From IMG/VR virus record IMGVR_UViG_3300025889_000465, positions 1 to 34,211 of that record: a stretch of DNA of 34,211 nt; one strand, given 5' to 3'. Position numbers and translations under genes: made by a program. A model generated the notes under the pieces. It saw only the letters and a program-made list of their open reading frames with translations, was not told where the DNA came from and ran no database searches. Numbering within the stretch: position 1 is the stretch's first letter; each line of letters opens with the position of its first letter. Shown piece by piece: positions 1 through 34,211 of the stretch. This DNA comes from a virus.

Positions 1-63
1 TAACTCGCAGAAGTATTTTCTGAGACCCAAAAAAGCCTGTGCAACCTTCTCTTCTGTTGTCAT
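1..63 (-). CDS. 5' end of an unidentified virion-operon gene (cut by window edge)
   Basis: An ATG at 63-61 opens a frame that runs off the window after 21 codons, beginning MTTEEKVAQAFLGLRKYF. The stop (TAA) of the upstream tail gene lies one base before this ATG, the tight spacing seen elsewhere in this operon, so translational coupling is likely. One copy of the recurring GGGnCTCAGA motif (19-28) falls inside it. Too little is visible to assign a function; by position it should be a tail or virion protein. Confidence 0.6.
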   Translation of the reverse strand, partial: MTTEEKVAQAFLGLRKYFCEL

Positions 64-64
64 A

Positions 65-868
65 TTAGCATCCGCAACCGCAGTTCAGTGTTCCAGTTCC
101 ATTACAATCTACAAGCATATCATTGATATCGTTGTAGATATCTTGTGCGATTTCATATTCCGTACATTCAAATGCTTGGCGCATACGATCGTATTCAAAT
201 TTTATAGCAGCGTAGTCCGATTTGCATAAATCATTCAATGCTAACTTACCAATCGCACATTTTAATTCCTCATCACGCAATTGATATGCTGTTACTTGAA
301 CAGGCAAACTATCAATTGTCCAAGTAAAATCATACTGCCACACGCCTTCAGCAAGTGTAACATAAGAAGTCAAATCATATCCATAATTATTAATCCAATA
401 ACTACTAGATACAGGAATTGCACTAAGTGCAGTTTTGTTTGGAGGGGTTATGACAAGATTAATATTGCTAACACGAGCACGAACATCATTGTACGGAGTA
501 AGTGAATGTGTTCCTGTAAGAGTAGCATTGTTCAAATCAAGATAAGGTATCAAACCAGGATAAGTAGGATACAAAGAAAATCGCAAACTATTTGCATCGA
601 CTACATTCACATACAATTTAGTTCCTGTGGTAATAGAAGCCATTCCTGACCCACTACCAAAAGTGTAAGTCACCACTTGACCCATATAAAAACCATGATC
701 GTTCAAGGTTAATATATCCGTACTCACATTGACACCTGTTGTAAAAGTGCGAGCCGTTTCCGCAATCCAACCGCCAGGGTTTGTTACTGCATCGTAATTA
801 CCAGTTGCATCGATAATTCCCATGCTCGTAGCAGTATTTACGACATTAGTTTTGATAGTTAGTGCCAT
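65..868 (-). CDS. putative tail/appendage protein with Cys-rich C-terminus
   Basis: This 267-residue protein lies downstream of the giant internal protein in the virion operon. Residues about 40-100 form a beta-rich module of the type 'LTLNDHGFYMGQVVTYTF ... KLYVNVVDANSLRFSL', a short sandwich seen in many phage tail and virion proteins. A second beta region follows (about 128-195), then a charged helical stretch (about 196-250, including DEELKCAIGKLALNDLC). The protein ends in CNGTGTLNCGCGC, whose closely spaced cysteines could bind metal or form disulfides. No enzymatic motif is visible. The start at 868 is supported by a consensus -7 box four bases upstream and by the adjacent stop of the giant gene at 885. 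The exact role (fibre, adaptor or receptor-binding protein) is inferred from position only. Confidence 0.75.
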   Translation of the reverse strand: MALTIKTNVVNTATSMGIIDATGNYDAVTNPGGWIAETARTFTTGVNVSTDILTLNDHGFYMGQVVTYTFGSGSGMASITTGTKLYVNVVDANSLRFSLYPTYPGLIPYLDLNNATLTGTHSLTPYNDVRARVSNINLVITPPNKTALSAIPVSSSYWINNYGYDLTSYVTLAEGVWQYDFTWTIDSLPVQVTAYQLRDEELKCAIGKLALNDLCKSDYAAIKFEYDRMRQAFECTEYEIAQDIYNDINDMLVDCNGTGTLNCGCGC

Positions 869-872
869 ATCC

Positions 873-903
873 CAAATTTACGAATTATTCTTTAAATTTC
901 AAT
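873..903 (-). promoter_or_regulatory. Bacteroidota-type promoter, probably leaderless
   Basis: On the minus strand ATTG, a 19-nt spacer and TAAATTTG (complement 880-873) match the -33 TTTG / -7 TAnnTTTG pattern with one mismatch. The -7 box ends four bases before the ATG at 868, so transcription would begin at or next to the start codon. The -33 half overlaps the end of the 4044-residue gene. Confidence 0.55.
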
Positions 904-3900
904 TTCTCTTTAGGCAGTCCTTGTAGGATGGGTCCGAGCCCTTCTGCATTAGCCATACGGAGGTATTGTTCCTCTGTAAATACACCATTAGCAAGTCCTT
1001 CTAGTAAAGCTTTACGTTGTATTTCTCTATATTCAACAGTACTCTCTAAATTAGAAAGATTTTTGTTAATAGCATCAACAATACCACCACTTCTTTCATA
1101 AGTCGTAGGATTCATAGGACCATAAAGAATAGTTTCTATTTGCTCTTCTGCAATTTTATAGTATTCTTCATCCTCTAATTCATTTGCTAGTCTCTGCAAG
1201 TTTTGCGTTTGTTCTTGAATCTGCTGTTGGTCATAAGAATTTCTAACAATATCTCCTCGTAACAAAGCAAGTTCTTTTTGGTATTTCAATGGAATATAAA
1301 TAGAAAATTCTCCTTGTGCGTCTTTTGCTTTTAAGTAAGGATCATAGAATCTTGTAAGAACTTGATAGTCTTTACGACTTCCGGTTGCTTCTTGATACAT
1401 ACTAATAAGATTAAAGAGGTTTTCAGTAGCAATTGTACCCAACTTATTTCTCATATAATCCTCTTTGTCAAAGAACTTTGTTGTAGTTGAGATGTATTCT
1501 ATATCAGCATTTTCGTCTTCGCTTGACACCAAATTTTTGAAATTTGAACCACTAGCAATATTTTTCTTAACTCCATAAATCTCACCATTGTACTCAATAA
1601 TATCACCAGGTTTATACGCCTCTTTATTGTCAAATGTTTTAACACTAGAAACAAAACCTTCATATGTACTCATAGAGAAAGGATCAAAACTTGCTTGGAT
1701 ATAAGCAGCAACTCTATCGCTCAATTCGCCAGAACGAACATCCCAAAATGTATTCTTCTTGTATAGTTCTTCCCCGTGAGGCCCAATCTGTGGCACATAA
1801 AACGGAGAGGCAAATGGACTCAAGAACTCACCCTTAGAATTTTTCAAACCAAAAAGAGAAATAGGTGACCTACCTGTCAAAGAGGTCCACAACTTGGCTC
1901 TGAATACACCCATTGCCGCTTCATCTGGTTCCAAATCAGGATAGTAATTTCTCATTGAGTCAACAGTTATACCTTCTGCCTTTTCAACAGCCCCAAATAC
2001 ACCATAGGCCATTGTAGGAACCGTCAATATAGTCTTGCTCAAGTTCAATAAAATATTTTCAAAACCTTGTTCTTTTGATTTTATTGCACTAATTGCGCTT
2101 GCAATGGTCTGAATAAAACTCAAACTAGTAATACCATTTGTAATAGATTCGGCAATCATACTTGTTGTTATTGATGAAAGCATTTCATCTGGCATACCCA
2201 TAACATTTTCATTTGCACGCTCTGTGGCTTTTGCTCCATAATAAAGAGATGAGATATAACTCATAGCAAATCCAACCATTCCCGCATTCACATAGTTAAT
2301 TGTAAAATCACCTTTTTGATAAGTACGACCAGTCACATCTTTACCTGACATCCACTCCAAAAGGTGGGTAATGTTTATTTTTCCTGGAGGTTGGTTTGCA
2401 ATATTGGCCGCACGAGCTGCTTTTCTTTCGTCTGGGTCATCACCATATGGTGCTCCAATCGCACCACTCATCAACAATATACCGATAAAAGCAGCAACTT
2501 GCATTGCTTGGAATGTGTCTACATATCCTTGGGCAACAGCTCTCTGTTGTTCAAAAATACTCTGACGCATTTTTTCTTGTTCCTTCAGCTGATATGGAGT
2601 CAATTCTGCATTTTTATCAAGACCAAACAAGTTTTCATACTCTTCCATCATTGTTGTTAGTTTTGATTGCTGAAGCAAAGCATCAACTAAAGCCCAACCA
2701 GGAACAGTTTTTCTCAATGCCTGAATCATAAAGTTAGGTGGAATACGAGTAAATGGGCTAAACGCAACTCCTCCCGCAGAAGCAGCGGCATTTGCTGCTA
2801 ATTTTAAATTTTCTTTTCCTACTGGTTTCTTTTGGGTTTTGAAGAATATTTTTCTAGCCGTAATCTGTTTTCTTCTTCTTTCGCTAGAAGATCTTCTTTT
2901 ACCAACCCAATCCGTAAGTTTGTTATCATTGGCAAAAATCCTTTTGCTACCTGCACGTTCAGCCATAAAATCAGCATTTTTTCCGGGAGCAGAATTCAAA
3001 CGAATGAATTTTTTAATCTCTGCAGGGTCTGTTATTCCTTGTGAGGCAGCAAAAGAAGCAAGTGCTTCATAATATCCCATTTTGTAGAAAACACGGTCAC
3101 CCGAAAGAGCAATTGATTTACCAACAGCAGTTGGAATATATCCGAATATGCCTCGCAAAAGCGTTGTAGCAGCGGTATATCCCTTTGGATCCATAGTTTC
3201 TAATTTGTACTTACCATTTGCATCTTTTTCATTCAACATCAACAACATTTCATCAAACATATTCGCCCATTCTTCATCTGACATCTTCAAATCTTCTCTT
3301 TTGAAAACATTTTTCATCAATGTCACAAGCATTTTACCGCCAACAACCAATTCGCTCATAGAATCGATTTGATTTTGTCCGTTCAAAAATCCATTCTGAG
3401 AAGTACTAGATTCTGCAATCGTATTTTCTAAAATGTTTCTGATTTGCTGAACACCTTCGTTCCAAGCCAAACTGCGATACAAATTGGAGTCGACATCGGC
3501 CATCGCACCTCTTTTTACTAATTCTGATGCAGCTGACAAATTATCCTTCTGATTCCACACAGCAGTAATTTTGTTTGCAAGTCTTCTGCTCCATCCAAAA
3601 AGTTTAGTGTTGTATCCTTTGTTGGCCAAATACATTTCAAGGTTACCAATAGCACCAATAACAACAGTTCTAAAACTCAACAAAGCAACTGCTTCCATTG
3701 AGGTAAACCATCTTGTGTTGCTTTTTCTTCTAAACTTATCAATTTCAAGTTTCAATGCACGAGCAGCTTGTTCAAATTCAATTTTTGTTTTATCAAAAAT
3801 TTCATATTGGGCATCTGTATATGCACTAGCAGGAGCAATCTGCAAATTGTCAAGTTCAGCATCATATTTTGCTTTGGCTTCTCTGAACAACTGAATCTTT

Positions 3901-6900
3901 TTTCTGATTCCATTTTTCTGAGTAGGTGTTAACTTAAATGCTCGTTTTTGACGAACAATAGCCATTTTTATGTTCTCACCCTTAGCAACTTCTGTTTTAT
4001 AGGTAATGTTCTCTAAACTTCTAAAGATGGCCTCTTCAAAGTTTTGTTGGTTATCAAACAAACCTTTACCCATTCTCAACATACGACCAGCAAGAGACAA
4101 AAGTCGAGCAACATTGATTTGAGTATTGGGATCAACCTCACCACGAGAAATTTGCTTGAAGACGGCTATGTCTTGTTCAATCTGCTTTCTTTTTTCTCTG
4201 ATATCATTAGTGACTTGAAGCAAAGCGAATTCCATTCCGGTTTCCTCAAGAGCCTCGGCCATCATATCTATCATAGCCTCGTTGTCAATAACCCCATTTG
4301 TAAAACCAAACAATCTATTCATTTGGTCGGCCATATCTACCAACTTACGACTACGAGCATCATTTTTGACTTCACGCAAGAAATCACGATTGTACAATTT
4401 ACCTTTTGCTGTTTTGGCCTTTAGTGTTTTCTCGATAGTTTGACGATAGTTTTCACCAAATATGTCATCTAATTCCGATGGTTGGAATCCTTCTTCATAG
4501 AATGCTTTATAGATTTCAAAATCTTCATAGCCTTGTTTTTTAAGTACATCATACATTGATACGGTACTAAGTTGAGGATATTTGCCCAACTCAACTCGTA
4601 TTTTTTCTTGGCGTTTTCTGATTTTGTTTTTATGCTTTCTGATAGTACGAGCAAACTTGTTTACAGCAGCCCTAGACCAATACTCTTCCATTTCTGGAAT
4701 ATATCGTTTGATTTCTCCGGGAGTGTAACCAATTTTCTGTAGTTCGTAATATGCACCTATTCCGCTGAATCCATTACGCAGCAAATCATTCCAGTCGTCT
4801 ATTACATCTTGTCCTGCTACACGACCTTTGTTGATGATTTTGGTAGTATCCTTGATAAGAGGGACAGCATTTTCATTCCAATAACTCTGAGTCCCAATCT
4901 TATACATATTGATATCTTCCTTGGCATCACGATACCAATCAATAGAGCGTTGGATGCTCTGTTGGATATCAAAGCCATTGTAGTTATCACGAACAAAATT
5001 CCATTTGTGGTGATAGATTTGAGGATCAGCTTTTTGTTTTGTTACACTTACTTCACCATTCTTTTTAACCTTATAGGCATCTCCTACAATTGGTTCTGAG
5101 GCCGAATCCCAATCGGGACTAGCAATGAACGAGAATGATCCATCAGCAGCATTGTATTTGATTACTTCATACTCAAAATCCTCTGGCAATTTGCTCTCGG
5201 CATTAATTAGGGCTTGTTGAGGAAGAACATCATTGGCACTCTTATGAACATAAAGTTCACCGCCAATCATTTTGCCTACATCACCTTTGTAACGCTGAGG
5301 AATACCATAGGCTTTAGACTCTTTAACTTTCTCTTCAATTCTTGCCTTATTCTTGATACCGTGGATAGTATTACCATCAACTTTTGCCCCTTCCATTACT
5401 TGACCACGATTATCGGCAAGAATGATGTTTCCAGAGCGAGTTACATTAGCAAAATAGGCTTGAATTTCAGGCACATACCAAGCGGTGGCTTGGTTATTTT
5501 GCCAACTTGTTTCGCCTGCTGTTTTGGTTTCTTTTCCAACACCACGGTCTTTAGGATCCCCTTCGTAGATTTGGAATACAGCAGTACCTTTTGTACCAAC
5601 AGCATTTGCCATATTGGCGATAACACCTTCTCGTGCTTCTGCCTCAGCAATAACATTCAATACGTTTGGAGATACAGCAACATCTGCATTTCCATCACGA
5701 ACCATACTAATTGTTTCCTCGTTTACCTCAGCAGGTTGGTTGAATGGGTCATAAGGGAAATAAGAAATTTCTTTGTTACCCAAAACTTCCTCCAAGGCAG
5801 GAATTGCTTTTTCACTGAGCATCTTCTTGGAAGATTCGTTGATGAACTCGGCAATTTCTCCTTTTTCCAAAAGAGGTTTGATGTTCTGATTGGCGTACTT
5901 TCCACTTCCGATATCGGCAATTACAATGCTATCACCAGGTACGGCTTTCAAGATGTTCAAGAACTTCTTGTCGCTGTAAACACTTGGTAACTTAGCCTTG
6001 TTGATTGAAGTACCAGCAGAACTGATTTCTTGCTGTGGTGTACTCCAAGGTTCAATACGACCCTTGCTCTTAGTTTTTTGGGCAGCTTTTAGTTTTGCCG
6101 TGGTGTCTAAGATTTCTTGCTTTACAAGTTCGACCCCAACGTCACTATGGTCTCGGCCAAACTCTTGATTTCCTCCTGTGTCAAATTTTCTAGTTCCATC
6201 TTGATTTGTTAGTTGTTTATTAATTTCTTTTTCGCTGTAGCCATACGACTTAGCCAATTTCTTAGCGGCTGACTCATAATCAGGCTGCTCATTATCGCTT
6301 GTTTCTTCAGCACCAAGTTCTTCTGTTCTTCCTTTTTGGAATGTTTGATACAATGCTTTTTCAGGATACCAGTTTACGGCTTGCAAGTCAGCAATTGTAA
6401 TGTCCAAACCATATTCATTTTTTAGTTTACTTTGAACTTCATCAAATACACTTATGATGAAATTCCTCTGAGTCCCATTCTTTGGTGCTTCAATTTCTCC
6501 TTTTGTATTCTTGCTAAGAGAATTACCCGCCTTACGAACCTCATCAAGATTTTTACTCTGCTGAAGGATTTCTCGTTTTTCTACTTTGCCGCTGACTTTA
6601 GCAATTTTATCAGATAATTCTGTTGGGCTGTAAGAACGATAGTTTGGAATTAAGCCTTCAAGAATATTTTTTTCTTTTGTGCTTAAAGCCTTCAGCGTTT
6701 CTTTGAGACGATTAGTACCATCTGTAACTTTTGCAGGATCAACATCAATCAATCTTCCAGTCAAGCGACCATATTGACGCATAAACCAACGATCCATTGT
6801 CAATTGGCTAAAATCACCATACAAATTCATAAAGAATCCGTTGCCAATTTTAGGACCAAAAATAGATGCTCCAAATACTACAGTATCTCCATTAAATCCT

Positions 6901-9900
6901 GTTGCTATACTTTGCAAACTACCTTTAGCGTCTCTGTATTTTAATTCACCAGCTTTGAACTTACTAGTCAAGAACTTGATAAACTTGTCCTTTGGTAAGG
7001 TCTTTAGTATCTCATTGGCAAGAACAAAAGTTGATTTGATTCCTGCTGACTGAGTCCCAATCGACCTGCTTTCATCAAATCTTCCGTTGTCTTTAAAATA
7101 GTTATATTGACGATCTGCTTCAATAAAGTTATCAATTACCTTATTACCATTACTTGTTACAGCAACAGCAATTTTAAACATACCAGCAGCAATAGGATCA
7201 GTTTTTATCTCAGGATGAATCAAAGACATAATTTCCATTGCGGCTTTAGTTTTGGCATCATACCAACCCAAAGCATCTGGGAATGATTTCATTGCCACCA
7301 ATGTTTCAAATACATAAGCGTCAACCAAATATGCTTTAAGAGCATCATTTTCCTTTTTAGGATCAAAATTCTCTCCATATTGTTTTTTCAACATTGGAAT
7401 AGAAGAATTGAACCTGTCTTGTAACGCTCTCTTAAACTCCAGATTAGTAGGAATCTCTGACTCACTTGCAAATGCCAAAGCATTTGGAATAGAGTTATTT
7501 ACATCATACAATACAGATGGAATATTTACTTTTACACCATCAATGGTAAGTTCTTGTGTATTCTTATCAAATTCAACAGTTCGTGCTTTGTTACGAATTT
7601 GCTGAATATCTTTTGTTTGCTCTTGCTGTGATTTGGGTTTCAGATAATCTTTAGGCTGGAACCAATCTTGCTTAAATAACCAACTTTGATATGCTCGTGG
7701 AGTAGTGGTAAACCATTCTCCTTTATATTTACCAAATGGGAGTTGGAAGTCATCCTCTGTAGATTCATATACAGGTTCTTCTTCCACACGACCTTTGCTC
7801 TTGAATTTTTCAAAAACTATTTGCTGGTACGATACTCCATTGTTTTTAAAGTCTTTAAAATAACCTAAAGAAGAATCTACTACTGCAATATAAGGTTGCC
7901 CATCTTGACCTTTAGCCCAATATAGATTTTCACCATGCAAATCCAAAAGCGTAAGACCCAAAGATTTCTTATAAGCATCAACATATCCACCTTCATCTAT
8001 ATCTACATCAAATCCTAAACTTTTAATAAAAGTCTCAATATCATTATCTGATACTTCCACGGCATCAGGCCATGGTTCGTGGAATGGTTGTTTGGTTACT
8101 ATTCCAAATTCAGACCCTGTGTCAGGATGATAAAAATCTGTAAACCCTAATATTTCTACAGCACTTTCTGGAAAAATAGAATTTGTTATTTGGGTCTTAA
8201 TCAAAAAATCTAAAGTATTCCAATGCATTTTGTTTGGATGAGTAAGTTTATAAACATACTTACTATCGCTACCAATATATACTACAGACTCAGTACCTTT
8301 CCCTAATCTTTGTAAGCCATTTTTATCAAATACATCATATGGGTTTTCAAGATATACATTGTTTTCTTTTGACCAATTTTGAAAAAACTGATCAATAACA
8401 TCGGTATCTATACGTTCATAACCTTCTACTTCTTTGTTTTCATATCCGAATTTTCCGTTTTTTTGAATTTCGGCATCGGGATTCCATCCCATAACTTCAA
8501 GAATTCTTGTGGCTTCATTGGCAATCTCTTTTCCCACGATGCCAGTAAGTTCTTGCTCCGTGACTGGTTTTCTGGATTCTTCCACGGAAGTTCCAATTTC
8601 TTCGATTGGTCTTTCATTTGTATATTGTTTTAAGTTTTCGTTTATTGTTTTTGGTTTTCTAACCCAAGTTTCTCCGACTTTTTCAAATCCAGCAACAGCA
8701 AAGTATTCAGCATCATCATAATAATGCATTACCTCTCTTTCATATGTTGTATCTGTATTCTGAAAAAATAATTTTTTTGGATTAATAACAATTGTTTTAT
8801 CATTCTCATCGGCAAAAGAAACTAAATCATCTACAAATTTTTTTGCTCCAATTATTCCTGCAAAGTCATATTCACCGATTTTATATTTAATGTCTCCCAA
8901 AGAAATTTTTCCGTTTTCATCTTCATTATATTTAATTGAGAGTTTTGATTCTTTATATTTATCCTCAATAGAACTGAAAAATTCTTCTGTTGGTTTAGCC
9001 TCACTTTTTACTTCAGGTTGAGGTTCTCTGTACATTGCCTCTTTAGTAGTGAAATCTTTATTTGCACCTTTGTTTTCAACAAATCCAAACTGCTTATAAA
9101 AATTCACTAGCCTTGAAACACTTGTACCACCAAAATCTGTAGATGGTGTCAAAACTATTCTTCTGTTGTTTGCATCAGCATAAGCAATAATCTCTTGCAT
9201 TACTTGCTGACCAACACCTTGACCCCTACTATCTTCTGGAACAACTATACGACTCAAACTCAAATCGCCTTTTGTTTGATTCCCCATCAAATCTAAAGTT
9301 ATTCCATATTTCAGTTCCATTGCCGTTGAAAAATCAACAGGGCTAATTTCTGTTAGTCTAGCTTTACTTCTTACTTCTGCTCCTGGTTGTGCAGTTGTTG
9401 GTTGCTCAGTTACAGGTGCTGCTTCTTTTTTAGAAACTTTAGCCTGTTTAATGCCTTCACCCTTACGGATAGATTCAGCAATAGTATTGAAAAAGTCTAA
9501 CACCTCTTGGGTATCCTTAAACTCTTGGAACTTAATACCTGCTTCTTTACCGATTGATTTAATTATTTTATTAATGATGGCAAGCAAACGTTGGAAGAAA
9601 CCTGGGTCTTCTTGTGCGATTGTCTCCGCATTCTTACTAATCATAGCAGTGAATTCAGTAATCCATTCTTCTGCTTGATCTGTTGTGCTATAGGCATTAG
9701 CAAATCGATTCAAATATGCACCGCCTTGCTGTGTTATATGCTTTTCTATTTTGTCTTTAAACTCTTTGAAAACTTCTGAGAACTCGGTATCATACTTTGT
9801 ATTGATATCATTAAGTGTCTGAGACCATTCGGCATCCGTTCCAGTGTGTGCTTTCTTGGCACGAGCAATTTCAGCATCTCTGCCCTCGTGATTAAAGAAT

Positions 9901-12900
9901 TTATTATAGAGAATCCCGTGAGTTACCTCGTGAGCAATATCAGCATAATTGCCCTTTTCCAAATCAATTTGAATTTCGATTTGACGTGTACCATCTAAAT
10001 TCTCTACAATAGAAAAGTTTCCTTTGCGATTTGCACGCTCACCAATATCCTTCATTTTTTGACGGAATGAATCTGTGGTATGCAAAACTATGTTTACACC
10101 AGGAAGTACGCTCTGAAGCGTGCTGTTGGCGTTATTTGCAATAGCGATGAGTGTAGCAGCATTCTTACGCTCACGAGGATTCTTGATATTAGCAAGGAAC
10201 TCTTGGGTTGCTTCCGATTGCAAATCAGCAGAACCCAATACAGCATTCTTATTATTTCCAGTTACACTTTCAAATGTTGCTGTCTTGGGAGTTATATCAC
10301 TGATTCTTTGGTCAAACTCTTGGTTGATAGCCGCAACCTTCTGTTCGTATTCGGCTTGCTGCTCTTGACTCTGAGGCCCTTCTGCACCATATAGTTCTTC
10401 CAATGCTTGTTTACGCTGTTCATTAAGAGTATTGATTTGGTCCTCTACATTACCTGCTGGTTCGTATGGAACGTGTTCACTAGACTCTGCTGAAACAACA
10501 GCATCATTTGTTTGACGAGTTTGTTTATCTGCTATTTTATCCTCAACAATTTTAAGAACTTGTTCAACTTCTTTTTTCTTTTCCTCTGTGAGAACTTCTC
10601 CATACAAAGCAGCTTGTGTTGGATCTTCTAAGATTTGACGCAATTTTGCATTTGTTGCAGTCAAGATTTTTAAGTTAGCAGCACCAGAAAAACCAGCCGA
10701 TGTTATTCCAATAACAAGCAACTGATCCAAAGCAGATTCCATATCGTGCCCAAATGCATCTCTAAAGTTCTTATCTATGTCAATACCGTTATCTATCATA
10801 ACTTGTAGATACTGACCTGCGTATTCTTGAACAGTTTCTGCTGTACCACCAGCGATAGTTCTCACCAAGAATTCTGGGATTCTTGATCCACTAGCAAATA
10901 GTTTCTCCAAGTTTAGAGCATTGACTGCCATTTGTCCGACTGCTTCACCCGCACCTGTAGCAAATCCTTGTCCTGCCGCTTGAAAGATTGCACCTTGGCG
11001 AATCATATCTGATGTATTGGCAAATACCATTTCACCAGTCTTGCCGTATTTGGTCTTCAAGAGATTGTTAAATCCTTTTGCCCAACGCATAGCGGTGATT
11101 TCTGGAACTAGCATATTACCCAATGCAATTTGTACCATAGCATCGGCAAGCATACCTGCACTACCTGAAATTGTTTCTGCTACACTTGCACTAGCGGCAG
11201 AACGCAAACCACTTGGAACCGTATAACCAGATTGCTCCAATGCATCCAATACGCTGTTTCTTGTATTAAATTCAGAATTTGCATCTTCTGTGCTTAGACC
11301 CGGAACAAATTCTCTGCCGATACTTTCAGCGGCAATTCCTAAATTTTTGACAACAGATTCCATAAGACTCTCTGTTTGTTTACGGAGAGCCACATTTTCA
11401 TTCAGCATTACGGCACGATTCAAACCATACAGTTCACGCATAACGCTATATAGTTGACTATTATAGTCTTCCATTTTACGTTTGTACATTTCTGCATCAA
11501 CCTGTCTGCCATCAGGTAGATAAATAAGACCACTTCCTTGACTAGCAATACTAGCCATTACGCTTCTTGAAATAGCATTCCAAGACCCTTCTTCAGGAAT
11601 ATCAAGCCCATCTTCAGCCATCTTGTTGATGATGAATGAGCGTTGAGCCATCAACTCATCTCTTCTTTTAACAAGAACATCTTTGGGCTGATCGCTGTAT
11701 TTTATTTGAAAACTTTCGTTTTCTTTTTGGATATCTTGAACTTTCTTTCTATTGTCTTGAATGCGTGTATCTACAAACTCACCTGTACGCCAATCGTATA
11801 GATTGTTTGGGTTGTCTCTAAGTTCGCTCAATTGGTTCTGCAAAGATTCCAATTGCCTATTTATATCAGTAACAGTTCCTGTAACACCATACTCAAGCAT
11901 CTTCTTTCTCAAGATTTCCATCTGCTGAACGATGGCATACGCTTCTTTCTCAGAGCCTTGCAACATATCAAATGAGCGATTATGCCAATAATTGATATAT
12001 GCTTGGTTTGCCAATCCTTGGTTGCCATACTGAGCCAACAAGGTTTTCTTCAGATTATCACTTTCGGTCTTTGCTCCTACTGCAACATATTGTTGCTTTA
12101 AGCGCAAGATTTCATTATCTGCTTGTTCTTCGGTGAACCCACTAGCAATAAGGTTATCTTTAATGGAGTTCTCATCAATGTAGTTGTAGTTATTTCGACC
12201 ATCCAACAAATTTTGTTGAGGGTTTCTAACATCGACTTTCTGACCTGTGCCTTTAGAGAAGATTTCAAGTTTATCTCCTTCAAACAAAGCACGGCCAATG
12301 GCATACTCGTCTAAATCAAATGAAATACCTTCAGGCGTTCTATATTCATATTGACCAGCATCAATCCCCTTGAAAAGTGAATTATCATCTTGCTTGAATG
12401 CGATGATTTGCTCATCTTCTTCGGCTTGGCTCTTAGCCTTCATATCGGCTACAATAGCCTTACCTTTATCAATTGCTTCAAAATCAATAGTTTGAATCTG
12501 AGGCATATCGGAAGCCCATTGTCTTTCTTGTTCAAGTTGACGAGATTGGGCTAATTCCTCCTGAGTAACAACCTTTTTCTGCGGAGGAGTATAAATGTTT
12601 CTGTTTTGGTAAGCCTCTTCCTGGGCTCTTTGAATAGCCTCTGGAGCTTGAAGTGCTTTCTTTTGTTCAGGCGTAGTTGGGAAACGCTCTTCCCACGTCT
12701 GACCCTTGATAGGACCAGTGGCTGTAGGCAATAAAGTTTTACGAGGCGCAAACGGATTTACAGGACCAGGTTGCTCACCTCCATCCGATGGCGAAGTAAA
12801 TAAAGAATCTGCGCTTTCGTCTTTTTTTTTTAAAGTTGAAAGAAAGTCATCTTTGCTTACTTGAGCCTCTACACCTAACTTGTTATAAAATGCCTCTTGC

Positions 12901-13019
12901 CTTTCAGGAGACATTGATTGTAAGGTAGTTGCAAAATCTTCTGGAGAACTGAATAGGGCTGCAAAATCTTCACTCTGAGATAATTGAGTATACAGATCGT
13001 TTACGTTTCTGATAGCCAT
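885..13019 (-). CDS. giant (4044-residue) multidomain polyvalent virion protein
   Basis: One uninterrupted 12.1-kb frame follows two internal-virion-type genes, the place where short-tailed phages encode proteins ejected with the DNA. Modules in order: a helical N-terminus; hydrophobic helices (about 620-800); a HEVTH zinc-peptidase motif at 1030-1034 with a possible third ligand E1122; a GNAT-like acetyltransferase (R1265..G1270); a second, degenerate GNAT-like unit (about 1343-1455); a kinase-like domain (K1591, DLHGEN at 1693-1698, D1715); LPFGKYKG at 1760-1767; an unassigned domain (about 1815-2226); a Rossmann methyltransferase-like domain (D2369xGxG); an unassigned IGGELYVHKS domain; a long helical C-terminal half with apparent membrane-compatible segments near 3500-3530 and 3580. 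A basic motif of type K-S-K-G-R recurs at module borders. Family knowledge: this matches the 'polyvalent proteins' of phages and conjugative elements, thought to act in the recipient cell. Ejection and processing are inferred. The start is favoured by a TATCTTTG box four bases upstream. Confidence 0.85.
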   Translation of the reverse strand: MAIRNVNDLYTQLSQSEDFAALFSSPEDFATTLQSMSPERQEAFYNKLGVEAQVSKDDFLSTLKKKDESADSLFTSPSDGGEQPGPVNPFAPRKTLLPTATGPIKGQTWEERFPTTPEQKKALQAPEAIQRAQEEAYQNRNIYTPPQKKVVTQEELAQSRQLEQERQWASDMPQIQTIDFEAIDKGKAIVADMKAKSQAEEDEQIIAFKQDDNSLFKGIDAGQYEYRTPEGISFDLDEYAIGRALFEGDKLEIFSKGTGQKVDVRNPQQNLLDGRNNYNYIDENSIKDNLIASGFTEEQADNEILRLKQQYVAVGAKTESDNLKKTLLAQYGNQGLANQAYINYWHNRSFDMLQGSEKEAYAIVQQMEILRKKMLEYGVTGTVTDINRQLESLQNQLSELRDNPNNLYDWRTGEFVDTRIQDNRKKVQDIQKENESFQIKYSDQPKDVLVKRRDELMAQRSFIINKMAEDGLDIPEEGSWNAISRSVMASIASQGSGLIYLPDGRQVDAEMYKRKMEDYNSQLYSVMRELYGLNRAVMLNENVALRKQTESLMESVVKNLGIAAESIGREFVPGLSTEDANSEFNTRNSVLDALEQSGYTVPSGLRSAASASVAETISGSAGMLADAMVQIALGNMLVPEITAMRWAKGFNNLLKTKYGKTGEMVFANTSDMIRQGAIFQAAGQGFATGAGEAVGQMAVNALNLEKLFASGSRIPEFLVRTIAGGTAETVQEYAGQYLQVMIDNGIDIDKNFRDAFGHDMESALDQLLVIGITSAGFSGAANLKILTATNAKLRQILEDPTQAALYGEVLTEEKKKEVEQVLKIVEDKIADKQTRQTNDAVVSAESSEHVPYEPAGNVEDQINTLNEQRKQALEELYGAEGPQSQEQQAEYEQKVAAINQEFDQRISDITPKTATFESVTGNNKNAVLGSADLQSEATQEFLANIKNPRERKNAATLIAIANNANSTLQSVLPGVNIVLHTTDSFRQKMKDIGERANRKGNFSIVENLDGTRQIEIQIDLEKGNYADIAHEVTHGILYNKFFNHEGRDAEIARAKKAHTGTDAEWSQTLNDINTKYDTEFSEVFKEFKDKIEKHITQQGGAYLNRFANAYSTTDQAEEWITEFTAMISKNAETIAQEDPGFFQRLLAIINKIIKSIGKEAGIKFQEFKDTQEVLDFFNTIAESIRKGEGIKQAKVSKKEAAPVTEQPTTAQPGAEVRSKARLTEISPVDFSTAMELKYGITLDLMGNQTKGDLSLSRIVVPEDSRGQGVGQQVMQEIIAYADANNRRIVLTPSTDFGGTSVSRLVNFYKQFGFVENKGANKDFTTKEAMYREPQPEVKSEAKPTEEFFSSIEDKYKESKLSIKYNEDENGKISLGDIKYKIGEYDFAGIIGAKKFVDDLVSFADENDKTIVINPKKLFFQNTDTTYEREVMHYYDDAEYFAVAGFEKVGETWVRKPKTINENLKQYTNERPIEEIGTSVEESRKPVTEQELTGIVGKEIANEATRILEVMGWNPDAEIQKNGKFGYENKEVEGYERIDTDVIDQFFQNWSKENNVYLENPYDVFDKNGLQRLGKGTESVVYIGSDSKYVYKLTHPNKMHWNTLDFLIKTQITNSIFPESAVEILGFTDFYHPDTGSEFGIVTKQPFHEPWPDAVEVSDNDIETFIKSLGFDVDIDEGGYVDAYKKSLGLTLLDLHGENLYWAKGQDGQPYIAVVDSSLGYFKDFKNNGVSYQQIVFEKFKSKGRVEEEPVYESTEDDFQLPFGKYKGEWFTTTPRAYQSWLFKQDWFQPKDYLKPKSQQEQTKDIQQIRNKARTVEFDKNTQELTIDGVKVNIPSVLYDVNNSIPNALAFASESEIPTNLEFKRALQDRFNSSIPMLKKQYGENFDPKKENDALKAYLVDAYVFETLVAMKSFPDALGWYDAKTKAAMEIMSLIHPEIKTDPIAAGMFKIAVAVTSNGNKVIDNFIEADRQYNYFKDNGRFDESRSIGTQSAGIKSTFVLANEILKTLPKDKFIKFLTSKFKAGELKYRDAKGSLQSIATGFNGDTVVFGASIFGPKIGNGFFMNLYGDFSQLTMDRWFMRQYGRLTGRLIDVDPAKVTDGTNRLKETLKALSTKEKNILEGLIPNYRSYSPTELSDKIAKVSGKVEKREILQQSKNLDEVRKAGNSLSKNTKGEIEAPKNGTQRNFIISVFDEVQSKLKNEYGLDITIADLQAVNWYPEKALYQTFQKGRTEELGAEETSDNEQPDYESAAKKLAKSYGYSEKEINKQLTNQDGTRKFDTGGNQEFGRDHSDVGVELVKQEILDTTAKLKAAQKTKSKGRIEPWSTPQQEISSAGTSINKAKLPSVYSDKKFLNILKAVPGDSIVIADIGSGKYANQNIKPLLEKGEIAEFINESSKKMLSEKAIPALEEVLGNKEISYFPYDPFNQPAEVNEETISMVRDGNADVAVSPNVLNVIAEAEAREGVIANMANAVGTKGTAVFQIYEGDPKDRGVGKETKTAGETSWQNNQATAWYVPEIQAYFANVTRSGNIILADNRGQVMEGAKVDGNTIHGIKNKARIEEKVKESKAYGIPQRYKGDVGKMIGGELYVHKSANDVLPQQALINAESKLPEDFEYEVIKYNAADGSFSFIASPDWDSASEPIVGDAYKVKKNGEVSVTKQKADPQIYHHKWNFVRDNYNGFDIQQSIQRSIDWYRDAKEDINMYKIGTQSYWNENAVPLIKDTTKIINKGRVAGQDVIDDWNDLLRNGFSGIGAYYELQKIGYTPGEIKRYIPEMEEYWSRAAVNKFARTIRKHKNKIRKRQEKIRVELGKYPQLSTVSMYDVLKKQGYEDFEIYKAFYEEGFQPSELDDIFGENYRQTIEKTLKAKTAKGKLYNRDFLREVKNDARSRKLVDMADQMNRLFGFTNGVIDNEAMIDMMAEALEETGMEFALLQVTNDIREKRKQIEQDIAVFKQISRGEVDPNTQINVARLLSLAGRMLRMGKGLFDNQQNFEEAIFRSLENITYKTEVAKGENIKMAIVRQKRAFKLTPTQKNGIRKKIQLFREAKAKYDAELDNLQIAPASAYTDAQYEIFDKTKIEFEQAARALKLEIDKFRRKSNTRWFTSMEAVALLSFRTVVIGAIGNLEMYLANKGYNTKLFGWSRRLANKITAVWNQKDNLSAASELVKRGAMADVDSNLYRSLAWNEGVQQIRNILENTIAESSTSQNGFLNGQNQIDSMSELVVGGKMLVTLMKNVFKREDLKMSDEEWANMFDEMLLMLNEKDANGKYKLETMDPKGYTAATTLLRGIFGYIPTAVGKSIALSGDRVFYKMGYYEALASFAASQGITDPAEIKKFIRLNSAPGKNADFMAERAGSKRIFANDNKLTDWVGKRRSSSERRRKQITARKIFFKTQKKPVGKENLKLAANAAASAGGVAFSPFTRIPPNFMIQALRKTVPGWALVDALLQQSKLTTMMEEYENLFGLDKNAELTPYQLKEQEKMRQSIFEQQRAVAQGYVDTFQAMQVAAFIGILLMSGAIGAPYGDDPDERKAARAANIANQPPGKINITHLLEWMSGKDVTGRTYQKGDFTINYVNAGMVGFAMSYISSLYYGAKATERANENVMGMPDEMLSSITTSMIAESITNGITSLSFIQTIASAISAIKSKEQGFENILLNLSKTILTVPTMAYGVFGAVEKAEGITVDSMRNYYPDLEPDEAAMGVFRAKLWTSLTGRSPISLFGLKNSKGEFLSPFASPFYVPQIGPHGEELYKKNTFWDVRSGELSDRVAAYIQASFDPFSMSTYEGFVSSVKTFDNKEAYKPGDIIEYNGEIYGVKKNIASGSNFKNLVSSEDENADIEYISTTTKFFDKEDYMRNKLGTIATENLFNLISMYQEATGSRKDYQVLTRFYDPYLKAKDAQGEFSIYIPLKYQKELALLRGDIVRNSYDQQQIQEQTQNLQRLANELEDEEYYKIAEEQIETILYGPMNPTTYERSGGIVDAINKNLSNLESTVEYREIQRKALLEGLANGVFTEEQYLRMANAEGLGPILQGLPKEKLKFKE
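4875..5336 (-). other. unassigned IGGELYVHKS module of the giant protein
   Basis: Residues about 2562-2715 follow the last basic linker motif. They contain KMIGGELYVHKSANDVLP, FEYEVIKYN, SEPIVGD and IYHHKWNFVRDNYNGFD, ending before a helical segment. The H/K/D-rich pattern looks enzymatic and I recall similar stand-alone phage proteins of unknown function, but I cannot name the family. Confidence 0.35.
5370..6053 (-). other. class I methyltransferase-like module of the giant protein
   Basis: Residues about 2323-2550 contain SIVIADIGSGKYANQ (D2369, G2371, G2373: SAM-binding loop), a second strand ending ISYFPYDPFNQP (D2424) and VAVSPNVLNVIAEAEAREGV in the position of motif IV and the following helix. 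This arrangement (YDPFN then VLNVI) is that of a stand-alone phage methyltransferase family of unknown target. A basic linker motif sits on each side (R2321, R2560). Confidence 0.6.
6342..7577 (-). other. unassigned module of the giant protein
   Basis: Residues about 1815-2226 lie between two basic linker motifs. The segment is mostly helical, with distinctive conserved-looking stretches IFGPKIGNGFFMNLYG and DRWFMRQYGR near 2054-2085, and DLQAVNWYPEKALYQ near 2210-2225. Similar 'DLQA.WYPEK' phrases occur, from memory, in other large phage proteins. I cannot assign an activity. Three copies of the 10-mer signal overlap or flank this part of the gene. Confidence 0.35.
7635..7757 (-). other. short FGKYKG module of the giant protein (DUF3820-like)
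   Basis: L1760-P-F-G-K-Y-K-G1767 followed by TTTPRAYQSWLFKQDWF matches the small 'PFGKYKG ... P..YL.WL' module annotated as DUF3820 and found near nucleases and in phage proteins. It is bordered on both sides by basic linker motifs (K1740-R1744 and R1809-R1813), so it would be released as a very small unit if those are cleavage sites. Confidence 0.5.
7815..8402 (-). other. protein kinase-like module of the giant protein
   Basis: Residues about 1540-1735 contain LGKGTESVVYIG (Gly-rich loop from G1573), VYKL with the candidate ATP-binding K1591, LLDLHGENLYW (1691-1701, matching the kinase catalytic loop HxDxxxxN in a variant D-L-H-G-E-N form) and AVVDSSLGYF with D1715 in the place of the DFG aspartate. 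A Ser/Thr kinase-like fold is known among polyvalent-protein modules. Activity and target are not shown by the sequence. Confidence 0.6.
8650..8993 (-). other. second, degenerate GNAT-like module of the giant protein
   Basis: Residues about 1343-1455 repeat the outline of the preceding module: FVDDLVSFADENDKTIVINP parallels the helix-strand of the first copy, and FAVAGFEKVG parallels its FYKQFGFVEN end. The acetyl-CoA loop is lost (GAKKF where the first copy has GQGVG). This suggests tandem duplication followed by loss of catalysis, or an independent GNAT-like scaffold. The call rests on pattern similarity read by eye. Confidence 0.4.
9024..9356 (-). other. GNAT acetyltransferase-like module of the giant protein
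   Basis: Residues about 1222-1332 read as a compact GNAT fold. A beta strand leads into IVVPEDSRGQGVGQQVM, with the R-G-Q-G-V-G acetyl-CoA pyrophosphate loop at 1265-1270. A helix-strand unit (IIAYADANNRRIVLTPS) and the typical end FYKQFGFVENKG follow. The module starts directly after the first basic linker motif (R1217-R1221). The substrate is unknown. Confidence 0.65.
9480..10277 (-). other. zinc metallopeptidase-like module of the giant protein
   Basis: Residues about 915-1180 contain YADIAHEVTHGILYNKFF. HExxH (H1030, E1031, H1034) is the zinc-binding and catalytic signature of gluzincin/zincin peptidases. A Glu in EEWITEF (E1122) sits 88 residues later and could be the third ligand. Peptidase modules of this kind are known in polyvalent proteins. 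Here it could act on host targets or release the other modules of the same chain. Confidence 0.6.
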
Positions 13020-13023
13020 TATT

Positions 13024-13031
13024 CAAAGATA
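13024..13031 (-). promoter_or_regulatory. -7 box in front of the giant gene
   Basis: TATCTTTG on the minus strand fits TAnnTTTG exactly and ends four bases before the ATG at 13019. No clear TTTG is seen at the -33 distance, so this may be a weak promoter or a start-site element within the operon. Confidence 0.4.
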
Positions 13032-13047
13032 ATAAAATTCTTTGAAT

Positions 13048-14553
13048 TTATTCAGGCTGTGCAATCAGTGCATCCCAAGTATATCCTGAAACTTCTCTGC
13101 GTTTTTGAATTAAAGTATCATATTTAGCAGCACGAAGATTCATTCTCTTTATTTCTGCTTCGAGTTGATTGTTTGGTTTTTTCAAAAACTGATTTGTTAT
13201 AGAAGCATAACTATCAATTTTTTTATAGTAATAAGGACCACTACCAGATTGCAATTGAACAAACAAATCTACACCAACCAAATTCCCTTTAGAATTTGCT
13301 GGATTGTTAGGGTCAACTTTGATTGGTTTGCCGGTGTTATCAACACCCAAAAGAACTACTTGCGTAGCCTTGACATTTTGAAGGGTTGCTGGTTTATCCA
13401 AAGGATTAAAATCCGATGTAAATGTGTCTATTGGTTTACCAGGAATTTGTTGCGGATCTTTATCAAAACTATAAGGAAGGTTTCCAAATTCAAATGTACT
13501 ATCTCCCCCGTATGTACTTGCATAAATACCAACACTAGGAACAAAAGCAGCAACTGATCCCTCTTCTCTATCTACCGGAAGTGGTTGATGTTCTCTAACA
13601 AAACTCCGTTGAACTGTTGGAGAAGAATATTTTTCTGCCCATCCCATAATATGGTCTTTTATTTGAGCGTAACTCTCTTCTGTCAATTGACCACTATCAT
13701 CAGTTTGATAATTAAGACTATTTTGATCAGCATATTGGAACACCATATCCTTTGGAGAATACAGCAAGAAATCGTCTACAACATCTTCAATACTAGCAGC
13801 GTTTTGCCCTAGTGTCGGATTGTACTGAGCAACCTCTTGAACAGAAACACCGAGAGGGCTTATTTCCCTAGTTACAGGACGCAATTTCATTATTTCTGTT
13901 GAATACCCATACTTTTGTCCTTTGATAGAAGATTTGAATTCTACCGTTGGTATTTTGAATATTTCTGCTTCAATTAGTTTCTGAGGATCAGACCTTTTTA
14001 CAGGGGTGTAGTTTATACTTCCATTTGGTCTGAGACCCAATTGAGCATCGGGCTGCCATCCAGCTTTTTCCAATCCACCAACTAAAGAATTCCAATCCGA
14101 TGCATTTTCATAAGCAGTATTGAATTTCTTCCAGTTATTACTAAAATATGAACTTCCTTTATCTTGAGTGGCAGTCATAAGATCATAAGCATTCAAATCT
14201 TTGCTTCGAGTTGCATATACTGCCATTTCACGATCATAAGCAGCCGCAAGTTCTCCAACTGCATTTTGATATGTCTGAGGATTTTCTTGTTTTAATTTTC
14301 TAAATTCATCAAGATATTTAACCTGTGTTTTTTGAACATCAGGAAGCACCAAACGATGAAATGCACCACTAGGCAAAGCAAACTTTTTCAAGTCTTGCTC
14401 TTCTTGTTTTGCTGCTTTTTCAGCACCGGCAATTGCTAATTTTGCCTGACGATTTTTTTCTGCTTCGCCAGCCTGAAACTGCATACGACCAATTTGCTCT
14501 GCAATATTAGTCCTGCCTTGTAATGCTATTCCTTCGCCTAATGATGTAGCCAT
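13048..14553 (-). CDS. internal virion (ejection-type) protein
   Basis: This 501-residue protein lies between a small Ala/Gln-rich internal protein and the giant polyvalent protein, the same place as the middle of the three ejection proteins of podoviruses. Residues about 10-60 are a charged Ala/Lys/Glu-rich helix (QFQAGEAEKNRQAKLAIAGA). The rest is mixed, with aromatic and beta-rich stretches (about 210-240 and 330-460, such as SVGIYASTYGGDSTFEFGNL). No signal peptide or catalytic motif is visible. It starts on the last base of the upstream stop codon (TAATG), so it is probably translationally coupled. One GGGnCTCAGA copy lies at complement 14038-14029 (encoding LGLR). Function is inferred from position and composition. 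Confidence 0.65.
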   Translation of the reverse strand: MATSLGEGIALQGRTNIAEQIGRMQFQAGEAEKNRQAKLAIAGAEKAAKQEEQDLKKFALPSGAFHRLVLPDVQKTQVKYLDEFRKLKQENPQTYQNAVGELAAAYDREMAVYATRSKDLNAYDLMTATQDKGSSYFSNNWKKFNTAYENASDWNSLVGGLEKAGWQPDAQLGLRPNGSINYTPVKRSDPQKLIEAEIFKIPTVEFKSSIKGQKYGYSTEIMKLRPVTREISPLGVSVQEVAQYNPTLGQNAASIEDVVDDFLLYSPKDMVFQYADQNSLNYQTDDSGQLTEESYAQIKDHIMGWAEKYSSPTVQRSFVREHQPLPVDREEGSVAAFVPSVGIYASTYGGDSTFEFGNLPYSFDKDPQQIPGKPIDTFTSDFNPLDKPATLQNVKATQVVLLGVDNTGKPIKVDPNNPANSKGNLVGVDLFVQLQSGSGPYYYKKIDSYASITNQFLKKPNNQLEAEIKRMNLRAAKYDTLIQKRREVSGYTWDALIAQPE

Positions 14554-15509
14554 TATTTATTGAATTTTTCTAATCCTGTCAACGGTCCCATAAAGTTATA
14601 TGGGTCATAAGACGCAAAATTAGGTCCCATATACGTCTGAGGATATTGATTCATTGCTCCAGTATAATTCAAAGAACTAGGATACAATGTTCTTGGAAAT
14701 TTAGTATTCATCATAGAAGACTGACCAAAACTAGTACCTGGTCCCTGATACAATTTATTCAATTGATTGGCAGCATATTGACCGCCTAATGTATTAGACT
14801 GAGATGCTGTATTTTTTTTATATTCTTCCATCGAAGGCAGAGAAGATGCATCCCTAAATCCTTGCAATGTTTTTTCTGAAGCACTGTCTACTATATTATC
14901 AGTTGGCGTAGTAGTTGGAACCGTATCTTTACCATACAAATCTTTCCAGAATTGTCGGTTCAAATCAGCTTGTTTGTTTGCATTCATTCCCATTGCATAT
15001 CCACCAACTGCACCAATTGCATCTTGGAAAGATTGCTGTTTAGCCATTCCATATGCTTGTTCTTGTTGCATACGTTGTTGCAAACGATTACGAACATCTT
15101 GTTGATACAATTGTCCCAACTGCATATTAGCAGATGTCTGAGCAGCCAAACCACGCTGTGTGGCAGCCTGCTGCATTCCAGCCAATCCCAAAGCAGTTTG
15201 AGTTGTGCCCAAAGCACCTAAACGAGAAGCCGCAGAAGACAATTGTCCACCGCCAACATCTCCAAAAAATCGTTGATTACGAGCAGATTCTAATGCTTGT
15301 TGTTGTTTAGCCAAACGAACAGCGGCAGGATCCAACTGTCCCATTTTTTGGGCTAATCGTTGATTTTCTAAATACGGAGCCATAGCTTTGCTTTCCAAAA
15401 CTGATGGCATCGCCTCAAGATTAATATCTCTCAATCCTTGAGATGACTTAAAATAACGATAGCCTGCTTGTCCGAGTTGTGTTACTAATGCTAAGGTTAG
15501 CGGATCCAT
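14553..15509 (-). CDS. Ala/Gln-rich internal virion protein
   Basis: This 318-residue protein begins MDPLTLALVTQLGQAGYRYF, a hydrophobic amphipathic start, then a long helical Ala/Gln-rich core (about 60-165, such as LAKQQQALESARNQRF and GLAGMQQAATQRGLAAQTS) with a Gly/Ala segment (GAVGGYAMGM, about 165-175). The C-terminal third is Tyr/Pro/Asn-rich and probably flexible. Composition and position resemble the small DNA-ejection proteins of podoviruses (role analogous to T7 gp14 or P22 gp7), which insert into the host envelope. A TATATTTG box with a spaced ATTG lies five bases upstream, suggesting its own, possibly leaderless, promoter. Its stop overlaps the next start by one base. Confidence 0.65.
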   Translation of the reverse strand: MDPLTLALVTQLGQAGYRYFKSSQGLRDINLEAMPSVLESKAMAPYLENQRLAQKMGQLDPAAVRLAKQQQALESARNQRFFGDVGGGQLSSAASRLGALGTTQTALGLAGMQQAATQRGLAAQTSANMQLGQLYQQDVRNRLQQRMQQEQAYGMAKQQSFQDAIGAVGGYAMGMNANKQADLNRQFWKDLYGKDTVPTTTPTDNIVDSASEKTLQGFRDASSLPSMEEYKKNTASQSNTLGGQYAANQLNKLYQGPGTSFGQSSMMNTKFPRTLYPSSLNYTGAMNQYPQTYMGPNFASYDPYNFMGPLTGLEKFNK

Positions 15510-15514
15510 TATTA

Positions 15515-15545
15515 CAAATATAATAAATTTTACTGGTTGTACAAT
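15515..15545 (-). promoter_or_regulatory. Bacteroidota-type promoter for the internal-protein group
   Basis: On the minus strand: ATTG (complement 15545-15542), a 19-nt spacer, and TATATTTG (complement 15522-15515), which ends five bases before the ATG at 15509. The same ATTG-N19 arrangement stands before the tail gene at 868. It would give internal virion proteins and tail genes a separate transcript. Confidence 0.55.
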
Positions 15546-18500
15546 CTAGACATAGGTCGGAACTTGACTATCATATTAATCAATTTCTGGTTATGTCCAG
15601 CAGCTTCAAGACTCAATTTGACTTTTAAATATTTACCAAAAAGTCGAGTTGAGTCTTCAGAATTACTTGAGAACGGAGCGGTCAAAATATCATTTTTGAT
15701 TGGAGAGTACCATAAGGTTTCTCTCTCTACGAATTCAGTTTCGTCCAAATATGATTCATGATCTTCCGTATATAGCCAAGTATAGAACGGTATTTTTGTG
15801 CTGTTAACTTGTAACGCTTCAAAGTTTTTAGAAATGTTTCCATCATAGTTCATTATCATTGTTATGTTTCCTTCATTCTGAGTCCCATAGTATTCGGCCT
15901 CAGTTCCAGAATCATGTAAGTAAATTTTATTCTGCTCATCTGGTTTAGTTGAGAAGAATGTGTTTTGATATCTCAAATAAATATTTGGATTGTAAGAATG
16001 GAAACTAACGAATCCATTTTTCAATTCATCATATACAATAGTGAAATAACTATCAACTTCTGAAAGTGGTTTTGTATACTTGAAACTGAATATTGCTTCA
16101 GAGTATTTATCATTCCAAACAGCGTGAACACCATAACCACTTAGTGGTTTATAATTATCACGATTATATTTACCCTCTGTAGTAAAGAATGAAACCATTC
16201 CTCTATCACTAAGAACTTGTACACCGTCCCCAGCAAGTCGAATAAATTTCTGCAAACGATCATTATACCAATACGCAGTTTCTTTACCATTGGTGTTATG
16301 ACCTAAAATAATACTCCATTTTTTGTCGCAACCGATTGATGTCAATTCGACTCCTGGTGCTCCCAAAATAGAACCAGCACCTACAACAATTTCAGAACCT
16401 TCTTTAGAATTTACTAAACTTGCATCTCTGAAATATTGTCTTTGAAAAGAATAATCTTGCCAAGTATAGAAAGCATTATTTATGACATCGTGGTGAGCAA
16501 TTTCACCATATGTCAAATCCAAATCAGCAAAATCCAAAGGTTGGAATATGCGATAAGAATCTACTTTTGAACCAACAATTTTTGACCCAGACCAAATGAT
16601 AGTTGCTGGTTTACGACCATCATAAGTATTATTCACATCATATCCAGTTTCTACCAATACTTTATCTTGCCAACTATAACCTTCATTATAATTAGTTTGA
16701 TTTGAAACTTCGGGCCATTGCTCTAACCAATATATCAAACCCGCACCAAATGATCCATCTTTGAATGATGGTGTTCCATAAGGACTAGAGTTGCTTTTGT
16801 CTGTATTTTGAGGAAATAAGAAACCAGGACCACTAAATTCATTGTTATGTTGGTCCAATGTTCTCATCTGAGTATTGGTGATATTTTGAGAATAGAATCC
16901 CCAACCATAACCTCCTCTTTCAGCAGCAGACTGATAAGTATCAGCCATATATAATTGCATATGTGTTTTCTGAGTAAATACATCACCGCCAAATACAGAT
17001 TGTGTCAACAAGCCATTTTCAGCACCTGTCAATGTATAAATGTGACCAGTACTTTCATAAGTACTGAATTCTTTATTTTTTGGATATTTTAGATTTGCAC
17101 CCAAATCTCTAAACACTTGGGCATAATATGCTCCGTTGTCTTCGTTTTGAACATCAATGTCTCCAAAGGTTCTAAATATAGACGCTGGGAATTTAAATGC
17201 GTGTTGAAAGTTAGAAACTCTAGTTATAAAAGCAGTTCCACCTGTTTCATTGCGTGCTTTGGAAACTGGTTGACCAGCCAAATCAACACTACCTATACCA
17301 GTTAATTCAGCATGCGCATTAATCGTAACGTCTGTATAGGCAAATTTGTTGTCATCAAAATAACCACAATAATCTATATATCGACTAGAATCGTTAGAAA
17401 CAGAATATTTATAACCTGTATCACTTCTTCCAGAAGTTGATGTACCAGTTGCAGAACTATTGATTCCTTTATAACTACCAATGACTTTTAGTTTATCGCC
17501 TGCTCTATATGTATATTGTGTTGTACCAAAATATATATCAGGAGAACACAAGAACCCATAATCTGGTTTATCTGAGCCCGTAAGAGCAAGAATCTTATCT
17601 CCTGGTGTTGGGTATGGGATTACATTACTTTTTGAGTCACTCTGTCCAATAACCAAAAGACCCGTAGTTATAACCTCTGGAATACGTTCGCTTCTTACAA
17701 ACCTAAATCCAGAAATAAGTTCTCTGATCCTTTTACCAGTGCTCGTTTCAATATAATCCATATTGATATTATTGAAAGAAACATAATAAGCTCTTGTATA
17801 AAGGGCTAAATCAGTATCTAAATTTGATCCCACACCAGCAGTAGAACCCTTGGTTAGATTCTGGTCGATATTATTTGCCGTTCTTCTCCAAGAGGCAGGA
17901 ACTGATGAATTATCAGTAACATTATAATTCAAAAAATCAAATCGAATGTCATCAACATAATAAGGCACACTCCACTTGCCGCTGTCTTTATATTTTACCT
18001 GAATACCAAAACGATAGGTATCGTTCATCATATAACCAGTATACGAATGCACATTTTCAGGATTCATATACTCGCCAAATTTGTAATTTGGTTCAGCAGC
18101 ACTAAAATCAGAACCCATCAAACCAACAGAATCCAAATCTTTTTGTTCTAACGAATGTTTAATTGTAGTTGCCCATTCGCTCAAATTCAAATCAAGTTGT
18201 TCTGTCAAATTAGAAGCAGTCAAACGATTATCAAAAAGTTTTAATGTTGCCGCTTTGGTATACTTGCTTGTAATAGCAAGAATCTCATTCAGAGAAAGAG
18301 GAATATTATCTTGACCTAAATCAGTATGCTCAACCAATAAAGCGGTCTGACCTTCTTTAATTGGATAACGCTGTACCGTCTTTGCACTTATTGTAGCACC
18401 TTCATACTCAATGGCAACTAGCTCAAAATACTCATAAATATCAGCAGGAATATTATTGACAGACAAAGTGATTCCTTTATTTGTCAAATTACCAGGCTCA

Positions 18501-19633
18501 TCTCCACTAATCAAATATGCTTTTCCAAAGGACTGAGAATATACGCTTATTTGGTTTGTTGGGTATAAGTATTCACTTTTGGTTTTACCAGAAATAAAAC
18601 ATCCCGTGTATCTTTTAGTACCAGCAGTTAAGTTTCCAGCATTTTCTTTTATGTTAACAAATGAAATAGTTGCATTTGGGTTACTCAGAAACAAACGAGT
18701 TTCCAAATCAACTGTGTACAAGTTATAGTCACCATCGTTTATGGTAAGCATTTGATCTGTAGAATATGGGTTACCAACAGTGACGGGCCTATTAATATAA
18801 AAGGTTCTTGGAAGACTATTTCCATCTGTGCAATACAAACCAATTCTATTTCCAATTACTTCTACTTCAATCTCAAAACGATTTTCTCTGCGGAAATCTA
18901 ACTCTCTTGTTCTCAGCAAACGAGTATAACTATAACTATCATTTGCATTATCGTAGTATATGACTCCTATTTCTCCTACTGGTCTGAGGCCCGTTGGATG
19001 GTTTACATCTTCTGATGCGGAAAACACAAACAAATCTTCTTGGAATTCCGCAGAACCAATAACGGTAAAGTCCACATTAGCACTGATGTAGTCACGAATT
19101 AATGTAATAGTACACAAATCTCGTTCCCCTGGGTCACTTATATGATAAACAACATAGTTGTTGTCTGTTATGGAGTTTTGATAGAACTCAAAATATCCAT
19201 ATGTTGAAGTTATGCTTGTAAGAGAAGTAAAAGTAAACGCAGTTCCACCGCCTCCGGCAGCTAAGATAAGCCCCTTTATTGCATTTGAATAATTGAGAAG
19301 GGTTTGGTTTTGATCAGCAACAGCATTAACTATTGTTTTTGTTCCTGATGTATCCTCATAAACAATTTTTCCGCTGTTATCATCAGCAGGAACTCCACCA
19401 CCACTTATAAGTCCAGATACAGTTACATAAACACGATAAAGTTTTGTTGTAGCAGCTGCTTGAGGAATAGTAATTTGCAAACTATTTCCCTTGACCCCCA
19501 TAATGCCACCAAAATTTGCACCATCTGTTTGACGATGACGAATATCGTTAGCATCAACATAGTTACCCTTACCGACATATTGCGGATCGGTATCCTTGTC
19601 CATAAAACCAGAAGGAGTTACTCTTACTTGCAT
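15530..19633 (-). CDS. large tail stabilisation-type protein (1367 residues)
   Basis: The N-terminus (MQVRVTPSGFMDKDTDPQYV, then a GNYVDANDIR-type phrase) and the C-terminus (FGKYLKVKLSLEAAGHNQKL) match, by memory, the 'stabilisation' tail proteins of crAss-like and related podoviruses, which sit below the ring proteins and carry beta-propeller and beta-sandwich domains. The protein is beta-rich throughout with no obvious coiled coil. A Gly/Ser/Thr-rich segment (about 70-160) looks like an inserted sandwich. It starts on the last base of the preceding stop (TAATG). Two exact GGGnCTCAGA copies (complement 18992-18983 and 15886-15877) and one near-copy (17580-17571) lie inside. No hydrolase motif is evident. 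The structural role is well supported by context; the specific name is an inference. Confidence 0.7.
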   Translation of the reverse strand: MQVRVTPSGFMDKDTDPQYVGKGNYVDANDIRHRQTDGANFGGIMGVKGNSLQITIPQAAATTKLYRVYVTVSGLISGGGVPADDNSGKIVYEDTSGTKTIVNAVADQNQTLLNYSNAIKGLILAAGGGGTAFTFTSLTSITSTYGYFEFYQNSITDNNYVVYHISDPGERDLCTITLIRDYISANVDFTVIGSAEFQEDLFVFSASEDVNHPTGLRPVGEIGVIYYDNANDSYSYTRLLRTRELDFRRENRFEIEVEVIGNRIGLYCTDGNSLPRTFYINRPVTVGNPYSTDQMLTINDGDYNLYTVDLETRLFLSNPNATISFVNIKENAGNLTAGTKRYTGCFISGKTKSEYLYPTNQISVYSQSFGKAYLISGDEPGNLTNKGITLSVNNIPADIYEYFELVAIEYEGATISAKTVQRYPIKEGQTALLVEHTDLGQDNIPLSLNEILAITSKYTKAATLKLFDNRLTASNLTEQLDLNLSEWATTIKHSLEQKDLDSVGLMGSDFSAAEPNYKFGEYMNPENVHSYTGYMMNDTYRFGIQVKYKDSGKWSVPYYVDDIRFDFLNYNVTDNSSVPASWRRTANNIDQNLTKGSTAGVGSNLDTDLALYTRAYYVSFNNINMDYIETSTGKRIRELISGFRFVRSERIPEVITTGLLVIGQSDSKSNVIPYPTPGDKILALTGSDKPDYGFLCSPDIYFGTTQYTYRAGDKLKVIGSYKGINSSATGTSTSGRSDTGYKYSVSNDSSRYIDYCGYFDDNKFAYTDVTINAHAELTGIGSVDLAGQPVSKARNETGGTAFITRVSNFQHAFKFPASIFRTFGDIDVQNEDNGAYYAQVFRDLGANLKYPKNKEFSTYESTGHIYTLTGAENGLLTQSVFGGDVFTQKTHMQLYMADTYQSAAERGGYGWGFYSQNITNTQMRTLDQHNNEFSGPGFLFPQNTDKSNSSPYGTPSFKDGSFGAGLIYWLEQWPEVSNQTNYNEGYSWQDKVLVETGYDVNNTYDGRKPATIIWSGSKIVGSKVDSYRIFQPLDFADLDLTYGEIAHHDVINNAFYTWQDYSFQRQYFRDASLVNSKEGSEIVVGAGSILGAPGVELTSIGCDKKWSIILGHNTNGKETAYWYNDRLQKFIRLAGDGVQVLSDRGMVSFFTTEGKYNRDNYKPLSGYGVHAVWNDKYSEAIFSFKYTKPLSEVDSYFTIVYDELKNGFVSFHSYNPNIYLRYQNTFFSTKPDEQNKIYLHDSGTEAEYYGTQNEGNITMIMNYDGNISKNFEALQVNSTKIPFYTWLYTEDHESYLDETEFVERETLWYSPIKNDILTAPFSSNSEDSTRLFGKYLKVKLSLEAAGHNQKLINMIVKFRPMSRLYNQ

Positions 19634-20130
19634 TAGACGTTGGCTAATTTTTGGGTTTGATATTCACGCTGATAGTTCTGCATAATTGCAACTCCGAATT
19701 CTCTTGCATATCGTCTGCTGTATTTCCATCCAATATATGCTACAAGCATTCGCTCCCAATCATCTGGAAGTATCAATGTTCCTTCATCATCTGTTTTCAA
19801 ACCCAAATATTTGATGCCAATTTTTGTTCCATCTGACATACCCAAATTAGAATCAAAAACTATACAATCGTTTTGAATAGTAAAATCAATATCGGGGCAA
19901 TATATTTCTCCAGCAGAGCACAAGAAAACATTGATTAACTTGCTGAAATCTTTTGGCAATTGAACTTTGAAATCCATTGCTTTTTCTTCAACAGTTTTTA
20001 CTTGAAACTTATTGCTTGTCTTATGAGAACGCACAGCTTGATTAATTAAAACCTCAAACCACAAAGCATTTGCTTCGTAACTGCAATTCAATTCTTCACA
20101 AGCAGATGCTATAACATCTTGTATTTTCAT
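19633..20130 (-). CDS. ring/connector-like protein
   Basis: This 165-residue protein is the last of three short genes coupled by one-base stop/start overlaps (TAATG) between capsid genes and the big tail protein. An N-terminal helical part (IQDVIASACEELNC, NQAVRSHKTSNKF) leads into a beta segment (about 55-125) and a C-terminal helix (WERMLVAYIGWKYSRRYARE). This plan of helix bundle plus small beta domain is typical of head-tail connector and ring proteins of podoviruses. The family was not verified. Confidence 0.55.
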   Translation of the reverse strand: MKIQDVIASACEELNCSYEANALWFEVLINQAVRSHKTSNKFQVKTVEEKAMDFKVQLPKDFSKLINVFLCSAGEIYCPDIDFTIQNDCIVFDSNLGMSDGTKIGIKYLGLKTDDEGTLILPDDWERMLVAYIGWKYSRRYAREFGVAIMQNYQREYQTQKLANV

Positions 20131-20768
20131 TATCTAGGAATTTCAGTTTGGTTAGTTCCTGTGATTTCTACAGGGCGTTGTGTTTTTCTAATCAAATCAG
20201 CAGTTATAAAATCTACGATTTCTCTTTGCAAACTTGCATCAACTGGATAATGGTCAATTGTTTTATCAAAATTTGGAATCTCAATTGGATTGTTGAACAT
20301 AGCACGAACCATAACATATTCCAACTTGTTGTTATTATAAAACTGCAAAACCATTCTGTTCTGCTCCAAATGTTTGTAATCCCACATCATTTCTTTCTTT
20401 TGAGAAAAAATAGAATGTTGACTTAGTGTAGAATAACCTTTGCGAATTCTTGGAAATGGTTTCAGACCATTGTTGTGACCAACATATACAAAACCATCGT
20501 TTTCACTTCCGGTAGAGATTACATTGGGGCATTCAAACTCTACAACATCACAATCTGTATCACGATTAACAAATGAAATATCCAAAGTTTGAACCCAAGC
20601 GTCATTGATGAATTTTCCAACTTTCATCATACGCTGTGCAATCAAAGCAGCACGAGCAGTATGAATTTTATTCTCCAAGTATTCATCATCAAAGCGGCTG
20701 TCATTATAACCCATTCCGCTATTGAGATCGTTACGAATTTCATCTATTATTTGTGACAAAAGAATCAT
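20130..20768 (-). CDS. ring/connector-like protein
   Basis: This 212-residue protein has an N-terminal helical module (ILLSQIIDEIRNDLNSGMGY, KIHTARAALIAQRMMKVGKF), a middle beta region built from short strands (LDISFVNRDTDCDVVEFECP, RMVLQFYNNNKLEYVMVRAM) and a C-terminal helical end (SLQREIVDFITADLIRKTQR). The pattern resembles the second ring protein of crAss-like phages. It overlaps both neighbours by one base (TAATG), so the three connector genes should be made in fixed proportion. Confidence 0.55.
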   Translation of the reverse strand: MILLSQIIDEIRNDLNSGMGYNDSRFDDEYLENKIHTARAALIAQRMMKVGKFINDAWVQTLDISFVNRDTDCDVVEFECPNVISTGSENDGFVYVGHNNGLKPFPRIRKGYSTLSQHSIFSQKKEMMWDYKHLEQNRMVLQFYNNNKLEYVMVRAMFNNPIEIPNFDKTIDHYPVDASLQREIVDFITADLIRKTQRPVEITGTNQTEIPR

Positions 20769-21559
20769 TAGGGATTTTCAATTATATCTTGTGCTGCCAT
20801 TTGTCGAGTCATTGGGTCTTTAGTCTGAGCCCCAAAACTCAACACACATTCATCCATCAAACGATAGAGAAACTTGCTTGAATAGTAATCTTCCAAAGTT
20901 GTTGATGTATTTGTAACATCTATAATCAAAGGTGCAGTGCGAACGTAATCTACTTTCACAGATATCAAATCAGTAGACGGGCTAACTTTGATAGATTTCG
21001 GAGTACTCGTTCCATCGTTCTGTGGTTCAAAACGAGGAGTAGTTTTACTTGCCTTATGAAAAGGGCTTCCTTTACGATCAGATTGCTGTTGTTTTACATC
21101 ACGAACAATAACTCGCTTGTATGTCCCTGTAGACAAACCAGAAGTGCCCAAATCAAATGTATCTCCTTTTACCTTTGCAACCGTGTATGAGGTAGCACCA
21201 AATTTAACCGAGTCTCCTTTACGAAGGGTATGATTTGCAGAAGTCAATGTAGTTCCACTAACCGCACTAACACTAAAAGATTCCTCGTATTGTGCTGTCA
21301 TATACATAATATGCATATAATTGGGCAGAAGAGTATTGATTTTAATAATACCCGCAACAGGAATAACGCTCTGTTCCTTAATTAAGAAAGGCATCATCTC
21401 ATCAGCATCAACCTCTAAAGACTCTTTACGCCAATACTTATCTACCAAACGCTGCATTGTCTCTTTGATGAGTGCATTTGCCTTTGCGTTATCTAGATAT
21501 GCCGAATAAGCCTTATCAATTTTTTGCTGTAAGTATGACCAAAATTGTGCACCAGTCAT
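20768..21559 (-). CDS. connector/adaptor-like protein with inserted beta domain
   Basis: This 263-residue protein has the helical N-terminus (SYLQQKIDKAYSAYLDNAKA) and C-terminus (LEDYYSSKFLYRLMDECVLS) seen in head-tail connectors of this kind. Between them, residues about 93-152 form a separate beta module (SVSAVSGTTLTSANHTLRKG, VKFGATSYTVAKVKGDTFDL), similar in type to modules in the capsid and tail proteins of this phage. It is first of the three connector genes. An exact TATATTTG box lies five bases upstream of the ATG and a terminator lies just before that. The GGGnCTCAGA copy is at complement 20833-20824 (GAQT). Confidence 0.55.
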   Translation of the reverse strand: MTGAQFWSYLQQKIDKAYSAYLDNAKANALIKETMQRLVDKYWRKESLEVDADEMMPFLIKEQSVIPVAGIIKINTLLPNYMHIMYMTAQYEESFSVSAVSGTTLTSANHTLRKGDSVKFGATSYTVAKVKGDTFDLGTSGLSTGTYKRVIVRDVKQQQSDRKGSPFHKASKTTPRFEPQNDGTSTPKSIKVSPSTDLISVKVDYVRTAPLIIDVTNTSTTLEDYYSSKFLYRLMDECVLSFGAQTKDPMTRQMAAQDIIENP

Positions 21560-21564
21560 TTACT

Positions 21565-21572
21565 CAAATATA
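21565..21572 (-). promoter_or_regulatory. -7 box in front of the connector genes
   Basis: TATATTTG on the minus strand is an exact TAnnTTTG and ends five bases before the ATG at 21559. The -33 position reads TTTT instead of TTTG. The box lies directly after a terminator, so it probably restarts transcription for the connector and tail genes. Confidence 0.5.
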
Positions 21573-21589
21573 CAAAAAATCAAATAAAG

Positions 21590-21613
21590 AAAAAAGAGGG
21601 CCTTTCAGCCCTC
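21590..21613 (-). terminator. intrinsic terminator after the 285-residue gene
   Basis: On the minus strand GAGGGC-TGAAAG-GCCCTC forms a perfect 6-bp GC-rich stem followed by TTTTTTC. It starts seven bases after the stop codon of the gene at 21620-22477, so it closes that transcript. Confidence 0.85.
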
Positions 21614-21619
21614 CTTCTA

Positions 21620-22477
21620 TTATTCTTCAGTTGTTTTACTTACTCTTTTCTTTTCTCGTGCGCTTGTTACAGGAAGAATATCAAGAATTTCTTTTGGAAT
21701 CTCCAATTGAGCAGAGCCAATTGTTTCTACTTGTGCAAACTCATCTTTATCAATTTTGTCTACTTCGGGTTTGATATAGTTTTCAAACAAATCGTTATCA
21801 GACATAACCATAGAAATCACAGAATCAATGGTAGTTCCACAGTTACGACCTCCAATTTTGTATACGGATCCTTCTTGTCTAATAATTTTATAATGAATTG
21901 CTTTATTTGCATATACCGTAGCAATACGCTCTGCACTGCGAACGCTCAAGAAATTACTCACCATTCCACGTTTAGCAATAGCAATACCGTTCAATGTCAA
22001 ACCAATAAGCGATAAATAAACTTCTTGTGAATTCATACCACGAGGGTCAGAGCCCAAAGCAAAAGCCAAGTTCTTGCGTTCTTGGTCATTCATTGCAGTA
22101 ACTTGAGAAACACAAGTCAACTTTGAAATCAAAGTCTCATATTCAACACGAATCTTTTCTTCTTTAATTTCAAAAACAAATTGTTCTGAAACCAAGTTTG
22201 GATTAGTATATCCTTCTGTATTTACCAAAGGGTGGTTTTTCCAAAAATCTACTACAGCTTTATCTTGAAAATCATCCAAATCCAAAGATAGTTCCAAAGG
22301 ATAACCACTTTCAAAATTGTGTTGAAAAACACGATCATTTTCATCTAAAACGCTAACTACTTTTCGACCGCTAGTCAAAAGATACAACTCTCTTTCAGTT
22401 CTGCGGTCACGATAAGAACCTACTATAGTAATATTACCACGGGTTCTTTGGGGGATTAATTGTGCTTTGATTCTCAT
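21620..22477 (-). CDS. unidentified structural-region protein (285 residues)
   Basis: The gene lies between the decoration candidate and the connectors and is flanked by terminators on both sides, so it is a single-gene transcript. Residues about 1-110 are beta-strand rich (NITIVGSYRDRRTERELYLL, YPLELSLDLDDFQDKAVVDF). Residues about 115-240 are helical (MNDQERKNLAFALGSDP, NSQEVYLSLIGLTLNGIAIA). The tail is charged (SAREKKRVSKTTEE). No known motif is recognised. By place it may be a minor capsid or head-completion protein. The start is supported by the best promoter match in the window, ending 11 bases upstream. Confidence 0.6.
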   Translation of the reverse strand: MRIKAQLIPQRTRGNITIVGSYRDRRTERELYLLTSGRKVVSVLDENDRVFQHNFESGYPLELSLDLDDFQDKAVVDFWKNHPLVNTEGYTNPNLVSEQFVFEIKEEKIRVEYETLISKLTCVSQVTAMNDQERKNLAFALGSDPRGMNSQEVYLSLIGLTLNGIAIAKRGMVSNFLSVRSAERIATVYANKAIHYKIIRQEGSVYKIGGRNCGTTIDSVISMVMSDNDLFENYIKPEVDKIDKDEFAQVETIGSAQLEIPKEILDILPVTSAREKKRVSKTTEE

Positions 22478-22488
22478 AATTCTTTTTA

Positions 22489-22520
22489 CAAATATAAATT
22501 ATTTTATTTACACAGACAAA
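22489..22520 (-). promoter_or_regulatory. consensus Bacteroidota promoter
   Basis: On the minus strand TTTG (complement 22520-22517), a 20-nt spacer and TATATTTG (complement 22496-22489) match both halves of the Bacteroidota housekeeping promoter without mismatch. The ATG at 22477 follows 11 bases after the -7 box. The -33 TTTG is the end of the T-tract of the terminator just upstream, so terminator and promoter share bases. Confidence 0.7.
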
Positions 22521-22547
22521 AAAAGAGGCCATAAAATTATGACCTCT
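22517..22547 (-). terminator. intrinsic terminator after the decoration/capsid group
   Basis: On the minus strand AGAGGTCATA pairs with TATGGCCTCT (10 bp with one G-U pair, 4-nt loop) and TTTTTTTG follows. The plus strand has its own T-run after the same stem, so the hairpin could work both ways. It closes the portal-scaffold-capsid-decoration transcript about 26 bases after the stop at 22573. Confidence 0.85.
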
Positions 22548-22572
22548 CTTTTTTTTAACAAAACTAAATTAA

Positions 22573-23319
22573 TTACTTAACCAAAACATTCTTCAAGCCA
22601 GTAGCCATACCTGTGTTGTTTCCTGCTTCCAAGAAATAGATGTAAATAAGTTCGGCATCTCCTTGACCGCTGATAACGGAATTAGAGCCAGAATTGCTTT
22701 CAAATGCAATTACACTATAATTAGAACCACCAACAGGTAAACCATTTACGCTATTGAAATTACCAGTAGCCAACAAAGCAGCACCAGTACCACCAGAAAC
22801 CTTAGAGCCTCCAGTAGTATAGACAGCGGCCATGTATTGACCTACACCAGCAGTAAAGATGGGATAACCAGCTTTAGCAGTCAAAACCAAAGTCGTAGTA
22901 CCAGAAGCGGTAACACGAGTGTTCCAGAAAGGATGGTTGTTGATAGCAGTGCGGAAAGCATCTCCAATAGTTGTAGCGGTAGCACCACTAGGAGCAGTGT
23001 GAGTAAAGGTAGTTTGAACCTCATTAGGCAAATTGGTATCAAAAGCATCTTTCTCAGCACTCAAAGTTACACGATACTCGCCACCAGCAACGGCAGTAGG
23101 AGTAATAGTAACAATACGCAAAACCTCAGCAGCATATGCTTTGTAATTTCCGTTTTTGACTGCGGTCAAAGAAATAGGAAACATTTTAAAAGCATCAGGC
23201 TGAATAGTAGCAGCTTGACCAGCAAGATTCAAGTATCCACCCTTATTGGTAACTTCAGTTGCAGCAGTAGCAGTACCAGCAGTACCAGGAATACAATAGT
23301 ATTTAATAGATTGTGACAT
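22573..23319 (-). CDS. possible capsid decoration or auxiliary head protein
   Basis: This 248-residue protein, directly after the capsid gene (12-base gap), is rich in Ala, Thr, Gly and Ser with almost no charge clusters: TVTITPTAVAGG-type strands, LVLTAKAGYPIFTAGVGQ, GGTGAALLATGNFNSVNGLP. Such composition and place fit an abundant surface protein of the head, such as a decoration protein or capsid fibre base. No family is recognised. Codon usage looks optimised in the same way as the capsid gene (many GCA, ACA and GTA codons), which fits strong expression. Confidence 0.55.
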   Translation of the reverse strand: MSQSIKYYCIPGTAGTATAATEVTNKGGYLNLAGQAATIQPDAFKMFPISLTAVKNGNYKAYAAEVLRIVTITPTAVAGGEYRVTLSAEKDAFDTNLPNEVQTTFTHTAPSGATATTIGDAFRTAINNHPFWNTRVTASGTTTLVLTAKAGYPIFTAGVGQYMAAVYTTGGSKVSGGTGAALLATGNFNSVNGLPVGGSNYSVIAFESNSGSNSVISGQGDAELIYIYFLEAGNNTGMATGLKNVLVK

Positions 23320-23331
23320 AATAATAAATAA

Positions 23332-24675
23332 TTAGATAGCGAATTCAATCAGACCGCAACGATCTGCAACAACATACAAACCACAATCTGACAAGATGTG
23401 GAAGTCAACACCATCAACGTCACTTGTACCCAAAGATACGCTTTGTCCACCGCTCAAAGTAGCTTTAACGGTTGAAGGATCGCTAGACTCCAAGCCAATC
23501 ATACCTGGAACATAGTTAGCAATCAATTCATCATTGTTAAAGTGATACTTCTGCAAAGTAGCAATAGTACCGCTACCATCAGCAGCAGGAACAGGAGTCA
23601 AGTCGATGAAATAAATAGAATTGCTCATTTTAGGCTTACCATTGATAGCAGAAAGTTCACCACGGAACATTTCGTCATCCAACAAAGACCAACGAACAAA
23701 TTCAATTTCCATACCAGCATAGGCATACTTCATAACGTTCAAACCAGTTACGGCAGTTCCACCCAAGGTATTAGCAGAACCAGCATATTTGATGTAATCA
23801 CCCAATACAGTTTGCAAACGAGCCAAAGCAGCAGTTCCCATCAAGGCAACCAATTTACGTCCACCTTCAGCAGATACACGAACCATTTGCTCCAAGAAAT
23901 CGTTGAAGACAGTTTGGGTCAATTCGCTAGTCAAAGACAAGTAAGAACCGCCATTGTTGATGATAGACCAACGCAAACCACCAGTGGTGTAGTATTCACC
24001 CATAGGTCCTTGTTTGATAGCACGCTCAGAGAAAGCATATTTATACTCCAACTGTTTAGCGAACGCTTTCAAGGTCAAATCATCATAAGAACGCCACCAA
24101 AAATCACCATTCCATTTAACGAAAGAAGCAATACGATCTCTGCGTGACTGGTGAGAAGATTCACGAGTTACAGAAGTCAAAGCGAAATCGGTATCAGGAG
24201 TATAGTTCAAAGTGCTCTTACCAGTAGAAGAACGGTTAGCAGAAGCATCAAAGAAACGCTTGGCTGACATTCCAGGTTGGAAATGAGTAGCATTATTCAA
24301 AGCAGCAACGCTATGAGGAGCAATAGTAATAGTATTTCCACCATAGTTTACATTAGTTACAATACCTTGAACCAAATTAGCATCAGCTACGATATCACCA
24401 ATACGGAATTTAGTTACATCATTCAAAGAAACTTCCAAACCAGTACCAAAAGTAGAAGGTGCAGCAGAAACTTTAGAGTAAACACCCAAGTTACCCAAAG
24501 AACTAATTTCTACTTTAGCCTGAGGGCTAGAAATAGAAGAAGCCAATTTTGAGGTCAACTGAGTCAAAACGTTATACCCGTAATCTTGGGCATAAACCAT
24601 TGCCATCTTATTAGGCAATGACAAACCTTTCAGCAAAAGAGATTGGCTCAAAGGCAGGTTAGAGATTGTAGACAT
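23332..24675 (-). CDS. major capsid protein (HK97-fold candidate)
   Basis: This 447-residue protein follows portal and scaffold, the canonical place of the major capsid protein. Features fitting an HK97-fold shell protein: a helical N-terminus (LPNKMAMVYAQDYGYNVLTQ), a beta insertion at about 65-130 (VSLNDVTKFRIGDIVADAN), a spine-helix-like region around 230-300 (LTQTVFNDFLEQMVRVSAEG, followed by RKLVALMGTAALARLQTVLG) and a C-terminal domain with YAGMEIEFVRWSLLDDEMF and a final ILSDCGLYVVADRCGLIEFA strand pair. The 27-base gap upstream is almost pure A/T with an A-rich leader, the usual Bacteroidota start context. The capsid role is strongly implied by context; the fold is inferred. Confidence 0.75.
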   Translation of the reverse strand: MSTISNLPLSQSLLLKGLSLPNKMAMVYAQDYGYNVLTQLTSKLASSISSPQAKVEISSLGNLGVYSKVSAAPSTFGTGLEVSLNDVTKFRIGDIVADANLVQGIVTNVNYGGNTITIAPHSVAALNNATHFQPGMSAKRFFDASANRSSTGKSTLNYTPDTDFALTSVTRESSHQSRRDRIASFVKWNGDFWWRSYDDLTLKAFAKQLEYKYAFSERAIKQGPMGEYYTTGGLRWSIINNGGSYLSLTSELTQTVFNDFLEQMVRVSAEGGRKLVALMGTAALARLQTVLGDYIKYAGSANTLGGTAVTGLNVMKYAYAGMEIEFVRWSLLDDEMFRGELSAINGKPKMSNSIYFIDLTPVPAADGSGTIATLQKYHFNNDELIANYVPGMIGLESSDPSTVKATLSGGQSVSLGTSDVDGVDFHILSDCGLYVVADRCGLIEFAI

Positions 24676-24702
24676 TTATTTTCTTTTTTTTGTTTTTCCA
24701 GT

Positions 24703-25632
24703 TTAACTCTGGAACAGAGTATTAAAGGCTTCTTGTGCAGCCTCAAGACCAGAACCAACGGCACGACCTCCACTCGTCATATTTTTAGATGGGTTAGAAA
24801 CTTCTTTAATTACTTGTTCCTTTCCTTCATTACGAGCTTTGGTCACATTGGCTTTTACAAGATCTTTTCCATATTTCAACCATAGAGCAATGGAATACAT
24901 CTTTTCAATATCAAACGATCCGTCTTGTCTTTGCAGGCTAAACTCTTTGTCGATAAATGTTTTCAAGTCCTTAGACATTTCGTCTGTAACTTTCAAACCA
25001 TAAATCTCTTTGTTTACCATAGCTTGAGAAAATTCGTTAAGTTCGCTATTGTATTTTTCAGCAACGGCTTTTTGTTGTTCAGCGGCTTGTTGATTAGAAC
25101 TAGTCAACTCTTTCAGTTTATTCGAGTTCTTCTCTTCATAACGCTGTCTAAACGATTCAGCCCATTGTTTCTTTTGGAAGAACGAAGCACTATCAAACTC
25201 ATCAGCAGCTTGTTCGTATTCTTCGTCACTTAAATTCATAAAATCTTTCAACCCCTGTTTTACGATTTGTTCATCTGTCAATTTGCTCAAATCTTGGATT
25301 TGATATTCTTTGACAAAATCATTTAAGGTTTTTCCAGATTTTTTATACTCCATCAAAAGTTTCAAATCATCGTCTAAATCAATGGTTTGTTCTTTTTCTT
25401 CTGTTTTAGTTTGAGCAGTAATGGTTTCTTGGGTTTCTTCTTCCCACCATTGTTTTTCTTCTATTGGCTCTTGTACAGATTCTTGTACAGGTTCTACCGT
25501 AGGTTCTGCTACAGGTTCTTCGACAACTTCTTGTTGCTCAACAACTGGAGTTTCAACTGCTTTTTCGGCAGTTGCAATAGGAGTCTGACTTCTTAGTTGG
25601 TCAGCAAGTTCGGTAAAAAATGATTCGCTCAT
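24703..25632 (-). CDS. capsid scaffolding protein
   Basis: This 309-residue protein lies between portal and major capsid protein. It is strongly acidic and low in complexity at the N-terminus (about 28-75, repeated V/E/P units such as VEEPVAEPTVEPVQESVQEP), then helical and charged with likely coiled coils (about 140-215, WAESFRQRYEEKNSNKLKEL). The C-terminus is short and partly basic (KANVTKARNEGKEQVIKEVS). This is the usual architecture of tailed-phage scaffolds. No protease triad is visible, so it is unlikely to be a combined protease-scaffold. A TAACTTTG box lies 29 bases upstream of the start. Confidence 0.75.
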   Translation of the reverse strand: MSESFFTELADQLRSQTPIATAEKAVETPVVEQQEVVEEPVAEPTVEPVQESVQEPIEEKQWWEEETQETITAQTKTEEKEQTIDLDDDLKLLMEYKKSGKTLNDFVKEYQIQDLSKLTDEQIVKQGLKDFMNLSDEEYEQAADEFDSASFFQKKQWAESFRQRYEEKNSNKLKELTSSNQQAAEQQKAVAEKYNSELNEFSQAMVNKEIYGLKVTDEMSKDLKTFIDKEFSLQRQDGSFDIEKMYSIALWLKYGKDLVKANVTKARNEGKEQVIKEVSNPSKNMTSGGRAVGSGLEAAQEAFNTLFQS

Positions 25633-25661
25633 ATTTATTTTTAAAATTAAAAAACTTTAAA

Positions 25662-25669
25662 CAAAGTTA
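25662..25669 (-). promoter_or_regulatory. -7 box in front of scaffold and capsid genes
   Basis: TAACTTTG on the minus strand fits TAnnTTTG and lies in the 51-base gap between portal stop and scaffold start. It leaves an ordinary A/T-rich leader of about 25 nt. No TTTG is found at the expected -33 distance, so the call is tentative. Confidence 0.35.
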
Positions 25670-25683
25670 CAACTTTATTTTGA

Positions 25684-27852
25684 TTATTGCATTTGTTGTT
25701 GTATTTGTGCTTGTTGGCCTTGCATTTCTTGCTTTGCCAATTGTGCATCTGCTCCAACTTCTGCTCTATAGTTTGCACCTTGTTCTTTCATTGCCTGTTG
25801 GTCTTGTTGGTGAGCCATTTGCTGTTCCATTTGTGCTTGTTGCATCATTTGCATCATAGCCTGTTGTTTTTCAGCATCACGCTTCTTCTTGTTCAATGTA
25901 TACTCCAACTGATTTTCAAGTTCAGTATATGTTTTACATTTTTCAATTTGAAGATACTCCAAGAAATCCAACACTTGATTCTGCATAGCAGCTTGAGCAA
26001 TACCCAACAAACGCTCACGAGCAGAATCATCAATGAAGTCTTTCACTTTTAAATACACACCAAGTTCTTCAATCTGAAATTCCTTGGTTAATTTCAAATA
26101 TTCTTTGCCTCTAGTTCCAACTACAGGAATAGTTGTTTCGGGTTCGTCAATCAAAGTCACTTTAAATTGATTAACAGCAAACGATAATTGCTTTTCAATA
26201 AACTTAATAAAACCTTGGTATAGGTAAGTAGTTCCTAAGTTAGACTGAGCAATAGTACCTGCTTGAGTTTTTGCTCCTACATATCCTGATTGCTGACCCA
26301 ATGCAATTTTTGGAATGCTTACGATTTCTTCCATCAATCGTTCTTCTTCTTGACGAAGATTAACAAGCAATTGAACATTAGAGTCTAGAGTCATATCAAC
26401 TACTTCAACCAAGCGAGCATCTTGTCCATTTACAAATTCTTCTCCAGTTGCGGATCCGTCTGTAATGTGAATACCCATACGCTCAAAATCAGAAATAACA
26501 TCTTTGGCGGTAGAAGTACCTAATTTTTGTTTGTTAATCAGATATACTTTACCTTTTGCACGATTCATCATTTTGGTAATTTCATTGGTGATGTAATCGA
26601 TACGATCTTGGTGTTGGTGCAAACGAGCTACTACAGATCTGTTCTCACCCATAACCATATTTGGCAAAAAGACTTGCAATGGCAATATGACATCGCCTGG
26701 GTTATCTGTTTTACGAACAATGTTTGTGGCTTCTTCATAATCTACAACATATTTGTTGCCGATGAGTGTAGCCTTGTAGATTGTTTTTGTCCAAAACTCT
26801 CCTTTACGACCATTGCGAATTTTTGAGTAATGCGTATTTCCAAATTTATCTTTGGATTTCTCATAACCCAAATCTTTCATTCCAACCCAATATCCAGTAA
26901 CACAAGCCAAAGTAGGCAGATTGTTAACATTGAATGCCCAGTTAGTTGCGTATGGGTGAGTAGTCAAATCTAACAACTGATACAAATTGTTAGTATTGAT
27001 TTCTTTCAGTTCTTTTATCTCCTCTGTGGTCAATGAGTCTTGATAACGCTCAATGATATCGGTAATGTTCAACCAATCAATTTTTCCTACAAAACGGGCC
27101 TCAGAATTAAAGTCATCATCTTTCGCCCTATCAATAATCAGATTATGAGGAAGGATAATATCAAAATACTGTTTTCCGTTTTCGATTCTGTTTTCAACAC
27201 CAACATAACCACCCAATAGGGTATACAAGAATGCTTGTTTGTATTTCTCCTTGAAATTGTTACGATTGAGAATGTCTTCTGCCATTTTAAGAGCCAACTC
27301 TTCAATTTGCTCACGATAGTCATTCTCCATGTATCGATATACTTCTTCAGGCGTTTCAAATTGATTACCTTGTTCGCCCATAGGACGGAAATCAATTCCA
27401 TACCTATTCATAGCTTGGACTAACTCTGGAGCGTTGAATCGCAACATAGCATCTTCAAGCATTTGAGTTTTTCTATTGATAGCAGCTTGAGATTGAGATT
27501 TAACACTTGGGTCAATGTTTTCAATCATTTTGATGGCATTACCAACCATATAGTCAACCAAAGAAGTTACTTTCTGACCATTAATCCAAACCGTTGGCAA
27601 ATCGCAATTGTTTTGGTCCTGGGTTGTGTAGTAATAATCTTTGTTGTATTGACGGCCCAAATAGTAGGTGAACATACGCACCACTTCATCAATAGGATTC
27701 TCCAGGTCAGATTGTTTGCGAACACGAGAGATACGATCATGACGCTTGTTGAAGTGCGACATAACGAACTGCAAGTTCTGCTTGTACCAAACACGAGTTT
27801 TCTCACTTTCTGGCAAAAACTGGTTTGGCTGGTTTGTAATAGTAAACGCCAT
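25684..27852 (-). CDS. portal protein
   Basis: This 722-residue protein is the first gene of the leftward virion operon. The N-terminal half has the portal pattern: RMFTYYLGRQYNKDYYYT, VTSLVDYMVGNAIKMIENID, AEDILNRNNFKEKYKQAFLY then LLGGYVGVEN, and DRAKDDDFNSEARFVGKIDW, the latter recalling portal proteins of crAss-like podoviruses. Residues about 410-520 (HQHQDRIDYITNEITKMMNR, ISDFERMGIHITDG) fit the wing/stem part, and LRQEEERLMEEIVSIPKIAL precedes the stem helix. The last about 70 residues are Met/Gln-rich (QQAMMQMMQQAQMEQQMAHQ), probably a barrel-like or disordered extension. One exact GGGCCTCAGA lies on the opposite strand here (27096-27105), the only copy in antisense orientation. The start has a TAAATTTG box five bases upstream. 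Confidence 0.85.
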   Translation of the reverse strand: MAFTITNQPNQFLPESEKTRVWYKQNLQFVMSHFNKRHDRISRVRKQSDLENPIDEVVRMFTYYLGRQYNKDYYYTTQDQNNCDLPTVWINGQKVTSLVDYMVGNAIKMIENIDPSVKSQSQAAINRKTQMLEDAMLRFNAPELVQAMNRYGIDFRPMGEQGNQFETPEEVYRYMENDYREQIEELALKMAEDILNRNNFKEKYKQAFLYTLLGGYVGVENRIENGKQYFDIILPHNLIIDRAKDDDFNSEARFVGKIDWLNITDIIERYQDSLTTEEIKELKEINTNNLYQLLDLTTHPYATNWAFNVNNLPTLACVTGYWVGMKDLGYEKSKDKFGNTHYSKIRNGRKGEFWTKTIYKATLIGNKYVVDYEEATNIVRKTDNPGDVILPLQVFLPNMVMGENRSVVARLHQHQDRIDYITNEITKMMNRAKGKVYLINKQKLGTSTAKDVISDFERMGIHITDGSATGEEFVNGQDARLVEVVDMTLDSNVQLLVNLRQEEERLMEEIVSIPKIALGQQSGYVGAKTQAGTIAQSNLGTTYLYQGFIKFIEKQLSFAVNQFKVTLIDEPETTIPVVGTRGKEYLKLTKEFQIEELGVYLKVKDFIDDSARERLLGIAQAAMQNQVLDFLEYLQIEKCKTYTELENQLEYTLNKKKRDAEKQQAMMQMMQQAQMEQQMAHQQDQQAMKEQGANYRAEVGADAQLAKQEMQGQQAQIQQQMQ

Positions 27853-27857
27853 TTGTA

Positions 27858-27888
27858 CAAATTTAAGAAAATTCCTTAAAAAAAGAAA
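27858..27888 (-). promoter_or_regulatory. promoter of the virion operon (portal), probably leaderless
   Basis: On the minus strand TTTC, a 19-nt spacer and TAAATTTG (complement 27865-27858) end five bases before the portal ATG at 27852. The -33 half lies inside the 3' arm of the terminator hairpin immediately upstream. The virion operon therefore seems to begin its own transcript right where the preceding one ends. Confidence 0.55.
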
Positions 27889-27906
27889 GGGCCATTTTTG
27901 CCCTTT
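27877..27906 (-). terminator. intrinsic terminator between resolvase operon and virion operon
   Basis: On the minus strand AAAGGGC-AAAAATG-GCCCTTT forms a 7-bp stem followed by CTTTTTTT. It would end transcripts that start at the divergent promoter near 29.2 kb and pass the resolvase gene. On the plus strand the following T-run is weak (AGTTTTAG). Confidence 0.8.
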
Positions 27907-28161
27907 AGTTTTAGAATTAAATAAATTAAAGAATTAACTATATTAAGTCCTTTACTATCGTTAATGTCAGTGTGCATTGCTTTACGGAACCAGAAGATAA
28001 ACCATACCCCCCTTTCCCCCCTTTCCTTAAAAAACCCAAAAGTTTTTCAAAAAAAAAGTGGTCAGGTGGCAGGCTTGACTCCGTAAAGCTCATTTTTTTG
28101 CTTTTACTCACCAGGCTGTTCCGTAACAGTACCCCCATTACAACCGGACTGCGATACAATA
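27907..28161. other. non-coding region between virion operon and resolvase
   Basis: About 255 bases without a convincing gene. Open frames on both strands here are low in complexity and have no plausible start context. It holds a C-rich tandem tract (28007-28026), a 10-bp inverted repeat enclosing it (27979-27988 with 28080-28089), and a small hairpin CTGTT-CCGT-AACAG (28116-28129). The word TCCGTAA occurs in all three of those repeat elements. An untranslated 3' region, a small RNA or a replication/packaging signal are all possible. Confidence 0.5.
27979..28089. repeat. 10-bp inverted repeat around a C-rich tract
   Basis: GCTTTACGGA (27979-27988) and TCCGTAAAGC (28080-28089) are perfect reverse complements 91 bases apart. 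Between them is CCCCCCTTTCCCCCCTTTCC (28007-28026), a two-unit tandem that is G-rich on the minus strand. A related arm, TTCCGTAA, recurs at 28119-28126. Confidence 0.7.
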
Positions 28162-28566
28162 TTAAATCGTGTTTTTCTTTTTTGCAACAACATAGTGACT
28201 TGGTTCGTAAGATTTCATAAAGAACTCAATGAATTCAGCACCTTTGGCCACCAAAATTTTTTCAACAACTAAACGAAAGATGTACTTGTCATTGAATTTG
28301 TATTTCTTTTGTAGGATGTCTACGAATGGTTTTACGACATTGTCTGCGTCTGAGGCCATATTGGACAAGCCAACCATTAGATTAAGTTCTATAGGACCGT
28401 CTATGGTTATTTTGTGAGACTTGAGTTTTAGGAGAACTTCTTTCTCGTAGGCAGAGTATTCTTTTGTCTTGAATCGTTTGCCTTGCCAGCATTGGTTTAC
28501 TGATAGCGGTTTAATTTCGACTTTGTTTGAAAAGAGCAGGATATTCTCGTTTGATAAGTTCAGCAT
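28162..28566 (-). CDS. rusA: RusA-family Holliday junction resolvase
   Basis: This 134-residue protein has the RusA plan. An N-terminal strand leads into IKPLSVNQCWQGKRFKTKEY (about 18-37). The catalytic acidic core is SDADNVVKPFVDIL (D73, D75, N76, K79, D83), then FNDKYIFRLVVEK with D93. RusA-type enzymes cut Holliday junctions as dimers and in phages resolve branched DNA before packaging. The length is close to the family norm (about 120-140). The first 19 codons overlap the end of the upstream gene by 56 bases, so a slightly later start cannot be excluded, although no other good start codon is seen. It is the last gene of a three-gene leftward unit that ends at the terminator near 27.9 kb. 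Confidence 0.85.
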   Translation of the reverse strand: MLNLSNENILLFSNKVEIKPLSVNQCWQGKRFKTKEYSAYEKEVLLKLKSHKITIDGPIELNLMVGLSNMASDADNVVKPFVDILQKKYKFNDKYIFRLVVEKILVAKGAEFIEFFMKSYEPSHYVVAKKKNTI

Positions 28567-28924
28567 TAGCTTCTAAATCAGTAAATAGTATAAGTTCGGT
28601 CGGAAGCCCAAAGAACTCCGATGCTAAGGACGCTTGGAACAAAGAGTAAAGAGATTTCTCTTCATAGAGTACTTTATTGAAGGTTTGCTCAACATCAATC
28701 CCCATAAATTCTTTAATTTTTCCAGCCGAGCAATTTTCTCCGTGGATTTTGTTGAGAAATAGAATATTTCTCCTGAATCTATCCGATATACTCCGTATGT
28801 TTTTTTGTACTTTTTGCTCATAAAACTCTCTTCTTAATTCTTTAATTAGTTGATTCTCAACAAAATTAGCAAGTCCTCTTTTTTTGATGTCGATTATTTT
28901 TTTGTCGAGTTCATCAGAAGTCAT
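28511..28924 (-). CDS. putative helix-turn-helix protein (137 residues)
   Basis: An all-helical, basic N-terminal half (DKKIIDIKKRGLANFVENQL) is followed by a region resembling an XRE-type helix-turn-helix: NCSAGKIKEFMGIDVEQTFN, then KSLYSLFQASLASEFFGLPT and ELILFTDLEANAEL (about 65-125). Regulators of this type bind operator DNA as dimers. Its ATG overlaps the stop of the upstream gene (ATGA), and its own end overlaps the RusA gene by 56 bases. Close to the divergent promoter region, it is a candidate for controlling the early/late switch, but DNA binding is inferred from pattern only. Confidence 0.55.
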   Translation of the reverse strand: MTSDELDKKIIDIKKRGLANFVENQLIKELRREFYEQKVQKNIRSISDRFRRNILFLNKIHGENCSAGKIKEFMGIDVEQTFNKVLYEEKSLYSLFQASLASEFFGLPTELILFTDLEANAELIKREYPALFKQSRN

Positions 28925-29166
28925 ATATCGGAAATTTTCAATTCAAACTCTTTCAGGTATCTTTCGTTCTCATCGATACAGCGTTTGACTTCTTTCATTA
29001 CGATAATCAACTTTTGTTGATCAATCAAAGACTTTCCGTTTAGGATATTGTAAACATCATATTTTTGAATTCCGAAGATTTCAACACGCTCGACAATACG
29101 GGCCATATCACCACGCTTTAACTTGCCTTTCAACTCAAGTACTCGTTCTTTAAGTTCGTTGTTCAT
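28921..29166 (-). CDS. small unidentified, possibly DNA-binding protein (81 residues)
   Basis: This small, charged, helical protein begins MNNELKERVLELKGKLKRGD. The segment MARIVERVEIFGIQKYDVYN followed by ILNGKS has a helix-turn-helix-like rhythm. It is the first gene of the leftward resolvase unit. The in-frame start 13 codons upstream (29205) is rejected because it lies within the promoter region and adds a non-homogeneous hydrophobic stretch. The ATG at 29166 has a short A/T leader behind a promoter-like sequence. Function unknown. Confidence 0.55.
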   Translation of the reverse strand: MNNELKERVLELKGKLKRGDMARIVERVEIFGIQKYDVYNILNGKSLIDQQKLIIVMKEVKRCIDENERYLKEFELKISDI

Positions 29167-29175
29167 AATTACATA

Positions 29176-29206
29176 CAATTTTACAAAAAAAATTTGTAAG
29201 TACAAA
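29176..29206 (-). promoter_or_regulatory. leftward promoter of the divergent pair
   Basis: On the minus strand TTTG (complement 29206-29203), a 19-nt spacer and TAAAATTG (complement 29183-29176) match the Bacteroidota pattern with one mismatch in the -7 box. The ATG at 29166 follows nine bases after. It overlaps the rightward promoter by 14 bases, so the two should exclude each other. Confidence 0.45.
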
Positions 29207-29223
29207 ATATTCTATTATATTCG
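29193..29223 (+). promoter_or_regulatory. rightward promoter of the divergent pair
   Basis: TTTG (29193-29196), a 19-nt spacer and TATATTCG (29216-29223) match the Bacteroidota promoter with one mismatch. The ATG of the SSB-like gene lies 21 bases downstream with an A-rich leader (TAGTTAAAAAC). This is the only divergent gene boundary in the window. Confidence 0.5.
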
Positions 29224-29244
29224 CATTGTTTAATAGTTAAAAAC

Positions 29245-29826
29245 ATGGCTTTAAAAGAAACACAAGGAAAGAAAACTTATCTCACTATTCGTGACGGTAA
29301 GATCGCTCGCAAACAAGGCGAGGAATGGACACTTTACAATTCCGTAGAAGGTAAGATTGTAGGTTTAAGTACACGAGAAGGCAAGTTTGGCACAGATTTG
29401 TGCATTGACTTGATGGATGATGAATTGTACCAGTTGCAAATCAAAATTAAAGGCGGGGAATCGGCAAAGCAAAGTTCTTACTTTATTGCTTTTGCTCATT
29501 GTTCTCCTAATTTGGATTTGAATCAGAAGGTAGAATTTATTCCCTCTTTGAAAATTGAGAATGACCGCAAGCGTGCTGCTTTGTTTTTGAAACAAGGCGG
29601 TGAGGTTATTAAGTGGGCTTTTAAAAAGGGTGATGGTATGCCGGATCCCGAAGAAGTTTACAACAAAAAGGGCGAACTTGTTTCTGTAGATTGGAGTGAG
29701 GTTGAAACATTCCGTATAGACAAAGTAAACGAGTTGGTTAATAAATTGGGTAAACCTGTAGAAAAAGACATTGTTGCTGATTTTGCACACAATGCCAATG
29801 TTGAAGACGATGATTTGCCCTTCTAA
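29245..29826 (+). CDS. single-stranded DNA-binding protein-like
   Basis: This 193-residue protein has a beta-rich body (YLTIRDGKIARKQGEEWTLY, CIDLMDDELYQLQIKIKGGE) compatible with an OB fold. Its acidic C-terminal tip, EDDDLPF, is nearly the classical SSB tail DDDIPF that recruits recombination and replication partners. No Walker motif or nuclease residues are seen. The gene heads the rightward cluster and is followed by an exonuclease, as in phage recombination modules. The length and lack of a long Gly/Gln linker differ from bacterial SSB, so it belongs to a phage-specific type. The stop overlaps the next start (TAATG). Confidence 0.7.
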   Translation: MALKETQGKKTYLTIRDGKIARKQGEEWTLYNSVEGKIVGLSTREGKFGTDLCIDLMDDELYQLQIKIKGGESAKQSSYFIAFAHCSPNLDLNQKVEFIPSLKIENDRKRAALFLKQGGEVIKWAFKKGDGMPDPEEVYNKKGELVSVDWSEVETFRIDKVNELVNKLGKPVEKDIVADFAHNANVEDDDLPF

Positions 29827-30065
29827 TGGCAAGAGGAATTAACAATTCTGTTTTGGCTGATAAGATTGCACAAAAAGTTGAACCTGTCCATATGAAACAC
29901 TATGGGCAGGAACAACTGTCTATTATCCGTCAGTCAAGTTTGAAGGCGGCAATCCAATTCACGGATTCTGTTATGCCTCGTTTAGATAGAAAATTTTCTT
30001 TGGAAGAGTTACAGAAATTCACTTTAGAAACAGCAGAAGTTTTTGAGCAATGGGTCTTGAGATAA
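29826..30065 (+). CDS. small unidentified protein between SSB-like protein and exonuclease
   Basis: This 79-residue, mostly helical protein begins ARGINNSVLADKIAQKVEPV and ends SLEELQKFTLETAEVFEQWV. It starts on the last base of the SSB-like gene stop and overlaps the exonuclease gene by 16 bases, so it is tightly coupled to both. No motif is recognised. A helper or DNA-binding role in the same recombination module is a guess from position. Confidence 0.6.
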   Translation: MARGINNSVLADKIAQKVEPVHMKHYGQEQLSIIRQSSLKAAIQFTDSVMPRLDRKFSLEELQKFTLETAEVFEQWVLR

Positions 30066-31033
30066 TCCAAATAGATAAGGATAAGTCGTATCAAGAGTGG
30101 TTGAACTTCCGTGAGAACGGATTAGGAGCTAGTGAGATTGGTACGCTTATGGGTGTTAACTCTTTCAAGAGCGCAGCCGAATTGTATTACCAAAAAATAG
30201 GTGCATTTCCACAAAAACAAGTGCAAAATATGCCAATGTTTATGGGAACTATCTTGGAACAGACTGTTGCCAATATTTTTGAATATTGGGAAGAGGATGA
30301 AGCCACAATGATTTCTAACCACTCCCAGGGTAAGAAGGTGCGAACCTTGTATGAGCCTATTGGGTATATTGTTAACGAGAAGTATCCTCATTTGTTTTTC
30401 TCTCCAGACCGTTTGCAGATCTGTGCAAGTAATCTCCGAATCCGAAATGGTCATTTGAATTTGAATAATGTTGAAGCCATTATTGAGATTAAGACTATTA
30501 GCGGTTGGGCAAGTAAGCAATGGCAGGGTGGGTTACCGCCCTCCTACTACTTGCAATTGCAAACCTATCTAATGGGTCTCGGAGTAGAGTACGGATACAT
30601 CGTAGCATTAGAAGACGGAAGAACAATAAAGGTTCACAAGTTTGAGAGAGACGAAGAGATTATTGCCTCCATAGAAACGGTAACTGCTCAATTTTGGGAG
30701 CGAGTCTTACTTGGTAGGGAATACATGGCCAAGGGTGAGGACTACGATCAGTTTGCTCCGGATCCCGATGGAACGGAAGCATACGCAGAGTTCTTGAACG
30801 AAAAGTTCGCCAATCCCGAAGAGAATACTATTCGCAGCAATGAGGACATAGATGAATGGATTGCTTTGTACAAGGAGAGAAGTTCACAGATTACAAATTT
30901 GGATGATGAAAGAAGAGAAGCTGCAAACTTTATCAAGAGTCATATGGGTAATAATGTAATTTTGGAATCTAATGTCGCAAAAGTAACTTGGAGACCCAAT
31001 GCCAAAGGAACAAGAATATTCCGTATCGTATAG
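30050..31033 (+). CDS. YqaJ/lambda-exonuclease-type recombination nuclease
   Basis: This 327-residue protein carries the YqaJ signature. WLNFRENGLGASEIGTLMG (about 17-35) is followed by MFMGTILEQTVANIFEYW with E70, then FFSPDRL with D120, IIEIKT with the E146-x-K148 pair, and SYYLQLQTYLMGL with Q169/Q171. These residues form the two-metal PD-(D/E)XK centre of 5'-3' exonucleases that make single strands for annealing-type recombination. The C-terminal third (about 245-327, DDERREAANFIKSHMG) is helical and may carry protein contacts. The start overlaps the upstream gene by 16 bases. No annealase (RecT/Erf/Redbeta type) is visible in the window; the SSB-like protein may be its partner. Confidence 0.88.
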   Translation: MGLEIIQIDKDKSYQEWLNFRENGLGASEIGTLMGVNSFKSAAELYYQKIGAFPQKQVQNMPMFMGTILEQTVANIFEYWEEDEATMISNHSQGKKVRTLYEPIGYIVNEKYPHLFFSPDRLQICASNLRIRNGHLNLNNVEAIIEIKTISGWASKQWQGGLPPSYYLQLQTYLMGLGVEYGYIVALEDGRTIKVHKFERDEEIIASIETVTAQFWERVLLGREYMAKGEDYDQFAPDPDGTEAYAEFLNEKFANPEENTIRSNEDIDEWIALYKERSSQITNLDDERREAANFIKSHMGNNVILESNVAKVTWRPNAKGTRIFRIV

Positions 31034-31038
31034 ATCCA

Positions 31039-31329
31039 ATGGCAAAGAAGTCGAAGGATATGGATTGGTACAGGGCCATGTGGGAGTCTCGTACTCACAC
31101 TTGCCAGGAGTGTGGGTTACATCTTCCACGCTTCAGTCCGATGTTCATCTCGCATATAGTATCAAAGGGGAGTTATCCGGGTCTCAGACACCACAAGGAC
31201 AACTTCATGATTTATTGCATGCTTTGTCATCAGCAATGGGAATTTGGGAATCGGAAGACGATGAAGACTTACCAGGAGGCAATGGAGATAGCGGAGAGGA
31301 TTAAAAGAGAATATTATGAATCACGGTAG
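31039..31329 (+). CDS. HNH-type zinc-finger endonuclease-like protein
   Basis: This 96-residue protein has two Cys pairs around an HNH-like core: C22-x2-C25, ISHIVSKGSYPGLRHHKDNF (H39, N55) and C60-x2-C63-H64, followed by QQWEFGN and a helix. The spacing matches HNH nucleases in which zinc binding supports a beta-beta-alpha metal site; phage recombination endonucleases of the NinG type are built the same way. The ATG at 31039, five bases after the exonuclease stop, is preferred over upstream in-frame codons, which lie within that gene. It overlaps the methyltransferase start by 14 bases. A GGGTCTCAGA copy lies at 31179-31188. Confidence 0.75.
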   Translation: MAKKSKDMDWYRAMWESRTHTCQECGLHLPRFSPMFISHIVSKGSYPGLRHHKDNFMIYCMLCHQQWEFGNRKTMKTYQEAMEIAERIKREYYESR

Positions 31330-32449
31330 TTTATTTAGCGGAATAGGTGGATTTGACTTGGCAGCCGAGTGGATGGGATGGGAGAATAAGTTCCACTGCG
31401 ATATCAATCCGTTTAGCAGAAAAATATGTAGTTATTATTGGCCAGAGGCCGTTTCTTATGAAAACATCAAAACAACTGACTTTAGATCTTGGAGAGGAAA
31501 AATCGATGTACTCTCAGGTGGGTTTCCTTGCCAACCCTTCAGCCACGCTGGAAAAAGGATGGGAAAAGAAGATGAAAGGCATCTTTGGCCCGACATGGTT
31601 AGAGCAATTCGAGAGATACGACCCCGATATGTCGTGGGGGAGAATGTTCGTGGAATCGTTAGTTGGTCGGAAGGACTGGTTTTCGAGGAGGTGTGTGCTG
31701 ACTTGGAAAGTGAAGGCTACGAATGCTGGGCGTTCATACTTCCAGCTGTCAGCATCAATGCCCCGCACAAGCGAGACAGGGTTTACTTTATTGCTAAAGA
31801 CACCCGCAGCGATGGACGGATACAGCGAGAGGTTGAGCAAGAAGGAGCAGAAGTTCGGGAACAGCGGAACTCTAGCACAGGAAGTAGCGAGCGGGTTCAT
31901 TTACAAGAGGGGAATCATACCGACACCAAATGCGAGGGATTGGAAGGATTCGATTGGAAACGGCAAGGACGCACCATCGATAGGAGTGACGAGGGGCTAC
32001 TCTTTGGGGCAGAAGATAAACTCAATGCTACCAACTCCGATAGCGGGGGACTGGAAGGGTCAACTCCGTTCGGACGGAACAGCGAATATGTTGAGCGGAC
32101 AAGCAAGTTTGGGAATGCTGCCGACTCCGAACGCATACGATTGGAACACGGCAGTGATGCCAGAGACATACTTGGCTCGGTCTCAGAGGCACAAGGAGAA
32201 GAACGTAAATCTCCAGATGACTTTGAAACAGATGACTATGTTTATCCCCAACAAGGTGGACCATCCGAAGCTTGGGACTACTTCCCAATTAAATCCCCAC
32301 TTTGTAGCGGAGATGATGGGCTTCCCAGTGAATTGGACGGACTTACCTTTCCAAAGTGGAGAAAAGAAAGCATAATGGGTTATGGCAATGCCATAGTTCC
32401 TCAACTTGCTTACCGTATATTTGAAACCATATATGAACTCGAAAATTGA
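31316..32449 (+). CDS. C5-cytosine DNA methyltransferase
   Basis: This 377-residue protein has the standard order of C5-methyltransferase motifs: I (LFSGIGGFDLAAEWMGW, 6-22), IV with the catalytic Cys72 (SGGFPCQPFSHAGKR), VI (GENV, E109-N110-V111), VIII (HKRDRVYFIA, R153-R155) and X (MGYGNAIVPQLAYRIF, near the C-terminus). The enzyme transfers a methyl group from SAM to cytosine C5 and probably protects phage DNA from host restriction. The part between VIII and X (about 162-300), where target recognition should lie, is unusually polar and low in complexity (REVEQEGAEVREQRNSSTGS). That part is constrained by a second long open frame on the same strand (31458-32375). No partner restriction enzyme gene is seen next to it except the HNH gene upstream. 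Confidence 0.88.
   Translation: MNHGSLFSGIGGFDLAAEWMGWENKFHCDINPFSRKICSYYWPEAVSYENIKTTDFRSWRGKIDVLSGGFPCQPFSHAGKRMGKEDERHLWPDMVRAIREIRPRYVVGENVRGIVSWSEGLVFEEVCADLESEGYECWAFILPAVSINAPHKRDRVYFIAKDTRSDGRIQREVEQEGAEVREQRNSSTGSSERVHLQEGNHTDTKCEGLEGFDWKRQGRTIDRSDEGLLFGAEDKLNATNSDSGGLEGSTPFGRNSEYVERTSKFGNAADSERIRLEHGSDARDILGSVSEAQGEERKSPDDFETDDYVYPQQGGPSEAWDYFPIKSPLCSGDDGLPSELDGLTFPKWRKESIMGYGNAIVPQLAYRIFETIYELEN
31458..32375 (+). CDS. overprinted gene inside the methyltransferase, +1 frame (LPTPxAxDWK repeat protein)
   Basis: A 305-residue frame lies wholly inside the methyltransferase gene on the same strand (open since a GTG at 31347). The first ATG gives MKTSKQLTLDLGEEK. It then reads like a real protein: FVESLVGRKDWFSRRCVLTW, KVKATNAGRSYFQLSASMPR, three well-spaced copies of P-T-P-x-A-x-D-W (from 31920, 32031 and 32121) with a weaker TPAAMDG near 31800, and an ordered end SQLNPHFVAEMMGFPVNWTD. 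From memory, phage and Bacteroidota proteins with 'LTWKLK', repeated 'LPTPxAxDxK' and 'LNPxFVExMMGFPxxWT' exist beside or inside C5-methyltransferases, so the frame appears conserved. The function is unknown; dependence on the enzyme or control of target recognition would be guesses. Expression is not shown by the sequence: no leader or promoter of its own is evident. Confidence 0.6.
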   Translation: MKTSKQLTLDLGEEKSMYSQVGFLANPSATLEKGWEKKMKGIFGPTWLEQFERYDPDMSWGRMFVESLVGRKDWFSRRCVLTWKVKATNAGRSYFQLSASMPRTSETGFTLLLKTPAAMDGYSERLSKKEQKFGNSGTLAQEVASGFIYKRGIIPTPNARDWKDSIGNGKDAPSIGVTRGYSLGQKINSMLPTPIAGDWKGQLRSDGTANMLSGQASLGMLPTPNAYDWNTAVMPETYLARSQRHKEKNVNLQMTLKQMTMFIPNKVDHPKLGTTSQLNPHFVAEMMGFPVNWTDLPFQSGEKKA

Positions 32450-32831
32450 AGCCAGGCAGTACTTGCGTTATATGAAGACTTTCGTGTGGGCTATGAGGCA
32501 AGATTTATTGTCTTTAACACAAGTCAACAGAAACGGGACTATGAAAAATTATCCTGTTGATGCAAATACTGTGGAAGATGCTATTAATTTTGTAGAGACT
32601 GGCGATTGTCTTCGAGATACGAGCGTATCTATGACAGATGTATACGCCATAATGGAAGCAGTTAAACATAAAACAAATAATGACACCGAAGATAGAAACA
32701 CACAGACTGGAGATGGCAGTGAAACAGATTGGGTTTCAGATGACACATCAGCAAGCGGATCAGATAATGCTATTCGTAGTGAAGGAGATTCTAAGAGAGT
32801 TAAGAGAAATAGAAAAAGGAAGAATGATTGA
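32433..32831 (+). CDS. small unidentified protein (132 residues), possibly shorter
   Basis: The ATG at 32433 lies inside the methyltransferase end (17-base overlap), a coupling seen throughout this cluster. Residues 1-80 look like an ordered helical protein (KIEARQYLRYMKTFVWAMRQ, ANTVEDAINFVETGDCLRD). From about residue 81 the sequence becomes a polar, low-complexity run (NTQTGDGSETDWVSDDTSAS) that ends in a basic tail. That second part coincides with another open frame (32680-32901), so it may simply be read-through of the neighbour's DNA. Function unknown. Confidence 0.55.
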   Translation: MNSKIEARQYLRYMKTFVWAMRQDLLSLTQVNRNGTMKNYPVDANTVEDAINFVETGDCLRDTSVSMTDVYAIMEAVKHKTNNDTEDRNTQTGDGSETDWVSDDTSASGSDNAIRSEGDSKRVKRNRKRKND

Positions 32832-32901
32832 CTTAGAATCAATTGTTCGTTATTGGGAGGATGTCAAGAAAGAAATAGAATATGAAAATAGAAATACATA
32901 A
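32680..32901 (+). CDS. small helical protein overlapping the previous gene (73 residues)
   Basis: The frame is shifted by +1 relative to the preceding gene and overlaps it by 152 bases. It encodes a coherent amphipathic helical protein (MAVKQIGFQMTHQQADQIML, VVKEILRELREIEKGRMIDL, ESIVRYWEDVKKEIEYEN). An alternative ATG at 32713 would give 62 residues and begin directly with MAVKQIG. Sequence quality suggests this frame, not the upstream one, is the selected one in the shared stretch. Function unknown. Confidence 0.55.
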   Translation: MTPKIETHRLEMAVKQIGFQMTHQQADQIMLFVVKEILRELREIEKGRMIDLESIVRYWEDVKKEIEYENRNT

Positions 32902-33019
32902 ACAGTGGGGCTCTTTGTATCTGATCCCCACAATTGCCATTACTCACACTAAGGAGTTATTCGGTCACTACGAAATCTCCATAGGTTTTTTAAACAGGTG
33001 GTTAGTCATAACGCTATGA
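32882..33019 (+). CDS. very small unidentified protein (45 residues)
   Basis: An ATG at 32882, inside the end of the preceding frame (20-base overlap), opens a 45-codon gene: MKIEIHKQWGSLYLIPTIAI, then KELFGHYEISIGFLNRWLVI and a final TL. It fills the space between two genes exactly and its stop overlaps the next ATG (ATGA). Alternating hydrophobic residues suggest a small beta sheet; the phrase 'WGSLYLIPTIAI...HYEISIGFLNRWLVI' has the look of a compact folded phage microprotein. Function unknown. Confidence 0.6.
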   Translation: MKIEIHKQWGSLYLIPTIAITHTKELFGHYEISIGFLNRWLVITL

Positions 33020-33261
33020 GAAGTTTGGCCATACTTGGGTTTTTCGTTTTTTTGGTGGCAGCAGCCTTGTACAATGCAAAAGACAAGGAAATAGTTTTAT
33101 ACCAATACCCTTTGGTAGTAACGGAGGTTAAAGTAATACCAGCAGGTAAGATTAGCACATTGCAATTTGATCCTGTGTACGAGTATAAGGTTGGGACTCA
33201 GATAGCCTATCGTACCAATAAGCGTATGAAGGTAGGAGACACTATATACATAAACAAATAA
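33016..33261 (+). CDS. small single-span membrane protein upstream of the endolysin (81 residues)
   Basis: The ATG at 33016 overlaps the stop of the preceding gene (ATGA); an upstream GTG at 32998 is less likely. Residues 3-20 (SLAILGFFVFLVAAALYN) form one transmembrane helix with few positive charges before it. The remaining 60 residues form a small polar beta-type domain (PLVVTEVKVIPAGKISTLQF) likely outside the cytoplasm. Twelve bases further the endolysin begins, so an accessory lysis role (pinholin, spanin-like or envelope factor) is possible, but no holin or spanin signature is recognised. A GGGACTCAGA copy lies at 33193-33202. Confidence 0.6.
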   Translation: MRSLAILGFFVFLVAAALYNAKDKEIVLYQYPLVVTEVKVIPAGKISTLQFDPVYEYKVGTQIAYRTNKRMKVGDTIYINK

Positions 33262-33272
33262 TAAATTAAATT

Positions 33273-33890
33273 ATGAGCTTAAAAGCATTACAATCTAAAA
33301 TAGGGGTAACAGCCGATGGAGCATTCGGACCTGGAACATTGAAAGCCGCAATGGCTTATTACAAGATGACCCCAGAGCGTGCCGCACATTTCTTTGCACA
33401 GACTGCACATGAAACAGGCGGATTTAAAGTATTTAGCGAGAACCTTAATTACTCAGCCGATGGACTGAATAAGATATTCCCTAAGTATTTCAAGAACGCA
33501 GGTCGTGATGCTACAGCTTATGCTCGTAACCCCGAAAAGATTGCGAATGTAGTATATGCCTCTCGTATGGGTAATGGAGACACTGCTAGCGGTGAGGGGT
33601 GGAAGTACCGTGGTCGTGGTGCTGTGCAATTGACAGGTAAGCAGAACTACCAGAACTTTGCTAACCACTTGAATGACCAGACCATTATGACTAATCCTGA
33701 TCGGGTCTCAGAAGAACTGTCTTTTGAATCCGCCATCTTCTTCTTCGATAGAAACAAGTTATGGGACATAGCAGACAAGGGGGTCAATAAGGACACCATC
33801 TTGGCTATGACTAAACGAATCAATGGAGGAACACACGGATTAGCCGATAGAGAAGAGAAGACACTGAAGTATTACTCCTGGTTAAAATGA
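33273..33890 (+). CDS. GH19-family endolysin (lysozyme/chitinase-like)
   Basis: This 205-residue protein has glycoside hydrolase family 19 hallmarks: AAHFFAQTAHETGGF with catalytic E47, SENLNYSADGL with second acid E56, PEKIANVVYASRMGNGD (substrate loop), YRGRGAVQLTGKQNYQNF, and a C-terminal TKRINGGTHGLADRE. The first 28 residues (LQSKIGVTADGAFGPGTLKA) resemble a very short peptidoglycan-binding motif. Family 19 phage enzymes cut the glycan backbone of peptidoglycan at lysis. There is no signal peptide, so release should need a holin or membrane helper, perhaps the small membrane protein upstream. The gene overlaps the following ATG by four bases. A GGGTCTCAGA copy lies at 33703-33712. Confidence 0.9.
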   Translation: MSLKALQSKIGVTADGAFGPGTLKAAMAYYKMTPERAAHFFAQTAHETGGFKVFSENLNYSADGLNKIFPKYFKNAGRDATAYARNPEKIANVVYASRMGNGDTASGEGWKYRGRGAVQLTGKQNYQNFANHLNDQTIMTNPDRVSEELSFESAIFFFDRNKLWDIADKGVNKDTILAMTKRINGGTHGLADREEKTLKYYSWLK

Positions 33891-34069
33891 CACTCTTTGA
33901 ACGGTACATAACTCGACCTCCAGGAATGTGGACCATAGAGGATGTACGAGAACTCCTGAATAATCCTGCCCTATCCGAAAAGGAATGCAAAGACATACTC
34001 CGCAAGGTTCTCCAGAGTAAGAAAACATTTCACTGCATTGAGAAACAAATCCTAAATTCCGTCAGTTAA
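33887..34069 (+). CDS. small unidentified protein after the endolysin (60 residues)
   Basis: The ATG overlaps the endolysin stop (ATGA). The product is small, charged and probably helical (MTLFERYITRPPGMWTIEDV, LSEKECKDILRKVLQSKK), ending with KQILNSVS. No transmembrane helix or known motif is visible. It is the last gene before the non-coding end of the window; a lysis-accessory function is possible only by position. Confidence 0.6.
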   Translation: MTLFERYITRPPGMWTIEDVRELLNNPALSEKECKDILRKVLQSKKTFHCIEKQILNSVS

Positions 34070-34097
34070 GTGACGCAATTAATGTAAACTCCGTCAG

Positions 34098-34130
34098 TCT
34101 GGGCTATATATCGGTCATTTATAGCCCAGA
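34098..34130 (+). repeat. perfect 11-bp hairpin (possible terminator or regulatory element)
   Basis: TCTGGGCTATA (34098-34108) and TATAGCCCAGA (34120-34130) are perfect reverse complements around an 11-base loop. Only a short T-run (TTT) follows, so a classical intrinsic terminator is weak. The loop TATCGGTCA (34109-34117) is itself complementary to TGACCGATA at 34133-34141. Confidence 0.75.
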
Positions 34131-34181
34131 TTTGACCGATAAAGTCTCATTAAAGGCATAAAAACATGGTCAAATATGACC
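34113..34181. repeat. four GGTCA words in two inverted pairs (operator- or iteron-like)
   Basis: GGTCA occurs at 34113-34117 and 34168-34172 on the plus strand and at 34133-34137 and 34177-34181 on the minus strand, each followed by an A/T-rich triplet. The second pair forms GGTCA-AATA-TGACC. Spacing and symmetry look like a binding array for a dimeric protein. Confidence 0.5.
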
Positions 34182-34211
34182 TATAAAACAACATTATGGC
34201 CCAAGGCTGAC

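Follow-up and report, generated by a model that had tools for sequence, protein, structure and literature searches.

The uncultivated phages of the clade described here carry a short asymmetric word, GGGNCTCAGA, that is under selection as DNA and, close to an inferred cos site, nearly always faces outward, toward the nearest genome end, on both sides of it. On balance, GGGNCTCAGA is probably a polar Chi-like DNA signal in linear phages of ~65–72 kb with inferred cos ends. The starting point is a window of 34,211 bases, meaning the whole stretch of viral DNA analyzed (positions 1 to 34,211 of IMG/VR record IMGVR_UViG_3300025889_000465), to which related records were added.

Copies of the word in the window

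The window contains 12 exact copies of GGGNCTCAGA, against a mean of 0.09 (maximum 1) in 100 dinucleotide shuffles, and 22 copies when one mismatch is allowed, against 3.8 expected. No word of the same gapped form is more frequent in the window than GGG.CTCAGA, and a control word, the 10-mer reversed, has 0 copies there. On the minus strand, exact copies are found at 19–28 (GGGTCTCAGA, in sense orientation in an ORF beginning at ~63 and truncated by the window edge), 4886–4895 and 6467–6476 (both GGGACTCAGA), 10370–10379 (GGGCCTCAGA), 14029–14038 (GGGTCTCAGA), 15877–15886 (GGGACTCAGA), 18983–18992 (GGGCCTCAGA) and 20824–20833 (GGGGCTCAGA). The plus strand carries a copy antisense to the portal gene at 27096–27105 (GGGCCTCAGA), kept exactly in 20/57 aligned relatives, two outward-facing copies in the right arm at 31179–31188 (GGGTCTCAGA) and 33193–33202 (GGGACTCAGA), and a copy within the endolysin gene at 33703–33712 (GGGTCTCAGA). 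This endolysin shares 76.6% identity with its counterpart in a Flavobacterium sp. LMO8 phage (Flavobacterium phage immuto), which has no word at the position matching 33703–33712.

All 12 exact copies named in a preliminary description of this DNA are present where it placed them. Its list of one-mismatch or spacing variants reflects a real excess, but two of them begin one base earlier than given (at 28349 and 32178), and the copies do occupy all three codon phases, as it said, but with phase 0 dominating (7/10). The even spacing that it described, 1.4–1.8 kb between 14.0 and 20.8 kb, is marginal in the window only and is not general in the clade.

Gene content and likely host

On its minus strand, the window encodes the portal protein (25684–27852) and a RusA-like Holliday junction resolvase (28162–28566). 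The plus strand encodes an SSB-like protein (29245–29826), with a predicted OB-type β fold and a C-terminal DDDLPF tip, and a YqaJ/RecE-like recombination exonuclease (30050–31033) that is a candidate phage-encoded reader of the word. Both proteins are found in all 15 long records; the fold matches of the SSB-like protein are weak, with none below E 0.001. Further products of the window are a C5 methyltransferase, a GH19 endolysin and, from the minus strand (885–13019), a polyvalent protein of 4044 aa that includes a GNAT-like domain (~aa 1250–1316) and a PolyVal kinase domain (aa 1545–1703). At the right edge, a non-coding region starts with positions 34070–34211; its counterpart in relatives contains the E1 box and the inferred cos end, and the window contig stops just short of these.

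Other records of the clade add to this inventory. A 606-aa conserved protein with terminase-large-like motifs (HVFIDE) is encoded at L093:16771–18591 (minus strand) and was not recognized by PHROGs or Pfam. The same locus encodes a stand-alone DnaA domain-IV protein (L093:8627–9019, plus strand) with homologues in seven other long records, and relative G010 carries a tmRNA (tag GNVELSPMAFEDAMSFVSNEYKVAA) and a tRNA-Ala (L089:4798–5144 and 5494–5567, plus strand).

Promoters of the TAnnTTTG type are enriched upstream of genes, the two-box pattern occurring 89 times in sense and 15 times in antisense orientation. Together with the endolysin, which resembles that of a Flavobacterium phage, these promoters make a host in the Bacteroidota likely, perhaps in the Flavobacteriia.

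The word is selected as DNA

Relatives were found with the window portal protein, itself a distant relative of portals from Flavobacterium and crAss-like phages. The search returned 57 IMG/VR loci (66–83% identity, 725 kb), in which the word is the commonest 10-mer of its own form, with 191 copies, and reversed control words do not occur. It is present in every long record of the clade, has a density of 0.23 per kb in the clade, persists in relatives down to 54% portal identity, and reaches ~13–18 copies per near-complete genome, leaving out a sister group described below.

Codon use falls far short of explaining these numbers. When the window genes were codon-shuffled, 0.22 sense and 0.035 antisense copies were expected, against 10 and 1 observed. 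Synonymous-codon shuffles of 14 long records predicted ~4 coding copies, against 151 seen (38-fold), with sense copies numbering 115 against 2.9 predicted and antisense copies 36 against 1.1. Intergenic DNA makes up 5% of the total, yet holds 10% of the copies. In aligned portals, variable loops gain and lose sites, and the encoded amino acids change to fit. Mismatches are tolerated unevenly along the word: positions 2, 3, 6 and 7 are nearly invariant and positions 1, 8 and 10 accept substitutions, several of which, at tolerant positions, are still 10- to 50-fold enriched. A longer consensus, TTGGGNCTCAGA, allows changes at positions 1 and 8–10. A codon-shuffled null and a count in related phages were the checks that the preliminary description had proposed for its claim that protein selection does not account for the copies; with shuffled counts far below those observed, enrichment across the 57 loci, the intergenic share and the mismatch pattern, DNA-level selection on the word is strongly supported.

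Strand bias and gene direction

The preliminary description also emphasized that copies lie on the coding strand. They do so at a sense:antisense ratio of 3.2:1, but codon constraint alone predicts 2.6:1, so that position on the coding strand is no evidence of function and the bias is mostly a by-product of codon constraint. The same null rules out strand bias as a sign of an RNA or transcription role, and a promoter element was rejected as well, there being one orthologous intergenic site only.

Nor does the orientation of the copies switch with transcription at 29.2 kb, as had been proposed. The last minus-strand copy in the window begins at 20824 and the first plus-strand copy at 27096, inside the minus-strand portal gene, and the switch therefore precedes the change in transcription direction. 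Pointing right, to the inferred cos end, the copy at 27096 belongs to the outward-facing right arm. Once the long records are turned to a common portal direction, each of the 18 intergenic copies falls on the portal strand regardless of how the neighboring genes run, and these copies are often antisense to both flanking genes. Where gene direction and genome end conflict, the motif follows the end.

An inferred cos end in the E1 region

In relatives, a non-coding region bearing the E1 box precedes the early operon. The 67,969-bp record G041 starts and ends in this region, and two contigs that are 99.99–100% identical to it (L131 and L132) read through the join, revealing nine bases, TAGATGCCC, between the right end of G041 and its left start. 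The same join is found in L128, at 85–90% DNA identity to G041. A short stretch missing at a fixed place is what end repair of a 3′ cohesive overhang would leave, which points to a cos site with 9-nt 3′ ends; a fixed end combined with an overhang missing from an end-repaired contig was found in this one genome. The E1 region is probably the physical genome end, the direct end evidence coming from G041 together with the read-through contigs, and the position of cos in the other genomes was placed by homology of the E1 box. A conserved dyad, approximately TGTACACNTTCGNNCGAATGTGTACA, lies at the aligned position in most main-clade genomes. This dyad and runs of C surround the E1 box, for example after it at L118:11533–11640, and may mark a cos or terminase site; the cos regions scanned matched no Rfam family.

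Outward polarity at the genome ends

All relatives were oriented by the portal protein, with the portal start taken as zero. Nearly every distinct site from +4 to +36 kb is on the portal strand. Between −6 and −2 kb the sites lie on the non-portal strand (23:1), and from −6 to −12 kb they return to the portal strand (27:7), against the local gene direction. The strand switch coincides with the conserved ~1-kb non-coding region that holds the E1 box. When the inferred cos is taken as zero instead, the motif on either side of it faces outward, toward the nearest end. Every record with an early-side copy has its first one outward, mostly 0.7–1.8 kb from cos; intergenic copies near the inferred cos are outward in 11/11 cases, and variants at position 8 in 13:0.

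Counting distinct sites as independent, the two arms differ with a Fisher p of 1.5e-6, and the early-side antisense excess has p = 3e-11 against the codon null. Within plus-strand genes alone, arm A carries 11 plus to 0 minus copies and arm B, the early side, 5 plus to 15 minus. Adding arm terms improves a gene-strand model (likelihood-ratio p = 1.7e-6, on the same counting), in which gene strand matters too. In an unbiased screen of all words for outward orientation in both arms, most of the resulting lists were headed by fragments of this word. In genomes held out from these counts and recovered by a capsid-protein search, a first look near E1 found outward copies in 14/14 cases on the portal side, including two copies in a locus without a detected E1, and in 5/5 on the early side.

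The pattern has exceptions and a limited reach. The first arm-A site is inward in G014, G001, G005, L054 and L145, and sister-group records contain some inward sites of the original word out to 7 kb. A second polarity switch lies ~7 kb from one end rather than at mid-genome, and the interior 8–22 kb from the early end is of mixed orientation. Polarity is strong within ~7 kb of each end and, deeper, either mixed or inseparable from gene direction. Near the ends, the copies are arranged such that an enzyme entering there would meet the word 3′ side first.

Drift of the word and its presence elsewhere

A sister lineage (G050–G054, G060 and G053; loci L215–L234 and L243–L245) was recovered in a later capsid-protein scan. 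The original word is scarce in it, at 0.07 per kb, and has no clear polarity on the early side. In its place the lineage carries a shifted word, GGGGTNTCAG, which occurs 27 times (reversed control, 2) and is outward in a ratio of 6:0 in the early arm and 4:3 in the opposite arm. Both GGGNCTCAGA and GGGGTNTCAG are present in G041 and in two intermediate genomes. This drift of the word along the lineage is what would be expected if a recognizing protein is matched to it. The sister lineage is also enriched in further words, such as TGGCGGTGG.

In the sequences examined outside the clade the word is rare. Eleven other Bacteroidota phages (0.8 Mb) contain 1 copy of GGGNCTCAG. A genome scan for a host carrying the word returned only phage contigs contaminating a Sphingomonadaceae MAG, RFPL01 (Sphingomonadaceae WB4_6_108). 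This MAG has 35 copies, mostly on small phage contigs, with only a few and no enrichment on its chromosomal contigs. The phage contigs of the clade in it (L058, L059 and L144–L150) are apparently a binning contamination. In a search for a two-copy pattern, the matches inspected outside the clade were clustered repeats or unrelated contigs. The unrelated 62-kb phage G048 has the word only in two tail-fiber genes with GSQS repeats (L160:4028–14291, plus strand); it shares with G041 a 91%-identical endolysin-like gene, which suggests a common host. Literature searches with the literal 10-mer gave only unrelated papers among the matches listed.

Discussion

Among the roles that the preliminary description had listed for the word, a Chi-like signal is the best fit, favored by the exonuclease and the SSB-like protein, by a density of 0.23 copies per kb and by the predicted layout; nicking and RNA processing or pausing are unsupported, as both strands carry copies and those in intergenic and early-side positions are mostly antisense. 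We infer that cos lies at the switch region in all members, that the reader enters at an end, and what the biological outcome would be. An enzyme would enter at either physical end, exposed by packaging cleavage of a concatemer or present on linear infecting DNA, and would unwind or resect inward, meeting the word 3′ side first, with the G-rich sequence on the 3′-ended strand. It would then halt destructive degradation and leave a 3′ single strand for recombination, as at Chi with RecBCD. Candidate readers are host AddAB or RecBCD, or the phage YqaJ exonuclease and SSB.

A more specific version, in which the phage encodes its own Chi system, is tentative and on present evidence rather doubtful. 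A YqaJ-type exonuclease or one of its partners, for instance the SSB-like protein, would read a lineage-specific word that co-evolves with it; resection would stop at the word on the 3′-ended strand, and the phage would set the length of the recombinogenic tail without host RecBCD or AddAB. That the word differs by drift between sister lineages and is absent or nearly so from the other Bacteroidota phages is compatible with this version.

RecBCD reads Chi from the 3′ side, and lambda presents an end at cos (PMC2082072). Lambdoid phages that have a recombinase and no RecBCD inhibitor hold Chi toward cos, for which Bobay et al. (2013, PMC3784561) suggested free-end protection; the same article gives ~0.2 Chi per kb for recombinase-negative phages and describes avoidance of Chi by phages with RecBCD inhibitors, and a term search of its text found no orientation analysis. 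As with Chi in lambdoid phages, the word studied here is short, asymmetric and G-rich, occurs ~0.2 times per kb and is strongly over-represented; as in the Chi-rich lambdoids, it is found in phages with their own recombinase and is enriched toward the packaging site. In arrangement, with its 3′ side facing the end, it matches the orientation in which Chi acts. The sequence differs from Chi, is longer, with nine fixed bases where known Chi words have 5–8, and drifts within the clade, and in contrast to the work on Chi-rich lambdoids the polarity was mapped on both sides of the inferred cos. A second parallel comes from the left cos end of lambda, where the motif GGCGA makes lambda exonuclease pause (Perkins et al., reviewed in PMC7496540, with the speculation that digestion from that end is thereby slowed). 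The likeness is a strand-specific, sequence-dependent stop of a phage 5′–3′ exonuclease near cos; the difference is that lambda has one motif at one end, against ~13–18 copies per genome here, known from sequence.

The conserved non-coding region might instead be a replication origin, or serve as an origin as well as an end, the word being replication-polar and lying on the leading-strand template of departing forks. The region is indeed non-coding, conserved and located ahead of the early operon, with polarity symmetric about it. A circular origin, however, does not explain why G041 ends there with a nine-base gap relative to the read-through contigs, and the reversion of polarity ~7 kb to one side, near the portal, would make the arms very unequal. 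Bacterial Chi and KOPS also point away from the origin, opposite to the direction seen here, and we regard an origin as unlikely. A still less probable role is that of sites nicked on one strand by a phage endonuclease. The nick sites of T5, phiKMV-like phages and phage tf are likewise short asymmetric words repeated across coding sequence, but all on one strand, and the copy number and spacing here resemble those of tf, in which 14 nick sites in 46 kb, with an asymmetric word, keep to one strand whatever the gene direction (PMC3517423). Sites in the present clade, however, occupy both strands and flip at the inferred cos, that is, at the genome end, and no nickase candidate was identified.

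Binding by the phage stand-alone DnaA domain-IV protein seems very unlikely. Relatives encode such a DnaA_C-domain protein (PF08299, E 1.5e-15), matching DnaA chains in the PDB, and TGGGNCTCA resembles the DnaA box TTATNCACA in layout; against this, the recognition-helix residues vary widely among genomes that have an identical word, which weakens the protein as a reader, G041 has the word but its syntenic gene lacks similarity to DnaA_C proteins, and the outward polarity would be unexplained. A signal acting in RNA or transcription from the coding strand (processing, pausing, antitermination or a promoter) is, if anything, slightly harder to credit. It could draw on the sense bias in the window and on one orthologous intergenic copy that adjoins a −7-like box, TATATTTG, but codon constraint predicts that bias, intergenic copies follow the genome strand, and most copies on the early side are antisense. 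Chance, or a side effect of codon use, which would account for the modest sense bias and nothing more, is refuted by the 38-fold excess over synonymous shuffles and by polarity by position, and its probability is negligible.

Few bacterial groups have known Chi-type words, and no report of one for the Bacteroidota was found in the literature searched. The route taken here, from a polar word to the genome ends, relies on sequence only, and the end polarity makes the proposal that Chi near cos guards phage ends (PMC3784561) testable in a new system. If the Chi-like word is read by the host, these phages would disclose a Bacteroidota Chi sequence and how cos phages survive degradation from their ends; if it is read by the phage, it would be a self-encoded Chi.

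Follow-up and report, generated by a model that had tools for sequence, protein, structure and literature searches.

A recurrent inter-module motif as a candidate self-processing signal in a family of giant phage polyvalent proteins

We describe a short motif which recurs at module borders in a giant protein of 4044 residues, encoded in the virus record IMGVR_UViG_3300025889_000465 (34,211 nucleotides, analysed over its whole length and called the window below). From the sequence and the models derived from it, we propose that this motif is the site where an embedded zincin-like metallopeptidase would cut the chain into separate effectors, a reading to which we give a probability of about 0.68. 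The idea that phage polyvalent proteins process themselves dates, as a prediction, from 2017; no earlier account of a cleavage signal for them was found in the open-access literature.

The 34.2-kb window encodes a portal protein, a weak match to crass-type capsid proteins, virion proteins, a RecE-like exonuclease, a DNA methyltransferase and an endolysin, and no match to known phages was found at the nucleotide level. The giant gene comes after the virion genes, and the same placement was seen for the 3694-aa annotated structural protein of Flavobacterium elemo phages. This position and the structural annotation of that homologue bear indirectly on delivery in the virion. By its several effector domains, with GNAT and Kinase-PolyVal above the Pfam cut-off, the giant is classed as a polyvalent protein; Methyltransf_23 and Kinase-PolyVal modules were found in its homologues. 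It is probably a virion protein carrying several enzymes into bacteria. The module map is given in Table 1.

Table 1. Features of the giant protein and of its gene in the window.
Feature	Residues	Window position	Strand	Basis or remark
Giant polyvalent protein gene	1-4044	885..13019	(-)	4044 aa; towards the end of the run of portal, capsid and tail genes
N-terminal conserved region	1-950	10170..13019	(-)	common to homologues including peptidase-less L076
Predicted zincin-like metallopeptidase domain	950-1160	9540..10172	(-)	alignment and AF2 element order
HEVTH active-site motif (predicted)	1030-1034	9918..9932	(-)	sequence
Border motif 1, VRSKARL	1216-1222	9354..9374	(-)	in low-pLDDT linker 1191-1222
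GNAT module	1223-1345	8985..9353	(-)	Pfam Acetyltransf_7 above cut-off; GNAT folds best in PDB, Z 6.5
Kinase-PolyVal module	1545-1703	7911..8387	(-)	Pfam PF18762, E 7e-15
Border motif 2, FKSKGRV	1739-1745	7785..7805	(-)	motif sequence
Small FGKYKG module	1746-1807	7599..7784	(-)	sequence; weak PF12843 match, E 0.007, below cut-off
Border motif 3, IRNKART	1808-1814	7578..7598	(-)	L002 counterpart VRSKARK
Unassigned module 1815-2315	1815-2315	6075..7577	(-)	present too in Limnohabitans phage DC33 and L097
Border motif 4, TKSKGRI	2316-2322	6054..6074	(-)	L002 counterpart VKSKARL
Methyltransferase-like module	2323-2554	5358..6053	(-)	single colinear BLASTP match to L097, extending into the L097 methyltransferase
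Border motif 5, IKNKARI	2555-2561	5337..5357	(-)	motif sequence
Module 2562-2727	2562-2727	4839..5336	(-)	phrog_16075; homologous to KVP40.0371
Border motif 6, IINKGRV	2728-2734	4818..4838	(-)	K invariant in 10 aligned proteins
C-terminal conserved region	2735-4044	885..4817	(-)	motif-free

The initial annotation had reported the basic pentapeptide [KR][SN]K[AG]R five times, and all five copies are present where it placed them, from residues 1217, 1740, 1809, 2317 and 2556 (window 9354-9371, 7785-7802, 7578-7595, 6054-6071 and 5337-5354, respectively). A total of five was too low, the sixth site (NKGR at 2730) having been overlooked. Composition alone predicts 0.033 matches of the pentapeptide in 4044 aa against the five seen; this pattern was chosen post hoc, so the real test lies in the homologues. 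There the core of the motif held, but the leading K/R did not (only 15/47 sites), and R is replaced by Q in most homologues. The residue two before S/N is usually a conserved hydrophobic one over the 47 sites, and the best form of the motif is [F/I/V/T]-x-[S/N]-K-[A/G]-R-[L/I/V/T]. When the window was translated in six frames, the related pattern [FIVTL]-x-[SN]-K-[SAG]-[QR]-[LIKVT] gave six matches, each within the giant protein, and it gave one match in 190,928 aa of other ORFs. All six sites stand at module borders, downstream of the HEXXH peptidase module and ahead of the C-terminal part; at least one other probable border, that separating GNAT from kinase (about 1345-1540), is without motif. 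A weaker candidate, QKGRT at 2228, was rejected because it reads QEGKT in the otherwise conserved homologue L002. The module following motif 5 is a separate gene product in Vibrio phage KVP40, KVP40.0371, whose start codon corresponds approximately to window residue 2556, the position of the motif (KVP40 KWGVGKDIGGSLYVH and window KGDVGKMIGGELYVH, aligned by eye).

Homologues were collected from a portal scan (57 loci) and the records behind these loci, and from scans with the C-terminal part and the peptidase. Homologous giants were found in L002, L076-L086, L092, L097, L099 and L119, all uncultured relatives, L084 being close to L083 and L119 to L080; viral contigs scanned with the N-terminal region, and genome contigs scanned with the C-terminal alignment, yielded no relatives. 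The quantitative tests were made on the window protein with L002, L077, L078, L079, L080, L081, L083, L085, L092, L097 and L099, all peptidase-bearing. Of 12 compared homologues, 11 carry the peptidase domain, and all 11 show the motif, as SKAR, SKSQ, NKSQ or NKGQ; it was widened to [SN]K[ASGP][RQ] only after the homologues had been seen. In the 12 giants tested, the swappable region from the peptidase to the C-terminal part holds 47 sites in 10,918 aa, against 7 in 29,085 aa outside it. The density per 1000 aa is 4.3 in the swappable region, 0.24 in the rest of the giants and 0.07 in 260 other genes (for the enrichment, Fisher P = 7e-20, an indicative value only because the homologues are related and not independent). 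Chance recurrence in proteins rich in K/R has to be considered, since short patterns of no evident meaning reach a single-protein P of about 1e-8 in chains of this length. It is contradicted by the return of the motif at corresponding borders in 11 peptidase-bearing homologues, and neither other genes nor permuted motifs show such enrichment (of six class permutations, five yield 2-6 sites in the swappable region, and the remaining one, whose pattern accepts SKSQ as well, yields 24); we regard chance as extremely improbable. In unbiased scans the top-ranked pattern was SKAR for L002 and SKSQ for both L080 and L097.

In L078 and L081 the modules outnumber the sites. The more distant L082 has no motif match and L086 has three, all before its peptidase; F[ST]P is perhaps a counterpart motif in these two, which we put forward as a lead only. 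A match at 744 in L002 was not retained as a border site because it recurs as NKGR in L076, inside the conserved N-terminal region. The module borders of the Elemo, DC33 and ctEw122 giants are without the motif, and no comparable repeated motif was found in Elemo (L003).

Alignment of the homologues, which had been suggested as a check, showed that the motif keeps to module borders while the modules are swapped. In total, 36/47 sites have a recurrent BLASTP edge no more than 15 aa away, against 13.7 ± 3.1 for random positions, with the borders taken from alignments of the same proteins; with the last site of each protein removed, 24/35 do so, against 8.9 ± 2.6. The C-terminal part is opened by the motif in 10 aligned proteins, and the motif K is among the 9 invariant columns out of 223. 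The motif stands before the methyltransferase cassette in L097, L119/L080, L078, L083 and L099, and in L081 the corresponding site is SRSQ. After the cassette come the motif and then the C-terminal part in L097, L119 and L078; for L083 and L099 the motif is instead followed by other modules, which in L099 means a kinase. The site letters vary with the host protein: the cassette carries SKSQ in L097 vs NKGQ in L099, and the order unassigned module, site, methyltransferase, common to the window and L097 in one BLASTP match, comes with R motifs in the window and with Q motifs in L097.

Such plain swapping, with a post-peptidase linker that is widely shared, could also point to a relic at the DNA level, i.e. 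a recombination site or a recently duplicated linker driving the exchanges. The codons contradict this. They vary between motif copies, as had been claimed, and synonymous codons agree in 122/252 same-residue pairs vs 113.9 expected (12 proteins); there is therefore no synonymous constraint at the motif, and selection acts on the protein. Only about seven residues are conserved, and we hold a DNA relic to be very improbable. At the protein level, the site letters drift together within one protein: 4-mer identity within a protein is 3.07 vs 2.47 after shuffling, and 3.24 vs 2.89 in the Q clade alone (P 0.004).

One homologue lacks the peptidase domain. At either end the L076 giant is about 40% identical to L002 and to the window, and it keeps a kinase module (49% identical to that of L002). 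A search of this protein for the seven-residue motif gave no match: its comparable borders, at the kinase and at the C-terminal part, read EAVGPQPKTNLQEI and KKAPRPTF vs VSKARRDS and INKGRV/ISKARV elsewhere. In this single case, the protein without the peptidase is also motif-free at two homologous borders.

The motif might be instead an uncut tag, either a signal for docking, packaging or ejection or a structural cap at the start of each module. It directly precedes each module and starts the C-terminal part, and a capsid-localisation signal exists in another phage head effector, DarB of P1 (PMC9024508). However, the two L076 borders are motif-free though this protein still has modules, and the sites had been expected in linkers, where the structure models place them: the three modelled sites are all in low-confidence linkers, not in folded structure. 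Site 1 of the window lies in the AF2 segment 1191-1222, where pLDDT falls below 50; the two L097 sites are in low-confidence segments flanking a confident methyltransferase fold, which confirmed this L097 module; the models, from 12-row alignments, are modest (mean pLDDT 65 and 70). The joint drift suits one recognising partner, but a docking protein could be that partner. We judge an uncut tag unlikely.

We then consider the candidate protease. The HEVTH motif had been noted shortly before the first site, and it lies 187 aa upstream of it. In the peptidase alignment H81, E82, H85 and E169 are invariant, E169 being in a helix predicted by AF2. A HEXXH helix with a downstream glutamate on the next conserved helix, the arrangement by which polyvalent zincin-like MPTases are recognised, is thus found here, and the AF2 element order (helix, three strands, HEXXH helix, Glu helix) is as described for them (PMC5512222). 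No Pfam model reached the cut-off on this domain, the SprT-like (E 0.11) and M54 (E 0.028) models, both of zincins, giving weak matches. Fold comparison of the peptidase-GNAT model with the PDB listed GNAT folds and no zincin, the list being filled by the GNAT domain, and the peptidase profile gave chance-like matches only among PDB sequences. We infer a zincin-like fold and a peptidase role for the HEVTH domain as predictions.

These weak Pfam matches leave room for another protease, phage or host, acting in trans on the motif; there are phage proteases able to process numerous head proteins in trans at one short motif, as gp245 of SPN3US does at AXE (PMC10052503). Against it, no such protease was found by Pfam scan among the ten ORFs of the window (the record is a fragment), the motif is nearly absent from the other proteins of these phages, and no motif stands at the two L076 borders where the embedded peptidase is missing. 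Cutting in trans appears to us quite unlikely. Border tracking, linker position and the loss in L076 partly support the shared self-processing signal of the initial annotation, whose motif definition, site count and QKGRT site needed correction.

In the self-cutting that we propose, the chain would comprise a conserved N-terminal part with the embedded peptidase, a string of swappable effectors and a conserved C-terminal part, and the linker motif would be the recognition site of this peptidase. Cutting, in the head or after ejection, would free the N-terminal and C-terminal pieces and, from between them, the effectors (acetyltransferase, kinase, methyltransferase and others). Zincin-type metallopeptidases commonly favour an aliphatic residue after the cut, and the residue following R/Q is L, I, V or K in 36/47 sites; for these reasons our guess is that the bond cut would be that between R/Q and the next residue. 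Six cuts after R would give seven pieces of 1221, 523, 69, 508, 239, 173 and 1311 residues. The second would hold the GNAT still joined to the kinase because their border has no motif. Beyond this, the motif may act as an exchangeable 'cut here' code at the protein level, in which motif-flanked cassettes plug in and are released by the embedded protease, the code and the protease drifting together (the code would read SK[AG]R in the clade of the window and SKSQ/NKGQ in its sister clades, and may read F[ST]P in the more distant L082 and L086); we advance this tentatively, at a little under even odds. A site that tracks borders, and is gone at two of them where the protease is gone, makes the autoprocessing prediction directly testable and gives exact predicted ends for each piece. 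In giant phage proteins it would also help to locate the borders between modules and to discover new effectors.

That polyvalent proteins are processed by their own metallopeptidases was a prediction of Iyer et al. 2017 (PMC5512222), who noted exceptions, among them the N4 virion RNA polymerase, which has such a peptidase domain yet is packaged uncut. Like the window giant, the polyvalent proteins with a zincin-like MPTase are multi-effector proteins combining GNAT, Kinase-PolyVal and HEXXH. No cleavage motif is described for them in the sections of that paper considered here, nor was one found described in the open-access literature, whereas in the window family a motif is defined and tied to the presence of the peptidase. 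The Elemo structural protein (MT497072, 3694 aa) has a homologous HEIFH domain and a similar place in the gene order but, unlike the window giant, lacks the SK[AS][RQ] motif. For P1 DarA and DdrB, processing is reported or presumed for these packaged proteins of the antirestriction system (PMC9024508, PMC5512222), and DdrB carries an MPTase domain (PMC5512222). The mature N-terminus of DarA was not resolved (PMC9024508), and repeated inter-module sites, as in the window giant, are not described in the portions of these two sources used here. As regards the short site, the nearest parallel in phages is the SPN3US prohead protease gp245, which processes several head proteins at its AXE motif (PMC10052503); it is a separate enzyme acting in trans on several proteins, mostly for propeptide removal, whereas the window sites lie between modules of one chain. 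The closest functional analogues are the MARTX toxins, in which one long chain is cut in its inter-effector regions by an embedded protease (PMC6315884). The MARTX enzyme is an unrelated protease of the cysteine type, which inositol hexakisphosphate activates inside eukaryotic cells, whereas that of the window is a predicted metallopeptidase within a phage protein.

The two distant homologues of the giant protein, in L082 and L086, both contained an excess of F[ST]P, with 5 copies observed for 1.0 expected and 7 for 0.8, respectively, and in an unbiased pattern scan of the L086 swappable region (the exchangeable modules between the peptidase and the C-terminal conserved part) TFSP ranked top. 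From sequence, F[ST]P may be an alternative cleavage code in these two proteins, but some copies appear to lie inside domains.

A low-complexity linker of the type AVQEQT..VPVQPEA.VGEEVVEGKPQ.EPQVT was conserved after the peptidase in many relatives, and similar linkers were found in L002 and in the Flavobacterium elemo phage (L003), whose recognisable version lies upstream of the peptidase instead of after it. This linker is possibly a recombination linker common to these phages. The homologue in L076 has lost the entire metallopeptidase domain but retains the N-terminal part, the C-terminal part and a kinase module.

In L099 and L002, a related HGG-type module directly follows the first border motif ([SN]K[ASGP][RQ] type, a candidate cut site), while the module orders around it otherwise differ. 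Judged by eye alone, this module is possibly an ADP-ribosyltransferase.

Coordinates of features in the window and in related loci
Feature	Location	Remark
Gene following the giant protein	window 65-868	weak PHROG matches, baseplate/tail-fibre
Homologue without metallopeptidase	L076:3318-12581	
HGG-type module	L099, residue 1318 onward; L002, residue 1277 onward	
Post-peptidase linker	L077, L078, L079, L081, L083, L084, L085	
F[ST]P, L086	residues 564, 1328, 1559, 2418, 2442, 2729, 2826	
F[ST]P, L082	residues 106, 2068, 2101, 2238, 2455	

Limnohabitans phage DC33 (L074, PQ492659.1) is assigned to the Inoviridae in its record. This label looks wrong, given its 39-kb genome, its giant protein of 3125 aa and a gene order like that of podovirus ctEw122.
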